Origin: Hoeflea algicola
GTDB lineage: Bacteria > Pseudomonadota > Alphaproteobacteria > Rhizobiales > Rhizobiaceae
NCBI RefSeq assembly: GCF_026619415.1
Contig: NZ_JAOVZR010000001.1
Span: 4,386,501-4,450,500 of the forward strand
Direction: 5' to 3'
Length of the DNA: 64,000 bases
Of the stretch, positions 1 through 64,000 are shown piece by piece. The notes under the pieces are model-generated. The model saw only the letters and a list, made by a program, of their open reading frames with translations, ran no database searches and was not told the origin of the DNA. Position 1 is the first letter of the stretch, and the number at the start of each line of letters is the position of its first letter. The translations under genes were made by a program, and so were the position numbers.

Positions 1-539
1 AGGGCTATCGCGGGGTTTTGTCCAACTATCCCGATATCGAGGTCGTGGGCACCTATAATGGCGACTATGCGCTCGGACCGGAGCAGGCCGGCGTCGGCTC
101 GCTGCTGGCCGCACATCCGCAGATCGACGGCATCCTGACCCAGGGTTACGGCTCGGGCGCCATCAAGGCCTTGCAGGATGCCGGCCGTCCGGTGGTTCCG
201 GTGACAGGATTTTCCTATAACGTTTCGGCGCTCACCTGCCTGGAAACCGAGGGCGCCAAGTGCATCCTGGCATCCAACCCGGCCTATCTGTCGTCCGAGG
301 CAATCCGTCTCGCCGTGCAGATCCTCGACAGTGGCGAGCGTCCTGAAGAACGACACATCCTGGTCAATGGCCCGTTCCTGGCAACAGGGGGCTTCACGTC
401 GAAGCTGCATCCCGAAGCCGATGTCGTCGAACTGGAGAACGGCAAGAACGCGTTCCCCGATCTGGCGCCGGGCCTGACCTTGCCGGTATCGCCGGACTGG
501 ATGGAAATCACACCAGCCGAATCCGCCGGCACCAACTGA
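1..539 (+). CDS. Sugar ABC transporter periplasmic binding protein, C-terminal part
   Basis: The reading frame is open from the left edge (codons from base 3) to a stop at 539, so only the last 179 codons are present and the true start lies outside the window. The visible part has the alternating helix/strand pattern of a type I periplasmic binding protein (about 30 residues into the fragment, PQIDGILTQGYGSGAIKAL, then VVPVTGFS). It is followed directly by a CUT2-type ATPase and two permeases, so it most likely delivers a sugar or related small molecule to that importer. The substrate cannot be read from the fragment. Family assignment rests partly on context. Confidence 0.8.
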   Translation, partial: GYRGVLSNYPDIEVVGTYNGDYALGPEQAGVGSLLAAHPQIDGILTQGYGSGAIKALQDAGRPVVPVTGFSYNVSALTCLETEGAKCILASNPAYLSSEAIRLAVQILDSGERPEERHILVNGPFLATGGFTSKLHPEADVVELENGKNAFPDLAPGLTLPVSPDWMEITPAESAGTN

Positions 540-543
540 AGGC

Positions 544-557
544 TCGGGCTTGCCCGA
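544..557 (+). other. Intercistronic hairpin after binding-protein gene
   Basis: TCGGG-CTTG-CCCGA forms a 5-bp stem with a 4-base loop just after the binding-protein stop codon and 40 bases before the ATPase start. Such hairpins commonly protect the abundant binding-protein mRNA or attenuate downstream expression. That role is inferred. Confidence 0.4.
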
Positions 558-599
558 ACTGCAATCTCCCGGGAAACTTGCCGAAGACGATGGAGCGGA

Positions 600-2105
600 G
601 TGATGGTTTTCCTGGATGTGAACGGTTTGTCGAAGCGTTTCGGTGGAATCGTTGCGCTCGACAATGCGTCTTTCAGTGGCGCGGAAGGTGAAGTTCACGC
701 GCTGCTGGGCGAAAATGGCGCCGGAAAGAGTACCTTTATCCAGATTCTTTCCGGTGCCCTGCGGCCCGACAGTGGCACTATCAGCCTGGGTGGCGCCGCG
801 TTCACCGCGGCAACCCCCGACATGGCTGCCAGCGCCGGCATTGCCGCGGTGTTTCAGGAACTCTCGGTTATTCCCGATCTCACGGTCGAGCAGAATATCT
901 GGTTTCGCCGCGAGCCGAGAAAGTTTGGCGGCATGGTCGATCGGCGCGAGATGCGGCGCCGCTCCGAAGCACTGCTGACGGCCTACAATTTCCCCCCGCT
1001 TGATCTTGATGCCGATCTGCGCAGCCTCAATCTGGCCGAACAGCAGATAACCGAGATTGCCAAGGGTCTATCCAAGAATACCAGGGTCATCATCCTGGAC
1101 GAGGCGACCTCAGCCCTGCCGGCAACGGAGGCACAATGGTTGCTGAAGACCAGCCGCAAAATCGCCGAGGAAGGCCGTCTTGTCATCTTCATCTCGCACC
1201 GCATGTCCGAAGTCCGTTTCGTCGCCGACAGGTTGACCATCTTTCGCAACGGTGAAACCGTCGGAACCCACAGGATCGATGCGGTGTCCGATGATGATAT
1301 CGTTACCCAGATGATCGGCCGTCGATTGGCGAGCCTCTATCCGCACCGAACGCCAAGCGAGACCGGGCGAATTGCGCTCCGCGTCGATCGCATGCACAGC
1401 CGGCAGGGATTGAAGGATGTGTCGTTCGCGCTCAGCGAAGGCGAGGTTCTCGGCGTCGGCGGATTGCAGGGGCATGGCCAGCGCGAACTGTTTCAATCGA
1501 TCTTCGGCGCCTCTTCGGCAGAAGGCGGTGTTGAACTCTGGGGCCGCCCGGCCAATATCGGCTCTCCCCGTGACGCGCTCACCGGGAAAGACGGGATCGC
1601 CCTGGTTCCCGAAGACCGCAAAGGCCAGGGCCTGCTGCTTGACAAGTCGGTGGCACAGAACCTGACCTTGTCGATCCTGCCGCTTCTGTCACGCTCGGGG
1701 CTTGTCGACCGCACCCGAGAAGCCTCCGCTGTCGATCAGATGATTGAAAAACTGAGCATCAAGGTCGGCTCGCGCGCGCAGACTGTTGGCACCTTGTCGG
1801 GCGGAAACCAGCAGAAGGTTGTTATCGGCAAGATGCTGTTGACCGGGGCCAAGGTGCTGCTGCTCTACGACCCGACCCGCGGGGTCGATGTCGGCACCAA
1901 GGCCGAGATATTCCGGCTGATGCGCGAGCTTGCCGCGCAAGGGTACGCAATTCTGTTTTATTCAAGCGACCTGTCGGAACTCGTCAATGTAGCGGATAGG
2001 GTCATTGTCATGCGGAATGGCGAAACGGTCGATACCATCGCCACACCCGATCTCACCGAAGAAGCGATCCTGAGCGCCGCTGTGCTGGACACGAGAGGCC
2101 ACTGA
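600..2105 (+). CDS. Sugar ABC transporter ATP-binding protein (CUT2, two ABC domains)
   Basis: A 501-residue protein with two fused ABC domains, the normal layout for RbsA/MglA-type ATPases that energise import of monosaccharides. Domain 1 has a good Walker A (GENGAGKST, about residue 38) and Walker B ILDEATSAL. Domain 2 has the signature LSGGNQQKV, but its Walker A region is degenerate (GGLQGHGQRE), as usual in this family. Its Walker B reads LLLYDPTRGVD where LLLDEPTRGID is typical. The start is GTG at 600 or ATG at 603 after GGAGCGGAG. It is the second gene of a five-gene operon and abuts the next gene without a gap. Confidence 0.93.
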   Translation: MMVFLDVNGLSKRFGGIVALDNASFSGAEGEVHALLGENGAGKSTFIQILSGALRPDSGTISLGGAAFTAATPDMAASAGIAAVFQELSVIPDLTVEQNIWFRREPRKFGGMVDRREMRRRSEALLTAYNFPPLDLDADLRSLNLAEQQITEIAKGLSKNTRVIILDEATSALPATEAQWLLKTSRKIAEEGRLVIFISHRMSEVRFVADRLTIFRNGETVGTHRIDAVSDDDIVTQMIGRRLASLYPHRTPSETGRIALRVDRMHSRQGLKDVSFALSEGEVLGVGGLQGHGQRELFQSIFGASSAEGGVELWGRPANIGSPRDALTGKDGIALVPEDRKGQGLLLDKSVAQNLTLSILPLLSRSGLVDRTREASAVDQMIEKLSIKVGSRAQTVGTLSGGNQQKVVIGKMLLTGAKVLLLYDPTRGVDVGTKAEIFRLMRELAAQGYAILFYSSDLSELVNVADRVIVMRNGETVDTIATPDLTEEAILSAAVLDTRGH

Positions 2106-3116
2106 TTGATGTCGATACAGACAAACGATCTGAGCATGCAGACCGCTCGGGCGCCCAGCCGACGGATCAGGGCGGTTATGCGCAACCACATGTCATTGCT
2201 GTTTGCGGCTGCGATGTTGCTCGTTATCCTGATGGTCTACGCCTCGCTCGGGCGCGGTGTGCTGACCATCGAAGAGCTCAACATCGATTCAGCCGCGGCG
2301 CTGACGCTGGTGCTGGCGGCAACGGCGCAAACCATCGTCATGATGCGCGGCGGCATCGATCTGTCGATCGGCGGAATCATCAGTCTCGGCACCTCGGTAT
2401 TTGCGACCCAGGTCGGAGACAGCGCCATTTCGGTCATGGTCTGGTCGGCGATCGTGCTTGCCGGTGGGGCGCTGATCGGCGCGCTCAACGGCTGGATCAT
2501 GACAACCTTCCGGTTGCAGCCGTTCCTGGTCACACTGGCGATGTGGTCGATCCTGAGCGGCGTGGCAATGATGGTGTTGCCCACCGATGGCGGAAAGGTT
2601 CCCGGCTGGTGGATCAGCTTTGCCAATGAAAAGCTTTACGGAATAGTCATGCCGGTCTGGTTGATTGCTGCCTTGCTGCTGTTCTGGGTCTGGTTTGCCG
2701 CCACCCGCACCGGCACGACCATCAAGGCGGTCGGCTCGAGTGCCAAGGCGGCGTATCTCTCCGGCGTCTCGGAAATGCGCGTGAATATGGTCTGCTATGG
2801 GCTGTCGGGTCTGTTTGCCGCCATGGCCGCCCTTTACCTCACCACCCAAATCGGCGCCGGATCGCCCAATATCGGTAGCGATTACATCCTTGCATCGGTG
2901 GCGGCGAGCGTGATCGGCGGCGTCAGTCTTTTTGGTGGACGCGGACACCTGCTTGGCACCGTCATCGGCGCCTTCATCCTCACTATCATCGGCAATCTGA
3001 TCTTCGTGCTCAGGATCTCCAGCTACTGGCAGCCGGTGGCCTCGGGAGCCATTCTTTTATGCGCCGTTCTCGTCACCTCGATCATCGAGAAGAAAACCAG
3101 GGCCTCAAGCTCATGA
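2106..3116 (+). CDS. Sugar ABC transporter permease (RbsC-like) 1
   Basis: A 336-residue inner-membrane protein of the BPD_transp_2 (RbsC/AraH-like) family. Hydrophobic segments begin after a short polar N-terminus (about residue 30) and continue to the end. The motif GGIDLSIGGIISLGT (about residues 80-95) and the late segment with GGVSLFGGRGHLLGT are typical of these permeases. The start is TTG 2106 or, more likely, ATG 2109. Its stop overlaps the start of a second, distinct permease by ATGA, so the two probably form a heterodimeric channel with the double ATPase upstream. Confidence 0.93.
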   Translation: MMSIQTNDLSMQTARAPSRRIRAVMRNHMSLLFAAAMLLVILMVYASLGRGVLTIEELNIDSAAALTLVLAATAQTIVMMRGGIDLSIGGIISLGTSVFATQVGDSAISVMVWSAIVLAGGALIGALNGWIMTTFRLQPFLVTLAMWSILSGVAMMVLPTDGGKVPGWWISFANEKLYGIVMPVWLIAALLLFWVWFAATRTGTTIKAVGSSAKAAYLSGVSEMRVNMVCYGLSGLFAAMAALYLTTQIGAGSPNIGSDYILASVAASVIGGVSLFGGRGHLLGTVIGAFILTIIGNLIFVLRISSYWQPVASGAILLCAVLVTSIIEKKTRASSS

Positions 3117-4099
3117 GATCACTTCTGGAAGGCCGCAGCCAGATCCTGCTCGCCTATGCAAGCGCCATCATCCTGCTGATTGCGACGAGCTTCGTCTCGC
3201 CTGGTTTTCTTTCCGAATCCAATCTCAGGCTGACGGTGATCCTCGCCGCCTTCATTGGCATTGTCAGCATCGGGCAGACTTTCGTCGTCATCGGCGCTGG
3301 GATCGATCTCTCCATTCCATGGGTGCTCAATTGCGCCGCCGTGACGATGGCGATGCTCGCCGGCGGACAGGACGGGAATCTGGCCTGGGTGGTGCCGCTG
3401 GTGCTGTTCGGGGGGATGGCTGTCGGCATCTTCAACGGCATCGGCGTTGCCATTGCCGGCGTCCCGCCGATCATCATGACACTGGCCACCAATGTCATCC
3501 TGCAGGGTGTCATCCTAGTCTTCACGGGAGGTCGCCCGACGCCGCCGACGCCCGAATTCATCACCTATCTCGCCGTGGGACGCATCGGTCCTGTCCCGGT
3601 TCTCGGCCTCATCTGGCTGGTGCTTGCGGTGGTGGCAACATTCGTTCTATCGCGGACGGTCTTCGGCAGGCAACTCTACGCAGTCGGCGACAATGCCGAG
3701 GTCGCCCGCTATTCAGGCGTGCCCACGGTTCGAACGACAATCGCCACCTATGTAATTTCCGGATTTACCGCGGCCCTGGCGGGCATCCTGCTGACTGGCT
3801 ATTCCGGACAGGCCTATCTGGGCATGGGCGATGCCTACTTGTTTACCTCGGTCGCAGCCGTCGCCATCGGCGGCGCATCGATCCTCGGTGGAACCGGCAC
3901 CTACGTCGGCACCGTCGCCGGCGCCCTCATCCTGACGATCCTCAACGGCCTGTTGCCTGCCCTCAACCTGAGCAGTGGAGCATTGCAGGTGGTTTATGGC
4001 CTTGTCATATTGGTGACGGTGGCCGCAAGCGGCGAGACGGTGCAAAGGCTCGGTCAGGTTTTGTTTCGCAAAAGGTCACGCCCACAGGGAGGGGAGTAG
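3113..4099 (+). CDS. Sugar ABC transporter permease (RbsC-like) 2
   Basis: This second permease of the operon is about 328 residues and belongs to the same family as its neighbour. Hallmarks are VIGAGIDLSIPWVLN near residue 55-70 and GGASILGGTGTYVGT near residue 250. The ATG at 3113 overlaps the previous stop (ATGA), which argues for translational coupling and against the longer frame that begins at 3059 inside the upstream gene. It ends five bases before the start of the lactonase-like gene. Confidence 0.92.
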   Translation: MRSLLEGRSQILLAYASAIILLIATSFVSPGFLSESNLRLTVILAAFIGIVSIGQTFVVIGAGIDLSIPWVLNCAAVTMAMLAGGQDGNLAWVVPLVLFGGMAVGIFNGIGVAIAGVPPIIMTLATNVILQGVILVFTGGRPTPPTPEFITYLAVGRIGPVPVLGLIWLVLAVVATFVLSRTVFGRQLYAVGDNAEVARYSGVPTVRTTIATYVISGFTAALAGILLTGYSGQAYLGMGDAYLFTSVAAVAIGGASILGGTGTYVGTVAGALILTILNGLLPALNLSSGALQVVYGLVILVTVAASGETVQRLGQVLFRKRSRPQGGE

Positions 4100-4104
4100 A
4101 AGCC

Positions 4105-4986
4105 ATGGAAATCCAATGTGTCGTCGATGCGGGCGCCGAACTAGGCGAGGCAACGGTCTGGGATCCCTCAGCCGGTGTCTTGTGGTGGATCGATATTTAC
4201 GGTCCAACGATTTATCGCTTTGATCCCGCAAGTGGTGAGAACCGCAGTTGGACCGCGCCGGAAAACCTCGGTTGCCTTGGCCTGCGCCGTTCGGGAGGGC
4301 TTGTGCTGACGATGGCCACCGGCTTCCACTTCTTCGATCCCGACACCGGCAGCTTCACGCCGATTGTCGACCCGGAGCAGGATCTTCAGGACACGCGCTT
4401 CAATGATGGCAAGACCGACCGCCAGGGGCGTTTCTGGTCCGGATCGATGTTCGAGGCGCCGGGCAAGCCGGCCGCGAAAATCGGTGCGCTGTACCGGCTC
4501 GATACCGATCATTCCGTTCACAAGGTGATTGACGGTGTCGGTTGCGCCAATGGTCTGGCCTGGAGCCCCGATGGTGACAAGATGTATTTCACCGACAGTC
4601 ACACCCATCTGGTCTGGGTGTACGATTTCGACCCGGAAAGCGGCGAGGTGTCGAACCGCCGGATCTTCATCGATCTTTCCGATCGTGATTTCATTGTCGA
4701 TGGCGCCACGGTCGATGCGGATGGCTGTTACTGGCTCACCATTCCATTCAAGGGCAAGCTGCTGGCCTATGATCCGGACGGAAAGCTCATGAGGGAAATC
4801 GACATGCCCTGCGACCTTCCTACCTGCTGCGAATTCGGCGGCAAGGATCTCGATGTGCTGTATGTCACCACTGCACGCTTGCGCCGAAGCGACAGCGAGT
4901 TGACAGGCCAGCAATCGCCGGGCGGTTTGTTCGCTATTTCCGGCCTTGGCAGCAAGGGGCTGATCTTGCCGCCCTATGGCGGTTAG
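4105..4986 (+). CDS. SMP-30/gluconolactonase/LRE family protein
   Basis: A 293-residue protein with the features of the SMP-30/regucalcin six-bladed beta-propeller family: GEATVWDPSAGVLWWIDI near residue 14, DTRFNDGKTDRQGRFWSG near residue 98 and CANGLAWSPDGDKMYFTDS near residue 148. The metal-binding residues of the family (Glu at GEA, Asn at ANGL, Asp at FTDS) appear present. Members hydrolyse sugar lactones; linked to a sugar importer, a sugar-acid lactonase role is the natural inference. The ATG at 4105 follows GGGAGTAGAAGCC, and the gene is the last of the operon. No further gene of the sugar pathway is visible. Confidence 0.9.
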   Translation: MEIQCVVDAGAELGEATVWDPSAGVLWWIDIYGPTIYRFDPASGENRSWTAPENLGCLGLRRSGGLVLTMATGFHFFDPDTGSFTPIVDPEQDLQDTRFNDGKTDRQGRFWSGSMFEAPGKPAAKIGALYRLDTDHSVHKVIDGVGCANGLAWSPDGDKMYFTDSHTHLVWVYDFDPESGEVSNRRIFIDLSDRDFIVDGATVDADGCYWLTIPFKGKLLAYDPDGKLMREIDMPCDLPTCCEFGGKDLDVLYVTTARLRRSDSELTGQQSPGGLFAISGLGSKGLILPPYGG

Positions 4987-5010
4987 CTCATCGCGTTTCC
5001 CTCACATTAC

Positions 5011-5359
5011 CGCACTGTCAAAACCAAATTCTTGGGTGGGCAGGGCGGTCGCTTAGCGTCGCGGAATGACCCAGCGACCCCCATTCCGGTACTTCGAAAC
5101 TTCGCCCGAAATTATCCGCCTGGTGGTGGTTCCCTTTGTCGCTCCGCAATGTCGAGGACCTGCGGCATGAGCGGGGCATCGACATCAGCCACGAGACCGT
5201 GCGTTTCTGGTGTAACAGGTTCGGTCCGGTTTTCGCCGCAGAAATCAGGTTTTGGGAACGCGGCCGAGCCTCTGGCGGTGGCATCTGGATGAGGTCTTCG
5301 TGACGATCAACGGTCAGTGGGACCTGCCGTGGTTCACCAAGCCCCAACAAGTCCATAAA
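5011..5359 (+). pseudogene. IS6-family transposase remnant (copy 1)
   Basis: The segment starts with CGCACTGTCAAAACCAAATT, similar to the GGCACTGT end typical of IS6 elements and to the end of a second copy at 28456. From ATG 5066 the translation begins MTQRPPFRYFETSPEIIRLV, then loses frame. A second frame gives SLRNVEDLRHERGIDISHET and RFWCNRFGPVFAAEI, and a third gives WRWHLDEVFVTINGQW, the region of the first catalytic Asp. At least two indels and a 3' truncation near 5359 make it dead. It fills the whole gap between the lactonase and the next gene. Confidence 0.8.
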
Positions 5360-5378
5360 TGATCAAATTACCAGGCGT

Positions 5379-6317
5379 TTATCTGGCATTGATGGGCGTC
5401 ATAAGCGGCTGCCCTGCGAAGAAAGCGGATAGATTTGCCTTCGCCAAGTCGCAAGCATCCTCCCAGGTTTCGATCGTACCGCCGCCGCGATGAGGCATCA
5501 GAACAACGTTGTCCATTTGGAGTAACCGTTGGGGGACTGCGGGCTCGTGCTCGAACACATCAAGGCCCGCCCCGGCTATTGTTCCCTCATCCAATGCGTT
5601 GATCATCGCCTGTTCGTCGATCACAGAGCCCCGGGAAATATTCACAATGATTCCGTCCGACCCGAGAGCTTCCAGGACAGCGCGATCAATCAGGTGATAA
5701 GTGGCACGGCCTCCGGGACAGGCTACGACGAGAATATCCGACCAGTTTGCGAGTTTGATCAGTGAATCAAAATATGTGTGTGTTTGGTCAGGCACCGGTC
5801 TCCTGTTGTGATAACCGATGGACATGTCGAAAGCCGCGGCACGTTTTGCAATTGCTCGTCCAATGCGGCCCATGCCGAGAATGCCTACCCTGCGTCCCCC
5901 GACCTTGCGAACTAAAGGGTAGCCTTCCTGCAACCACCGTCCTGATCTGACAAAGCGGTCGCCGGCAATCAGGTCGCGCGCTGTGGCAAGGATGAGGGCA
6001 AGCGCAAGGTCGGCAACGCAAGCGTCGGTTACATCTGGTGTGTTGGTTACCGCAATCGAGCGTTGAATGGCAGCGTCCATATCGATCTTGTCGTATCCCG
6101 CGCCGGCATTAACAATCAGCTCCAATTTGGGCAGCGAGTTGATCAGCAACTCCGTCACTGGCCCTGCAGCCAGGATTGCCCGGACCCGTTCTCTGACATC
6201 CTGTTCCAGCTTGCTGGCATCGCCGTCATGCAGCCTATGCAGGATGAAATCATCGGCGAAGCGTTGGATATACCAGTCCGGGCCACCTCCCACGAACACA
6301 ATTTCAGGCTTGGGCAT
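5379..6317 (-). CDS. D-isomer-specific 2-hydroxyacid dehydrogenase (glyoxylate/hydroxypyruvate reductase-like)
   Basis: This 312-residue NAD(P)-dependent oxidoreductase interconverts 2-keto acids and D-2-hydroxy acids. The Rossmann loop GMGRIG is at residues 148-153. The basic pair in HNRRP (170-174) suggests NADPH preference. The catalytic triad of the family is present: Arg229 (ISRGS), Glu258 (FEHEP) and His276 (MPHRGGG), with family-like spacing. It is transcribed divergently from a peptide-type ABC operon, and a palindromic operator lies between them, so the two are probably co-regulated. The natural substrate is unknown. Confidence 0.92.
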   Translation of the reverse strand: MPKPEIVFVGGGPDWYIQRFADDFILHRLHDGDASKLEQDVRERVRAILAAGPVTELLINSLPKLELIVNAGAGYDKIDMDAAIQRSIAVTNTPDVTDACVADLALALILATARDLIAGDRFVRSGRWLQEGYPLVRKVGGRRVGILGMGRIGRAIAKRAAAFDMSIGYHNRRPVPDQTHTYFDSLIKLANWSDILVVACPGGRATYHLIDRAVLEALGSDGIIVNISRGSVIDEQAMINALDEGTIAGAGLDVFEHEPAVPQRLLQMDNVVLMPHRGGGTIETWEDACDLAKANLSAFFAGQPLMTPINAR

Positions 6318-6348
6318 GGTGCTTCCCTCATTCGAACCCTGTTGACAG

Positions 6349-6366
6349 TCGTATTATTGTATACGA
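6349..6366. promoter_or_regulatory. Palindromic operator in divergent promoter region
   Basis: TCGTAT-TATTGT-ATACGA is a perfect inverted repeat (6-bp arms, 6-bp spacer) between the divergent starts at 6317 and 6455. TTGACA at 6342-6347 sits just before it. The TTGTATAC-like core resembles operators of FCD-type GntR repressors. That regulator class is inferred, and no regulator gene is adjacent. Confidence 0.5.
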
Positions 6367-6454
6367 TGGTTCGGTGCGTGCAATGGGAGAATGCAACGCA
6401 CTGACGCCACACGGAAACAATCCAAAACGCGATAATCACCGGGGGAACTGCAAC

Positions 6455-8029
6455 ATGGCCATGAAACGACGCGACTTCTTTAAAAGCGCTGCCACGATTG
6501 GTCTGGCAGGCCAGTTCTCGAGCTATTCGTTGCGAGCGTTCGCTCAAACCATGGAGCCAAAGCGGGGCGGAACAGCAATCGTTGCGATGAACGCGGCGAC
6601 CGAAACCATTGATCCGCATTTTTCGCGTTCGCAGGCGGCGCGCAATATCCTTATGCATATTTATGAGACGCTTGTAACGATTGACGAGACGGGCGCGCCC
6701 AAGCTTCAACTCGCCAAAGGGCTTGATGTTTCAGACGATTTTCGTGTGTACACCTTTACGCTGAGGCAGGGTGTAACATTCCACAACGGCAAGGAGATGA
6801 CGTCAGAGGACGTGCGCCGGTCACTTGAGCGTTACGCTCGTGTCAGCCCCGAAAAGGTCCGGCTCACACCTATCGAACGCATTGAGACGCCGGATCCTTA
6901 CACCGTCATCGTGACGCTCGACAAATCGATGCCAAGCTGGATCGAACTGATCAAATCACCCGCTTCACCCATCACCATCATTCCCTCGGAAGAGTGTGAC
7001 AAGGGTCCGAACGAGATCTCTCCGATCGCAACCGGTCCTTTTGAATTCGTCGATTGGGATGGCGTCACGCAGTTACGTATCAAACGCTATGAAGATTATG
7101 TTCCTGACGAAAGCTACGAAGGACGCGACGGCTATGGTGGGCGACGGACTGCCTATCTTGATGAAGTGATCTTTAAAGTCGTCTCGGAAGCCAGCAGCCG
7201 CGTAAGTGGAATTCAGGCTGGGGAGTTGACTATTGCCGATGATATTCCGGTTCCCGCAGCAAAGCGTCTGGCGTCGAACTCGATGCTGACCACATATGAC
7301 CGCCTGCCCATCTCGATCAACCTTGTTCCCATGAACGTTCAGCGAGCACCGACCGACAATCGCCTGGTGCGTAAGGCAATACAGCAAGTGCTGAATACTG
7401 AGGAAATTATGGGCATCGCCACAGATGGCCTGTTCAACCTCAATCCTTCTTTCGTCTATCCGGACAGCGAATACTATCCGGACGACATCGACCGGCTGGT
7501 TTACAATGCCAACGATGCGGATCGCGCAAAAGCATTGCTTCAGGAAGCGGGCTATCAGGGCGAGGAAGTGGTGATCCTGACAAGTTCGGACATAGTGTCA
7601 CTGGAAGAAGCTGCAGTCGTAATGTCGGAGCAGATCAAGTCCATCGGCATTCCCGTTCGCGTGCAGGTGCTTGATTGGCCAGGTGCGAACGCCATGCGCG
7701 CCGATCCGACTGCTTACAACATGTTCAGCACGGCCTATGCCATCCAGCCCATGCTCGGACCGTTCCAGTATCAGCGCCTCATTTCCGGGCCGGACAACTG
7801 GTTCTATTACGAGGAAGACCCGAAGATGGAATCGGCATGGGTCGAGTTGTTGGAGGCCAAGTCACTGGAGAACCGCCGTGCTGCCTGGGACAAGATCGAA
7901 TTCCAGCTAAACGATGAAGCCTATCTGCTGAAACTTGGCGATAGGGGCATCAAGCAGATCGCACAAGCGGGCTTGCAGAATTTCAAGCCATTCGACGCCA
8001 TGCGCATGTGGAACGTCTGGATGTCATGA
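6455..8029 (+). CDS. ABC transporter substrate-binding protein (peptide/nickel type, SBP_bac_5)
   Basis: This is about 524 residues from ATG 6455, chosen because GGGGGAACTG lies just upstream. The N-terminus MAMKRRDFFKSAATIGLAGQ is a twin-arginine (Tat) signal with RRDFFK, so it is probably exported folded to the periplasm. The mature part has the cluster C binding-protein features: VMNAATETIDPHFS-like start, FTLRQGVTFHNGKEMTSEDV near residue 110, and ATGPFEFVDWD. It is the first gene of a five-gene import operon, with a permease 22 bases downstream. The substrate may be a peptide, opine or other compound. Confidence 0.93.
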   Translation: MAMKRRDFFKSAATIGLAGQFSSYSLRAFAQTMEPKRGGTAIVAMNAATETIDPHFSRSQAARNILMHIYETLVTIDETGAPKLQLAKGLDVSDDFRVYTFTLRQGVTFHNGKEMTSEDVRRSLERYARVSPEKVRLTPIERIETPDPYTVIVTLDKSMPSWIELIKSPASPITIIPSEECDKGPNEISPIATGPFEFVDWDGVTQLRIKRYEDYVPDESYEGRDGYGGRRTAYLDEVIFKVVSEASSRVSGIQAGELTIADDIPVPAAKRLASNSMLTTYDRLPISINLVPMNVQRAPTDNRLVRKAIQQVLNTEEIMGIATDGLFNLNPSFVYPDSEYYPDDIDRLVYNANDADRAKALLQEAGYQGEEVVILTSSDIVSLEEAAVVMSEQIKSIGIPVRVQVLDWPGANAMRADPTAYNMFSTAYAIQPMLGPFQYQRLISGPDNWFYYEEDPKMESAWVELLEAKSLENRRAAWDKIEFQLNDEAYLLKLGDRGIKQIAQAGLQNFKPFDAMRMWNVWMS

Positions 8030-8051
8030 GCGGCACCGGAAAGGCGCCTTC

Positions 8052-8996
8052 ATGCTAGAGGTAATACTGCGCCGCGTGATCAGCATCATACCGGTGTTGT
8101 TCGGGGTCAGCCTGATTACGTTCGGGCTGATCCATATCATTCCCGGCGATCCCGCCATCGTGATCGCCGGGCCAGATGCATCCGCCGACCAGGTCCAGTC
8201 GATCCGCGAACTGCTTGAGCTCGATCGGCCGCTCCATATTCAGATGGGCGCCTGGTATATGAACCTGTTCCAGGGTGATCTCGGGAATTCGTTCATGTTG
8301 GGGCGCAGTGTGGTGCAAGCAGTTCAGGAGCGCCTGCCGACGACTCTATTGCTAACCACCTATTCGATCATCATCTCGATGCCGATCGGGATCGCCGCCG
8401 GTTTGCTCGCTGCCTACAGGCAAAACACATGGGTGGATACGACCGTGATGACCGTTGCTCTGCTCGGCGTCTCCGTGCCCAGCTTCTGGTTGAGCATCAT
8501 GGGTATTCTTGTATTCTCAGTGGCACTGGGATGGCTTCCCTCAAGTGGATATGTACCTCCAAGCGAGGGGATTATAGCCTGCCTGCGTTCACTTACCTTG
8601 CCTGCCATCTCGCTGGCGGTCCTGCAGATCGGACTTCTGGCACGGATGACACGTGCCACGACACTTGAAGTGCTCAGACAAGACTTCATTCGCACGGCGC
8701 GGGCAAAGGGTGTTTCCGAATGGAAGACCGTTGGCAGGCACGCGCTCTCCAACGTCATGATTCCAATCGTTACTGTTGTCGGGTTGCTCGTCAATATCGC
8801 TATTGCGGGCGCAGTCGTCATCGAACAGATCTTCGTTCTCCCCGGAGTCGGGCAACTTGTGGTTCAAGGCATACTTCGGCGCGATTATCCCGTTATCCAG
8901 GGCTCCATTCTTGCAGTTGCCGTGCTGCTGGTTCTTATCAATCTCGTCGTTGACCTGCTTTACGCCTATCTTGATCCGAGACTGCGCAATGACTGA
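8052..8996 (+). CDS. ABC transporter permease (DppB type)
   Basis: A 314-residue inner-membrane protein starting MLEVILRRVISIIPVLFGVS, a classical DppB/OppB N-terminus with a first membrane helix and VSLITFGLIHIIPGDP. The EAA loop reads DFIRTARAKGVSEWKTV (about residue 210). ATG 8052 is preferred over the longer frame from 7935, which would run into the upstream gene. Its stop overlaps the start of the partner permease by eight bases. Confidence 0.93.
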   Translation: MLEVILRRVISIIPVLFGVSLITFGLIHIIPGDPAIVIAGPDASADQVQSIRELLELDRPLHIQMGAWYMNLFQGDLGNSFMLGRSVVQAVQERLPTTLLLTTYSIIISMPIGIAAGLLAAYRQNTWVDTTVMTVALLGVSVPSFWLSIMGILVFSVALGWLPSSGYVPPSEGIIACLRSLTLPAISLAVLQIGLLARMTRATTLEVLRQDFIRTARAKGVSEWKTVGRHALSNVMIPIVTVVGLLVNIAIAGAVVIEQIFVLPGVGQLVVQGILRRDYPVIQGSILAVAVLLVLINLVVDLLYAYLDPRLRND

Positions 8997-9864
8997 GCTG
9001 ACGTCCACTCCCGCCACGTCCCGGAAAGCGCTGCGCAACCCTCTGACCGAGCGGGCGCTTGGTCACCGCGGACTTGTCATTGGTGTCGCGATTCTGACGG
9101 TAATGGCGGTGGCCGGGATCATCGGGCTGCTAGGCCTGGCCGGGGATCCACTCAAAATCAGTTATCAGTCCCGCTTTGTCGAACCTTCTGCCGAGTTCCT
9201 TTTCGGCACTGATCATTATGGGCGCAGCATCTTGAGCCGGGTGGTAGCAGGTACGCATCTATCGCTTTTGATTGGTATCAGCGTCGTTGCCATTACTGCC
9301 GTTTTTGGCGTTCTGATTGGTGCAATCGCTGGATATTTTGAGCGCCTGGACGGAGTGATCATGCGTTGCATGGATGCATTAATGGCATTTCCATCAATCA
9401 TGCTGGCCATCGCCATCGCCGCCGCGTTGGGGGCGGGGTTGCTGAACCTCATTGTGGCATTGGGCATAACCTATATCCCCCGAACCGCGCGGATCGTTCG
9501 CGCCGCCGTTCTTGGTGTGCGCAAATCGGAGTATATCGAGTCAGCACGGCTCTCTGGGGCGAGCGATCGCTTCATTATCTTCAAGCATATTCTACCCAAC
9601 ACCATGGCGCCATTGATCGTTGATCTGACCTTTGTGTTTGCCTATGCGATTCTTGCAGAAGCCGCGCTCAGCTTTCTGGGTGTCGGGCCGCCTCCGCCTG
9701 TCCCGACCTGGGGCAACATCATTGCGGATGGTCGCGATTACCTTGTGGAAGCACCCTGGATCAGCGTGTTCCCAGGCCTTGTCATCGGGTTCAGCGTGCT
9801 GGGATTGAACCTTCTGGGTGATGGATTGCGTGACGTTCTCGATCCCCGGCTGACATCGAGATGA
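8989..9864 (+). CDS. ABC transporter permease (DppC type)
   Basis: A 291-residue partner permease. After a cytoplasmic N-terminus rich in Ser/Thr/Arg it has a first helix (VIGVAILTVMAVAGIIGL), then FGTDHYGRSILSRVVAGTH, the hallmark of DppC/OppC proteins, and the EAA loop EYIESARLSGASDRFIIFKH. ATG 8989 overlaps the DppB-type stop, indicating coupling. It ends ten bases before the first ATPase gene. Confidence 0.93.
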   Translation: MTELTSTPATSRKALRNPLTERALGHRGLVIGVAILTVMAVAGIIGLLGLAGDPLKISYQSRFVEPSAEFLFGTDHYGRSILSRVVAGTHLSLLIGISVVAITAVFGVLIGAIAGYFERLDGVIMRCMDALMAFPSIMLAIAIAAALGAGLLNLIVALGITYIPRTARIVRAAVLGVRKSEYIESARLSGASDRFIIFKHILPNTMAPLIVDLTFVFAYAILAEAALSFLGVGPPPPVPTWGNIIADGRDYLVEAPWISVFPGLVIGFSVLGLNLLGDGLRDVLDPRLTSR

Positions 9865-9874
9865 TCGCATCACA

Positions 9875-10873
9875 ATGACCAAAGCAAATGCAACCATGGC
9901 TCCATTGCTCAAGATATCCAACTTGCGGACCGAGTTCGGCCCAGCACGCAAACCGATTACAGTGGTTGATGATATCAGTTTTGAGATCGGCGCCAACGAG
10001 CGGCTCGCAGTCGTCGGCGAATCCGGCTCTGGAAAGACGATGACAGCGCTCTCGATCATGCGCTTGCTTCCAGATGCAGCGCGCATATCTTCCGGGACGG
10101 TCAATTTTGCCGGGAAGGACCTGCTCAAATTGTCACGCTCCGAAATGCGGAGGATGAGCGGCGGCGAACTCGCGATGATTTTTCAGGAGCCAATGAGTTC
10201 GCTGAACCCAGTTTTCACTGTGGGCGCTCAGATCAGCGAGGCCATCACGCTGCATCAGGGATTGCGCGGTCGTGCAGCACGGATGCGTGCAATCGAACTG
10301 TTGTCATTGGTCAAGGTTCCGTCACCCGAGCACAGAATAGACCAGTATCCGCACGAGCTTTCAGGCGGGATGCGGCAGCGTGTAATGATCGCTATGGCGC
10401 TGTCGTCACAACCGAAGCTTCTCATCGCCGACGAGCCGACAACTGCCTTGGATGTCACGGTTCAAGCCCAAATCCTCCAGTTATTGAAGCAGTTGCAGGC
10501 TGAGCTGGGCATGGCAATCCTGTTGATCACCCATGATCTTGGTGTTGTCGCACAGTTCGCTGAAAGAATGATTGTAATGTATGCGGGCAAGGTCGTTGAA
10601 GACGCAATGGTGTCGGAAGCGTTCCGCCGGCCCCTTCATCCCTATACGGAAGGACTGCTGCGCAGCATTCCTCCGCTTTATAGTGACGTTGACCGCTTGC
10701 TGGCGATCGAGGGGGTAGTGCCGCCACCCACCGAACTCCCGGCAGGGTGCAGGTTTCAGCCGCGATGTCAGTACGCCAAAGCAGCCTGCACCGCACAGGT
10801 TCCACCGCTGAAACTCTTCGGCAAGCGACATAGCGCCGCTTGCATAAGATACGACGATTATGAGGTAGTCTAA
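9875..10873 (+). CDS. Oligopeptide/dipeptide ABC transporter ATPase (DppD type)
   Basis: A 332-residue cytoplasmic ABC ATPase. Walker A is GESGSGKT (about residue 50), the Q-loop is [12 protein letters not shown], the signature LSGGMRQRV, Walker [14 protein letters not shown] and the switch His in LLITHDLG. The C-terminal oligo_HPY extension carries [14 protein letters not shown], the Cys-rich motif that in DppD/OppD proteins can bind an iron-sulfur cluster. It pairs with the next ATPase. Confidence 0.94.
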
Positions 10874-10875
10874 AC

Positions 10876-11841
10876 ATGACTCCAGAAAGCTTACTTCAGG
10901 TCAGGGACCTCAAGAAGCATTTTCGTATTGGCACTAGCCTGTTCAAATCGCGGCGCCAAGTCGTTCAAGCCGTGGATGGTGTCAGCTTTGATCTTGTGGC
11001 TGGCGAAACACTAGGGCTCGTTGGCGAATCCGGTTGTGGCAAGTCCACTCTTGGCAGGCTGGTTGTACGATTGATTGAACCGACAGAAGGCAGCGTGACC
11101 TTCGGTGGGCAGGACCTGTTGAATCTCAAGGCGACCGAACTTCATGCCGTGCGCAAGAAATGTCAGTTCATTTTTCAGGATCCATACGGCTCATTGGATC
11201 CGCGAATGCGCATCTGGGACATCGTAACCGAACCACTTGCGATAGAAGGAAAGATGAGCAGGCCTGAACGGCGAGCCCGAGGGCAGGAACTGCTTGAGAG
11301 GGTAGGGCTTTCCAGCTCGGTGGCGGATAGTTACCCGCACGAATTCTCTGGCGGGCAACGTCAGCGTATCGGTGTTGCACGCGCCCTTGCGCTTGATCCT
11401 CGTCTGATTGTCTGCGATGAGCCCGTTTCCGCGCTTGACGTCTCTATTCAGGCTCAGATTATCAACTTGATGACCGACTTGAAGAATGAACTGCAACTCA
11501 GCTATCTTTTCATTTCGCACAATCTCGCGGTCGTCCGTCATATAGCCGACAGAGTTGCTGTCATGTATCTGGGCAAGATCGTGGAGCTCGCTCCGAAATC
11601 AGAGCTCTACAACCATCCCCAGCACCCCTATACTCGCGCTCTGATTTCCGCAATTCCAGTTCCTGAACCGGATCGACCGGCAGGCACAATCGATCTGCAG
11701 GGGCATGTTCCCAGTCCGATCAACCCACCAACGGGCTGTCGCTTCCACACGCGCTGTCCATTTGCGTTTGACCGCTGTCGAACCGAAGAACCTCAATTGA
11801 TTGCGCAGAGCACCGATCATCTGGTTGCCTGTCATTTGTGA
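10876..11841 (+). CDS. Oligopeptide/dipeptide ABC transporter ATPase (DppF type)
   Basis: A 321-residue second ATPase of the importer. Walker A is GESGCGKST (about residue 50), the Q-loop [12 protein letters not shown], the signature FSGGQRQRI, Walker [14 protein letters not shown] and the switch His in FISHNL. The C-terminus has [14 protein letters not shown], again the Cys motif of this family. It starts two bases after the DppD-type stop and is the last gene of the operon. The sequence after it is IS debris. Confidence 0.94.
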
Positions 11842-11868
11842 ATAGAAAGAGTGGTCGCAGAGGTATTC

Positions 11869-12027
11869 TCAATACACGCAATATTCGGCGGCCAGTTCCG
11901 ACACGGTGCACGCTCCCTTGTCGGCCTCCAACGCAATGCAAGCCTTGAAGCCCGTGTCATGGTTCCTGCTTTTTGACATGGTCTGATCGTAGCTTCCGTC
12001 ACTGTCCGCTTTTGGGGGGACGGCTCA
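11869..12027 (-). pseudogene. IS3-family 5' end and truncated OrfA (copy 1)
   Basis: Read on the minus strand from 12027, a terminal-repeat-like TGAGCCGTCCCCCC and AAAAGCGGAC lead to ATG at 11979 and a 36-codon frame beginning MSKSRNHDTGFKACIALEAD and ending in SELAAEYCVY. This is the N-terminus of an IS3-family OrfA helix-turn-helix protein, cut off at a stop at 11869. The terminal 45 bases resemble those of copy 2 at 13574-13618, in the same orientation. Only the 5' end of the element survives. Confidence 0.7.
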
Positions 12028-12139
12028 GGGTGGGATGAGAGCTGGCAATGAGAAGCCCCCAGTTCCGGTTTGCGATAGACAAGTTTGCGCGCGTTTAGCC
12101 AGGCGACTTAGCAGAAGAGCAAAATGACACCCGGGGCGT

Positions 12140-13505
12140 GTGTGGATGCCCCCTGTTTGGCAAGCTTTATCTTCGATTTTTCGGCGGGGTCTTCGATCGG
12201 ACGTGTGTCAGGCCTCAGGTTGTGGCCTTCGATGACGCCACGGGCCGGTATGCTGTTCGGAAAGCTGGGTTCACATCGGTTCAGAGAGCTGCAAGCGCTC
12301 GAGCCCCGGGTCTGAATTTCCCTGCCTTGAACTTCGAAGTCCGTGTCGCGTACTCCTCGTCGATCGCTCACCCCGGCCTTGCGGCCATGTCGTGCCTTTT
12401 CCCTTCTCGGTTTCAGGTCACGCCATTCGATAATTCTCTTGCTTGGTCGACATGGCCCAGATCATTCGGGCCATCTTATTCGCCAGCGCAACGGCCGCGA
12501 CCATCCTTGGCTTGCGTGCTACGAGAGCAGCGAGCCAGCGATTCGAACTGCCACCCTTTCGGACGACCCAGCGGATCACGCTCATCGCTCCGACGATTAG
12601 CAGTCGGCGGATGTCGGTCTGCCCCATCTTGCTGACCGACCCCAGCCTGGCCTTGCCCCCCGTGGACCTCTGCCGTGGCACCAGGCCGAGCCAGGCCGCA
12701 AAGTTCCGCCCACTGTCAAAAGTGTCGAGGTCGGGCGCAAACGCCGCCACGGCGCCTGCCGTCACGGGGCCGATCCCGGGGATGGTGCAAAGCCGCCGCA
12801 ACTCACAATCTGTCTTCGATGCATCTTCCAACTCGTTTGCCAGCCGTTCGATCACGTCGGTCAGCCGCGCGATCTGCTCGAGATAAACCGCCCCCATCTC
12901 ACGAACCGGGTCAGGCAGGTCGCTGCTCTCGTCCGCCAACGCATTCTCGAGTAGTTTCAGGCTCGCCGGTCCCTTCGGCGCCACCAGCCCGAATTCGGCC
13001 AGATGTCCGCGGAGCGCGTTGATGAGCTGCGTGCGCTGCCGGACCAAGCATTGATGGGTGCGGAACGCCACAGCACGGCCTTGGGTTTCGGCACTCTTCA
13101 CTGCCACGAAACGCATGGTCGGGCGCATGGCCGCCTCTGCGATAGCCTCCGCGTCCGCGCGGTCATTCTTCTGGCGCTTGACGAACGGTTTCACATACGC
13201 CGCCGGCACCAGACGCACTTCATGACCGTGAGACTGCGCCATCCGGCCCCAGTGATGCGACGTGGCGCATGCCTCCATCGCGACTACACAGGCCGGCTGC
13301 TCGCCCAGAAGCGTCGCCAACCGGTTCCGAGACAGTGCCCGATTATACAGTACCCTCCCATCAGATCCGACCGCACAAGCCTGAAAGCTGCCTTTTGCTA
13401 AGTCGATTGCCAGAATGCTGATCTTCGATGTCATTGATGCGCCCTCCGCTCGGTGAATATAGAACCGTCTTGGTATACCCGATGCCGCTGGGTGGGGGCA
13501 TCCAC
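12140..13505 (-). mobile_element. IS110-family (IS1111-type) insertion sequence
   Basis: The element is defined by a transposase gene (12418-13434) and a 12-bp inverted repeat, GTGGATGCCCCC at 12142-12153 facing its complement at 13494-13505. Short subterminal repeats of this kind mark the IS1111 subgroup. The right non-coding part, upstream of the transposase, is only about 60 bp. The part downstream of the gene is about 265 bp (12154-12417) and in this subgroup would encode the bridge RNA that guides target choice. Exact ends are uncertain, because IS110 elements make no clear duplications. Confidence 0.65.
12418..13434 (-). CDS. IS110-family transposase
   Basis: A 338-residue DEDD-type recombinase. 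The N-terminal RuvC-like domain starts MTSKISILAIDLAKGSFQAC (first Asp) and has a conserved Glu in VVAMEACATSHHWG and the DxxD of KNDRADAEAIAEAA. The C-terminal Tnp_20 domain has CTIPGIGPVTAGAVAAF and GSVSKMGQTDIRRLL with the likely nucleophilic Ser. Length and domains are complete, so the enzyme is probably functional. It needs an RNA from the element's non-coding end. Confidence 0.93.
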   Translation of the reverse strand: MTSKISILAIDLAKGSFQACAVGSDGRVLYNRALSRNRLATLLGEQPACVVAMEACATSHHWGRMAQSHGHEVRLVPAAYVKPFVKRQKNDRADAEAIAEAAMRPTMRFVAVKSAETQGRAVAFRTHQCLVRQRTQLINALRGHLAEFGLVAPKGPASLKLLENALADESSDLPDPVREMGAVYLEQIARLTDVIERLANELEDASKTDCELRRLCTIPGIGPVTAGAVAAFAPDLDTFDSGRNFAAWLGLVPRQRSTGGKARLGSVSKMGQTDIRRLLIVGAMSVIRWVVRKGGSSNRWLAALVARKPRMVAAVALANKMARMIWAMSTKQENYRMA

Positions 13506-13618
13506 CGCATCAGTTCATTGCCTTCGTCTCGACATCGCCGATCTCCTTTGTGTTGAAGAACAGCAGACAACAAATCGCAGCTCACGTCAGCGTCCGATTT
13601 TCGGGGGAGCGGAGCTCA
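13506..13618 (-). pseudogene. IS3-family 5' end (copy 2), cut by IS110 element
   Basis: On the minus strand from 13618 a terminal TGAGCTCCGCTCCCCC and AAAATCGGACGCTGACG closely match the end of copy 1 at 12027. An RBS-like AAAGGAGA then precedes ATG 13535, whose frame reads MSRRRQ and stops. The IS110-type inverted repeat starts ten bases further on. It looks like an IS3-family element interrupted right at the start of OrfA. Confidence 0.55.
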
Positions 13619-13661
13619 GGTTGCAGCAGTAAATGTTATCTATTGGAACTCATTTTGTCTG

Positions 13662-13691
13662 TTGACACGAGTTCGATCCCTATCCTATCTT
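13662..13691 (+). promoter_or_regulatory. Candidate sigma-70-type promoter for the thiolase operon
   Basis: TTGACA (13662-13667), an 18-base spacer and TATCTT (13686-13691) stand about 80 bases before the thiolase-like start at 13772. The -35 box is perfect and the -10 box is weak. Read by eye only. Confidence 0.35.
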
Positions 13692-13771
13692 TCCATCTGA
13701 GGTGTGCGGGAGGGTGTCATTGGGGACAGTCTTTGGCCGCGGCCTGTCGTAGTGCGGGTCAGGGAGCAGCA

Positions 13772-14941
13772 ATGAGCATACGTAATCAAGCCTGCATCGC
13801 CGGGATCTATGAACATCCTACCCGGAACGCGGCGGATATCTCATTGGCCGCGCTTCATGGGGATGTGATCGCCGGAGCGCTTGCGGATGCGGGCCTTGAC
13901 AAGGGTGATGTCGACGGCTTCTTTTGTGACAGCGATGCGCCGGGCCTTGGCGCACTTTCCATGCTGGATTATCTCGGCATGCGGGTGCGCCATGTTGAAG
14001 CTTCTGAAAGCGGCGGGGCCACATATTTGTCCCAGGTTGCCCATGCTGCAGAGGCAATTGCGGCGGGCAAGATGAAGGTGGCGGTCATCTCGATGGCGGG
14101 GCGACCACGTGCCGACGCGGCGGCCGGGGGCGTCGCGCCCCGTCCTTTCCCGCCTTCCACACCGGATTTGCAGTTCGAACTGCCCTATGGCGCGGAACTG
14201 GTCAATGAATATGCGCTCGCGGCCATGCGGCATATGTATGAGTATGGCACGACCGCCGAACAACTGGCCTGGGTCAAGGTTGCCGCCTCGCACCACGCTC
14301 AGCACAATCCATTAGCCATGCTTCCCAAAGTCGTGACTGTGGAGGATGTACTTGGTTCGCCGATGATCGCGGATCCTCTGCACCGGATGGATTGCTGCAT
14401 CGTCAGTGACGGCGGCGGCGCAATCGTGGTTGTCAGTCCTGATGTCGCCGCAAGCCTCAAACAGCCGGTCGTCAAGGTTCTTGGCCATGGGGAGGCGGTC
14501 AAGCATCAAAATGGTGGACAGATTGATCTGACTTTCTCTGCAGCAGCCTATTCCGGAGCGGACGCCTTTGCCGAGGCAGGAGTCACCCCTTCCGATATAG
14601 ATTACGCGTCAATCTACGACAGTTTCACCATCACCGTCATCACGCAATTGGAAGATCTGGGGTTCTGCGCCAAGGGGGATGGTGGTCGATTTGTTGCTGA
14701 TGGCGGCCTGATATCCGGGGTCGGGCGCCTGCCGGTCAATACCGATGGCGGAGGGTTGTGCAACAATCACCCGGGATACCGTGGCGGGATGACCAAGATC
14801 ATCGAGGCTGTGCGGCAGTTGCGGGGGCAGGCGGCGCCGCAGGTGCAAGTGAAGAATTGTCGGCTCGCACTGGCGCAGGCCATGGGTGGTTCGCTCGGCA
14901 CGCGCCATGCGGCAGCGACCCTGATTTTGGAGCGCCATTGA
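13772..14941 (+). CDS. Thiolase-like protein (SCP-x/lipid-transfer type acetyl-CoA acetyltransferase homolog)
   Basis: A 389-residue thiolase-fold protein. ATG 13772 follows AGGGAG; the longer frame from 13550 runs through IS sequence and is rejected. The N-terminal half has the dyad GALADAGLDKGDVDGFF. The loop where thiolases carry the nucleophilic Cys reads ASESGGATYLSQ (residues 77-88) with no Cys. The C-terminal motif LCNNHPGYRGG replaces the usual GG-HPxGxSG form. This is the SCP-x-like branch that works with a DUF35 partner, which is encoded one base downstream. A role in side-chain or acyl-CoA breakdown is inferred. Confidence 0.87.
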   Translation: MSIRNQACIAGIYEHPTRNAADISLAALHGDVIAGALADAGLDKGDVDGFFCDSDAPGLGALSMLDYLGMRVRHVEASESGGATYLSQVAHAAEAIAAGKMKVAVISMAGRPRADAAAGGVAPRPFPPSTPDLQFELPYGAELVNEYALAAMRHMYEYGTTAEQLAWVKVAASHHAQHNPLAMLPKVVTVEDVLGSPMIADPLHRMDCCIVSDGGGAIVVVSPDVAASLKQPVVKVLGHGEAVKHQNGGQIDLTFSAAAYSGADAFAEAGVTPSDIDYASIYDSFTITVITQLEDLGFCAKGDGGRFVADGGLISGVGRLPVNTDGGGLCNNHPGYRGGMTKIIEAVRQLRGQAAPQVQVKNCRLALAQAMGGSLGTRHAAATLILERH

Positions 14942-14942
14942 C

Positions 14943-15356
14943 ATGACCGAACCTCTTGGAAAACGCATTCCTGCTGCCCCGGAGCCGACTGTTGAGACGG
15001 TCGAATATTGGCAGGCCGCCGATGCGCATAAACTGATGATAGGGCGATGCCATGGTTGTGGCGAAGCTTATTTCTATCCACGTTCGCGCTGTCCCCGTTG
15101 CCTGTCGGCCGACACCGGACTTGAGCAGGCTGAAGGCAGCGGGACGGTGTATTCCTATAGCATCATGCGCCGCGCCAAGATCCCTTATGCGATTGCCTAT
15201 GTCACGCTGGCGGAAGGTCCCACGATGATGACCAATATTGTCGATTGCGCGATAGACCATATTAGCATCGGCATGCCCGTGAGCCTCGTCTTCGTGGAAT
15301 CCGACGGGGGTTCTCCGGTGCCGGTGTTCAAACCGGCCGGCGAGTTTGCCGGCTAG
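14943..15356 (+). CDS. DUF35 OB-fold / zinc-ribbon acyl-CoA-associated protein
   Basis: A 137-residue protein. An N-terminal rubredoxin-like zinc ribbon has Cys36, Cys39, Cys50 and Cys53 (CHGCG and CPRCL), and an OB-fold follows with GSGTVYSYSIMRR and IAYVTLAEGPTMMTNIV. DUF35 proteins form complexes with thiolase-like enzymes lacking the standard catalytic Cys and are thought to act as acyl-CoA-binding or scaffold subunits. It lies one base after the thiolase-like gene, so a heteromeric complex is likely. Confidence 0.9.
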   Translation: MTEPLGKRIPAAPEPTVETVEYWQAADAHKLMIGRCHGCGEAYFYPRSRCPRCLSADTGLEQAEGSGTVYSYSIMRRAKIPYAIAYVTLAEGPTMMTNIVDCAIDHISIGMPVSLVFVESDGGSPVPVFKPAGEFAG

Positions 15357-15407
15357 CCCTGCACGGTTGCCTGTCGTCGGATCATCAAGTGTAGAAGCGA
15401 ACCTGTC

Positions 15408-17015
15408 ATGCAGACCCACCATAACTTCGACCCACGCGTTCTGCCACAGGATGAGTGCGTTCTAAGGGCGATGCTCGAACGCAACGCCGCCCAGCGGCCC
15501 GATGATATCTATGCGGTATTTCAGGATGGCACAGAATGGAGTTTTTCCGAAACCTTGCGCCAGGCGCGGCAAGCCGCCGCCGGCCTGCAATCGCTCGGAG
15601 TTGCGCAGGACGACAGGGTCCTGATAGCCCTTCCCAACGGCAAGGACGCACTCCGGATTTGGTTCGGCGTCAACTATATCGGCGGTGTCGCCGTGCATGT
15701 GAATCCGGCTTACCGCGGCGCACTGCTGGAACGCGTTATTTCCAATTCAGGTGCCGAGCTTCTGGTCTGTGTCGCGGACATGGTGGAGCCGGTTTCTCAG
15801 GTTGCCACCGCCGATTTGAAAACGGTCGTCACTTTGGGGGAAACATCTACGCTGTTGCCGGGTATTTCGCTGCTTGATGTCGGTGTCCTCGATGGTGTCG
15901 GCGACCAGCCTGAAGCGCCAGCGCGAGAAATCCTCCCGTTTGATCTGCAATGCATAATCTATACGTCGGGAACCACAGGCCCATCGAAGGGCGTGATGTG
16001 TTCATACATGCATGTCACCAGCGCAGGGAAGGCGGTCTATTTCCTTGATGCCGAGGACCGTTATCTGGTTAATCTGCCAAATTATCATATCGCCGGCATC
16101 CTTCCGTGCATGTTGATGATGTCACTTGGTGGCTCCATCGCCGTTATAGAGCGCTTCAAGACAGACCAGTTCTGGGAGACCATCGCCGCCACAAAGGCGA
16201 CATTTGCCATTCTGCTCGGAGTGATGACGCGGTACCTGCTTTCCAGGCCGGAAACCCCAGCGGAAAAGGCCGGGTATCTCCGTTACATCATCCAGCAGCC
16301 ATTTGATGACGATGCTCCCGCTTTGCGAGCCCGTTTCAACATCGACATCTACACCTCTTTCAACATGACCGAAGTTTCGCTTCCGATCGTATCCGAACCC
16401 AACCCGCCGGTTCCGGGAACCTGCGGTAAGGCGCGTGATGGCGTCGAACTCAGGATCGTTGATGCCTACGATTGTGAGGTGCCGGTGGGCCACACCGGCG
16501 AACTGATCATCCGGACCGACCAGCCGTGGGCAATGATGCACGGCTATTATCAGGATGCCGACGCCACCGCGCGGGCTTGGCGCAATGGCTGGTTCCACAC
16601 CGGTGACATCTTCCGCAAGAATGCGGACGGCTACTATTTCTTTGTCGACAGGCTGAAGGACACGATCCGCCGCCGCGGAGAGAACATCTCCTCCTTCGAA
16701 GTCGAGGCGGCCGTGATGGCCCATCCGGCCATTCGCGAGGCGGCGGCGGTGGCTACCGAGAGCGAAATCAGCGAAAGCGAGGTCATGATTGTGGTCTCAC
16801 TCAACAAAAATGTCTCGCTCGACCCGGCCGACCTGATCAGGTTCCTAAGTTCAAATCTGACCTATTTCATGATCCCCCGTTACGTGCGCATCCTTGCGGA
16901 CTTGCCGAAAACCCCGACGCAGAAAATTGAAAAGCACGTTTTGCGCAGCACCGGACGGTCTCAGGGGGACGTCTGGGACCGTGAAGCGGCCGGCATTCGA
17001 ATTCAACGAAACTGA
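15408..17015 (+). CDS. AMP-dependent acyl-CoA synthetase/ligase
   Basis: A 535-residue ANL-superfamily enzyme that activates a carboxylic acid to its acyl-CoA with ATP. The phosphate-binding loop IIYTSGTTGPSKGV is near residue 185, and the A5-like motif reads YTSFNMTEVS. The A7/A8 region has GWFHTGDIFRKN and DRLKDTIRRRGENIS. A late Lys (PTQKIEKH) matches the catalytic A10 Lys. It most resembles the CaiC/crotonobetaine-type CoA ligases. It supplies the CoA ester for the downstream hydratase/dehydrogenase and upstream thiolase-like complex. Confidence 0.92.
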   Translation: MQTHHNFDPRVLPQDECVLRAMLERNAAQRPDDIYAVFQDGTEWSFSETLRQARQAAAGLQSLGVAQDDRVLIALPNGKDALRIWFGVNYIGGVAVHVNPAYRGALLERVISNSGAELLVCVADMVEPVSQVATADLKTVVTLGETSTLLPGISLLDVGVLDGVGDQPEAPAREILPFDLQCIIYTSGTTGPSKGVMCSYMHVTSAGKAVYFLDAEDRYLVNLPNYHIAGILPCMLMMSLGGSIAVIERFKTDQFWETIAATKATFAILLGVMTRYLLSRPETPAEKAGYLRYIIQQPFDDDAPALRARFNIDIYTSFNMTEVSLPIVSEPNPPVPGTCGKARDGVELRIVDAYDCEVPVGHTGELIIRTDQPWAMMHGYYQDADATARAWRNGWFHTGDIFRKNADGYYFFVDRLKDTIRRRGENISSFEVEAAVMAHPAIREAAAVATESEISESEVMIVVSLNKNVSLDPADLIRFLSSNLTYFMIPRYVRILADLPKTPTQKIEKHVLRSTGRSQGDVWDREAAGIRIQRN

Positions 17016-17072
17016 GTGCCGAAAATGGGCGTCATTGTCCCAAATCCGCAAGTTATCCACCAAGGTCAGATT

Positions 17073-19151
17073 ATGAAACAAGCCCACAGCAAGCCCAATG
17101 TCGTCCATATTACCTGGTCAAATCCGCCGGTGAATGCACTGTCACTTGCAACACGCAAGGATATATACGAGGCGGTCGGTGCCGCGCTTGCAGATGACCG
17201 GGTTGACGCTCTGGTGCTGTCGGGTGAGGGCGGACGCTTCAGTGGTGGGGCGGATGTTCGCGAGTTCAATACCGAAGACGCTTCCGCTTTTCCCAGCATC
17301 ATCGATATAGGGCGGCTGCTGGAGGAATCCGAAAAACCGTGCATTGCCGCCATAGAGGGTGTTGCGCTGGGTGGCGGGCTCGAGTTGGCGTTGTTCTGCC
17401 ATGGCAGGGTTGCCTCGGGGCAGGCGCTTCTCGGCTTGCCTGAAGTTAAGTTGGGGGTCATGCCGGGGGCGCAGGGTACGCAGCGTCTGCCGCGGTTGAT
17501 CATGGCCGGCATTGCGTTGGAGATGATGATGGAGGGTCGGTTCATAACCGGCGCAGAGGCTGAACAGCTTGGTCTCGTCGAAGCGGTTACTGAAGGCGAG
17601 CCGGTTACCCGCGCCATGCAATTTGCGGCGGAAATGGTAATTTCGGAAGAGTCGCCACCGCGGGTACAGGACATGCCGGTTCGGTTTAACGGCGAACCGG
17701 AAGCAGAACTGGCAAGGGCTATGGACAAGGCCCGTTCCATGCGCCGTGGTCCCGCTCCGGAGGCAATTGTCACCAGTGTTGCGCGGGCAGCAGGATCTCG
17801 CCCGGATGAAGCAGAAGCTGCCGATACCGCAGCATTTTTCGAACTGGCAGCAACGCCCGAAGCCATAGCTCTGCAGCATCTGTTCTTCGCCGAGCGAAGC
17901 GCGAACCGAATTGAAAGCGTGGCCTCAGGGGCAACGTCCCGGACGATCAAACTTGTCGGTGTGGTTGGCGCCGGTACGATGGGTACCGGAATTGCGATGG
18001 CTTTTGCCAATTCTGGCTTTCGGGTTCATCTGTTTGACGCAAATGCCAACTCGCTCGCAAGGAGTGAGGAGATTCGATCAAAAGCCTATGCATCAGCTCA
18101 ACGCCGCGGCAAGATGGACAACGCGGCCGCGGAAGCGGCGCAAGCCCGCATTGCCACCGTCACTTCGCTTGACGCGATGGCCGATGCCGACCTAATTGTC
18201 GAAGCGGTGATCGAGGACATGGCGGTCAAGAAAACTATCTTTGCCGAGCTCGATACCATGGTTCGCCCCGATGCTGTGCTTGCCACCAACACGTCGTTTT
18301 TGGATGTCGCCGAGATTGCCTCCGTGACAGAAACCCCGGCGCGTGTTCTTGGGATGCACTTCTTCTCACCCGCCCACATCATGCGGCTCGTCGAGGTGAT
18401 CCGCGTGCGGGATACATCGGATGCGGCATTGCTGACCGCCATGGCTGTCGTCAGGAAACTCGGTAAGATTGGTGTGGTTGCGGGCAATTGTGATGGTTTC
18501 ATTGGAAACCGCATGATCGACCAGTACTTTCTGCGCGCCAACGAATTGCTGATGGAGGGGGCGTCACCGCGCCAGGTGGATGATGCCATGCGCGGTTTCG
18601 GATTTGCCATGGGGCCGTTCGAAATGTCTGATATGGCGGGCAATGATGTCGCGTGGCTGAACCGAAAGCGTCATCTGGCTGAGGACAAATCCTACCGGTT
18701 TCCCGAAATCGCCGATGCGGCCGCCGAGCGCGGCTGGTACGGTCAGAAGACGGGCAAGGGGTGGTACATTTATCTCGAAGGCAGCAGGCAAGGTCTGGAT
18801 TCACCGGAACTCCTGGACCTGCTTGATGATGTGCGTGCGCGTGCCGGTATAGAGCCGCGTAACATTGATGCTGAAGAGATTGTTGATCGTTGCATTTACG
18901 CTCTGGTCAATGAAGGCGCGAAAATACTTGAGGAGGGGCACGCCCAGCGTGCTTCCGATATTGATGTCGTCTACGTCCGCGGCTTTGGATTTCCAGACCT
19001 CAAGGGCGGTCCGATGCATCATGCCGAGCGCATGGGCCTGGCCCGCATCGTGGATCGTATCAACGAATTTGCATCGGCCTCCCGGTTTCCCGGTTGGGAG
19101 CCTGCCCCGTTGCTGGTCGAACGCGCCGGGACAACCGGCAGACTAGACTAA
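17073..19151 (+). CDS. Enoyl-CoA hydratase / 3-hydroxyacyl-CoA dehydrogenase fusion (FadJ/FadB-like)
   Basis: This is about 692 residues from ATG 17073, which follows AAGG and matches the usual family start; GTG 17016 (711 residues) is the alternative. The N-terminal crotonase domain has SGEGGRFSGGADVREF and EGVALGGGLELAL (oxyanion-hole region). The central Rossmann domain has GVVGAGTMGTGIAMAF, and the 3HCDH part has GMHFFSPAHIMRLVEV with the catalytic His and GNCDGFIGNRM. The enzyme hydrates enoyl-CoA and oxidises the 3-hydroxyacyl-CoA, two steps of beta-oxidation. Order in the operon fits: ligase, hydratase/dehydrogenase, thiolase-like complex. Confidence 0.93.
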   Translation: MKQAHSKPNVVHITWSNPPVNALSLATRKDIYEAVGAALADDRVDALVLSGEGGRFSGGADVREFNTEDASAFPSIIDIGRLLEESEKPCIAAIEGVALGGGLELALFCHGRVASGQALLGLPEVKLGVMPGAQGTQRLPRLIMAGIALEMMMEGRFITGAEAEQLGLVEAVTEGEPVTRAMQFAAEMVISEESPPRVQDMPVRFNGEPEAELARAMDKARSMRRGPAPEAIVTSVARAAGSRPDEAEAADTAAFFELAATPEAIALQHLFFAERSANRIESVASGATSRTIKLVGVVGAGTMGTGIAMAFANSGFRVHLFDANANSLARSEEIRSKAYASAQRRGKMDNAAAEAAQARIATVTSLDAMADADLIVEAVIEDMAVKKTIFAELDTMVRPDAVLATNTSFLDVAEIASVTETPARVLGMHFFSPAHIMRLVEVIRVRDTSDAALLTAMAVVRKLGKIGVVAGNCDGFIGNRMIDQYFLRANELLMEGASPRQVDDAMRGFGFAMGPFEMSDMAGNDVAWLNRKRHLAEDKSYRFPEIADAAAERGWYGQKTGKGWYIYLEGSRQGLDSPELLDLLDDVRARAGIEPRNIDAEEIVDRCIYALVNEGAKILEEGHAQRASDIDVVYVRGFGFPDLKGGPMHHAERMGLARIVDRINEFASASRFPGWEPAPLLVERAGTTGRLD

Positions 19152-19202
19152 TCCGTATTTACCGGGCGTGGATGGGATCTGCGTCGTTTGGAAGGCATGC
19201 CG

Positions 19203-22200
19203 ATGGAAAATCCAAGGTCGCTATTGATTGCAAACCGTGGCGAGATCGCAATCCGGATCGCCAATGCTGCGGCGTCTCTCGGTTTGCGCAGCGTGGCTGT
19301 CTGCTCCGTTGATGACCAAGAAAACCTGCACTTGCTCAAGGCAGACAAGAGCATTGTCCTGCCCGGTCGCGGCCCGAGCGGTTATCTCGACATGGAGGCA
19401 ATCGTCGCCACGGCAGTGGCCGAGAAATGCGACATGATCCACCCAGGTTATGGCTTTTTAAGCGAAAATGCCGACTTTGCGCGGCTTTGCGAACAGTACG
19501 GCATTGCTTTTGTGGGCCCGTCCTCCGAGGTCCTGCAACTTTTCGGAGATAAGGTGGCAGCCCGAAACCTCGCGATTTCGCTTGATGTCCAGGTTCCGCG
19601 TGGAACTGTCGGTGAGACGACCCTGGAAGAAGCTCAAGCTTTCTTTGCTTCCTTGGGTGAGGGCGGAGTGGCGATGATCAAGGCTGTCGCGGGGGGGCGG
19701 GCGAGGCATGCGAGTTGTTCGGTCGGCTTCGGAATTGCCCGAAGCCTATGAACGGTGCCGCTCGGAGGCCTCTGCAGCGTTCGGAAATGACGTCGTCTAT
19801 ATGGAGGAATTCATCGTTTCGGCGCGGCATGTTGAGGTCCAGGTGCTTGGCGACGGCGAGGGTAATGCGATCCATTTCTGGGACCGGGAATGCAGCTTGC
19901 AGCGCCGTCACCAGAAGCTTGTCGAGATCGCGCCTTCATTGGTGGTCGAGCCGCAATTGCGGCAAGGCATTCTTGATGCCGCGCTGCGCATGGCGCGGCA
20001 AACACGGTATCGTGGACTGGCCACTTTTGAATTCCTGGTCGAGGCTGATCATCAACCGGCACGGTTTCATTTTATGGAAGCCAATCCCCGGATCCAGGTC
20101 GAACATACGGTGACCGAGGAAGTTACCGGATACGATCTGGTCGAAGCCCAACTGAAAGTTGCGATGGGTGCGACCCTCGATGATCTTGGCCTTGTTCAGG
20201 AGCAGATTGCATCGCCGAAAGGCTACGCGGTGCAGTTGCGCATCAATATGGAGGAATTGCAGGCGGATGGATCCGTGTTGCCGAGCGGCGGGGTGCTCCA
20301 CGCATTCGATCTCCCTTCAGGTCCGGGCATTCGTGTCGACAGCTTCGGCTACACCGGATATCGCACCAATCCCTCCTTCGATCTCGCTGCTGGCAAAAAT
20401 CATTGTGCGCTCCCGTTCGGGAGATTTTTCGGAGGCAATTGCAAAGGCCGATCGTGCCTTGGGCGACACCCGAATCGAAGGCGTGAAGACCAACACCGGC
20501 TTTTTGCGTTGCCTGCTGGCGCAGCCGGAGGTTCGCGCCGGAGAATTTGATACGCGATTCATCGAGATGCACATGGGCGACATCCTGGCGGCGGACATCG
20601 CCGATACCCGGCGGCCGGCGGTGCTTGACGTTGGAACAGATGGCTTGACGTCAACGAAACCACAGGAGGTGCCGGTTGATCTTGCTCCTGACGCGATCGC
20701 CGTGAGCGCGCCGATGCAAGGTCTGATCGTCCGGATGGATGTTGCCGTGGGTGACATGATTGCAGCCGGATCGCAGGTTGCCATCATTGAGGCCATGAAA
20801 ATGGAGATGCCTGTGCTAGCGCCTTTTGCCGGTCGCGTCTCACATATCGGGTGCAGCGTAGGTTGCACCGTCGATCTAGCTGCTGCGCTCGCCTATCTTG
20901 AACCCGGTGACGACCTCACGGCAGATGCCGGCGATGTCATTGTCAGTGATCCCAAGGCGATCCGCCCCGAACTTGCGGAACTACGCGTGCGGCGAGAAGG
21001 ATTGCTTGATAGGGCTCGCCCGGAGGCCGTGGAGCGTCGTCGCCGTATTGGCAAGCGCATGATACGCGAAAACCTCGCGGATTTTTTTGATGGTGGTCAG
21101 TTCGAGGAATATGGCAGCCTGACATACGCGGCGCAGAAGTCGCGGCGCAGTGTTGAGGAATTGCTGCGGATCAGCCCGGCCGACGGCTTGATTGCAGCTG
21201 TTGGTCATGTCAATGGCGATGCTTTCGGTAAAGATGCAAGCCGCTGCATGGCGCTCGCCTATGACTACACGGTGCTTGCCGGAACGCAGGGCATCAATTC
21301 CCATCACAAGAAGGATCGCATGCTGCAGTTGGCTGAGCAGTGGCGCATTCCGGTGATGTTGTTTGCCGAAGGTGGTGGTGGTCGCCCTGGCGATACGGAC
21401 TACACTGGGGTCAGTGGTCTGGATTCCATGACATTTCGACGTCTGGCCAAACTTAACGGACTGGTGCCGCTGGTTGGTCTCGTGACTGGCCGTTGCTTTG
21501 CCGGAAACGCCGCGCTGCTTGGGTGCTGCGATGTCATCATCGCCACGCGTGACGCCAACATCGGCATGGCCGGCCCGGCAATGATCGAGGGCGGGGGACT
21601 CGGAGTCTTCAAACCCGAGGAGGTTGGGCCCACAACGGTTCAGGAGCCGAATGGGGTTATCGATCTGCTGGTCGAGGACGAGGCAGAAGCGGTTGCCGCC
21701 GGGCGTCGTTATCTTGGCTACTTCCAGGGTGACCTGGCCGAGTGGGAGGTCCCGGACCAAGATGCGCTTCGGCAGGCTGTGCCAGCAAATCGGCTCCGTG
21801 CCTATGAAGTGCGCACGGTGATCGAGTTGCTGGCTGATACCGGAACAACAATGGAATTGCGACACGGTTTTGCGCCGAGCCTCGTGACAGCGCTGATCCG
21901 AATCGAAGGGCGGGCCATTGGCGTGATTGCCAACAACTCCCTTGCCCTTGGCGGAGCGATCGACGGCGATTGCGCCGACAAGGCAACCCGGTTCATGCAG
22001 TTGTGCGAAGCCTTTGGACTTCCGATTCTGACCCTCTGCGACACGCCGGGATTCATGGTCGGCCCGAAGGCCGAGGAAAAGGCGCTTGTCCGCCATGTTT
22101 CGCGCATGTTCATCACTGCGGCTGGCCTGACCGTGCCGATGGTGACAGTCGTGCTCCGCAAAGCCTATGGCCTTGGAGCGATGGCGATGGCGGGCGGTAG

Positions 22201-22516
22201 TTTTCATGCCCCGGCAGCATCGCTGTCGTGGCCAACGGGTGAGTTTGGCGGGATGGGGATTGAGGGGGCGGTCCGGCTGGCCTATCGCGCTGATCTTGCC
22301 GCTGCCGCGGAAGGCGTGGAACGGGACAGCCTGTTCCGCACGCTCGTCGATCAGATGTACCAGAAGGGCAAGGCGCTCAATGTCGCCAGTACGCTTGAAA
22401 TCGATGATGTCATCGACCCGGCAGAAACACGCGCCCGGATCAGCGCGACCTTCCGGGCGGTGGGGCGCCGTGAGGGCACGGTTGGTTCTCCGGCTACACG
22501 CATTGATACCTGGTGA
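19203..22516 (+). pseudogene. One-chain biotin-dependent acyl-CoA carboxylase (BC-BCCP-CT), two frameshifts
   Basis: The product would be about 1,100 residues: biotin carboxylase (RSLLIANRGEIAIRIAN, HPGYGFLSENADF, EANPRIQVEHTVTEE), biotin carrier (EAMKMEMP near 20790-20815 with the biotinylated Lys) and carboxyltransferase (HHKKDRMLQLAEQ, GSFHAPAASLSW). The frame breaks twice. One break is in the G run at 19691-19697, inside the glycine-rich ATP-grasp loop (expected AGGGGRGMRVV). The other is near 20383, where one extra base splits FDSLLAKIIV. Each amounts to +1 (or -2). The start ATG 19203 follows GGAAGG. It is either a recent pseudogene or carries sequencing errors; the remaining sequence shows no decay. 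Substrate (acetyl-, propionyl- or longer acyl-CoA) cannot be assigned. Confidence 0.85.
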
Positions 22517-22550
22517 GTAATGCCTGCGGTTTGATTTCATCAATAGGTTC

Positions 22551-22576
22551 ATCAGATGAAACAAGCGTCGTCTGAT
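22551..22576. promoter_or_regulatory. Inverted-repeat operator upstream of TRAP operon
   Basis: ATCAGATGA (22551-22559) and TCGTCTGAT (22568-22576) form an inverted repeat with 8 of 9 matching positions and an 8-base spacer, 88 bases before the TRAP binding-protein start. The sequence resembles GntR/FadR-type sites found before many TRAP operons. The regulator is not in the window. Confidence 0.45.
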
Positions 22577-22663
22577 AACTTTTGCCTTGCCTGGCTGCAA
22601 GGATTGTGCTTACTTATTTTCCGATGAGGAGCCCGCAGAATGCGGCCAGGGAGGAAATGCTGA

Positions 22664-23788
22664 ATGCTTAGAAATCTGAGGAAAATTGCGCTTGGCTGTA
22701 CCGCTGCAGTGCTCGTGACTGGGTGGGCGCAGGCAGAAACCCTGCGTTTTGCCATCGGTGTACCGGAAAACTTCACCGTCGTGTCCGCGATGAAATATTT
22801 TGCCGAGACAATACCGCAGCGTACTGACGGCAAGGTGGACGCGAAGCTGTTCACCGGCTCCTCGCTGCTCAATTTCACCGAAACCTTGTCGGGCGTCCGA
22901 GATGGTATTGCCGATATGGGTTACGTTGTGGCTGCATATCACCGCGCAGAGCTCAAGGAATCCAACCTCATTGGTGATCTGGGTATGCTCGGTTCGAACC
23001 TCGTGGTGATGGCTGGCGCGGCGAGTGAATATTGTTTCTCGGATGCCGAATGCGCCGCTGAGTACGTCAATCAGGGACAGGTCTTTCTCGGCTTTGGATC
23101 GACTCCGCCCTATCGTCTGATTTCAACGTCGCCGCTCAAGTCTCTCGCCGACATCAAGGGCAAGCGGATTCGCAGTTTTTCGGCGTATGGCCGCTGGGTG
23201 GAAGCTTTGGATGGGGTTCAGGTGAACCTGCCGGCGGGCGATATTTACCAGGGTTTCTCGCAGGGGACGATCGACGTCAACATGCATCCCTATGAGGCAT
23301 TGGTGACATTAAGCCTGAAGGACGTAGCCAAATATGTGACGGATTTGCCGCTCGGTACGTTCTACATCAACGCCTTGTTTGATACCAATCTCGATCTTTG
23401 GCGCGAATGGGATGCCGAGACGCGCATCGCGGTGATGGATACGGCTGTCGAGGGGATTGGCCGCGCAGCGGCGGCTACCTATGCTGAGGATCTTGCATTT
23501 GCTGATGGCGGCGTTGCCGAACTGGGAGTCGAGGTTGTTCAGCCCGACCAGGAAGTCATCGACGCGACCAAGGCATTCGTGGACAAGGATGTGCCCGCCA
23601 TAGCTGCGCTGAACGAAACTACGTTCGGGGTGATCGATGCGGCGTCGAAGATCGAGCGTTTTCGTGAACTGGTAACCAAGTGGGAAGGGCTGGTGGACAA
23701 AATCGACCCATCTAACGCTGACCAAGTTGCCGATCTCTATCGTGAGAACGTCTTCGGCAGCATCGATAAGTCGACCTACGGCATGTGA
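22664..23788 (+). CDS. TRAP transporter substrate-binding protein (DctP family)
   Basis: A 374-residue periplasmic protein with a Sec signal (MLRNLRKIALGCTAAVLVTG, ending ...WAQA at about residue 25). The DctP family pattern follows: LRFAIGVPENFTVVSAMKYF and, near residue 160, SPLKSLADIKGKRIRSFS and the ligand-contact region FSAYGRWVEALDGV. RBS-like GGGAGG lies before ATG 22664. It is the first gene of a P-Q-M operon. DctP proteins usually bind carboxylates, in line with the CoA-ligase cluster just upstream. Confidence 0.92.
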   Translation: MLRNLRKIALGCTAAVLVTGWAQAETLRFAIGVPENFTVVSAMKYFAETIPQRTDGKVDAKLFTGSSLLNFTETLSGVRDGIADMGYVVAAYHRAELKESNLIGDLGMLGSNLVVMAGAASEYCFSDAECAAEYVNQGQVFLGFGSTPPYRLISTSPLKSLADIKGKRIRSFSAYGRWVEALDGVQVNLPAGDIYQGFSQGTIDVNMHPYEALVTLSLKDVAKYVTDLPLGTFYINALFDTNLDLWREWDAETRIAVMDTAVEGIGRAAAATYAEDLAFADGGVAELGVEVVQPDQEVIDATKAFVDKDVPAIAALNETTFGVIDAASKIERFRELVTKWEGLVDKIDPSNADQVADLYRENVFGSIDKSTYGM

Positions 23789-23798
23789 TTGCACGGTT

Positions 23799-23826
23799 TC
23801 GGCGAGCCTATTTAATGGCTCGCCGA
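23799..23826 (+). other. Strong hairpin covering the dctQ start
   Basis: TCGGCGAGCC and GGCTCGCCGA form a perfect 10-bp stem closed by the 8-base loop TATTTAAT. The ATG at 23815 lies at the loop/stem border. The hairpin follows the DctP-type stop by ten bases. It probably limits translation of the membrane genes relative to the binding protein or stabilises the dctP mRNA. Function is inferred. Confidence 0.55.
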
Positions 23827-24423
23827 CGACCTGTAGAAAAAGGCCAACCGCATGTCAGGTTCCCAAACACTTTTTTCAGGGCAGGTCGCCTGCTTTCCCG
23901 CACTCTGGATGCCACCCAAGTCATTGCCGCAATCCTTGTTATCGCGATGATGCTGCATGTGGTCTTTGACGTCATTCTGAAATATTCGATCTCTAACGGC
24001 TTTCCCGCGACGGTCGAGATAGTTTCCAATTATTATCTGGTGGGGTTGGCGTTCTTGCCGCTTGCGCTGGCCGAAAAGCAAAATGCTCAGATCTCAGTGG
24101 AGGTGGTGACCTCGATCCTGCCCCTGTCGATCCAGCGCGGGCTGCTGATTGTGGCCTGGATCCTCTCGATTATTACTTTCGCGGTGCTGGCGCATCAGAC
24201 ATTTTTAGATGCCGTTGAAAAGCAACGTATCGGCGCATTCATCTTCAGCCAGGGCGTGCGGCTTTTCGTCTGGCCTTGCTATTATTTCCTGCCCATTGGT
24301 TTCGGTCTGATGGTGCTTACGCTGGCGTATAGGATCCTTGCTCTCTTCCGTCCACAGCATGATGGATTGGGTGCGGACTACCCGCTCGATACAGATGCTG
24401 TCCCTGCGAGTTATCATGACTGA
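23815..24423 (+). CDS. TRAP transporter small permease (DctQ family)
   Basis: About 202 residues from ATG 23815. GTG 23785, which overlaps the DctP stop as GTGA, would add ten residues and cannot be excluded. Four membrane segments are visible: AAILVIAMMLHVVFDVILK, the YYLVGLAFLPLALAE region, a segment near IQRGLLIVAWILSIITFAVL, and a last one starting WPCYYFLPIGFGLMVLTLAY. This is the standard DctQ layout. It forms the membrane unit with the large permease, whose start overlaps its stop by eight bases. Confidence 0.9.
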   Translation: MARRRPVEKGQPHVRFPNTFFRAGRLLSRTLDATQVIAAILVIAMMLHVVFDVILKYSISNGFPATVEIVSNYYLVGLAFLPLALAEKQNAQISVEVVTSILPLSIQRGLLIVAWILSIITFAVLAHQTFLDAVEKQRIGAFIFSQGVRLFVWPCYYFLPIGFGLMVLTLAYRILALFRPQHDGLGADYPLDTDAVPASYHD

Positions 24424-25726
24424 CCTAATGATCGGGTTTTCCGGTGTGGCGGTGGCAGTCCTGCTCATTCTTGCCCGTATTCCGATCGCGGTTGCACTGA
24501 CATCAGTTTCGTTTGTCGGAATCCTGATCCTGCTGGGCGAGCGAGCTGCTTACGGTATCCTGTCCGCAGTGGTCTACGATTTTGTGGCGAACTGGACCTT
24601 AACCTCCATCCCGATGTTCCTGCTGATGGGGTTTGTCTGCTTCCATGCCGGTTTGACCCGCGGATTGTTCAACACCTGCAGGGTCTGGCTGTCGGGGTTG
24701 CCCGGTGGTCTGGCCATAACTTCGGTCGTGGGAGCCGCCGGCTTTGCCACCGTAACTGGTTCGTCTGTTGCCACTGCAGCCGCCATGGGCAGGATTGCGG
24801 TGCCGGAAATGTTGCGTTTGGGCTACAAACCCGAACTTGCCACCGGCTGCATCGCAGCCGCGGGCACCATCGGAGCCCTGATCCCGCCAAGCATCCTTCT
24901 CATTCTTTTTGGCGTATTCACCCAGACGCCCGTCAGCCTTCTATTTCTTGGTGGCGTCGGGGCCGGCCTATTGACGACGATCGCATATATCGCGGTCATT
25001 CTGCTGCGGGTGAAACTGAACCCGTCGCTGGCGCCCAGGTCGACCGTACCGATCAGCCGTGAAGAGCGGCGACAGGCAATGCGTGAAACCTGGCCGACGC
25101 TATTGCTGATCGCGATCGCTTTCGGCGGCCTGTTTAGCGGTATCTTCACGGCCACCGAAGCCGGTGCTGTCGGTGCCTTTGCTTCTTTCATCGTCGCGGC
25201 ACTCAACCGAAGTCTGAACCGGAGCGTCGTGTGGAATTCAATCGTTGAAACCACGGTGACGACGGCAAGTATTTTTGTCATCACCATTGGCGCCAATCTT
25301 CTCACCCGTTTTCTGTCGCTAAGTGATGTTGCCACGGTCCTGTCGAAAACGATCGCCGGGTTTGGTGCCGAGCCATGGATGCTGGCAATCGGCCTGACCT
25401 GCCTGTACATGGTACTTGGTCTCATTCTGGAGCCTATCGGCGCAATGCTGCTCACCTTGCCGGTCGTTTTGCCGGTGATGGAAGCATCGGATGCAAGCTT
25501 CATCTGGTATGGGGTCCTCATCGTTAAGCTGCTGGAAATGGGCATGATCACCCCCCCGGTGGGGTTGAACGTCTTCGTCGTCAAAAGTGTCGTCGGCAAC
25601 CAGGTTTCCACCACACAAATATTCCGCGGAATATGGTGGTTCCTTATGATTGATTTCGTTGTTGTTGGCTTGATGATTGCGTTTCCCGGCTTGGTAACAG
25701 GGCTTCCCAACCTGATTGGCAATTGA
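24416..25726 (+). CDS. TRAP transporter large permease (DctM family)
   Basis: A 436-residue inner-membrane protein with about a dozen hydrophobic segments. The early part has SIPMFLLMGFVCFHAGLTRG, the middle ATVTGSSVATAAAMGRIAVP and AAGTIGALIPPSILLILFG, and the late part MITPPVGLNVFVVKSV. All are diagnostic of DctM proteins, which catalyse sodium-driven uptake. ATG 24416 overlaps the DctQ stop. The gene ends 40 bases before the left end of an IS21 element, so the operon itself is intact. Confidence 0.93.
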   Translation: MTDLMIGFSGVAVAVLLILARIPIAVALTSVSFVGILILLGERAAYGILSAVVYDFVANWTLTSIPMFLLMGFVCFHAGLTRGLFNTCRVWLSGLPGGLAITSVVGAAGFATVTGSSVATAAAMGRIAVPEMLRLGYKPELATGCIAAAGTIGALIPPSILLILFGVFTQTPVSLLFLGGVGAGLLTTIAYIAVILLRVKLNPSLAPRSTVPISREERRQAMRETWPTLLLIAIAFGGLFSGIFTATEAGAVGAFASFIVAALNRSLNRSVVWNSIVETTVTTASIFVITIGANLLTRFLSLSDVATVLSKTIAGFGAEPWMLAIGLTCLYMVLGLILEPIGAMLLTLPVVLPVMEASDASFIWYGVLIVKLLEMGMITPPVGLNVFVVKSVVGNQVSTTQIFRGIWWFLMIDFVVVGLMIAFPGLVTGLPNLIGN

Positions 25727-25943
25727 CCAGAGAGACAGCTGCGGGCCGGTCGGGATCTCTCCATGTGCGTATTCCGGGGCGATCCGGCCACTGATTCCGA
25801 TAGCATCCGGCCACCCATTCCGATTTGATCCGGCCGGGGATTCCGGGGCATCCGGCCACCCCCATTTCAACCCAGTTTAGGCTGCTGCGAGGCGATCTGT
25901 AACAGGGCTACTGTTCCGTTCCTTTGGATGGAGAGAGCCCTTT

Positions 25944-27473
25944 ATGAAGAGATTGCCTATGCGGAAGATAAGGGAAGCCCTGCGGCTTCGGGCGGATGGA
26001 TTTTCAGGCCGCCAGGTGGCGCAAAGCCTGTGCGTGGCCCGTGCGACGATTTCGGAATATTTTCGGCGCGCTGATCTGGAAGGTTTGAGCTGGCCTCTGT
26101 CTGCTGATCTGTCGGACGCCGACCTTGAGAACCGCCTGTTTCCCGTTTGCCCCGGCGATGTCCGTCGCGCGGTTCCTCAGCCTGTCTGGGCGCATGTGCA
26201 TGCCGAGTTGCGGCGCAAGGGCGTGACGCTGTCGCTGCTGTGGGAGGAGTATCGCGGGGTTCATCACGATGGATACGGCTATAGCCGATACTGTGAGCTC
26301 TACACCCGCTGGGAAGGCAAGCTGTCTCCGGTGATGCGTCAGCGTCATCCTGCAGGCGAGCGGCTGTTTGTCGATTACGCGGGCCCGACAGTTGATGTTG
26401 TCTGCCCCAAAACGGGAGAGGTGCGCACCGCACAAATCTTTGTCGCGACGCTGGGAGCGTCCAATTACACCTATGTCGAAGCCAGCTGGACACAGGGCCT
26501 GCCGGACTGGGTATCCAGCCATGTGCGTGCCTTTGAGTTCTTCGGTGGCGTGCCTGCGCAGCTGGTTCCAGACAATCTCAAGGCAGGCGTCACCAAGGCC
26601 TGTTTTTATGATCCTGAGATCAATCGCACCTATGGTGATATGGCGGCACATTACGATACCGCCATCGTTCCGGCGCGGCCTGGAAAGCCGAAAGACAAGG
26701 CAAAGGTGGAAGGCGCTGTTTTGCTGGCCGAGCGCTGGATTTTGGCGCGGCTGCGCAACCAGCACTTTTTTGGCCTTGATGAGGTGAACGCTGCCATCCG
26801 GCCATTGCTGGATCAGCTCAACGGCAAAGTCAGTCGCCATCTTGGTGCAAGCCGCCGCGATCTGTTTGAACGCCTGGATCGGCCCGCTCTGAAGCCCTTG
26901 TCTATGGAGGCCTATGTTTATGCCGAATGGAAGCAGTGCCGCGCGGGCCTCGATTACCATGTCGATATTGGCCGCCATTATTACTCGGTGCCGCATCAGT
27001 TGCTGAAGCAAAAACTATGGGCAAGGATCACCGCACGCACCGTAGAGGTATACTTTAATGGGCAACGCGTTGCCTCTCACGCCAGAACCTCGGGCAATCG
27101 CCAGCACTCCACGATCCGCGATCACATGCCCGCCCATCATCGCTTCCGCGAGGATTGGACGCCACAGCGTATCCGCGGGCAAGCTGTGCGCATCGGCCCA
27201 AATGTTGAGGTCTTTGTCGATGTGATCATGCGCCAGCGCAAACATCCCGAACAAGGATACAGAACGTGCCTCGGTGTTTTACGGCTGGCCAAGACCTTCG
27301 GGCGGGAGCGCCTGGATGCCGCCTGTTTGCGTGCGCTTGAGATCAACGCCCACTCCTACACATCCCTGCATTCCATTCTGAAGAATGGTTTGGACCGTCA
27401 GCGCCGCGAACCCACCACGGACGGCCCTGCGATCACTCACCCCAATATCCGTGGTGCGGATTACTTCCATTGA
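25944..27473 (+). CDS. istA: IS21-family transposase IstA
   Basis: A 509-residue DDE transposase. The N-terminal helix-turn-helix (EALRLRADGFSGRQVAQSLC) is near residue 10. The rve domain starts at RLFVDYAGPTVDVVC (first Asp, about residue 148), has the second Asp in VPDNLKAGVTKA and the Glu in KPKDKAKVEGAVLLAERW. ATG 25944 is preceded by GGAGAGAG. It is followed after 12 bases by istB. No truncation or frameshift is seen. Confidence 0.94.
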   Translation: MKRLPMRKIREALRLRADGFSGRQVAQSLCVARATISEYFRRADLEGLSWPLSADLSDADLENRLFPVCPGDVRRAVPQPVWAHVHAELRRKGVTLSLLWEEYRGVHHDGYGYSRYCELYTRWEGKLSPVMRQRHPAGERLFVDYAGPTVDVVCPKTGEVRTAQIFVATLGASNYTYVEASWTQGLPDWVSSHVRAFEFFGGVPAQLVPDNLKAGVTKACFYDPEINRTYGDMAAHYDTAIVPARPGKPKDKAKVEGAVLLAERWILARLRNQHFFGLDEVNAAIRPLLDQLNGKVSRHLGASRRDLFERLDRPALKPLSMEAYVYAEWKQCRAGLDYHVDIGRHYYSVPHQLLKQKLWARITARTVEVYFNGQRVASHARTSGNRQHSTIRDHMPAHHRFREDWTPQRIRGQAVRIGPNVEVFVDVIMRQRKHPEQGYRTCLGVLRLAKTFGRERLDAACLRALEINAHSYTSLHSILKNGLDRQRREPTTDGPAITHPNIRGADYFH

Positions 27474-27485
27474 AGAGGATAGAGA

Positions 27486-28244
27486 ATGCTTGATCACCCA
27501 ACGCTGGATCAGCTCAAAACACTCAGGCTCGACGGCATGGCAGAAGCCTTTGCCGAGATGCAAAAACAGGACGGCACAGCCGGGCTTAGCCACGCTGAAT
27601 GGCTTGGGCTGCTCATTGATCGAGAGACCGCCAGTCGTGAGACGAGGCGATTTGAAAGCCGCATGCGTACAGCAAAACTGCGCCACGTCGGTGCCTCGCC
27701 GGAGGACGTGGATTACAAGTCGCGGCGCGGCCTCGACAAAGCCATGTTCCAGCAGATGCTGACCGGGCGCTGGATCAAGGACAAGCGCAACCTGATGATC
27801 ACTGGCCCCTGCGGCGTTGGCAAAACATGGTTGGCCTGCGCTCTGGCGCAAGCCGCCTGCCGAGACGGTATCACTGTGCTGTACAAGCGCATGCCACGTC
27901 TCTTTGATGAATTGGAACTGGCCCATGGTGACGGACGCTTTCCGCGTCTGTTCAAGGCCCTTACCAAAACTCAACTGCTAATCCTGGACGACTGGGGACC
28001 GGATCGCCTCAATGCCAGTCAGCGTCGTGACCTTATGGAAATAGTCGAGGACAGATACGAGGTTGGATCAACCTTGATCACAAGCCAATTGCCCATCGAC
28101 ACCTGGCATGACGTGATCGGGGAACCCACCTTCGCCGATGCCATTCTCGATCGCCTCGTACACAACGCCTATCGCGTCGAACTCGACGGCCAGAGCATGA
28201 GGAAAACCAAACTCGGAACAGGTGACGAAAGCATCCAATCCTGA
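27486..28244 (+). CDS. istB: IS21-family helper ATPase IstB
   Basis: A 252-residue AAA+ ATPase of the DnaC/IstB type that assists IstA in target capture. Walker A is GPCGVGKTWLA (about residue 105), Walker B LLILDDWGPD, and the sensor region STLITSQLPID. It uses ATG 27486 and ends about 100 bp before the right end of the element. It differs clearly from the IstB of copy 2, so the two elements belong to different IS21 lineages. Confidence 0.94.
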   Translation: MLDHPTLDQLKTLRLDGMAEAFAEMQKQDGTAGLSHAEWLGLLIDRETASRETRRFESRMRTAKLRHVGASPEDVDYKSRRGLDKAMFQQMLTGRWIKDKRNLMITGPCGVGKTWLACALAQAACRDGITVLYKRMPRLFDELELAHGDGRFPRLFKALTKTQLLILDDWGPDRLNASQRRDLMEIVEDRYEVGSTLITSQLPIDTWHDVIGEPTFADAILDRLVHNAYRVELDGQSMRKTKLGTGDESIQS

Positions 28245-28455
28245 TAACCAAATCATCAGGCCTCGCAGCCGCTATATAAGGGTGGCCGGATACCCCGGTT
28301 TAGGTGGCCGGATGTTATCGGAATGGCCGGCCGGATACTCCGGAATGCGCATCCATGCCCTGTCTGCATTTTTTAACGTAGCTATCTTCGACGATCTGGC
28401 TGTTTCGCGAGCGCCGCGGCATCACGTCAAAAAATGGCGACGCATGCCGCCGTAC

Positions 28456-29058
28456 GGCACTGTCAGAACAAATTTCTTGGACCTGCGGCATGAGCTTGGC
28501 ATCGACATGAGCCACGAGACCGTGTCGTTTTGTTGGAATAGGTTCGGTCCGATTTTCGCCGCAGCCATCAGGGAACAACGTGTTGAGGGGATGTGGTCAA
28601 GCGGCTGCCGGTGGCATCGGGATGAGGTCTTCGTAAAGATCAACGGGGAGCAGCACTATCTTTGGCGGGCCGTCGAGCACGCGCGAGAGGTGCTTGAATG
28701 CCTCGTGACGAAGACGCGCGACAAGAAAGCTGCGTTGAAAATCCTCAAGAAATCTCTGAAACGTTATGGTCGCGCCGATAAGCTGGTGACGGATCGCCTC
28801 CGTTCCTATGGCGCTGTGCTCAAGGAGCTCGGCATCCGTGATCGGTAGGAAACCGGCCGCTGGAGGAACAATCGTGTTGAAAATTAACACCAACCATTTC
28901 GAAGGCGTGAACGGGCGATGCTCCGTTTTCAGCAAATGGGAAGTCTGCAGAAATTCGCCTCTGTTCACGCATCGGTTTCCAATCATTTCAACCAGGAGCG
29001 TAACCTCGATAGCCGAGAAAACTTCAAGCCCAAACGCGCCATGGCGTTGAAAGATTGA
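28456..29058 (+). pseudogene. IS6-family transposase remnant (copy 2)
   Basis: GGCACTGTCAGAAC at 28456 matches an IS6 end. The sequence then jumps directly to the mid-N-terminal part of the transposase, LRHELGIDMSHETVSFC, so the first part of the gene is deleted. The DDE core follows: CRWHRDEVFVKINGEQHYLW, then VTDRLRSYGAVLKELGIRDR. Two in-frame stops, TAG just after 28846 and TAA near 28887, interrupt an otherwise readable C-terminus (HQPFRRRERAMLRFQQM to MALKD, stop 29058). The right inverted repeat is not found. Confidence 0.85.
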
Positions 29059-29334
29059 CATCAGCTAGCGAGCTGAAAGTACCGCAATGGATTTTCATTG
29101 ATCGGCGTTCGTTTCTCTGACGACGCCGGTATCTGCAAATTGTCAGCCCCGAAAAGGCAAACAATGACAAAGCGGGAATTGCCCCCCGAAATCGGCCGCT
29201 TTAGGCGTCTCAGTTATCCCGACTTGTGGCTCAGCAATGTTGATTTCCACCCAGAAGTGACCCGGATTTTCCATCGAGAACTGACCCACCTTTAGGTTAT
29301 GTTTCGTGGGTCAGGCTTTGGTCAAGGCATTAGT

Positions 29335-30105
29335 TTACTCCTTGGTTTTCCCCGCAGCTGCGGCCGAACTGGCCTTGAAGCGGAAGCTGTCGTTTCCGGT
29401 CTCCAGGATGTGGCAGCGGTGAGTGAGCCGATCGAGCAGCGCGGTTGTCATCTTTGCATCACCGAAGACCGTGGCCCATTCGCTGAAGCTCAGGTTCGTG
29501 GTGATGACGACGCTGGTGCGTTCGTAAAGCTTGCTCAGCAAATGGAAGAGTAATGCGCCGCCTGACGCGCTGAATGGCAGATAGCCAAGCTCGTCCAGGA
29601 TCACGAGATCGAGGCGGGTGAGGCTTTCGGCAAGCTGTCCGGCTTTGCCTTTTGCCTTCTCCTGTTCGAGCGCGTTGACGAGCTCAATAGTCGAGAAGAA
29701 GCGGACCTTGCGGCGGTGATGTTCGACGGCCTGCACGCCAAGGGCTGTCGCGACATGCGTTTTGCCAGTCCCGGGGCCGCCGATCAGCACGACGTTCTGT
29801 GCGCCGTCCGTGAACTCGACGCGATGAAGTTGGCGCACCGTGGCCTCGTTGATCTCACTGGCCGCGAAGTTGAAGCCGGACAGATCTTTATAAGCCGGGA
29901 AGCGGGCAGCCTTCATGTGGTAGGCAATGGACCGGACCTCCCGCTCAGCCACTTCGGCCTTCAGCAACTGGGTGAGCATTGGCACCGCGGCATCAAATGC
30001 CGGTGCGCCTTGTTCCATGAGGTCGGTGACGGCCTGGGCCATCCCATGCATCTTCAGACTTCGCAGCATGATGATAATGGCACCGCTGGCGGGATCATGA
30101 CGCAT
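29335..30105 (-). CDS. istB: IS21-family helper ATPase IstB (copy 2)
   Basis: This is 256 residues from ATG 30105, which overlaps the end of istA by 11 bases; the longer frame from 30180 lies inside istA and is rejected. An N-terminal helical region ([20 protein letters not shown]) precedes Walker [12 protein letters not shown] (about residue 110), Walker [13 protein letters not shown] and the sensor [12 protein letters not shown]. It is complete and is the standard helper for target immunity and capture. Confidence 0.94.
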
Positions 30106-31627
30106 GGCGGCCTCCGGCGGTCCGGGCCCGCAGGCCATCATAGCGTTCGACATTGGCCTTTGGCTCACGGCGCAGAGCAAGGGCCTGTGGGGTGTCGATG
30201 TCGGGCGCGCCGATCGTCTTTCCGTCGATCAGACGATGCAGAAGGTTCAGCACGTGAGTTTTGGTTGCGACCCCCTCAGCCAGCGCCATTTCCACGGCGA
30301 CCAGCACGGCCTGTTCATCGTGATGCAGAACCAGCGCCAAGATGTCGACCATCTCCCTGTCACCGCCAGGTTTGCGCAGCATGAGATCTTGCAGCTGTTT
30401 GAATGCCGGAGGGAATTCGGCAAAGGGGGCACCGTTCCTCAATGCGCCGGGCTTGCGCTGAAGGACGGCCAAGTAGTGGTGCCAGTCGTAAATCGTGCGT
30501 GGTGGGAGTTGATGACTGCGCTGGATCACGCGCGTATGCTCACACAGGATCTGTCCTTCGGCGGCAACTACCAGCCTGTCCGGATAGACGCGCAGACTGA
30601 CAGGGCGGTTCGCAAATGACGCCGGGACGCTGTAGCGATTGCGCTCAAAGCTGATCAGGCAGGTCGGGGACACCCGCTTGCTCAGTTCGACGAAGCCATC
30701 GAAGGCAGGGGGCAATGGCATCAGCGCGGCTTGTTCTGCGACCCAGACGTCGGCAACGCTGCCCGGCAGCGCTGCATGCGGAATCTCAGTCCACAGCGCG
30801 ACACAGCGCTGTTCCAGCCAGTCATTCAGTGCTGCGAGATCAGGAAAGCTCGGCATGAGTTGCCATAGACGATGTCGGGCGTCCTGCACGTTCTTCTCGA
30901 CCTGTCCCTTCTCCCAGCCGGCAGCGGGATTGCAGAACGCGGCCTCGAATAAGTAGTGGTTTGCCATCGCAAGGAACCGCATGTTGACCTGTCGGTCCTT
31001 CCCGCGACCGACGCGGTCAACCGCGGTGCGCATGTTGTCGTAGATGCCGCGCTCCGGGACACCGCCGAAGACCCTGAACCCGTGCCAGTGGGCATCAAAC
31101 AGCATCTCATGGGTTTGCAGCAGATACGCCCGGACCAGAAAGGCCCGGCTGTGCGACAGCTTGATGTGGGCAACTTGCAGCTTGGTGCGTTCGCCGCCGA
31201 GAACTGCAAAATCCTCGCTCCAGTCAAACTGGAACGCCTCGCCCGGACGAAACAACAGGGGGACGAAGGTGCCGCGGCCTGTCGTCTGCTGATCTCGCTG
31301 CCGATCGGCCCGCCAGTCACGTGCAAAAGCCGCAACCCGATTGTAGGACCCGTCAAAGCCGAGAACCACCAGATCGGCATGCATTTGCTTCAGCGTCAGC
31401 CGCTGTTTGCGAGACTTCCCCGCCTCCGTCTTCAGCCAGCCGGCCAGCTTCTCGGCGAACGGATCGAGCTTGCTTTGCCGCTCTGGCGTCGCGAACAGAG
31501 GCTCGATCATGCCCGAGTTCAAATACTTCTTGATGGTGTTGCGCGACATTCCGGTCCGCCGCGCAATCTCGCGCAGAGGCAACTTCTCTCGCAAAGCCAT
31601 ACGTCGGATGATGTTCAAAAGTCCCAT
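30095..31627 (-). CDS. istA: IS21-family transposase IstA (copy 2)
   Basis: This is 510 residues from ATG 31627, preceded by GGAGTGATACAC; the start at 31687 would leave no room for a promoter. The N-terminal HTH has [19 protein letters not shown]. The catalytic core has [15 protein letters not shown] (first Asp), [13 protein letters not shown] (second Asp) and [17 protein letters not shown] with the Glu. The length is typical and no damage is seen. It is transcribed leftward into istB. Confidence 0.93.
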
Positions 31628-31986
31628 GTGTATCACTCCAATGTCCCCCGTTGCGCATGGCGCAGGGGGAAGGGTCACATGGGTCAATTCTCAATGGAAA
31701 TTAGGCCGCTACCCGGGTCACTTCTGGGTGGAAATCAACAGCTCAGCAACGGAAAAACACAGTTATTGGCGACAAAACGGTCAGTCCGGAAATGCAGAAG
31801 GTTGTTGGCTGGGGAGCCTGGATCCCCAGCTAAGGTTTTTCGACCCCCTCACAAGCATCTGAAATGGTTGGTGAAATCCGATCACCGCAGTTCTTGTAAG
31901 ACAAAATTGTCATACACACCCGGGGGACAGTCGTGCAAGACAATTCCGAGGGAAGCGTAAAGACGAGGGTCAGCGCCGAATGATGC

Positions 31987-32367
31987 TTATTGCGCTGGGT
32001 CAGCCCTTCGTTCGGTGAAAACCGCGCTGACCTGTGATGGGTGCCACCTGCCGTTGGCCAGCCTCGAACGCACACGAGCCGCGTAGGTCACAGCATCCGC
32101 AGGGTTCTTTGCCTTGTGCCGTGTCGCGTTGCAGAAGCGGCAGGCGGCGACGATGTTCGGGCCCACATCCTTGCCGCCATCGCATCGGGCCTCGACATGT
32201 TCGGCGGTGCATTGAAAGCGTTTGGCGAGTCCCGGCGGAATTCGATAGCGCGCGATGAACTCCTCGGGACTGGAGTCCCACATCGGCATCTCGCAATAGT
32301 GGCAGCGCCATCCTTGCTGTCGGGCCGCCTGGTTTCTGAGGTTCTTGAGTCTGTTTCTTGATGGCAT
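31987..32367 (-). CDS. HNH endonuclease-like protein
   Basis: A 126-residue basic protein with a Cys-bracketed HNH fold. CHYCEMPMW supplies the first zinc Cys pair, AEHVEARCDGG the catalytic His, NIVAACRFCNATRHK the Asn, second Cys pair and final His. Such small HNH nucleases occur as stand-alone restriction or homing-type enzymes in mobile regions. AAAGGA lies upstream of ATG 32367. It is divergent from hipB-hipA, with 370 bp between them. Its DNA target is unknown. Confidence 0.85.
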   Translation of the reverse strand: MPSRNRLKNLRNQAARQQGWRCHYCEMPMWDSSPEEFIARYRIPPGLAKRFQCTAEHVEARCDGGKDVGPNIVAACRFCNATRHKAKNPADAVTYAARVRSRLANGRWHPSQVSAVFTERRADPAQ

Positions 32368-32630
32368 GAGTTCACGTCCTTTGCTTCATTTCTGAAGCGG
32401 ACGTGCAATGACCCGTCTGGGTCATCCCTCAATTGGGAGGAATTATCCTCGCACAAGACGACGTATATGAAACACGTCACTCCGCAGTCTTTGAACGGTA
32501 TGAACGACCAATATTGGCCTTTCGCTGACGAGTTCGGTAAAACTCCAGGCAAGCCAAATGTCTTGCCTCCATCCGATATCAACCTATCACGAAATGGGGT
32601 CCGATCAATCTCTCGGCCGGTGGCTGCCCG

Positions 32631-32686
32631 ATCGGGAAGGATTTTATCTTCCAAACCAGAATCTTCCTTATCGGGAAGTTTGGATA
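32631..32686. promoter_or_regulatory. Candidate HipB operator region
   Basis: TATCG-N8-GGATA at 32669-32686 differs by one base from the TATCC-N8-GGATA operator described for E. coli HipB. It lies 52 bases before the hipB-like start. ATCGGGAAG occurs twice nearby (32631 and 32670), and GGAAG-N8-CTTCC is at 32635-32652. Autorepression of the pair is inferred. The remaining divergent region 32368-32630 shows no gene. Confidence 0.45.
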
Positions 32687-32737
32687 GATTTTTGGGAGTT
32701 CTTCCTGTACGGTAAGCCACAGTTTGGAGAAACGATC

Positions 32738-33004
32738 ATGATCCGTTCGGCCACAGAATTCGGCGCACTTGTCCGAGAGAACAGGAAAAAGCAGGGATGG
32801 ACACAGGCCCAGCTCGCCGAACGCTGCGGGACCGGTGAACGCTTCATCGTCGACCTGGAGAACGGCAAGCCCAGTTGCCATCTCGAAAAATCGCTCATCG
32901 CGGCGCGCACCGTCGGCATCGATCTCGGCGACCTGAAATCCGCCACGTCGCCCGTTGTCCCTGAAGCCGATGACGATCTCGGCTTCCTGCCTCGTTTCTC
33001 CTGA
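32738..33004 (+). CDS. HipB-like antitoxin / XRE-family regulator
   Basis: An 88-residue protein with a helix-turn-helix of the Cro/C1 type: FGALVRENRKKQGWTQAQLA, then ERCGTGERFIVDLENGKPSC (residues about 8-48). A flexible acidic tail ends LGFLPRFS. ATG 32738 follows TTTGGAGAAACGATC. The upstream extension to 32558 has no RBS and is left out. Placed 12 bases before a hipA-like gene, it should be the DNA-binding antitoxin and autorepressor. Confidence 0.88.
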   Translation: MIRSATEFGALVRENRKKQGWTQAQLAERCGTGERFIVDLENGKPSCHLEKSLIAARTVGIDLGDLKSATSPVVPEADDDLGFLPRFS

Positions 33005-33016
33005 TCGGGTGCCCTT

Positions 33017-34258
33017 ATGACAACGATCTACTACGAGACCTGGCCCGTCGCTCACCTCATCGACCGCGACGGGATTTTTCTTACGTACGATCCAAGCTGG
33101 GAAAGCCGCGCCTCTGCATTCCCGATTTCATTGACCATGCCTCTGAGGGCAGGTCCCTATGGGGCTGATCAGATCATGCCCTGGCTTGCCAATCTTCTGC
33201 CGGAAACGCACCTCTCCGAGATCGGCCAGCAGCTGAAGATTTCGCCTCAGGATATCGTCGGCCTTCTCATGAACCTCGGCCGCGATACAGCGGGAGCCTT
33301 CTCGATCGGCGAGCCCCGCCGAGACGGAAATAATTTCCGCGTTGTTCCCGATGAGGCAGCTCTTGAGCGCATCCTGAACGAGCTGCCCGAGCGGCCCTTC
33401 CTGGTCGGAGAGCAGGGCGTGTCGATGTCGCTGGCGGGCGTTCAGGACAAGCTGCCAGTCTACGTCGGTGAAGACGGCAAGATCGCCATCCCCGTAGATG
33501 GGACGCCTTCCACGCACATCCTGAAACCCGACATCAAACGCCTGGCCGGCAGCGTTCAGAATGAAGCCTTTTGCATGACCTTGGCCAAGCTGTGCGGTCT
33601 GGAGGCGGCGGAAGTGACAACCGACAGGGCGGGCAAGCGGGACTTTCTTCTGGTCAAGCGCTATGATCGCATCGCAGACAGCCAGGGCACGATCCGTCGC
33701 ATCCATCAGGAGGATTTCTGCCAGCTGCTAGGGTTCTTCCCGACAGAAAAATACGAGCGCGCTGGGCTTGGTCAGCGCGGTGGCGCGTCACTCGTGCAGA
33801 TGTTTGACGCGCTGGCTCGTTACGTTTCGCCCGCAGAACGGCTGAGGATGCTCGACGCGGTGATTTTCAACATTCTGATCTGCAACTCCGACTCCCATGC
33901 CAAGAACTACTCCGTTCTCATTGGGGCGGCCGGCACGGCCAAACTCGCACCGCTCTATGACTTGATGTGCGCTGCGGCTTACAAACAGGTAGACCAGTCG
34001 CTCCCTCAAAAGATCGCGACAAAGCGAAATGCTAATGAGCTTCACGGCGATGATTGGCGTCGATTTGCCGAAGCTGTCGGCTTGAGCCCAGTCTCGGTGA
34101 TCAAGCGTGTGCGTGAAATGTTGGACCAGATTGCAAGCCAGCTGGACGCCAGACCTGACATGCTTTCGGGCGGGCAGGGCAGAGGCGTAGAGATGGCCGA
34201 CAAACTAGGCCATCTGATAGGCAAGCGGTGTCGGCGGATAAACCGGCAGCTTCGTTAG
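33017..34258 (+). CDS. HipA-like serine/threonine kinase toxin
   Basis: A 413-residue protein. The N-terminal couple_hipA domain has LPETHLSEIGQQLKIS. The kinase part has the Gly/Val loop SMSLAGVQDKLPV near residue 135, STHILKPD (ATP Lys), HQEDFCQ and the catalytic NSDSHAKNYS followed by KLAPLYDLM (metal-binding Asp). HipA kinases phosphorylate aminoacyl-tRNA synthetases or related targets and cause dormancy. All key residues appear intact. A 15-bp palindrome core, shared with intergenic sites elsewhere in the island, is embedded at 33325-33339. Confidence 0.92.
   Translation: MTTIYYETWPVAHLIDRDGIFLTYDPSWESRASAFPISLTMPLRAGPYGADQIMPWLANLLPETHLSEIGQQLKISPQDIVGLLMNLGRDTAGAFSIGEPRRDGNNFRVVPDEAALERILNELPERPFLVGEQGVSMSLAGVQDKLPVYVGEDGKIAIPVDGTPSTHILKPDIKRLAGSVQNEAFCMTLAKLCGLEAAEVTTDRAGKRDFLLVKRYDRIADSQGTIRRIHQEDFCQLLGFFPTEKYERAGLGQRGGASLVQMFDALARYVSPAERLRMLDAVIFNILICNSDSHAKNYSVLIGAAGTAKLAPLYDLMCAAAYKQVDQSLPQKIATKRNANELHGDDWRRFAEAVGLSPVSVIKRVREMLDQIASQLDARPDMLSGGQGRGVEMADKLGHLIGKRCRRINRQLR
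33325..33339. repeat. Island palindrome, copy in hipA (15-bp core)
   Basis: CGGAAATAATTTCCG is the core shared with 35186-35206, 50373-50393 and 61047-61067. Here it encodes the residues around GNNFR in the HipA-like protein, and the arms are not extended. Confidence 0.7.
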
Positions 34259-34517
34259 CAAGACGCAGCCGGTGCAGTCCTCAAGTTGGTGATGGCGGGT
34301 CTGAAGAACACGGCCTCTCTCACTGAAGATTCGACTAACGAGCGCCGCAGGGTAAAGATTTCACCCCACGAGGAAATCATGAGCGCTATCGAGACAGGTG
34401 GGCCATAAAGTGCAGGAAATCGACAAGCTTCTTGCATCACGGATTTCAAGTATCCCCGACTTGTCGGTTTCTGGAGAGCCCGCGAGTCAAAGACCGAACG
34501 GGTCAGCATGCTGCGCG

Positions 34518-35063
34518 TCAAGCGCCGTGACTTCTGTCGTATCCATTTGGCATTGGCTCCTGCCATCCGTCGGGATGTGCCGTCGGTTTGTACACTTCGG
34601 CAAGGAGCGGGTAGCATGCGACTTCATCAGAGGAGTGCTTGGACGAGCAGTCCCCTCCAGGGCAGGCCGACATGTTGCCCAAAGTGATAGTTGCAATAGG
34701 ACGCATGTAAGGAAAGTTTGAGAACAGCTGATCGCCAAGTCCAACGTGCGTGCCGTTAAGTTCGCGTGTCTTGCCGCTGTAAAAACGTTCATTGATGTTG
34801 TGGAGGTTATGCAGATTGAGATCGCCCACCTGAGGTCCGTCCGAGCAAACCAATCGGCAGAAGTGTCCGGCCGGGACGACCCAGGTGGCAGCATCGCGAG
34901 GGGGTATAACGATCGCCTCTATAAGTTCCATGTTGTCGCGCAGAGCACGGTATGCTGCAAGATCAGGGCGCGGCAGCATCTCTATTGGATAGCATACAAC
35001 TGGCTTGACCGCTTTGCGAGCGGCTGCGTCTTCCGGAATTTCTGTGATCGGATCAGGCTTCAT
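34518..35063 (-). CDS. DUF1989 / urea carboxylase-associated family protein
   Basis: This is 181 residues from ATG 35063, which has GGAG six bases upstream; 35141 is a longer alternative. The core AAYRALRDNMELIEAIVIPP, WVVPAGHFCRLVCSDGPQVG, and NERFYSGKTRELNGTHVGLG fits DUF1989. A Cys-containing ACPGGDCSSKHSSDEVACYP and a YDRSHG ending follow. Relatives accompany urea/allophanate or nitrogen-compound metabolism. No such genes are adjacent, so this is a stranded metabolic gene. A palindrome lies 120 bases upstream. The stretch 34259-34517 before it shows nothing recognisable. Confidence 0.7.
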   Translation of the reverse strand: MKPDPITEIPEDAAARKAVKPVVCYPIEMLPRPDLAAYRALRDNMELIEAIVIPPRDAATWVVPAGHFCRLVCSDGPQVGDLNLHNLHNINERFYSGKTRELNGTHVGLGDQLFSNFPYMRPIATITLGNMSACPGGDCSSKHSSDEVACYPLLAEVYKPTAHPDGWQEPMPNGYDRSHGA

Positions 35064-35185
35064 AAAATTCTCCGCATTAGCCTCTATCGGCCGTGACACA
35101 ATCGCTGAGCGCCTCTCCTCATTCGGAAGGATCGTCCGCAAAAGACCAATTGTACGTCAAGCAGCAGTCACTGCGCCCGCTCATA

Positions 35186-35206
35186 AAGCGGAAATAATTT
35201 CCGCTT
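35186..35206. repeat. Island palindrome, perfect 21-bp copy
   Basis: The core GCGGAAATAATTTCCGC with AA/TT on the flanks forms two perfect 10-base arms around a central A. It lies between the DUF1989 gene start and the end of the type III res gene. 24 bases (AAAGCGG... to ...CCGCTTCG) are identical to the copy at 61046. Confidence 0.85.
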
Positions 35207-35248
35207 CGAATGGAACTAGTTGCTCCGCATCACGGTAGCTTAGCCCTG

Positions 35249-38200
35249 TCACGCGGCCTGCTTCACAAGCGCGATCAGGTCCGCATAGCTGGTGACGACA
35301 TCGTACCTGACCCGGTCCTCGTTGATCATCCGGCCAATCTCGTCAAAGAACTTTCGGGCACATTTGACTTTCGTCTGTTCCAGCTCTCGCATTTTCATCG
35401 AGGGCTGATCGGACTTAGTCTCTGCTACGAAATAGAGGTGTTTAATGTCGCCCTCTTTGAAGGCAATTGCCCAGTCAGGATTGTAATCACCCACTGGTGT
35501 GGGGATCAGGAAACCGCGTGGCAGCTTGGAGTAGACGACTACCTCTGTGCTGGTGTCGAGGTCCTTGACGAAATCTCGTTCAACCTGTGAATCTAGGATG
35601 GCATAATCATAGATATGATTTTTCAGCTTATCTGAAGCTTTCTTGAAGTCAGCGCCAGTTTCGGCAGCTGTGAAAATCTCAGAGTCATATCGTTCTGTTA
35701 CGGCATCGTAAGTCAGCTTTTCGATGATCGCGATCGCCTTCTGCTCCTGGATCATATGCGAGGCGTCCGCGATGAACTGCTCAGGGTTCTTCGCGAATTC
35801 ACCAAATTTCACAGCCTGAATTCCGGACAGGATTTCTGTCACGGTCTTGCGTGTGAGGTCAGTGTTCTCGGCTATCGCACCAATCAAATCGTATGAGACA
35901 CGGGAATGCGCGCTCTTGCCGGTTTCGGCGCGAAGCTTGCCTTGCACGAAGGCTTCGCCGGCACGTAGCTTTTCATCAGTCACCTGATCGGAAAGGCTGC
36001 CTTCTGTTACCAGATATTGCAGCGGAGCGACCTGCAAGTCCCGATCCAGCCGGTCGATACAGCTCCTGACGAGCGCAGCGCTGTCAAATTCGACCTGATA
36101 GATAGCCTTGCGGTTAATCCGCCGCCATAGTTCCTGAAACTCTTTCCGATGGAAGTTGTCATTGAGCCGGTTCTTTTTCGGCTTGCGACCATTGCTGAAC
36201 ATGTCCTCCACGGCTTTTCCGTTGAAGACCGTGTCAACCAAGGCAAAGACGGCGTCGCTATGCGCCTGGAATTCTTCAGGCAGCTCTGCCAGTTCGCCAG
36301 ACTTGCGCGCCTCGTGGTAGGCCGCTGTGATGAGACCGTCGTCATCGACATAGTCGTTCTTGAGCAGGAAGCGTTCGAGCTTCTTGGCCAACTGTTTGTC
36401 AAGAACCAGCTCCAGATCATCGGTCTTGAGGGTCTTGCCATCGAAATACTCGGCATCAGCCTGCTTGGGTCGGGTTGAAAGGTTGTCGACGATCTCTTTC
36501 TGCAAGCCGGTGACAAACCCCTTGTAGCTTTCCGAAGCGACCACAGTGAGGACATTGATGTCATGCACAGTGACAGGGTGGTCCATTCGTTCGCCGTTGC
36601 GGTTGACCGCGATCCGCAGTCCTCGCCCGACCTCTTGCCGCCTTGAAATCGTATTCTGGCTTTCATTGTGCTTGAGCATGCAGATCACAAAGACATTCGG
36701 ATTATCCCAGCCTTCGCGCAGGGCGGAATGGGAAAACAGGAACCGTGTGGGTTCTTCGAAAGACAGCAGGCGCTCCTTGTCCTTCAGGATAAGATCATAG
36801 TCGCTGGATTCAGTGGATTGCCCTGCCAGTTCGCCCCGAGCTGCAGCCTTCGGGTCAGTCATCCGGCCTTTCTTGTCAATCGAGAAATAGCCGCGGTGGG
36901 TTCTGCCAACCTCTATGCCCTGCAAATAGGTGCGATACTCATCATTCTCCAAGGGCAGCTCTCCCAGCAGATCATCCACGGCTTGAGCGTATTCCTCTTC
37001 AAAGACACGGGCATATTCACCCTGTTCATCGGCCTGGTCATAATCACGGTATTTCACCACCTCGTCGATGAAGAAGAGTGACAAAACCTTGATCCCGCGT
37101 GCAAACAATACCTGCTCGCGCTCCAGGTGGGCCGATATGGTCTCGCGTATCTGAATACGGCGGATGTCGCGCTCGGTCACATCTCCAGAGGCTTCACCGG
37201 CAACCAATACATCGCCATTGGTAAAATGGACCGTGTCGTCACGGGCATCAATATTGCTGACGATGAACCCCTTGTAGACTTCCAGCCCCTTAGACAGATC
37301 GAAAAGATTGCGCCCCTGCTCCAGCTTGCGGGGGACCCGCTTGATCCCAGTCTGGGTCTTCACTTCGATATCGACCCAAGCCACTGGGGCGGCGCGGGAG
37401 GTCTCAATACGGTGCAGGAAAAGATAGGGGTTTGTCCCGCTCAACCCCTTGGTTTCGACACCACGGACACGGATTTTCTTGACCAGCTTCTCGTTGAACG
37501 CATCCACGGCATCCAGACGATGCACCTTATTGTGGATCGTTCTGTGCGTTGCTGAGTAGCGCATGATAAACAGCGGATTGAATTTCGGAAGCGCTTCCTG
37601 GGTGGCAGGCCCTTCCATTTTTTGCGGCTCGTCCAGAATCAGGATTGGACGATTTTTGGCGATCACGTCGATAGGCTTGCGGGACTGGAAATCATCCAGC
37701 TCGTCATAGATACGGCGGTTATCCGCACCAGATGCATTGAACGCCTGCACGTTGATGACCATCACATTGATCCCCGCATCAGACGAAAAACTCTCAAGCT
37801 CGTGCAGCCGCTTGGAGTTGTAGACGAATGCCCGCACTTTCCGGCCGTACTCCTGCTGGAAATGCTCGGCTGTCATCTGGATCGATTTCGCGACGCCTTC
37901 ACGGATGGCAACGCTTGGCACCATGATGATGAACTTCGACCAGCCATAGTTCTTGTACAGCTCAAACATGGTCTTGATGTAGACATAGGTCTTGCCCGTC
38001 CCGGTCTCCATCTCGACATCCAAATTGATCCGCGCACCAGGCTTGTACTTGGCCGGTTTCTTCTTGCCCTTGTCATCGATATGATGCGTAAGACTTTCAG
38101 AGAGCGGCAGCACTGCGCGGCGCTGGACTTTGCGAATGTTGTCCAGCAGTACGTCCTCGGGCAGCTTGATGGGAGAATTGCCGAAACCATCCACCTCCAT

Positions 38201-38332
38201 CCGGGATTGGGCTGCTGCACCAGGATCGATTGTGTATTTCAACGAGTCTTGCCGGAGCTGGCTGGCAAAACAATCGACCACTGCGTCGACCGCCTGCGTC
38301 TGATAAGGCTGCGACTTGAACTTGATCTTCAT
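35249..38332 (-). CDS. Type III restriction enzyme Res-like subunit (DEAD helicase + PD-(D/E)XK)
   Basis: A 1,027-residue protein. The SF2 helicase core has Walker [13 protein letters not shown] (residues 108-119), motif II DEPQ (234-237), a motif III-like RYSATH, and motif [18 protein letters not shown]-terminal nuclease site reads [13 protein letters not shown], then VAETKSD, the PD-ExK pattern. Res subunits translocate along DNA and cut when complexed with Mod. It lies downstream of mod, separated by a 50-codon ORF, and is the last gene of the cassette. It is intact. Confidence 0.93.
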
Positions 38333-38393
38333 GACTGCCGCTTTCGTAAATCAGGCGATTCTCTCATAATTTCTTTCGTAGGATGTTCTGGTT

Positions 38394-38546
38394 TCATTCG
38401 CAGAGCTTCCATCTTGGGGCCGTCCTGGAACCGGTACTAAAAATCTTGCCACCAAAGGCCAGCTCTCTGGCATCGACACCTTGCCCACTGTATCGCCAGG
38501 TGGCTAGCAGGGATTGCAGCTTCTGGCATAGGGCGAATTGCTTCAT
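38394..38546 (-). CDS. Small ORF between mod and res
   Basis: A 50-codon frame, beginning MKQFALCQKLQSLLATWRYS and ending RWKLCE, starts five bases after the mod stop and ends 61 bases before res. It is basic, and no family is recognised. The close spacing to mod and lack of other content in the 220-bp gap favour a real small gene. No good RBS is visible, so confidence is low. Confidence 0.35.
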   Translation of the reverse strand: MKQFALCQKLQSLLATWRYSGQGVDARELAFGGKIFSTGSRTAPRWKLCE

Positions 38547-38550
38547 GGGA

Positions 38551-40450
38551 TCAGATCGCCTTCACATCCGTATCCGGCGAGAGGGATTTGAAAATCTGCT
38601 TCACGTTGATCTTGGTGGAGTCGTCCTTGAAGCCAGTATCCTTGAACACCACGCGCAGCGGTTTGCGGGCAGCCAGTTCCTTCACCAGCACTTCGTCCAC
38701 ATTGTTGTCGAAACACGCAACCAGGGCGGCGCCGGCGACGGTGAACACTGTTTTGCCGGCCACAGTTTCACGGGAGATGGGCAGGGTCAGGTCCACGCCC
38801 CAATCGAGCAGCACCTGAAACAGCAAATCCTCGGGCGACCGGCCGGCTTTGATATTGTCCACCCGGGTTAGAAGGTCAGCTTGCGCGGTTGCATCCGGAG
38901 TGTAGTAGACCTCGGCCATATTCGAGCTGTCAACTTTCAGTACGCGAAAGCCAACATCCCGGTTCCAATCGGGATGACACTCCCCTTCGAGGATTTTTGC
39001 GCCAGCCCGACGGATGCGTTCTTTCGATAGATCGGCAATTGTCGCAAAGCCTGCCTTACTTGCTTCAGAAGCGTGTCCAGTTGATTCAGGAAGCTGAACC
39101 ATGACAAATTTGCGTTTCCCCCCGTCGGAGGCATTTTTTTCATCACCGCATGTGCAGTAGATGAAGCGCCAGCAAAAAAGTCTAGAACGATGTCATCGCC
39201 TTCAGCACCCATATCAATAATGTGCTCAAGCAGGCCAACGGGCTTCGGATTCTCGAACATTACCGAGTTTCCAAATATCTCACTCATTTCATTCGAACCT
39301 GATGTGTTAAAAGGTGCAAAATCCCAGAGAGTTGTCCACGTCATTCCTTCTTTGACGTCACGTAGAAAACGTTTCAACTTTGGCGATGCCCTATCGTCTT
39401 TTCCAAAATAGATTTCGTCGTTTTCGATCAAGGCCTTTACGCGATCACTGTTGAACCGCCAATTCCCGTTGTTTGCTGGATAGAATTCCTGCCCCGTCCG
39501 TGGATTAGTAATTGGATAAAAGAGAGTTTCGACAAAACGCCCCCCTTTACGTTTGCTGTAAGATCACCTGCAACCCAAGGCCCTTTTGGGTGGTTGTCGG
39601 GATTTTTGTAACGTGCGATCTGGTCATCACTTCTGGGGCGTAATTTAATCCCAGAAAAATCCCTTCTGACGTAGGCAATAATATAGTCATGCTGTGTCCC
39701 AATTAATTTATCATTTGGAGGTGTGTTCCGTTTCTTCCAGATTATCTGCGCGGCGAATTGTTCTTCGCCAAACACTTCGTCACACAACTTCCTTAGATTT
39801 GACACTTCTCCATCGTCAATCGATATAAATATAATTCCATCTTTTTTAAGAAGTCTTTTTGAAAGGCTGATTCTTGAATGCATCATCGATAGCCAATCAG
39901 AATGAAATCTTCCGTTCGATTCTGTATTCGAGACAAGCTTATTTCCAACTTCATCTAGTTGAAGTGATTTTTTTAAGAATTGATTATTGTTTTCCGCGAA
40001 GTCGTCATTGTATACGAAATCTCTACCTGTGTTATAGGGTGGGTCGATATAGATCATTTTGATCTCGCCCAAATAGGTCTCCTGAAGCAGCTTGAGCGCC
40101 TCAAGATTATCGCCCTCGATAAAGAGGTTGCGGGTCGTGTCAAAATCCACGCTTTCATCCCGCGCCGGGCGCAGTGTTTTTGCAATCGGCGCATTGGCCG
40201 CGATCAACGCCTGCCGCTTGCCGGGCCAGTCAAGGTGATACCGTTCTTGCGGCCCTTCGACGATGCTGTCGGACAACTCCTGACGCAGCAGGTCAAAATC
40301 AATCGCACGGCGCAGTGTGCCATCTGGGCACGTGCTTTCCGTCACACATCCCGGAAAGAGTGTCGCAATCTTCTCGATGTTCTGCGCGGTCAGGTCGGGG
40401 CTGTGCATCTTCAGCTTTTCGATCGGAGTGCTTTCTGGACTATCTGGCAT
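38551..40450 (-). pseudogene. Type III DNA-methyltransferase Mod, two homopolymer frameshifts
   Basis: This would be about 632 residues. The beta-class order is visible: FIEGDNLEALKLLQETYLG and IYIDPPYNTGRDFVYNDDF (catalytic DPPY) in the first piece, and DIVLDFFAGASSTAHAVMKK (SAM-binding) in the second. A C-terminal piece from MVQLPESTGHAS ends SPDTDVKAI. Frame is lost at 39540-39545 (G6 on the coding strand where seven restore GGRFVETLFYP) and at 39134-39140 (A7 where eight restore MKKNASDGGK). Each is a one-base deletion in a homopolymer. Either phase-variable slippage, a recent knock-out or sequencing error explains it. The 39.6-40.0 kb part looks AT-richer than its neighbours. Confidence 0.88.
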
Positions 40451-40470
40451 TCTGGCCTCTCTGCCGCCCG

Positions 40471-41139
40471 TTATTCGGGCTTCTTCAAATGATCAAATTC
40501 CGACTGCGCCTCGGCCAATTGGCCATGCAGGGTCACCTTCATGTTAAACTGGCTTTCGCGTTTCAGCTTGGACTGAAGCTGTGCAATTTCCCGCTCTTTT
40601 GCCCTGATCGCGGCCAGCCGCGCAAGGCGCGTTTCCACATCCTCACCCGGCAATGGTTGAACGGGTACCAGCGAAGACACCATCTGCTCATAAAGAGCGC
40701 CCATGTTGACCGCTACCGGCAGCGCCAGGCGGGGTGCATCCTGCGCAACCCACTCGCCGCGCAAGTGGTCTGACAAAACCCATTTGCCCTTCTCTGAATC
40801 GGATGGGCGCTTATGGGCGGCGGCGGCCATGACATTGTCTTGTGAATTTATCTCATACAGCAAAGGAAACGGAATGGCCCGATCAATGGCGCGCAGGATA
40901 TCGTCATGCAGCACTTCACCTTTGAGTATCAGACGGAATACCTGAATCTCCGGGACAGCGGTGGTGGCCGGCAGGTTCAGGGTTTCAGGCGCTAGCTTGT
41001 GCGCCCACACAATCTGGTCGAGCTCCCGCGCAAAGCGCTCTCGCAGCGCTGTGCTTGCACCGACACTGTCGTAGATGCGGGATTTGGGGATAACGCGTTT
41101 GAGCGCAGTTTGGGGTGGGTATTGGTAGAGCCCGGTCAT
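40471..41139 (-). CDS. DUF4391 domain protein of the helicase-Mod-Res cassette
   Basis: A 222-residue protein. The N-terminal portion (MTGLYQYPPQTALKRVIPKS, EIQVFRLILKGEVLHDDILR) and the C-terminal coiled coil (RLARLAAIRAKEREIAQLQS, then a Lys/Glu-rich helix) match what is known of DUF4391 proteins. These are usually encoded between a SNF2-like helicase and a type III Mod. Biochemical function is unknown; a bridging or specificity role is a guess. Its ATG overlaps the helicase stop (ATGA), and mod starts 20 bases after it. Confidence 0.8.
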   Translation of the reverse strand: MTGLYQYPPQTALKRVIPKSRIYDSVGASTALRERFARELDQIVWAHKLAPETLNLPATTAVPEIQVFRLILKGEVLHDDILRAIDRAIPFPLLYEINSQDNVMAAAAHKRPSDSEKGKWVLSDHLRGEWVAQDAPRLALPVAVNMGALYEQMVSSLVPVQPLPGEDVETRLARLAAIRAKEREIAQLQSKLKRESQFNMKVTLHGQLAEAQSEFDHLKKPE

Positions 41140-44100
41140 GTGTTTTCACGGATCACGATGAAAGCAATGAGTTCGAAATCATCCAGACCGGCGATGGTCT
41201 GGGTCAGTGCTGAAGTATGCCCGCCAGAAAACAGGCTATCGATCTCGCGCTCTTCCTTGACCTCAATCATTGAACGGATGGCATCGTTCAGCAGGCCCGA
41301 ATAGGTCTCCATTTCCCGCCCATCCTGCGTTTCCGCATTAAATGATGCACAGAGGTCGCGGAATGGGGTGTCATTGCCTTTGCAGCCAGTCCGGATCAGG
41401 TCGAGCAGGCGTTTGACCTGTGTCTGATCAGCCACAATGTTCCCGTCGTGCCCAATATAGATCAGGTAATAGGGATGTAGCCGGTTCTGCTGATTTATGT
41501 TGACGCTGTCATGGATGTTGCGCAGCGCGAAAATCACCCCTGGGACAAGTCCCCGTTTTGGGTCCGCAGGCACAACCGTATGCAGCCCATTTGGCATCTG
41601 CGGCAGGTCATCATGGGTCTTGAGGTAATTCAGCAAATCCATACGGAAGTCGTTCAGCCCGAGATCGGTGATGGATATGCCGGTCTTGACATCCTCCAGC
41701 TCGATCACCTCGTTCTGCAGGCGCTGCAGCTGCTCTTTTCGGTAAGCGACGTCTGAGCTTTTTGAGGTCAGCACGTTGTCTTCGCCGGTGCCCGCCATGT
41801 CGACGATATGCATACGGTTCTCGACGCGCTCCTTGAGGTTGATGTATTCGTCCAATGTGATGTCGGGCCAATAATTTGACAGCTGGATTTGCGTGTTTGG
41901 CGAACCAATCCGGTCTATCCGGCCGAAGCGCTGGACGATGCGGACGGGGTTCCAGTGGATGTCGTAGTTGATCAGGTAATCGCAATCCTGAAGATTCTGC
42001 CCTTCCGAGATACAGTCGGTCCCGATGAGAATATCGAGCACTGCCGGATCATCGGGCATGATCATCTCCTTCTCCTTGGCACGCGGAGAAAACAGCGTCA
42101 GGACGGACTGGAAGTCATAGAATTTCTTGAGCGTGGTTCTCGGATTGCCCGATCCGGTGACAATGCCGGAGTGGATTTCTTGCGCCTTGGCAAAATGCGG
42201 GGCGAGCTGATCGAAGAGGTAATTCGCAGTGTCGGCATAAGCCGTGAAGACGATCACTTTCCGGTTGTCGGGGTTCAATGGGTTGGCCATTTTTCCCGCG
42301 ATTTCGGCGATCAGGTGCTGGAGTTTTGCGTCATCAGCTGGCGTCACGCGTTCCATTTCGGTGATCAGCCCGTCGATGATCGCCTTGTCGACAGAGAGTT
42401 CTTGTTTCCATGAGGTGATGTCCATATCGGCGAGATCGATCTTGATCTTCTTGCCAACAGAGAAATCCGCGAAGTCGTCGTCTTCCTCGGCTACTGCCTC
42501 CAGGTCGATATCCAGGTCTTCATAGGTCGCACTGCCGCCCGAGGCCTCGAACCGGGCAATAGCATCAAGCGTATGGTCAATGTTGGCGGACAGTTTGCCA
42601 AGGGTCATCCGGAAGGCATGGACCGAGCTTTCCAACCGTTTGAGCAGATTGGTCGTCATAAGGGCCTGAAGGCTTTTCTCGCGGTCGGCCTGCTTCAGGG
42701 TGCCTTTGCCGCCCTCGGTCTTGGTATCGTAGAGGTCCTCATATTTCTTCAGCCGGCTGGGCTGGATGTAATTGACCGGCGCATAGACGGCCATTTTCAA
42801 GTCACTCAGCTGCGCAAATATCTCATTGAAACCGATGACATCCTCGCGATGGGTGATCGGCAAATGATGTGACAGCGGCTTTAACCGTGTGGGGAATTTG
42901 CCGATATCAGCGGTGTCATAGAAGGTTTCAATATGTTTGCGGGAACGGGCAATCGTCACCGCATCCAGAAGCTCGAAGAAATCGAAATCAAGGGTCCGCA
43001 GGATCGAAGCCGGTGTCCGTTGCTCCGGTGACAAGTTCGACCACGTATTGAAGGCCGCCTGCGCACGGCGGAATATCTCTTCCACACTGGTCTTGGTTTT
43101 CAGGTTCTTGCTCAGCGCGTCCGACTGCCCTTCATAGGCAAGAGCCAACTGGTTCCGCAGATCGGTGAAGCGATTGTTCACAGGGGTCGCCGACAGCATC
43201 AGGACCTTGGTTTTGACACCTGCCTTGATGACCTTGTCCATCAGCCGCTGGTAACGGGTCTCGCGGTCCTTGAAGACATCATTGTTTCGAAAATTGTGGG
43301 ACTCATCGATGACGACCAGGTCATAGTTTCCCCAGTTCACGCGGTCCAACCGCATCCCGAAGGACTCGCCTGATGTGCGTGACAGGTCTGTGTGACAAAG
43401 CACGTCGTAGCGAAATCTGTCCTTGGCGAAGATGTTAGTAGTCAGATTGGCGTTGTAATTGCGCCAGTTGTCCGCGAGCTTCTTGGGGCACAGAACCAAC
43501 ACGTCCTTGTTGCGGAGCTCATAGTATTTGACCACGGCCAGCGCAGTGAAGGTTTTGCCCAAGCCAACGCTATCGGCCAGAATGCACCCGTTGTACGTCT
43601 CCAGCTTGTTGATGACACCAACTGCTGCATCGCGCTGGTAATTGAACAACTTTTTCCAGACGAGGCTTTCCAGATATCCGGTCCGATCCTTGGGTAGGAC
43701 GTCCTCGTTTATCTCACTGAGGAAGTCCTTGAACAGGTTGAACAGGATCAGGAAATACACACGTTCAGCTGGGTTCTCCTGATAGACTGACTCGATGTGC
43801 TCCAACACCTCGGCTGTGACATCGCGCAGCTTCTCCTTGTCATGCCATATCTGGTCAAACAGGCTCAGGTATGTCTGAGCAAACTGAGGCTCGTCCATTA
43901 CCTGCGTGTAACTGGAAACCGCATTGCCGCGTTGGTAACCCAGATCGACAGCCGTGAACCCCGACAGCGGCATGTAAGCAGCGCCTGTGTCGGGCTTTTG
44001 AACATGAGCGAATTGTTGCATTGGCGCAGAGGTCACGTTCGACCTGAAGCGGGCCTTGCGACGTATCCACTCCGCGCATTCTCGGGCGACAGCGCGTTGG

Positions 44101-44399
44101 GTCATCTTGTTTCGGAGTTGGATTTCGAATTCGCTGCCCGAGAGAGTCCCCGCAGAATTGTCTTTGGGAATAAAAAATTCCCGCCGTTCCTTCTTGATAC
44201 GATCAATCGCGCCGTTGGGGACAAAGGTCGGAGCGGTAAAGATGAACTCGAATTCCTTGAGCTTCCCCAGTTCCGATTTCAGGGCGTCGAATGCGTAAAT
44301 GGAAAAACAGGCTGCAGCCACGCGGAATTTGCTCGCCCCGCCAAGCTCGCGCTTCAAGTCATCACCCAAAAGGGTTGTAGAGTTGTCGACTATCCGCAC
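41136..44399 (-). CDS. SNF2-like helicase with N-terminal PLD-like domain
   Basis: This is about 1,087 residues from GTG 44399 (GGGGGA upstream; TTG 44402 is the alternative). An N-terminal part of about 170 residues resembles the phospholipase-D-like domain of such helicases, but I see no clear HKD motif. The helicase has Walker A ILADSVGLGKTFTAL (about residue 275), motif II VVIDESHNFRN, motif III LSATPVNNRF and motifs V-VI IGTDCISEGQNLQDCDYLIN with IVQRFGRIDRIGS. It is the first gene of a four-gene restriction-like cassette. The 272 bp upstream (44403-44674) hold no gene and probably its promoter. Confidence 0.9.
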   Translation of the reverse strand: MRIVDNSTTLLGDDLKRELGGASKFRVAAACFSIYAFDALKSELGKLKEFEFIFTAPTFVPNGAIDRIKKERREFFIPKDNSAGTLSGSEFEIQLRNKMTQRAVARECAEWIRRKARFRSNVTSAPMQQFAHVQKPDTGAAYMPLSGFTAVDLGYQRGNAVSSYTQVMDEPQFAQTYLSLFDQIWHDKEKLRDVTAEVLEHIESVYQENPAERVYFLILFNLFKDFLSEINEDVLPKDRTGYLESLVWKKLFNYQRDAAVGVINKLETYNGCILADSVGLGKTFTALAVVKYYELRNKDVLVLCPKKLADNWRNYNANLTTNIFAKDRFRYDVLCHTDLSRTSGESFGMRLDRVNWGNYDLVVIDESHNFRNNDVFKDRETRYQRLMDKVIKAGVKTKVLMLSATPVNNRFTDLRNQLALAYEGQSDALSKNLKTKTSVEEIFRRAQAAFNTWSNLSPEQRTPASILRTLDFDFFELLDAVTIARSRKHIETFYDTADIGKFPTRLKPLSHHLPITHREDVIGFNEIFAQLSDLKMAVYAPVNYIQPSRLKKYEDLYDTKTEGGKGTLKQADREKSLQALMTTNLLKRLESSVHAFRMTLGKLSANIDHTLDAIARFEASGGSATYEDLDIDLEAVAEEDDDFADFSVGKKIKIDLADMDITSWKQELSVDKAIIDGLITEMERVTPADDAKLQHLIAEIAGKMANPLNPDNRKVIVFTAYADTANYLFDQLAPHFAKAQEIHSGIVTGSGNPRTTLKKFYDFQSVLTLFSPRAKEKEMIMPDDPAVLDILIGTDCISEGQNLQDCDYLINYDIHWNPVRIVQRFGRIDRIGSPNTQIQLSNYWPDITLDEYINLKERVENRMHIVDMAGTGEDNVLTSKSSDVAYRKEQLQRLQNEVIELEDVKTGISITDLGLNDFRMDLLNYLKTHDDLPQMPNGLHTVVPADPKRGLVPGVIFALRNIHDSVNINQQNRLHPYYLIYIGHDGNIVADQTQVKRLLDLIRTGCKGNDTPFRDLCASFNAETQDGREMETYSGLLNDAIRSMIEVKEEREIDSLFSGGHTSALTQTIAGLDDFELIAFIVIRENT

Positions 44400-44674
44400 C
44401 AAAGTCCCCCGTCGCCATCAAATCACCGGCTCCCCAATCTAATGACAACCTACGGATGCGCAACGCATTTTGAGCATCTTTTATGTGACATCATCGAAGT
44501 GGGATGGATGATCATTTGGTCAGAAAGTTCGCTCACCCCAGTACATTCGGGGACACAGGAATTACGTCATGGATAGGCGATTCTTTTTCAAACGTCGTTA
44601 TAGTTAGTAATGGGGGGAAGACAGGCAGGAAGGACCAAACAGCGTTTGGATTGCGGTGCCAAAAATGAAGTCGA

Positions 44675-44995
44675 TCATGCAGGCTTGAGATGCCGCTTCG
44701 GGCGAAACGGGAATAGGCCATCGGCATAGCGTGCAGCAAGGTCTTCAAAGACGTCTTCGCTTTCGCGGACATCAAACCCCTGAATATCAAGGCCATCGAC
44801 GATCTCATCGCGCAATCGGTCCAACGCTTCCCGTCGCCCCCGAGGATGTTTCTCCGTGCTCATGATCATTTTCCAAAGCAGCATCCTGGCAAGATCATCC
44901 CGAGATGGACGACACCGGTCGCGGGCCTCGTCCCTCACTCTCTGCTGCCGTGCTCGCTGCTCGGCATTGATTTCTCGTCTTGATTTTTTTGACAT
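44675..44995 (-). CDS. Small basic/acidic hypothetical protein
   Basis: 106 codons from ATG 44995, chosen for AGGAGATCAGG just upstream. The longer frame to 45409 runs through a 21-bp repeat array and is rejected. The N-terminus is strongly basic (MSKKSRREINAEQRARQQRV). The middle has RDDLARMLLWKMIM, and an acidic helix ESEDVFEDLAARYADG precedes a basic end. No family is recognised. It looks like a compact helical DNA- or protein-binding factor at the end of the split-protease gene run. Confidence 0.65.
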   Translation of the reverse strand: MSKKSRREINAEQRARQQRVRDEARDRCRPSRDDLARMLLWKMIMSTEKHPRGRREALDRLRDEIVDGLDIQGFDVRESEDVFEDLAARYADGLFPFRPKRHLKPA

Positions 44996-45142
44996 CCTGA
45001 TCTCCTGGTTCATCATGGATGACCCAGTGTGATGGCCGGCGATGCAAGGAACAAACGCCGTTTGCCTCGCAATGTTGACAATCTGGAAGGGGATTGGTCC
45101 GCAGGCTTGGTTTCGAGGTCTCCAATCCCACTGCCGCAAACG

Positions 45143-45205
45143 CCGTTCACAGAGGAATCGCGGTTTCCCAGTTTCGAATCGGCAAGACCGAATCCAGAAT
45201 CGCGG
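45143..45205 (-). repeat. 21-bp degenerate direct repeats, 3 units
   Basis: On the minus strand three consecutive 21-base units begin CCGCGATTCTGG, TGCCGATTCGAA and CCGCGATTCCTC. They match the consensus of the ten-unit array at 45765-45974. They lie in a different reading phase from that array, so the conserved entity is DNA rather than protein. The rest of 44996-45450 has no recognised gene. Confidence 0.6.
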
Positions 45206-45450
45206 CAGGATAAATTGAGATGACTTGTTTCGAGTTGCCCGCACGTCATTGCAGATTGAGCTGACGTCGCGATGACTTGAATCGGGTCCCCTGCACATTG
45301 CTTCGATGGATATCAAATTGCGGCGCGTTTGTTTGCTGGTTTCCCTGCAGCCGCCTTGAGTGCATGGAGCGTTGGCAGCACAAACAATTTCCAAGCACGC
45401 CGCCGCCACTTGCCGTTACCAGAATCCACGGGCCTGAATTACCGTTGGCG

Positions 45451-45681
45451 TCAACGGCTGATGCGGGGCTGCATCCATTTGGGTTCATCGCCCGAGACGT
45501 TGCGGATTGTCCGTGCCAGCGCATCGCTCAGGTCAACGACAGCATTGTAGTGCTGGCCCTGGGGCTTCAGGTCGCAAAGCAGAGGGATCAGGTCTTTATG
45601 CAAGGCTGTCGTTCGGGCGACGAGGTCATCAATCTGTGAAGACGTCAGTTCCGGTTTCCGCTTATGCCTTTTTGTCATCAT
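45451..45681 (-). CDS. Small hypothetical protein between the repeat arrays
   Basis: 76 codons starting MMTKRHKRKPELTSSQIDDL after a good RBS (AGGAAGGCTC). The protein is a short helical domain (IDDLVARTTALHKDLIPLLC, NAVVDLSDALARTIRNVSGD) with a basic head. No family is recognised. It is flanked on both sides by the 21-bp repeats, so it may be the protein that reads them. That link is pure inference from position. Confidence 0.6.
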   Translation of the reverse strand: MMTKRHKRKPELTSSQIDDLVARTTALHKDLIPLLCDLKPQGQHYNAVVDLSDALARTIRNVSGDEPKWMQPRISR

Positions 45682-45764
45682 GAGCCTTCCTGAATGAGGG
45701 CCCGTCCTGAGTCTGGGTTAGCTGATTCACGCCTTAACGCAAATCATGACGGTGAAGGCCGCTG

Positions 45765-45974
45765 ATCGTCTGACGTGAACCGCAGTTTCCTGGGCTGGAA
45801 ACGGCTGCGCTGAATTCGGAATCGCCAAGGCTAAATCTGGCAACGCGGGGACTGATTTCCGAAACGGCGAATCTTGGGTCGGACTCGCCGTTTCAGTATT
45901 CAGAATCGCAAAGGCCGACTTGGGAATCGCGGGCGCCGAGTTTGGTAACGCGGGAACCGAACTCTGAATCGCAG
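45765..45974 (-). repeat. 21-bp degenerate tandem direct repeat, 10 units
   Basis: Exactly 210 bases divide into ten 21-base units on the minus strand. The consensus starts CCGCGATTCC and continues with a GAATTCGGCC-like half. GCGATTCC-like cores recur at the same phase in nearly every unit. The array begins three bases after the stop of the M41 protease gene. One frame (46014 to 45727) stays open as a 7-residue PNSAPAI-type repeat. A coding origin is possible, but the same units recur out of phase at 45143-45205. Confidence 0.7.
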
Positions 45975-45976
45975 TT

Positions 45977-46753
45977 TCAGGGCGCCGCTTTTTTGGAGCC
46001 CGTTGCAGTGGCATTCATTTCCTGAGCAAGCAGTGCTCTCACTTCGCCGCCATCAAGGGTCTTTGCTTCTGCAAGGCGGGTTGCCAGTGCTAACAATGCA
46101 TCGTGATGCCGAGATAACAGTTCGAGAGCCATACTCTCTGAAGCTTCAAGCCGGTCATGAACATGCTGCGCAAGCTGCCGATCCAGTGAGAGCATTGATG
46201 GCTGTTCTTCCAATGATCGATAGAGCAACGGCTGAGCCCTGCCGAACCCAACGTTCGTTTCAGCGTCAGTCGCAATCTTTGTCGCTCGCGCAAGATCAGA
46301 CCTTTCACTTCCACCAGCGCCAACACCAGCTTCGCCAAAGATGAGCTTTTCCGCTGCTTGTCCGGCAAGTGCGCAAGCAATCATCTGATTGAGCCAAGAT
46401 TGAGTTTGGACAACACCCTGTCGCATTTCGCTTTCGACATAGCCGCCAGACCCATTTCCAACGGTCACAGTAAAGACGGTTGCGATGTCGAACGCAGTCC
46501 ACGCCAGCGCGTGGCCTGCTTCGTGGACAGCGATGCGCCAGACAAGGTCTGGTGGCATAGCTGCCTGGCCCGCGGTGAGCGCTGCGTGGATGTCGCTGTA
46601 AGTGAGCTGCCTTTTTTCACGGCGAGCTTTCTGACGTGCTTCGCGGATCAGACGCTCAATGTCTGCACCTGTGCTACCAGCAGCAGCCAACGCCAAAGGC
46701 AGGAGTACCGGGTTCACATCGGGCGCTGCAGCCGAGAGATGAGAATTATCCAT
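45977..46753 (-). CDS. M41-type zinc metalloprotease (FtsH protease half, with AAA lid)
   Basis: 258 residues without a membrane segment. Residues 28-60 (STGADIERLIREARQKARRE) match the C-terminal lid helices of FtsH AAA domains. The peptidase follows: HEAGH at 77-81, GQAAEKLIFGEAG near 131, and RSDLARAT with Asp153 as the likely third zinc ligand. It starts at ATG 46753, overlapping the stop of the AAA+ gene by eight bases. It therefore looks like the proteolytic half of an FtsH split between the ATPase core and the lid. Substrates are unknown. The two chains presumably form a soluble protease complex. Confidence 0.88.
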   Translation of the reverse strand: MDNSHLSAAAPDVNPVLLPLALAAAGSTGADIERLIREARQKARREKRQLTYSDIHAALTAGQAAMPPDLVWRIAVHEAGHALAWTAFDIATVFTVTVGNGSGGYVESEMRQGVVQTQSWLNQMIACALAGQAAEKLIFGEAGVGAGGSERSDLARATKIATDAETNVGFGRAQPLLYRSLEEQPSMLSLDRQLAQHVHDRLEASESMALELLSRHHDALLALATRLAEAKTLDGGEVRALLAQEMNATATGSKKAAP

Positions 46754-48842
46754 TGATGAGCACTCCTTCCTTGCTGTCGTAGAGTTGATCACTGCCGTTA
46801 CCGGCAATCGTGGTGTTGCTGTGTCCGGGCAAAGTCCCAGCCGGACTGGTACGACCGACCAACCTGCCCATCTCACTGCTGTTCAAGATCGCATTGAGAT
46901 CGTTACCCAGATGATGGGCAATGATTGTCGCAAGAGCCGCTGTGTCTGGCTGCGGGATTACAATGTGTTTCTCAAGACGGCCTGAACGCAAGAGTGCAGG
47001 GTCGATCTTGTCTGGCCTGTTGGTCGCGCCAACGACGATGACGCCTTCGGTTTTTGCGGCACCATCGAGCAATTCGAGCACGCGGTTCACAAGGCTCGAC
47101 CAGTAATCATCATAAGGCCGGTCACTGCCGCCGCGGTTTCCGATGTTGTCGATTTCATCGATAAACAGGATGCACGGAGCTGTCCGAGTGGCATGTTCGA
47201 ATGTTGCATTCATCGCAGCCAGAACATCGCCAAGGTTCGACGACTCCAGCCATCTGGCCACCGACGTCGCGACCAGCGGAACCTGAAGCGTGTTGCAGAG
47301 TGCCTTTGCGAATGTTGTCTTGCCTGTGCCGGGCGGCCCGGAGAGCAGCAGCCGTGAACTGAGATCAGACCATGCGACTTCCTTATTGCCGAACGCCCCA
47401 AGGTCGCCCTTGAGATCAAGCGACCACTGCCGGGCATCGCCATATCCGGCCAAATTTTCAACGAACAGGTGATCCTTTCCGGTGGACGGTTTGGCAGACT
47501 GCTTCGCGGTCTGCCCCTTGGCTGGTTCTGACGCGGTCGGTTCTTTGACTGGATCGATGATGTCGAAGCAGCCCGCATATTTCTCGCGCTTCTTTGTTTC
47601 CGACCGTGTCATAAGAGTGCCCAATCGGCGCTCCTTGTCTTCGTCCTCTTTGGCTTCGGCCATGGCCCGGTTTTCGGCTTCAAGCGTCAACAGGATTGCG
47701 ATGATCCTGGTCAGCGATCGTCCAGGGCGGATTGCGATCGCGAGATCATCAATGCCGAGATGACCGGGCTCGAAATCGAGTTCCGTCATGAGGAACCAAG
47801 TGCGACTGATCGGGATGTTGTGGCAGATTGCAAGCACATCTGCGATCAGGCTGGCATCAATTCCACCTCCCGAGATCACCATGTCCGCGACAGCGACAAG
47901 CCGAGCCGGTAGGGGCTGATCACGCTCGTCGCAAATGATGAGTGGTTTGAACGCCGTGAGAACCCGCTTCGATACGATCGTGCGAAGTTCGTCATCATCA
48001 TCATACCGCTTTAGCGAAGCGCTCCCGAAACAGCTGAAAGATTTCCGTGGCGTTGTATCCGCAAGTGCTTTGAAGCGGCCAGTCAACGTTGGGCCTTCTG
48101 CTATCGGTTCAAGCGACACATGAAACGGCAACGCCGAGCCGTCTTCGAGCAAATAGCCGAAGTGTCTTTCGAAGTCCCTGACTGGGACTTGGACAGCAAC
48201 AATGGATTTCTTCCGTTTCATGATCGAGAGCAGTCGGTCAATGGCATGCTCATCCTGCTCAAATGCCCTTGAGAGCAGCAGCGCCGCAGCAACTTCCGGA
48301 ACCTTGGGTGCCGACGCAAAGCCCGCTACAATCGACAGGACATGATCCCGAAGTGCAGCCATATTCCGGAATGGCAGATTGGCCGCCGTACCCTCTCCAG
48401 GAATTGGACCACACGATGTGGACGTCAGGTTTGCGGGCGGCTCACTTTCACCGCCAGCTTCAGGCAGCGTGTCGGAATGTCCCGCAGCGTTTCCAGTGGA
48501 CTCGGTGGATACCTCGATGACAGTTTCGTCAGCGCCATCTTCTTCATCCATGTTGAATGCGTCCTGATCAACAGATTCTAGCTTACGTTTGATCTGCTTC
48601 CTTTTTCGCGAAGAAGCTTCCAGAAGCGAGCGGATCAATTTTCGGTCCTTATCGACATCACCGGAAAAGAGTGCGGCCGTTTCCGCCGCGAGATTCCAGA
48701 CCACCCCATTGTTCTCGCTTTCGGCGAGCGGCTGACTTTCAAGAATGCCGGCGTCAATAGCTCGACCGAAGGCTTCTAGCCGAGCGGCGCGCTGCTGACG
48801 TGCAATGAGATATTTGGAGACGCGTTTGCTGATCTTGCTCAT
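46746..48842 (-). CDS. AAA+ ATPase (FtsH-like unfoldase half)
   Basis: 698 residues from ATG 48842, which overlaps the upstream stop as TGATG and has GAGGAGG before it; the longer frame to 48965 is rejected. The N-terminal 400 residues are unique and include an acidic linker. The C-terminal AAA+ domain has Walker A LLSGPPGTGKTTFAKALCN, Walker B CILFIDEIDNIG and the second region of homology VIVVGATNRPDKIDPALLRS with the Arg finger region GRLEKHIVIP. The lid expected after it is instead at the start of the next protein. There is no transmembrane helix, unlike true FtsH. Confidence 0.9.
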   Translation of the reverse strand: MSKISKRVSKYLIARQQRAARLEAFGRAIDAGILESQPLAESENNGVVWNLAAETAALFSGDVDKDRKLIRSLLEASSRKRKQIKRKLESVDQDAFNMDEEDGADETVIEVSTESTGNAAGHSDTLPEAGGESEPPANLTSTSCGPIPGEGTAANLPFRNMAALRDHVLSIVAGFASAPKVPEVAAALLLSRAFEQDEHAIDRLLSIMKRKKSIVAVQVPVRDFERHFGYLLEDGSALPFHVSLEPIAEGPTLTGRFKALADTTPRKSFSCFGSASLKRYDDDDELRTIVSKRVLTAFKPLIICDERDQPLPARLVAVADMVISGGGIDASLIADVLAICHNIPISRTWFLMTELDFEPGHLGIDDLAIAIRPGRSLTRIIAILLTLEAENRAMAEAKEDEDKERRLGTLMTRSETKKREKYAGCFDIIDPVKEPTASEPAKGQTAKQSAKPSTGKDHLFVENLAGYGDARQWSLDLKGDLGAFGNKEVAWSDLSSRLLLSGPPGTGKTTFAKALCNTLQVPLVATSVARWLESSNLGDVLAAMNATFEHATRTAPCILFIDEIDNIGNRGGSDRPYDDYWSSLVNRVLELLDGAAKTEGVIVVGATNRPDKIDPALLRSGRLEKHIVIPQPDTAALATIIAHHLGNDLNAILNSSEMGRLVGRTSPAGTLPGHSNTTIAGNGSDQLYDSKEGVLING

Positions 48843-49321
48843 CACTTTTCCTCCTCGGCGCATGTGGAAAAGTCTACAATTGTCTGCAGGTTTGCTGGCA
48901 GGAACCGCCGATTTCCATCGAGCCAGTCTTTCAGGATCAGACCGGCCGGATGTTTGAAGCGACACAACAGATCAAGCCGGCGCTTCAAATGCTTGGGTAG
49001 CTCGGCCTTGCCGGTATCACCTGTTCCAGCACGACGAAGGATTTTGCGAACAAGTCCCGGAGCGATCTCATCGATCAACTCAGGCGTGGGATTTCCCTTA
49101 TTCGTCAGGATTTCAATTCGCTGGCGATGTCGATGCAGCAGGTCATCTGCCGTGCTTGGATGAAGAGGAGGTCGGAGCTCGGGTGAGGATTTACTCTGCC
49201 GCCGCTTGGGCGTGCGCGTGAGAGGCTTTTGAGATTGTACCGAGGTATCGGAAGGATGCTTCCGCTGCGGCTTTGGAAACGCGATGACATTGCTGTTGGT
49301 GGTGGGATCGGATTTACGCAT
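48842..49321 (-). CDS. Hypothetical protein upstream of the AAA+ ATPase
   Basis: A 159-residue protein. The first 60 residues are basic and low complexity (KPLTRTPKRRQSKSSPELRP), likely disordered. The C-terminal half is helical (NPTPELIDEIAPGLVRKILR, LPKHLKRRLDLLCRFKHPAG). It has GGGAG nine bases before ATG 49321. No family is recognised. Tight coupling to the AAA+ gene (one-base overlap) suggests an adaptor or substrate-recruiting subunit. Confidence 0.75.
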   Translation of the reverse strand: MRKSDPTTNSNVIAFPKPQRKHPSDTSVQSQKPLTRTPKRRQSKSSPELRPPLHPSTADDLLHRHRQRIEILTNKGNPTPELIDEIAPGLVRKILRRAGTGDTGKAELPKHLKRRLDLLCRFKHPAGLILKDWLDGNRRFLPANLQTIVDFSTCAEEEK

Positions 49322-49406
49322 GACAGATTTCTCCCTGCGCCAGATCGTTGGGATCGGCGGGTGTCGTGAACAAAAAGTTTGATGTTTGAGTGGAGCCGCG
49401 TGCTTG

Positions 49407-50318
49407 TCAGTGGCGGGTGGGCGCTTGAGCGAAGCCCAACCTGATTAGCTGCGGTTTGCCGCTGGCATCCATGATGTTGGTGTCTTCAAAGGATTTGTCA
49501 TCCTCATCATCAGCCTCAACGTCATCGAGCTCGACCTCGGGCTGAACTGGGAGAGCTATCGGCAATTGGGAGGACTTTGCGAACGCCTCGCAAGCCTGTT
49601 TCCAGTGTTCGTCAACACGAGAGCGAAACTCTGCCTGCAAAGAAGCGATCGCTGCGCCAGCACCTTCAACTTGAACCAGATGGTCCAGCTGCGACAGATG
49701 CCAGATACCGCCGTTCAGGTCCGTCTTCCGATTGTCAGCTGTCAGGATGACGACCCTGACTTCTTTGACGTTCAGGCGTCGATGTTCTTTGTAGAGAAAG
49801 TCCGGCAACACAAGGCCCGCAGCTTTCATCCGGTTTTGCAAGTCATCAAGTCGCACGCGGTCGTATGTGTAGACACTGCGTTTTGCATCGACGATATGCG
49901 CCGTGTTGGTTCGCTGATTGAGAATGACGAAGTCAGGCGTGTAAGTCTTTCGACCGCCCATATCCGCATCGAACGTCAGTGCCCTGAAATTCAGGGCGTC
50001 ATTCATCTCGACGATTTGCAAGGCCGTCGGCGAAATCGGCAAGCGCAGGTTCTGCGTCAAAACTTTGAGGTCTGGGTTGCACCTCGCAACGGCAGCGATG
50101 CCGAGTTCGATGAGTCTGCCTTCAATTGCAGGCAGTGGCCGAAGCACAGCGGCAAGGGCATCAATACCGCCAGATAGTGCTTGCGCAATGGCGTCTACCG
50201 ACAGCGAGGGATCGACGAGTTCATTGATGAACGCATCGAACTGCAGCTTCAGTTCCAGAGAGTCTGCAGAATACGCATACACGGGTGCGGTGGTTGTCTT
50301 AAGTGTGGTCTTTGTCAT
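49407..50318 (-). CDS. PD-(D/E)XK-like nuclease-domain protein
   Basis: 303 residues from ATG 50318 with a strong AGGAGG. The N-terminal half is helical. The centre has GGRKTYTPDFVILN followed by TAHIVDAKRSV, the D...DxK arrangement of PD-(D/E)XK enzymes. A helix-strand region EVRVVILTADNRKTDL and an acidic tail DDVEADDEDD follow. The TPDF and tail resemble TnsA-type endonucleases, but this is not proven. It is the first gene of the leftward gene run, and a perfect palindrome lies 55 bases upstream, in its likely promoter. Confidence 0.75.
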   Translation of the reverse strand: MTKTTLKTTTAPVYAYSADSLELKLQFDAFINELVDPSLSVDAIAQALSGGIDALAAVLRPLPAIEGRLIELGIAAVARCNPDLKVLTQNLRLPISPTALQIVEMNDALNFRALTFDADMGGRKTYTPDFVILNQRTNTAHIVDAKRSVYTYDRVRLDDLQNRMKAAGLVLPDFLYKEHRRLNVKEVRVVILTADNRKTDLNGGIWHLSQLDHLVQVEGAGAAIASLQAEFRSRVDEHWKQACEAFAKSSQLPIALPVQPEVELDDVEADDEDDKSFEDTNIMDASGKPQLIRLGFAQAPTRH

Positions 50319-50372
50319 GGAAACCTCCTGTTGGAGAGCGATGACGGCAGCCGGGCAGACACAGAGGCTCAG

Positions 50373-50393
50373 ATGCGGAAATAATTTCCGCAT
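50373..50393. repeat. Island palindrome, perfect 21-bp copy before the nuclease-like gene
   Basis: The core GCGGAAATAATTTCCGC is extended by AT on both sides. It sits 55 bases upstream of the start at 50318, where a repressor or activator of the leftward gene run would bind. Confidence 0.85.
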
Positions 50394-51178
50394 TCGCTGC
50401 TCAAAACGAGCAGCCGAACCGCTGATGTCGGCGAGGAACGGGCGCTATCGCAATGAAGTGAAATGATCAGTGACGAGAGAACGAGATGGGTGACCGTAAT
50501 GGGTCGCCAGTCCGCGTTTTGCGTTGCCGTGATCGAGCTTCAACAGGAGATGGGTGCGATTGGTCTTCCCCATGAGGGGAGATAACGATAAAGGTCAACA
50601 TAGCCTTAGGCCTTTCGAGAGAAGGTTGCGGGTCAGGCCTCTGTCGGTGTTGGTAGCACCGGCGGGGGCCGTTAAGTCGCTCTAGAATATGCAATTCTTG
50701 CGACGACACACAGATAGTCCGGAGTTGATTGTCCGGCAAGACGAAAAAGAACGTATCCGGAACAGAGCTCCGGAGTGGTTAACAGATGACGCGGGCCTAT
50801 TAGAAGACAAAGCCAAGAACGGTCACACGACAATCATGTTCTGCGGCTCCCTTGGAAGCTGGCAGCGCTTGAAGCAGTTCTAAGACAGACAGGATTTGCT
50901 TATGGTCGCCGCCCCTTAGGTACCTGATAAATGTTTCTGTGATCTGGCTGCCGGTTTGAGACTCCGACCCCACGCTGACAATGCCGATCACGGAAGAGCA
51001 GGCGAAGGCGGACGTCCGTTGCACACGCGAGCAGATCAGCCGTACGGTCTGGATTGCCGCCATTCGCTGCATCGCGCCCTATTTACTGATCATGCAACCC
51101 GAAGCTGATCTTTATGTGCTACTCAACATGAGATAACCTGACCTTCATTACTGCATCACATTCATTGGAAGGACTGTT
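50394..51178. other. Divergent intergenic region without a recognised gene
   Basis: About 785 bp between the leftward nuclease/protease run and the rightward SMC-like ATPase pair. Short frames exist on both strands (for example 50800-51072 minus, 90 codons), but none has an RBS, a family match or a plausible composition. Promoters for both directions should be here. Confidence 0.5.
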
Positions 51179-51382
51179 GTGACCGAAGAGCAAGATGAAC
51201 CTCTATCGCCAACGGTTAAGAAGGTCCTTGATGCGTACCTCAATGCGCTCAAGGAAGATAGCGAGATTGATGATGAAGCCGCCGGACGGCTTAATGATCT
51301 GCTGCGGAAAGGGAAAGTTCCGAAGCCCGAGAATATTGATGTCGCGCTGTTTCCCGCCCATGATGACAAGGCGGCGTCATGA
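51179..51382 (+). CDS. Small acidic protein coupled to SMC-like ATPase
   Basis: 67 codons from GTG 51179 after GGAAGGA. The protein is acidic and helical (VTEEQDEPLSPTVKKVLDAY, EDSEIDDEAAGRLNDLLRKG). Its stop overlaps the ATPase start as ATGA, so the two are translationally coupled. No family is recognised. It is the size and charge of a middle component or antitoxin-like partner of such ATPases. Confidence 0.7.
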   Translation: MTEEQDEPLSPTVKKVLDAYLNALKEDSEIDDEAAGRLNDLLRKGKVPKPENIDVALFPAHDDKAAS

Positions 51383-53847
51383 TCCGTATTAAGACAATCA
51401 AGATCGAAGAATTTCGCGGTATCAGGGAGTTGTCGCTCGATCTGGAAGGAGACAATTTTGGGGTTTGCGGACCCAACGGCACCGGAAAGAGCGGTGTTGT
51501 TGATGCAATCGAGTTTTGCCTGACCGGAAATATTACGCGTCTTTCGGGACAGGGCGCGGGAGAGCTCAACGTCAAGGGTCACGCGCCGCACGTCGATCAG
51601 AGGGACAATCCCGATAAGGCCAAGGTGACCATCACAGCGTCAATCCCGGCGCTTGGCAAAGACGTTACGATCAAGCGGAGTGTGAAGTCTCCTCGGGCTG
51701 TTTCAATTACGCCCGCTGATCCGGCAGTCAAAACGGCGGTTGAAGAACTGCGGATGCATCCGGAATTTGCACTCTCCCGCAGAGAAATCGCGAAATACAT
51801 CGTAACGCCGCCAGCTCGTCGCTCTGACGATGTTCAAAATCTTCTGCGCCTTGACCATGTCGGCAAGCTGCGTAGCAGCTTTGTCACTTACGCCAACAAA
51901 TGCAAAGGCGATGCTGACGAGGCGGAGCGCACGCGCAAGAGGGCAGAAAACGATCTTAGGACAGCGCTTGGCCTCCCTTCGCTAGATCGTAAGGAACTGC
52001 TCAAGAAGGCCAATGAACAGCGAAAAATTCTGGGCCTAGCCGAGATACCCGAGCTCCAGCCGGATACGAGTTTCAGCGATGGTCTGGACGACGATGATGA
52101 CGACAAGTACAAAAAGCCCGGCATTGCCAAGGTAGTTGCACTTGCTGATCTGAAAGCCCTCACCGAGGCGCTTGCGGCCGGTGAACCGGAAAGCCACAAG
52201 CAGCCTCAACAAGACGCTTTGGCGGCGCTCAAAAAGCTCAAAGAAGATGAAAAGGCGCTGCTACATGCGCGGCAGCACGGCTTGATATCAATAGGGCTTG
52301 AACTCGTTGAGGCCGATGCCTGCCCGCTTTGCGATGAGCCGTGGGATGCCGAAGAGCTTCGGGCGCATCTAACAGAAAAGCTCTTGAGCGCCGAGGCTAT
52401 GGGCGAACTCCTCGAAACGCTCTTCGGCAATCTTGACGCGATCAGCGCCGAAATCGAAGGACGGATTGCAGCGATAAAAAAGGCCGCTGAATACGCCGAT
52501 AAGCTGGAACCGAAGGTCGTCCGCGCTGATCTCGATGCCGCGGTTGAGACACTTCAGGCACTTGTCGAAGCGTTGAAGGCGTTCAGCGATGATCCCGCCA
52601 AGATCGATGACGTGCTATCGGTTATCAAGACGGACTGGTGGGCATCAAAAACCGAAGAAAATTTGCGTATTGAAGAAGTACAGAAAGGCCTAGCGGCCCT
52701 TCCTGAGCATTCGGCGCACAACAAGGCCATCTCGTTCCTGAGCGAGTTGCAGGTGCGCTACGACCAACTTCTGAGAGCAACCAAACAAGCCAAGGCCAAG
52801 GCTGCCCGAAACAAGGTCGCACAGAAAGTCCGCAGTCACTACGACACGGCTTCGAATGCGGTGTTAGAGGGCATATATGATGTCGTCGCCAAGGAGTTCA
52901 CTGACTTCTACAAGGCGATCAATGACGACGAGGGCAAGTTTGTCAGCGAGCTTAAGGCAGAGCCTGCAAAGCTCAGTTTCAATGTGGATTTTTACGGGCG
53001 CGGTACCTTTCCGCCGGGGGCGTATCACAGTGAAGGCCACCAGGACGGCATGGGGCTTTGCCTCTACCTCGCACTGATGAAGCACACGCTTGGCGACAAG
53101 TTTACATTCGCGGTACTCGATGACGTGTTGATGTCCGTTGATACCGGCCACCGCCGCGAGGTTTGCCGTCTCCTGATAACGAAGTTTCCGAACACGCAGT
53201 TCATCCTGACAACGCACGATAAGGTCTGGCTCCAGTATATGCGGACCGAGGGTCTCATCAAAAAAGGCCAGTTTTTCGGCGGATGGAACGTCGATACGGG
53301 CCCGCGTATCTGGGACGACACCGACATCTGGACCGAGATCGATGCAACGCTCACCAAGAACGATGTGCCGCGTGCGGCAGCGCTTCTACGCCGCTATCTT
53401 GAGTACATCGCGACAGTGCTCGCCGATAACCTACGGGCCAAAGTCGAGTACCGCGGTGATGCTAACTACGATCTCGGTGATCTCTGGCCGCCTGTCACCA
53501 ATCGCTGGCGCGACCGTCTCAAGCACGGCGTGAAGACCGCCGCGCATTGGGGGCACGATACCGTGAAGGATGAACTCGAAAAGCGATTGGCTGAGGCAGA
53601 AGAGCTTATTAAGAAGACTAATGCCGAGCAGTGGGCCATCAATAAATCTGTGCACTTTAATGAATGGGAAAACTTCACCGCCTCTGAATTCAGGGAGGTG
53701 GCAGACGCACTCAAGGCGCTGCTCGAACATATCCGTTGTTCGAATCCGAAGTGTGGGGGCTATCCCTATCTTGAACCGCGAAAAGGTACGTCCGAACAAC
53801 TTCGATGCAGTTGCCTGAATGTCAATGTTAACCTGAAGATGAAGTAG
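51379..53847 (+). CDS. SMC/Rad50-like AAA ATPase with zinc hook
   Basis: An 822-residue protein. Walker A GPNGTGKS is at 31-38. A coiled-coil region is interrupted by a hook CPLC at 315-318 (ACPLCDEPW). The signature SEGHQDGMG is at 551-559, Walker B FAVLDDVLMSVD about 577-588, and the switch His in ILTTHD at 613. A C-terminal segment ends in a zinc ribbon, CSNPKCGGYPYL and CSC. Such RecF/SMC-like ATPases occur in ABC-three-component and other phage-defence systems. The nuclease effector normally expected next to it is not obvious here. Confidence 0.88.
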   Translation: MIRIKTIKIEEFRGIRELSLDLEGDNFGVCGPNGTGKSGVVDAIEFCLTGNITRLSGQGAGELNVKGHAPHVDQRDNPDKAKVTITASIPALGKDVTIKRSVKSPRAVSITPADPAVKTAVEELRMHPEFALSRREIAKYIVTPPARRSDDVQNLLRLDHVGKLRSSFVTYANKCKGDADEAERTRKRAENDLRTALGLPSLDRKELLKKANEQRKILGLAEIPELQPDTSFSDGLDDDDDDKYKKPGIAKVVALADLKALTEALAAGEPESHKQPQQDALAALKKLKEDEKALLHARQHGLISIGLELVEADACPLCDEPWDAEELRAHLTEKLLSAEAMGELLETLFGNLDAISAEIEGRIAAIKKAAEYADKLEPKVVRADLDAAVETLQALVEALKAFSDDPAKIDDVLSVIKTDWWASKTEENLRIEEVQKGLAALPEHSAHNKAISFLSELQVRYDQLLRATKQAKAKAARNKVAQKVRSHYDTASNAVLEGIYDVVAKEFTDFYKAINDDEGKFVSELKAEPAKLSFNVDFYGRGTFPPGAYHSEGHQDGMGLCLYLALMKHTLGDKFTFAVLDDVLMSVDTGHRREVCRLLITKFPNTQFILTTHDKVWLQYMRTEGLIKKGQFFGGWNVDTGPRIWDDTDIWTEIDATLTKNDVPRAAALLRRYLEYIATVLADNLRAKVEYRGDANYDLGDLWPPVTNRWRDRLKHGVKTAAHWGHDTVKDELEKRLAEAEELIKKTNAEQWAINKSVHFNEWENFTASEFREVADALKALLEHIRCSNPKCGGYPYLEPRKGTSEQLRCSCLNVNVNLKMK

Positions 53848-53940
53848 CGGTTGATTGCCAACGGTTGCACTGAACTGGAAATCACATGCGTATCGCTCAG
53901 CCCGAAATGGGTAGGGTATGAAAAAAATGGGAATGAGAAT

Positions 53941-54501
53941 TTGGTTAGGTTTGCTTGCCTTGGTTGGGGGTCGTTGATTTGGGAGCCCCGCGACTTACCT
54001 ATTTTGCATGAATGGCGCGAAGACGGGCCACCCCTGCCGCTTGAATTCGCGCGAAAATCTCATGATGGCCGCATGACGCTTGTTGTATGTAGAAAAGGAA
54101 CTTTGTGTTCGACACTTTGGAACACTCTGTCATCGACTTCGTTGGAGCAAGCGCGCGAGGCACTTGCCGTGCGCGAAGACCTTCCAAGCAACAGGAATGC
54201 TGCATTCTGGACCAGTTCTGGAGCATCTGATCATTACGGTGCGGAGCTTGTTGGGGCTTGGGCGAATAAACATGGTTTCGCTGGCGTCGTATGGACTGGT
54301 CTTCCGCCAAAATCACCAATCACGAATCAGAACAACGATCATCCCTCTATTGAGAATGTCATCTCGCACCTCAGCGGTCTCCAGGGACTCTCTGCGAGAA
54401 GGGCCGAAGAGTATGTCCGTAGAGCACCAAGACAGATTGCCACCGCGTATAGAAACCGGATTGTCGAAGCGTTTGGTTGGGACGGACCGATTGAACTATA
54501 G
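53941..54501 (+). CDS. Conserved hypothetical protein with GGCT-like N-terminus
   Basis: About 186 residues from TTG 53941; the frame extends back to TTG 53851, but homologs of this type start just before the motif FACLGWGSLIWEPRDLP. That motif resembles the gamma-glutamylcyclotransferase-fold nucleotide/peptide loop, and PLPLEFARKSHDGRMTLVV follows. The C-terminus (GLSARRAEEYVRRAPRQIAT) is helical. Function is unknown. It lies 93 bases after the SMC-like ATPase and could belong to the same operon. The following 54502-54764 shows no gene. Confidence 0.65.
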   Translation: MVRFACLGWGSLIWEPRDLPILHEWREDGPPLPLEFARKSHDGRMTLVVCRKGTLCSTLWNTLSSTSLEQAREALAVREDLPSNRNAAFWTSSGASDHYGAELVGAWANKHGFAGVVWTGLPPKSPITNQNNDHPSIENVISHLSGLQGLSARRAEEYVRRAPRQIATAYRNRIVEAFGWDGPIEL

Positions 54502-54764
54502 GAAACTAGCAGGCGCCAAGGTCAGCTTTGGGGAAGCTGCAATGCAGCACCGGCCGTCAAGACAGATGTCTGCAAAGGGGCCGCAACTTGTCAGAATGCT
54601 TGTGTGGACGAAGCTGGCGAAGTAGACATTCAGCTTCAACCTTAGCAATGTCACTTCCGGCCCGCTTAGTTTCTTGGGGCTCGTGGTGCCGCCACGAAAC
54701 TATCGCCCAAAGTCGGCTAAACCGACCGCCTTCGAATTCTCCTCTGAGGTTCACTATTTGACTA

Positions 54765-56225
54765 TCAAGCCCTCCTAATGCTCCAACCGCGTGGAATAAT
54801 CAGCACGTCGTTTTCACCGACGGCAGCGGGTGCATAGGTCACTTTCAGTAGGCGCTGAGGAACTACTAGCTCACGTGACAGGGTGCCATTCAGTTGCTCG
54901 ATAACAGTCTTTGAGTGGGATGGTATGCCATCGAGATCATCCCATTCGCTTTCCGAAGCCTGCAACAAATCCTTTCCACCAATAAATATTGCTTCAACGA
55001 GGTAACCTGCCTTTATCTTCTTTGTGGAAACAGTCACGTCCAGCTCATGTCCACGACCAGGCAGTTCAATAAAGTCCGCCCCCGCAGCATCGAGCGCGTC
55101 CGCAATAAAATCAAAGCTGGCCTTCAGCGCAGGAATTTTTTGAAGGTCGAACACCTCATCAAAGTATTCCCCTTTTATCTTCGAACGGAGGTTCCCTGTG
55201 GAGTCAAAGAACACCTCAAACAGCATCCCATCCAGCAAAGCCTTTCGCTTCGAAATTTCGAACTGTGCGGTTCGCGACACAAAGTCTCCGATAAAGACTT
55301 CCGCTGCCCCAGATGATCCGCAAGCCGCTTGGTAGATGTTTCGACCTAAGACAAAAAGGTTGTTCACCCCCATTCGCTTAACGCTATCCGCATTAAGCTT
55401 CAGCAGCGCGGGGTTCTGGACATACCAGTTATAACTCTTCAGGCCTTCGATGATTTTATGTGAAGGCTTTGATGTATCGAGACCAAAAAGACCGTCAGCT
55501 AGAGCGGTTTCATCGTATTCAGAAATTATTTTGTCGATTCCGAGGTTGAAATAGAACTCACCAGCAAGAGACGTGTGTTCCCATGTTGTCTGCTTCCCTT
55601 TGGTCGCTCCGGCGACTGTATTCCGCACCCGCTTAAACATTTTCTCGACTGGACAGTCCTTTGTGTCTATGTGCTGGAGTAAGGCTTCTGTATAGGTACC
55701 ATTGCGGCCGGAACCATCGGCAGCAAGTTCGCCCGGAGACGTCGCAAACCCAATAATCGTTCCTTTTGGAGCATAAACCGACGCCAGGCCCCGCATAGAG
55801 ATATCCCGGTGCCATGCCCTTTCCCAAGGGTTGTTTCGACATGCGTCCAGTACAATTATCTTGGTGGAGGCTTTCGACTTGGCCATCACTTCGACGACTT
55901 TGTCCAGGGAAAGCGAACTGTGTTTTGCATCAATCTCTGAAGAACAGTCCGTATCAATGGCGAGCAGATAGTTGCTGCCATCAATTTGCATCCCATGGCC
56001 AGCAAAGAAGAATAGCCCAACTTCATGGGTCTTTAGAAGGGTGGCGAATTCCTTGAGCTTCTTTTCCATGTTTGAGTTTGAGCAATCCGTGCCCAGGATC
56101 ACCTCGAAATCGTAAGATTTCAGTTTTGCGCTGACGTCCAAAGCGTCGTTGACGGGGTTGTTCAGTTTGTCATTTCCAGGATAATCCGCATTACCCAGGA
56201 CGAGCGCTGCCATTTTTCTCTTCAT
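54765..56225 (-). CDS. Caspase-like (peptidase C14) protein
   Basis: A 486-residue protein. The caspase fold fills the first ~235 residues: ALVLGNADYPGNDKLNNPVN, the catalytic His77 in FFFAGHGMQ and Cys129 in IIVLDACRNNPW. GIIGFATSPGE-like substrate-pocket residues follow. The C-terminal ~250 residues match no domain I know (KTVIEQLNGTLSRELVVPQR near the end). Bacterial caspase-like proteases often act as death effectors in defence systems. No sensor gene is coupled to it here, so it is either self-contained or works with a neighbour. Confidence 0.88.
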   Translation of the reverse strand: MKRKMAALVLGNADYPGNDKLNNPVNDALDVSAKLKSYDFEVILGTDCSNSNMEKKLKEFATLLKTHEVGLFFFAGHGMQIDGSNYLLAIDTDCSSEIDAKHSSLSLDKVVEVMAKSKASTKIIVLDACRNNPWERAWHRDISMRGLASVYAPKGTIIGFATSPGELAADGSGRNGTYTEALLQHIDTKDCPVEKMFKRVRNTVAGATKGKQTTWEHTSLAGEFYFNLGIDKIISEYDETALADGLFGLDTSKPSHKIIEGLKSYNWYVQNPALLKLNADSVKRMGVNNLFVLGRNIYQAACGSSGAAEVFIGDFVSRTAQFEISKRKALLDGMLFEVFFDSTGNLRSKIKGEYFDEVFDLQKIPALKASFDFIADALDAAGADFIELPGRGHELDVTVSTKKIKAGYLVEAIFIGGKDLLQASESEWDDLDGIPSHSKTVIEQLNGTLSRELVVPQRLLKVTYAPAAVGENDVLIIPRGWSIRRA

Positions 56226-56537
56226 CGTTGCTCTCTTTCCAAAAGCTAAAAACCAAAATCAATTTTTTGCGAAATTTCATCATCGGGAAACATGAAGCAC
56301 CATAAGCAGGCATACGCCAGCGGGATGGAAGCTAGCGGCCGCATTGTTAGCATTGATGCGGTTGGGGCAATCTACATCTAAGGTCCGCTTGCCGCCCCTG
56401 TCCGAACCTCAGCGCGGCGCGCATTGAATGGCCGCTTACGGGTGATTGGTCCGCGGTCGCGAACGGCCGAATTGGCGGCGCAATGCGGACATTGATGTAC
56501 ACCGCCTGCGGAGACACTTTCGGTCCTAAGCCGCCGT

Positions 56538-56780
56538 TTACGATAACAATCTGAAGCTGTGGTGCGGTCCATCAGACAGGATATTCTTACTCAGATATCT
56601 CCTCCTTGGAAACACCGCTGTGGATTGCTGCAATACCGGCAAATCCGCGTTGCCAGGCTCTTTAACTTCTCGAAAGAGTGCACGACTGCTGACGATGCTC
56701 CAGTCACGGGGAACCTGCTCAATCCAGTCAACGCCATAGTCGTTATAGCTGTCGTATTTAGATTGCCCATCCAGCATCAC
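56538..56780 (-). pseudogene. Type I restriction specificity subunit HsdS, N-terminal remnant
   Basis: 80 codons starting MMLDGQSKYDSYNDYGVDWI followed by QVPRDWSIVSSRALF, the typical HsdS N-terminus. It stops soon after FPRRRYLSKNILSDGPHHS. The start overlaps the stop of the DUF262 gene by four bases, so it was once a coupled gene. The 56226-56537 stretch after it contains nothing recognisable. Confidence 0.75.
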
Positions 56781-58609
56781 ATTATCTCTTCTCCCAGCAG
56801 CCGTTCTGGCGTCCAGATCAGTGCGGCGAGTTTGGAATAGAGCTTGGATCGCTTCTCCATCTCGGTCAGCCCGAACTCATTCAGTGGTTTGAACTCAAGT
56901 CCGTATTCTTGCACCGTCTGCCGGAAGCCGGGGTTTTTGTCATAAAATGCCTCGTGCAACGATTGGGCCAAGGCATTGGCCTTGAGGTAATGCGGCAGCT
57001 TTTCCGCATAGGTCAGATCGCTCAGGCTGGCATTAATCTTTTTGGGTAGCAGCAAAAGCCCACCGATGTGATTCCGGGTGCGGTCGAAGTCGCCCAGTTG
57101 ATCAAACACATCAGCTAACCGGTCATAGTGATTGGCCCAGATATGCTCGACCTCATAGGCATTCTTGCCCGACCGTACGATGTAATCTTCGTATTTCCCC
57201 GGCACCCCTGATTTCTGTTCCAGCCAATCGGTAAACCGGGCGAGTTGACGGTGGATCGCCTTGGACGTGAACTGATTTAGATGAACCGGTTGGGAGAAGT
57301 CGATCTCGGCCATCTCGCGTAGCAAATGGTCGTGAAGGATGGTGCGAACCTTGGCCAACGACTGACCACGGATTTTCTGGATCACCAGAAACACGGCGTA
57401 GGACATGGTGGAATAGCTGTTGGATTTGTAGTTCCAGAACCGCAGGTTCAGCCAAGAATCGAGGAAATCAGCAACCACGCCGACCTTGGCGGTTGCGGTG
57501 TCTTTATCGTCATCGGGCGTGATAGCAGCGAGTGTGACATGGTGCTGTAGCGTGAAACCTGCATCCGCGACATAGCGGACACTTTCCAATCCATCCTTGC
57601 GGGTGCGGGCCGCATCCAACAGTCGCAGATAGAGGGCGGCATAATAGCGGAAGTTCCGCATCACAAATTGGTGGAAGTCGCTGCCTTGGTTCAGCCCCAG
57701 ATCAGCGGAGTGATTTCTGATCCAGCGATGGTATTCGGTGCCGATCAGGTCGAAGTCTTCGGGCTTGGCGTCCTTTTTCCGTTCCCTGATCTTCTGCGCG
57801 TACTGCGACCGCAGCCATGCCTTGAAAAAATCGGAGTCGGATTCTTTGCCGTGCTCCGCAAAGAGCGCCAGATATTTCTTGATGAGTTTATCTGCCTCAA
57901 GCCGCTTTTCGGTGTTGTCGATGTTGGCCAGCAGGTAGCCCTTGAGCATGTCAGTCGGGGTCAGAGACAACCCCCTGTCGTTCATGGTCTCAAAGATCGT
58001 GTAAGCGTCCTCGTCCGCATAGGCGATGATCTCGATCAGCTTCACCTTCCGCATTAGCCAATAGATAAACAACGGCAGAGCGTCACCTTGGAGTTCCTGA
58101 GGAAATAGCTCGTTGAGGTCTTGGTAACGAGCTGTCAAGTTGCGAACCGACTCCGAAGCGTCATCGGTGTTGAACGGCGTGTTATTGAACAACGCCTCCA
58201 TGCAGTCGTTGCGTTCAGGCACATCCATCTTGAATTTTTTCTCGCCGAAATCATCAGCGTAGATCATGGATTGGATGGACACCATTTTCTCATGGCCCTG
58301 CTGGAGGTTATTCAGATAGATCAGCATGATCGACAGGGAAGTCATCCGCTGTTGGCCGTCCACAATGTGCCGGACGTCACCATTTTGGCTGACCACGATT
58401 GAACCCAAGAAGTAGTGCCCATAGTGCGCAACTTCCTTGGAAGCATCCCCCGGCTGATAGCTGTCGAGGAAGCGCCCCGTCAGGTCATCAACGAGTTCCT
58501 GAAGCTGTTTGCGGCCCCATTTGTACTCCCGCTGGTAATAATCAATTCCATAGCTGCCACCGGACAGTAGTTCTTGAATGGAGCGGTCATAGCCTTTGAT
58601 TTCCTGCAT
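56777..58609 (-). CDS. DUF262/DUF1524 GmrSD-like nuclease
   Basis: A 610-residue protein. The N-terminal DUF262 (ParB-like NTPase) has YQREYKWGRKQLQEL and the motif IVDGQQRMTSLSIM near residue 85, then NDRGLSLTPTDMLKGYLL. The C-terminal DUF1524 HNH has YEVEHIWANHYDR and RNHIGGLLLLPKK. Fused GmrS and GmrD domains define the type IV, modified-cytosine-dependent restriction family. Here the coupled truncated hsdS points to a former type I restriction operon. The gene itself is intact. Confidence 0.9.
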   Translation of the reverse strand: MQEIKGYDRSIQELLSGGSYGIDYYQREYKWGRKQLQELVDDLTGRFLDSYQPGDASKEVAHYGHYFLGSIVVSQNGDVRHIVDGQQRMTSLSIMLIYLNNLQQGHEKMVSIQSMIYADDFGEKKFKMDVPERNDCMEALFNNTPFNTDDASESVRNLTARYQDLNELFPQELQGDALPLFIYWLMRKVKLIEIIAYADEDAYTIFETMNDRGLSLTPTDMLKGYLLANIDNTEKRLEADKLIKKYLALFAEHGKESDSDFFKAWLRSQYAQKIRERKKDAKPEDFDLIGTEYHRWIRNHSADLGLNQGSDFHQFVMRNFRYYAALYLRLLDAARTRKDGLESVRYVADAGFTLQHHVTLAAITPDDDKDTATAKVGVVADFLDSWLNLRFWNYKSNSYSTMSYAVFLVIQKIRGQSLAKVRTILHDHLLREMAEIDFSQPVHLNQFTSKAIHRQLARFTDWLEQKSGVPGKYEDYIVRSGKNAYEVEHIWANHYDRLADVFDQLGDFDRTRNHIGGLLLLPKKINASLSDLTYAEKLPHYLKANALAQSLHEAFYDKNPGFRQTVQEYGLEFKPLNEFGLTEMEKRSKLYSKLAALIWTPERLLGEEIM

Positions 58610-59018
58610 CTGGTCAACCCTCCACCGATATCAGTTTGAATTTGCAACGCTTTTATATCAAACTAGTCGACCGCTGAATGATATCACCGATCTTACGCTG
58701 CGAGTAAACACCTCTTCCGCACGAGACCTATCGGGTCGTATTTCATCTGACAAGAACAGCCCGATTACGGATCAAAGTTCTAGCTTAGAAGGTGAGCTTT
58801 CGCTGTATGTTGGGAGAGGATGTGAATCCGTAGCGAAGGTTTGGTTCCTGCCCGCTTGAGACCTCTGCTGGATTCTGTCGCACAGTAACTCACGGCCCAG
58901 AGCGGTCATGGAGTGCTGAGGGGCAGGGGAACGTTCCTCCAGCGTCATGCCCGTCACCGCCGCCGATATCCGGCAAGATCGAAGTGCATTATGAGTGATT
59001 TCGCTTGTCGGTGGGCTG
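58610..59018. other. Intergenic stretch with no recognised gene
   Basis: About 410 bp between the DUF262 and DUF4160 genes. Only short frames occur and no repeat, RNA or IS end is evident. It must contain the promoter of the leftward DUF262 gene. Confidence 0.5.
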
Positions 59019-59606
59019 CTACTTTTTTATCAACTTCTGATCGTCCGGGCGGGTTTTCTCCCATTCTTTCAGTATGTCCGACAGGTTGTCCTGCACGGCT
59101 TTGATTGCCGCAGCCTCGCCTCTCAGCCCCTTCTTTCCAGCAATGACTTTGGGGTCAGGTTTGGCGGATATGTTGATCTTGCCGTCTTGCAGACAGACGG
59201 TGACATGCGGAAATCCAGCATGCTTAGACTCGTTAGGATAAACGAACATCCGGAAGCTCGTGTTAAGGAAAAGTTCTTTCTCGTCAAGGCGGACCGGTCC
59301 CTCGGCAATGGTTTGCTCAGCGGACTCAAAGCTCTCTGTCAACGCAGCCTCAAGCTCATTGGAAAACACCAGCTCTTCGCCGTCTGGAAAGACGGCAAGT
59401 CGCCCTATACCGCGCTCCCTGGCAAGTTCGACAAGGTCTCCGTCGTATCCTTGGGTTAGTAGCTGGCGCGCGGCAACCTCGTATGCAGTTTGTAGCGCCG
59501 CATCAAATTCTACGCCTGCCTTGATCGGCTTAGCAGCCAGTTTCCCCACCCGTTCTGCCATTGCTTCCTCGACCATGTCGAGCTTTGTTTTCTCAGTCAT
59601 GGCCAT
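59019..59606 (-). CDS. DUF4160-like domain protein
   Basis: 195 residues (ATG 59606 or ATG 59600). The C-terminal half carries PHVTVCLQDGKINISAKP, followed by VIAGKKGLRGEAAAIKAVQD and NLSDILKEWEKT, the DUF4160 pattern of small domains often found in toxin-antitoxin-like pairs. The N-terminal half is helical, with LARERGIGRLAVFPDGE. No partner gene is adjacent on the same strand. It is divergent from the next gene. Confidence 0.65.
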   Translation of the reverse strand: MAMTEKTKLDMVEEAMAERVGKLAAKPIKAGVEFDAALQTAYEVAARQLLTQGYDGDLVELARERGIGRLAVFPDGEELVFSNELEAALTESFESAEQTIAEGPVRLDEKELFLNTSFRMFVYPNESKHAGFPHVTVCLQDGKINISAKPDPKVIAGKKGLRGEAAAIKAVQDNLSDILKEWEKTRPDDQKLIKK

Positions 59607-59804
59607 CCCCGACCCAAATGAACGAAGGAATCCCAGACGCCGTGTTCGACCGATTTAATGGCATTCCTGACGAGCTTGTCCGCGTGTCCTCACACTTCCG
59701 CAACCCGGCGCAATCACTTGGTTGCGTCCCCGATTTGCGGGTGTCGCCGCTTGTATCATCTGAGTCGGGTGTTACAAGCGACCAGAGACCGATGGGGTGG
59801 AGTG

Positions 59805-60923
59805 ATGAGTACTGTGTGGGGCGTAGGAAAGCTATTCCATAAAAGAACAATTGACGTGTGGGAGTGGAAACAGTCCGACATCTTGAAAAAACGACTGCCG
59901 AATAATCCAAACTGGTCGGCTCTGGCGGAGAAACACGCCGCTATGTCTTTCACCCCACTGCAATTGGCCCATGCGGTTGTGAAGGCCGACTTTCTGAATC
60001 CGACCAGTATCATCCTGCCTGGGATTGGGTTCCTTCTCCAAGCGAGTCAGATCGTCGACTTCAATCAGGTCGATTTCCGACTTGCGAATGGAGGGGCAAC
60101 TGCGCTCAATGACTTCTCTGGTACGAGCCTCTGCGGTCGGCTGGCACAAGGCTTTACGCTGCTATACGCCGACAAGAAGGGTTATTCCTTCGTTGGCCCT
60201 CTCAGAACCCATCTTGTCGCATGTGGAGCACTCTCTCCCGGGGCCAAGGCGGTCAAGGCGGCTGACTTCCTGTTCGAAGACGCAAACAAGGATCGTATCA
60301 TAGTCGAATCGAAGGGATCGTTTGCGGACACAGGGAATGATCCAACGATCGTGAAAACCAAGCTGAAGCGGGCGCTGGAGAACCAAGTCGCCCCCTGGAT
60401 CAACAAACTGACACCGCCTGCCTCCAAGGGGTTCGTGTTTTTATCACAAATGCGGGAGACGGGTCACAAGGAGAAATCGGCACTTATCTTCGTCGACCCG
60501 CCCTCCGACCAAATCATTGACCCGGTGGATGTGCCAGAGGATTGGCTCAAAAGGCATAACTACGCCGCTTGGCTTACGATTATGGGACTCCCACGACCTG
60601 CCCAGCGACTTCGGGCTAGAGACGAGTCCCGTCTGAGGAAAATCTCATTGCCCATTTTTAAAGTGGGACGATGGAAGATCGTGGCTACCCAACCATACTA
60701 TCATTGGGGGTTCGGGACTGGCTTCGGTGTCGGCATGGAAGCAAGCGCGCTAGAGATGGTGAGCGACGCTCGATCGGGCCGTGTCGAGAATCTGATTGGA
60801 TACCGTGGCTTGGAAGGCGTGGATGATGAAGGCATGTTTCGCGGTAGCCTCATGCACGACGGCAGTTATCTGGGACCGTTGCGCGGCCGTGACCTGATCG
60901 GCTTCCGAACATTCATATTGTAG
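59805..60923 (+). CDS. Putative PD-(D/E)XK restriction-like protein
   Basis: 372 residues from ATG 59805 (GGGGTGGAG upstream). Most of the protein matches no family I know. The central segment ADFLFEDANKDRIIVESKGS contains a D-x9-ExK spacing typical of PD-(D/E)XK nucleases, followed by VKTKLKRALENQVAPWI. The C-terminus (GTGFGVGMEASALEMV, FRGSLMHDGSYLGPLRGRDL) is Gly-rich. A stand-alone restriction or defence nuclease is the best guess. Confidence 0.55.
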   Translation: MSTVWGVGKLFHKRTIDVWEWKQSDILKKRLPNNPNWSALAEKHAAMSFTPLQLAHAVVKADFLNPTSIILPGIGFLLQASQIVDFNQVDFRLANGGATALNDFSGTSLCGRLAQGFTLLYADKKGYSFVGPLRTHLVACGALSPGAKAVKAADFLFEDANKDRIIVESKGSFADTGNDPTIVKTKLKRALENQVAPWINKLTPPASKGFVFLSQMRETGHKEKSALIFVDPPSDQIIDPVDVPEDWLKRHNYAAWLTIMGLPRPAQRLRARDESRLRKISLPIFKVGRWKIVATQPYYHWGFGTGFGVGMEASALEMVSDARSGRVENLIGYRGLEGVDDEGMFRGSLMHDGSYLGPLRGRDLIGFRTFIL

Positions 60924-61669
60924 CCGTCCCCTTGGTCGGCACAGCCGAGGTCTGCTGTTGGCGCACTGGCGACGTAACCTAGTCTGAAACCACGACCTCT
61001 TCCAGGCGACGGCCAAGATGGCCTCAACGGCAGTAATGGCGGCGCAAAGCGGAAATAATTTCCGCTTCGGGGCTGTTACCAGTTCGGCCGCTTCCTGAAC
61101 AAGAATGACACAAGTGGTCAAAACGGCGCGGCCTACCCACGTCGGCTATCGGCCCCCTTCCAGTCATTTGGTCATTGAAAACAGCGGTCACTACAGACCT
61201 TCGAATCGTCCCCAAGTATGGAACAATTACCGGGTCGGCGGTTCCACCTCGGGAGGCTTAGCCCAAGGGTGCATAGCCGCGATACGGCATTAATGATGGT
61301 CTGCCAGACCGCTCTGGGCCGTACGCTCCAACAGAGTCGCAGGTCATAACCATTGTTCGTCAACTCGATCGTTGACGACAGCGTGAAACAATTTCCGGCC
61401 ACAAAATACATCGGTTCAAGGGATTTTCCCATTGCGTGGGAACGCAATTAGGACGCTCTTCGGGCCGCATAGGGGAGATCAGATAGCGTCGAACCGTAAA
61501 TATAAAAAGTTGTAAGGATGTATAAAAAGAAGAATCTAAGATAGAATTTGACGACTAATAATCATGAAACTCCACAGACGGCAAAAATAAAAGAATTGCA
61601 ATTATTTATTATATGATATATAATAGTAAAGCCTACCTATATCCAGATCAATACTAACAGGAGATCAGA
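60924..61669. other. Large non-coding region with palindrome and AT-rich leader
   Basis: About 745 bp without a gene. It holds the palindrome at 61047-61067 and, from about 61490 to 61665, a markedly AT-rich stretch with many TATAAT-like words, directly before the DUF3102-like gene. A promoter or an origin-like unwinding region are both possible. The sequence alone does not decide. Confidence 0.5.
61047..61067. repeat. Island palindrome, perfect 21-bp copy
   Basis: Same site as at 35186-35206 with identical AAA...TTCG flanks; core GCGGAAATAATTTCCGC. It lies 603 bases before the DUF3102-like gene and 124 after the nuclease-like gene. Confidence 0.85.
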
Positions 61670-62830
61670 ATGACATCTTTAAACAGAAAAACACAGCGCA
61701 CTGTCGCTGCCAAGAAGGCAAAAGAAGTACGTACAGAAAACATAGCTTCCGCGAACAAGAAGGTGCGCGCAGCTCGGGCACCTAACGAAAATGACGAGCC
61801 GCTTTCGCCAGAAGCTGAGGCGCGTCTGTCTGAACTCGTCAAGCGAATCGTCTCATTGCATCGCAGGTCAACCGGACAGGTTTTTGAACTCGGTGAGTGC
61901 CTTGCCGAGGCAAAAATTGTCCAGCCAGAAAAACGCTTTGGCCACTGGCTCAAAGAAAATTTCAGCTATAGTGTCCGTTCAGCTTGGAATTTCATCTCGG
62001 TTCACGAACGGCTTTCTGATCATCGGGAGCGCCTTGAACAGCATGCCATCGGTTCGACCGCGCTCATCGCGCTAGCGAAATGTGAGCCGGATCAGATCGA
62101 GGACGTCATCAAGCAATTTGATGAAGGCAAGAGCCTCAAACCTCAGGAAATCAAGGCGCTCGTTGGCGGCAAAAAGGACGAGGCTGAAGAGCTCACCGAT
62201 CTCAGACAGCTGGGTGGTAGAACAGGGCTACAGAAAATGGCTGCTGCAAAGCTCAAATCGAGCACGGCAGAGTTTCACCGACTTATTGCTGCTGTCCTCG
62301 CCGGATTGGAAGAGGCTGTTGCGCGTCACGAGAGCGGAAAGAGAATCGTCATGAATGCGCTGGCAGCTGATGTGGAAATCAATGCACGCCACGCATCTGA
62401 TCTCTTCAAAGACGTTGTGGCACCGTTGGTGCCAGTCGAGCGTATGCCGAAAGCCAATCTTCAGCATGAGCAATTCGGACTGAAAACCGGCTGGGGCGCG
62501 GTGCAGCACAGCCTCTACCGGTTGGGTGGCGTTGGGTCATGGCCAGTGCGCGATGAGATGGAAAAATGGGTCATCGAAGTTGCCCACCCGGCGTTGCGCT
62601 TCGCAGTCCACGGCGAACCCTACGTGGTCAGTGCGCCTTCGGCCGCTGCGCCCCTAATGGAAGTCGCAAAAACAGAAAACGACGTCACGAAGAATGATCA
62701 AATCGCGGCCGAGAAGGAAGTCAAAGCCGATGAGACCACACCAGCCATTTCGGACGACCAACAGGATGCAACGCTCAAGAGCCTTGTTGCAGCCGGCACA
62801 ACAGCCACTGAAGCACGCATCTCACAGTAA
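61670..62830 (+). CDS. DUF3102-like protein
   Basis: 386 residues after AGGAGATCAG. The N-terminus is basic and low complexity. A helical domain follows with IVSLHRRSTGQVFELGECLA, RFGHWLKENFSYSVRSAWNF and ALAKCEPDQIEDVIKQ, the form seen in DUF3102 proteins of phages and plasmids, which look like helix-turn-helix DNA-binding factors. The middle has VMNALAADVEINARHASDLF and an acidic C-terminus. Its promoter is the AT-rich region upstream. It may act in element maintenance. Confidence 0.65.
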   Translation: MTSLNRKTQRTVAAKKAKEVRTENIASANKKVRAARAPNENDEPLSPEAEARLSELVKRIVSLHRRSTGQVFELGECLAEAKIVQPEKRFGHWLKENFSYSVRSAWNFISVHERLSDHRERLEQHAIGSTALIALAKCEPDQIEDVIKQFDEGKSLKPQEIKALVGGKKDEAEELTDLRQLGGRTGLQKMAAAKLKSSTAEFHRLIAAVLAGLEEAVARHESGKRIVMNALAADVEINARHASDLFKDVVAPLVPVERMPKANLQHEQFGLKTGWGAVQHSLYRLGGVGSWPVRDEMEKWVIEVAHPALRFAVHGEPYVVSAPSAAAPLMEVAKTENDVTKNDQIAAEKEVKADETTPAISDDQQDATLKSLVAAGTTATEARISQ

Positions 62831-62884
62831 GGCGGGACAGCAGGACGTCGGTTGCACCACGTCATGCCTGATCCTGACACCTGC

Positions 62885-62917
62885 CAAAGCCCCGCTGAAT
62901 CCCGCAGTGGGGCTTTG
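62885..62917. terminator. Bidirectional terminator between convergent genes
   Basis: CAAAGCCCC (62885-62893) pairs perfectly with GGGGCTTTG (62909-62917), and the inner CTG/CAG can extend the stem. It sits between the stops of the DUF3102-like gene (62830) and the leftward integrase (62940). A short T-containing tail follows on each strand, so termination in both directions is likely. Confidence 0.75.
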
Positions 62918-62939
62918 ATCTTGATGGTCACACGCCAGT

Positions 62940-64000
62940 TCATTGGCCCAGGCCTGTCGGCTGTTTCTTGCTCTTTCGTGTCCTGCGGGGCTGGTGCGAC
63001 ATAACCTCCGGGCGAAGTCGAATTGGAGATGCCTTGAGCTCGGATGTGGGAGTGGGAAGCTTCCCCAGGGCAGCCTGCATTAGCCTGAGGTGCGCCACTT
63101 CCGTATAGGTCCCTTCGTTCACGTCCTTGTTCACATGTCCGAGGATGTCCTTGCGGATTTCTGAACCGACGCCTGCCTGTTTCATTTCATTGTTGCACCA
63201 GTGACGGAACGAATGAAACACCTTTCGTTCCTCCTTTGCCTTTGGCAGTGCAGCCTCTTTCATCTTCCGCCAGTCATCGTGGAAGACATCGCCCATGGGA
63301 GTGGATTCTGCGACAGCCAGAAGTTCAGGAAACAGCAGTGTGTGCTTTGCCCTTCGGATTGCTTGGACATAGTCCAGGATGCCCAGACGAATGAGTTCCG
63401 GATGTAGCGGGACATGACGATTCGACGCTGGTGTCTTCAAGCCGCGCACGTCGGTGGGGGTGAGCTTTATTCCCCAAATGCCTTCAAATTCGGTGATGTC
63501 ATCAAGCTGGAGGCCGCAAATCTCTTCACGACGTGCACCATGGTAGGCTGCAATAAGTGGCACCCAATAACGTGCGTCATGAACGATGACGGCGTCATTG
63601 TAGTCATCGTTTTCGTCCAAGGTTGTGCCGGTCCAGATTGGGAGCCGGAACAAGGCCTGAAGGTCACCGGTTGTAAATGGCGGACGTTCACTCTCGGAAT
63701 TTCCACGAGCCTTGGCCCTGAGTTTGGAAATGCCATCGTAGCTCTCCCACGAATAGCCATATGCCTCGCACATGCCCGCAATATTGGCCATGTTGTTCAT
63801 GTGACGATTGATCGTCGACCTTGTCAGGCCCACTTGATCTTTTGGAAGTTTCTCTGCGCGGGCAATAATGTCGCTGACCGAGATGATATGGTCCCGGGGC
63901 GATTTGCCATAGTTTTTCGGGAACTTGAGCAGGATGTCGCGAAACTGTGCGAGGTGCTTTTGTCCGACACGGGTCGGGTTGTCGTGTCCAAGGAAGCGCT
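62940..64000 (-). CDS. Tyrosine recombinase / phage-type integrase, N-terminus outside window
   Basis: The frame is open to the right edge: it continues upstream of GTG 63833 as KLPKDQVGLTRS and, before that, KFPKNYGKSPRDHI, so the gene is longer than 353 codons. The catalytic core shows HGARREEICGLQL (Arg), HSFRHWCN (His-x-x-Arg), GHVNKDVNEG (His) and TYTEVAHLR (nucleophilic Tyr). It is most likely the integrase that moves the right-hand island. The attachment sites are not identified. The C-terminus is basic (RRTRKSKKQ). Confidence 0.9.
   Translation of the reverse strand, partial: RFLGHDNPTRVGQKHLAQFRDILLKFPKNYGKSPRDHIISVSDIIARAEKLPKDQVGLTRSTINRHMNNMANIAGMCEAYGYSWESYDGISKLRAKARGNSESERPPFTTGDLQALFRLPIWTGTTLDENDDYNDAVIVHDARYWVPLIAAYHGARREEICGLQLDDITEFEGIWGIKLTPTDVRGLKTPASNRHVPLHPELIRLGILDYVQAIRRAKHTLLFPELLAVAESTPMGDVFHDDWRKMKEAALPKAKEERKVFHSFRHWCNNEMKQAGVGSEIRKDILGHVNKDVNEGTYTEVAHLRLMQAALGKLPTPTSELKASPIRLRPEVMSHQPRRTRKSKKQPTGLGQ

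Follow-up and report, generated by a model that had tools for sequence, protein, structure and literature searches.

A repeated palindrome marks a family of mobile islands and may be a target of their DUF3102 protein

A short palindrome that occurs four times in a 64-kb window of the Hoeflea algicola genome (the window being the whole stretch of DNA analysed) is the marker of a family of mobile islands in soil and marine bacteria, in which it usually lies just before the core genes. We assign it to an island family because it is confined to islands, stands upstream of ORFA in 34 of 40 loci and appears as symmetric variants in diverged relatives. That it serves as the site of some island-encoded dimeric protein is very probable; that this protein is DUF3102, acting as binder of the site and as regulator, is a chain of steps to which, taken as a whole, we give an even chance.

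All four copies claimed in a preliminary description of this DNA are present, with exact coordinates (Table 1). Copies 2 to 4 had been called perfect 21-bp palindromes; their arms do pair on both sides, but the centre base is odd, leaving 20 of the 21 bases paired, and copies 2 and 4 are indeed identical over 24 bases. Copy 2, the one described near the DUF1989/res junction, follows the res stop, and its centre precedes the start of the DUF1989-like gene by 55 bp. Copy 3, whose centre precedes the likely ORFA start (50318) by 65 bp, occupies the proposed promoter of the nuclease/split-protease run, a position that recurs across the island family. When up to three mismatches were allowed, the window held 10 matches (both strands counted), a number reached by none of 100 shuffles. 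The centre base varies freely: in a set of 118 distinct sites at ≤1 mismatch, drawn mostly from loci fetched by the site itself, it is A in 56, T in 36, C in 17 and G in 9.

Table 1. Palindrome copies and associated features of the window
Feature	Position	Strand	Sequence	Remarks
HTH protein (HipB-like)	32558-33004			
hipA	33017..34258	+		contains site copy 1
Site copy 1	33325-33339		CGGAAATAATTTCCG	within hipA reading frame; centre 315 bases into gene
Site copy 2	35186-35206		AAGCGGAAATAATTTCCGCTT	21-bp palindrome between res stop and DUF1989-like gene start
ORFE	44675..45013	-		small basic protein, ~112 aa; start inferred from homologues
CG[AT]T[TAG]C hexamer array, 21-bp phase	45798..45971	-		second cis feature of core
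M41 peptidase, separate protease half	45977..46753	-		start inferred; mechanical ORF extends to 46876
AAA ATPase	46746..48842	-		start inferred; mechanical ORF extends to 48965
ORFB	48842..49321	-		159 aa; no Pfam family
ORFA	49407..50318	-		303 aa; first gene of core operon; no Pfam family
Site copy 3	50373-50393		ATGCGGAAATAATTTCCGCAT	21-bp palindrome
Site copy 4	61047-61067		AAGCGGAAATAATTTCCGCTT	21-bp palindrome; centre 613 bp upstream of DUF3102 gene
DUF3102 protein	61670..62830	+		386 aa; Pfam PF11300 at its cut-off; favoured candidate binder
Tyrosine recombinase gene	62940..64000	-		broken in two frames; continues to ~65557 beyond window

Across the 5.18-Mb genome, CGGAAATNATTTCCG was found at 13 exact places against a GC-adjusted expectation of ~0.014; the same pattern read backwards, as a control, gave no match in the genome. 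Four of these places are in the window, two further tRNA-borne islands have three apiece, and the remaining three are in a 31-kb contig duplicating one of those two islands, with none elsewhere in the whole genome. The whole-genome core search suggested at the outset thus revealed no even spread: all 13 exact places show the pattern of KorB-like dispersed operators, palindromes repeated over an element and missing from the rest of the genome. Shuffles, genome counts and the conserved ORFA position together rule out chance or coding coincidence as the origin of the copies. A host regulator is unlikely, as the exact sites are confined to the islands. None of 239 other genomes of the class contained an exact site. 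The idea of a packaging signal found no support, with 32 single matches among 2.9 million viral contigs, which is probably near chance; partition, proposed alongside it, would suit the sites as well as regulation does. No ORFA relatives were found in phage records; one viral contig (L117) does contain an element of the island family.

The position upstream of ORFA (a putative PD-(D/E)XK-like nuclease) was assessed in 40 loci fetched by the ORFA protein alone and not by the site. In 34 of them, down to 38% protein identity, a site with ≤2 mismatches lies 41–143 bp upstream of the gene. A conserved position upstream of ORFA or of the AAA gene would also suit autoregulation of the nuclease operon, with the site as operator for a different core protein (ORFA, ORFB, ORFE or AAA) and DUF3102 doing something else, and both the occurrence of ORFA in 14 of 18 site-bearing genomes and the small, basic character of ORFE agree with this. 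We nevertheless regard it as unlikely, given that ORFA, AAA and M41 also occur in elements without a recognised site (such as L128, L129, L130 and L133) and that one locus (L032) combines the site with DUF3102 and a recombinase in a genome (G031) from which ORFA is missing. Elements without the site carry other palindromes, with CGGATC and GGCAAA half-sites.

The palindrome might also work by folding into a hairpin, either in RNA or in single-stranded DNA, for translational control or as a terminator. Its arms covary beyond the core, with positions ±9 pairing in 64 of 118 copies (35.5 expected) and positions ±10 in 87 of 118 (75.8 expected), both uncorrected for descent; some copies have arms of 14–19 bases or sit in short convergent gaps, and the AAA variant overlaps a likely ribosome site. 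A near-invariant core is not required by a hairpin alone, however, no T-run follows the copies inspected, and the covariation may stem from shared descent, all of which makes this reading decidedly improbable.

The genes common to the family extend beyond 61067 to the DUF3102 gene and then the broken recombinase gene, a fragment of which matches PF00589; beside the latter, ~1.7 kb past the window end, is a tRNA-Gln gene, and the left repeat of the window island was not found. The elements E1 and E2 have direct repeats at a tRNA gene together with a site-specific recombinase, as tRNA-integrating genomic islands do, although their recombinase, which has no Pfam match, is named by position and by the cross-match of two recombinase profiles on L103. 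With tRNA-integrating defence islands the family shares direct repeats of 20 bp at tRNA-Ser genes, a terminal recombinase gene and defence-like cargo; it differs in an undescribed core of DUF3102, nuclease, separate AAA and M41 proteins, phased array and ORFE. The literature searched, with subscription journals mostly outside it, yielded no published description of this system, and its matches to the 13-base core appear unrelated. Outer copies lie 140–342 bp inside attL in four tRNA-Ser elements and 156–157 bp from attR, and several tRNA-Gln elements have a copy or near-copy directly after the recombinase stop, as an accessory excision or integration site (arm-type or directionality-factor) would. 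We consider such a role rather improbable: the most constant copy is the one upstream of ORFA, at least 10 kb from an element end in E1 and E2, and on three plasmids the ORFA copy is alone or accompanied by two distant ones.

Copy 1 directs attention to the HipB-like protein as the binder. The site recurs at the same position in all seven other distinct close HipA genes, where the 15-mer is exact in four (L045, L071, L074 and L085, the first three derived from site-fetched loci) and has one mismatch in three (L057, L101 and L102). In L101 and L102 the five site codons are unchanged, against 43–45% codon agreement elsewhere in the gene; the protein motif GNNFR is unlikely to have produced this copy as a side effect. 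This codon conservation would fit a HipB operator, but a close hipA was present in only 4 of 41 ORFA-fetched loci versus a site upstream of ORFA in 34 of 40, so that the site is not tied to hipBA operons and HipB as its general binder is hardly credible. The hipA gene cluster occurs in 5 of 44 loci, which exclude both other islands of this genome.

The proposal of a single dimeric regulator for the island holds insofar as confinement and the fixed ORFA-upstream position support an island-encoded one; the HipB-like protein does not fit as general binder. Among the candidates first named, the DUF3102-like protein fits best (co-occurrence, fold match and co-variation). The predicted model of its N-terminal half resembles the fold of ParB, Noc and KorB DNA-binding domains, while profile comparison with ParB gave no sequence-level match and profile searches of solved structures with DUF3102, ORFA and ORFE gave nothing useful. 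Nothing resembling an N-terminal CTPase domain precedes residue 47 of DUF3102, where the model of residues 1–46 has one helix plus coil at low confidence, and no such Pfam match was found. Furthermore, none of seven co-resident DUF3102 homologues without K/R at position 103 accompanies the canonical operator, and one of them accompanies a different palindrome. A site was found in 37 of 42 loci whose DUF3102 is full-length, 1 of 4 where it is partial and 13 of 26 that lack it, a weak comparison, as several of those 13 DUF3102-less loci end before a DUF3102 gene. The counts omit seven loci that were truncated or duplicates but include the duplicates L156 and L157. Co-occurrence and co-variation point to DUF3102 as the putative specific binder.

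ParB/parS and Noc/NBS systems use few, near-invariant palindromes that are tolerated inside genes and limited to one replicon or region. The island sites share these traits, and the predicted DNA-binding half of DUF3102 resembles the fold, but the protein has neither the CTPase domain nor a sequence-level match; no ParA was recognised among those identified of the gene families common to at least 8 of the 44 loci. The O_B sites of KorB on plasmid RK2 are a short repeated palindrome near or far from promoters (PMC11790492). In the Hoeflea arrangement, too, a short palindrome recurs over one element, and the candidate binder has a model resembling the KorB DNA-binding fold; it differs in site sequence, in the modelled DUF3102 lacking the N-terminal CTPase domain, and in that a KorA-like partner is known for KorB and none for the island system. 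SGI1 is an integrating island that has a few ParB-type palindromes, the parS sites of its helper (PMC10954446). As SGI1 relies on its IncC helper, copies here could be centromere sites that borrow ParB/RepB from a plasmid in the same cell; on two plasmids the module does lie close to repABC. We consider borrowing very improbable: the genome has its only RepB match on C3, and neither this resident RepB plasmid nor C4 has a site at ≤1 mismatch. In contrast to SGI1, the islands apparently encode a candidate binder themselves.

We read the whole as a KorB/Noc-like dispersed operator system. The palindrome would be recognised by a dimeric DNA-binding protein that tRNA-integrating Rhizobiaceae islands encode, most likely their own DUF3102, with its predicted ParB/Noc/KorB-like fold and no CTPase domain. 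At the copy ~65 bp upstream of ORFA, DUF3102 would control, probably repress, the nuclease–ORFB–AAA–M41 operon; at the others (near the element ends or recombinase gene, upstream of DUF3102, inside hipA and in gaps between cargo genes) it may mark and organise the entire element, in the way that KorB and Noc act through dispersed sites. Repression by binding, like any role in excision or inheritance, is what we infer. Tentatively, and at well under an even chance, these parts could form a new maintenance module, in which a CTPase-less ParB-fold DUF3102 with its own dispersed centromere-operators, the nuclease, a split FtsH-like protease and the phased array jointly govern how islands and plasmid segments are expressed, excised and inherited across Rhizobiaceae; within such a module the 21-bp-phased hexamer array is possibly an origin or second centromere.

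What began as a curiosity of one island becomes a means of recognising a family of mobile elements that carry defence genes, whose module holds a second conserved cis feature in the phased array. DUF3102, a family without assigned function, gains a concrete candidate DNA target, and if its ParB-type DNA-binding domain does work without a CTPase clamp, site-specific binding would be separated from clamp sliding in nature.

The four palindrome copies that the preliminary description had reported in the window were all found in place when its sequence was re-checked (see table), so that its observation stands confirmed, and it is strengthened. Its motif, CGGAAATNATTTCCG, tolerates any base at the centre, extends to GCGGAAATNATTTCCGC in most copies and reaches 21 bp in three window copies. 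The whole-genome count that the description had proposed returned 13 exact places in the 5.18-Mb assembly, in four clusters (the window, two more chromosomal islands and contig C2), versus 0 matches for the reversed pattern in the same assembly. Six further places appeared when one mismatch was allowed; none is in C2 or the three islands, and one lies 214 bp upstream of a distant homologue (locus L118) of ORFA, the nuclease-like first gene of the core operon.

Positions in the window of the features discussed
Feature	Position	Strand	Remark
Palindrome copy 1	33325-33339		in hipA
Palindrome copy 2	35186-35206
Palindrome copy 3	50373-50393
Palindrome copy 4	61047-61067
ORFA	49407-50318	-
DUF3102 protein gene	61670-62830	+	386 aa
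CG[AT]T[TAG]C hexamer array, 21-bp phase	45798-45971 and about 45154-45205	-	between M41 and ORFE; loci L077-L157
Second palindrome, imperfect	about 45054-45068
AAA protein	46746-48842
Type III methyltransferase gene	38551-40450
2.6-kb stretch	25766-28351		two ORFs (252 and 509 aa)
Tyrosine recombinase gene, window island	62940-64000, on to about 65557		broken in two frames

Both other islands adjoin tRNA-Ser genes. E1 (~20 kb) has 20-bp repeats at its ends, next to one such gene, and E2 (chromosome contig C1, 3408635-3439731) is flanked by a 20-bp repeat with one copy in a different tRNA-Ser gene; a third copy of the E2 repeat occurs at C1 4021995. Because C2 (31,061 bp) is 99.98% identical to E2 and ends in the repeats that flank E2, covering one full turn less 16 bp, it looks like either the excised E2 circle or, if the assembly drew on a mixed population, the alternative path through it. 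The window island has its right end near tRNA-Gln; with its recombinase gene broken in two frames it is probably immobile. Exact words of 12 to 16 bases from the tRNA end had no second occurrence when the window and 40 kb upstream of it were searched on the plus strand; together with the broken recombinase gene, this makes the island look decayed. The 2.6-kb stretch, 99.96% identical to C2 774-3359, is probably a recently moved insertion sequence.

Counting the source genome, the 15-mer was present in 10 of 18 genus genomes, and of 199 family genomes 18 had the 17-mer, which none of 239 further genomes from the class contained. ORFA accompanied it in 14 and DUF3102 in 15 of the 18 site-bearing family genomes, versus 23 and 19 of the other 181. 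Named ORFA-bearing genomes comprise Hoeflea, Rhizobium, Shinella, Sinorhizobium, Neorhizobium, Ciceribacter, Agrobacterium, Mycoplana, other Rhizobiales and one Devosia MAG. Across 44 loci, core clusters were found at 38 (ORFA), 39 (AAA ATPase), 33 (M41 peptidase), 29 (DUF3102), 25 (ORFB, shared in part) and 17 (ORFE), with genes lost at cut-off ends scored as missing. ORFA matched no Pfam family; D129, D144 and K146, kept in 16/16 aligned homologues, are what we take to be a PD-(D/E)XK nuclease signature. PADLOC matches in the window cargo included type III restriction and modification, an SNF2-type helicase, LmuB/PtuA-like ATPases, a caspase and HEC-06/Orf5 models, while E1 carries Vsr, a cytosine methylase and HATPase proteins. 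Apparently broken into several frames is the gene for the type III methyltransferase, a 337-aa piece of which matches the first half of its model only; res is intact. The AAA protein had IetA models as its best PADLOC matches (E 1e-22), and a role of the core operon in defence or exclusion is conceivable.

As the preliminary description had it, one copy lies in the likely promoter of the nuclease/split-protease run: copy 3 is 65 bp upstream of the likely ORFA start (ATG at 50318, preceded by AGGAGG). A longer mechanical ORF starting inside the palindrome probably does not represent the actual gene. At site-fetched loci the palindrome centre fell 18-77 bp 5' of the called start in 18 of 21 ORFA homologues; because that count is circular, 40 loci were fetched by ORFA protein alone, and the palindrome stood 41-143 bp upstream in 34 of them, although some loci are identical to site-fetched ones and some starts were extrapolated from partial matches. 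Of these 34 sites, 24 were exact, 8 had one and 2 had two mismatches (centre ignored). The upstream region of L114 was cut off by a contig end, and the palindrome was absent upstream of ORFA at five loci (L097, L098, L103, L106, L112), three of which hold exact copies elsewhere; in L103 and L106 an exact copy lies inside the AAA gene. Three plasmids (118-164 kb) have one copy 59-77 bp 5' of annotated ORFA; two additional copies on the NT-25 plasmid lie at 1-4 kb from the DUF3102 gene of that plasmid. On pNg7g2 (L190) and NT-25 plasmid 3 (L191) the ORFA-AAA-M41 module is close to repABC.

Judged by its placement elsewhere, the palindrome is more than a promoter element. Among 128 distinct copies, variants included, 93 were intergenic, 4 were too close to a stretch end to place and 31 lay inside predicted genes, some of these spuriously, owing to the start codon chosen upstream of ORFA; with the same home-made gene finder, 79% of random positions were inside genes. 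The intergenic copies fell between tandem (46), divergent (20) and convergent (27) genes. In the tRNA-Ser elements, the distance of outer copies inward from attL was 140, 267, 307 or 342 bp, and from attR it was 156-157 bp. Seven further distinct close homologues of hipA have the copy at identical codons, 4 of them with the exact sequence and 3 with one mismatch.

The regulator proposed earlier was partly supported. A diverged group lacks the palindrome copy at ORFA and carries the symmetric variant CGGCAATNATTGCCG in front of the AAA gene, at a distance of ~15-17 bp, and L131 and L134 carry the half-sites TGCAAAT and TGGAAAT, twice each; mixed forms altered on one side only also occur. Symmetric change of the two half-sites is how a dimer-bound site behaves when its protein changes. 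Arms outside the core covary (positions ±9 paired in 64 of 118 copies versus 35.5 expected). A hairpin, unlike plain dimer binding, would account for this covariation, which may also reflect common ancestry.

A second cis feature separates M41 from ORFE, the small basic protein. After removal of 5 loci that were duplicates or split, a run of at least 3 phased hexamers was present there in 39 of 41 loci, and 63 runs fell in 27.7 kb of these gaps versus 7 elsewhere (765 kb, both strands); the longest run in reversed sequences was 3. The array also occurs in elements lacking the palindrome (e.g. L129, L133). It perhaps represents iterons or a second binding array; our guesses are an origin of iteron type or an array to which ORFE binds. 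A second palindrome, GCAAACGNCGTTTGC, occurs in 6 loci (L024, L063, L091, L096, L112, L122), near ORFE in most, and imperfectly in the window.

Dispersed operator sites of the KorB/Noc type are a known kind of system; our literature search found no published description of the role of the DUF3102 protein, the palindrome or the module. KorB works via proximal and distal O_B sites (PMC11790492), and the candidate DUF3102 protein would act similarly from dispersed sites. SGI1 is an example of an island whose circle can be inherited with the help of a few palindromes that it carries (PMC10954446); here, in contrast, the only RepB match of the source genome is on contig C3, which lacks the site. 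Repression, element marking and inheritance via the palindrome are what we infer: DUF3102 dimers on the copy upstream of ORFA would hold down the nuclease-protease operon, and the same protein would mark the whole element through the dispersed copies.
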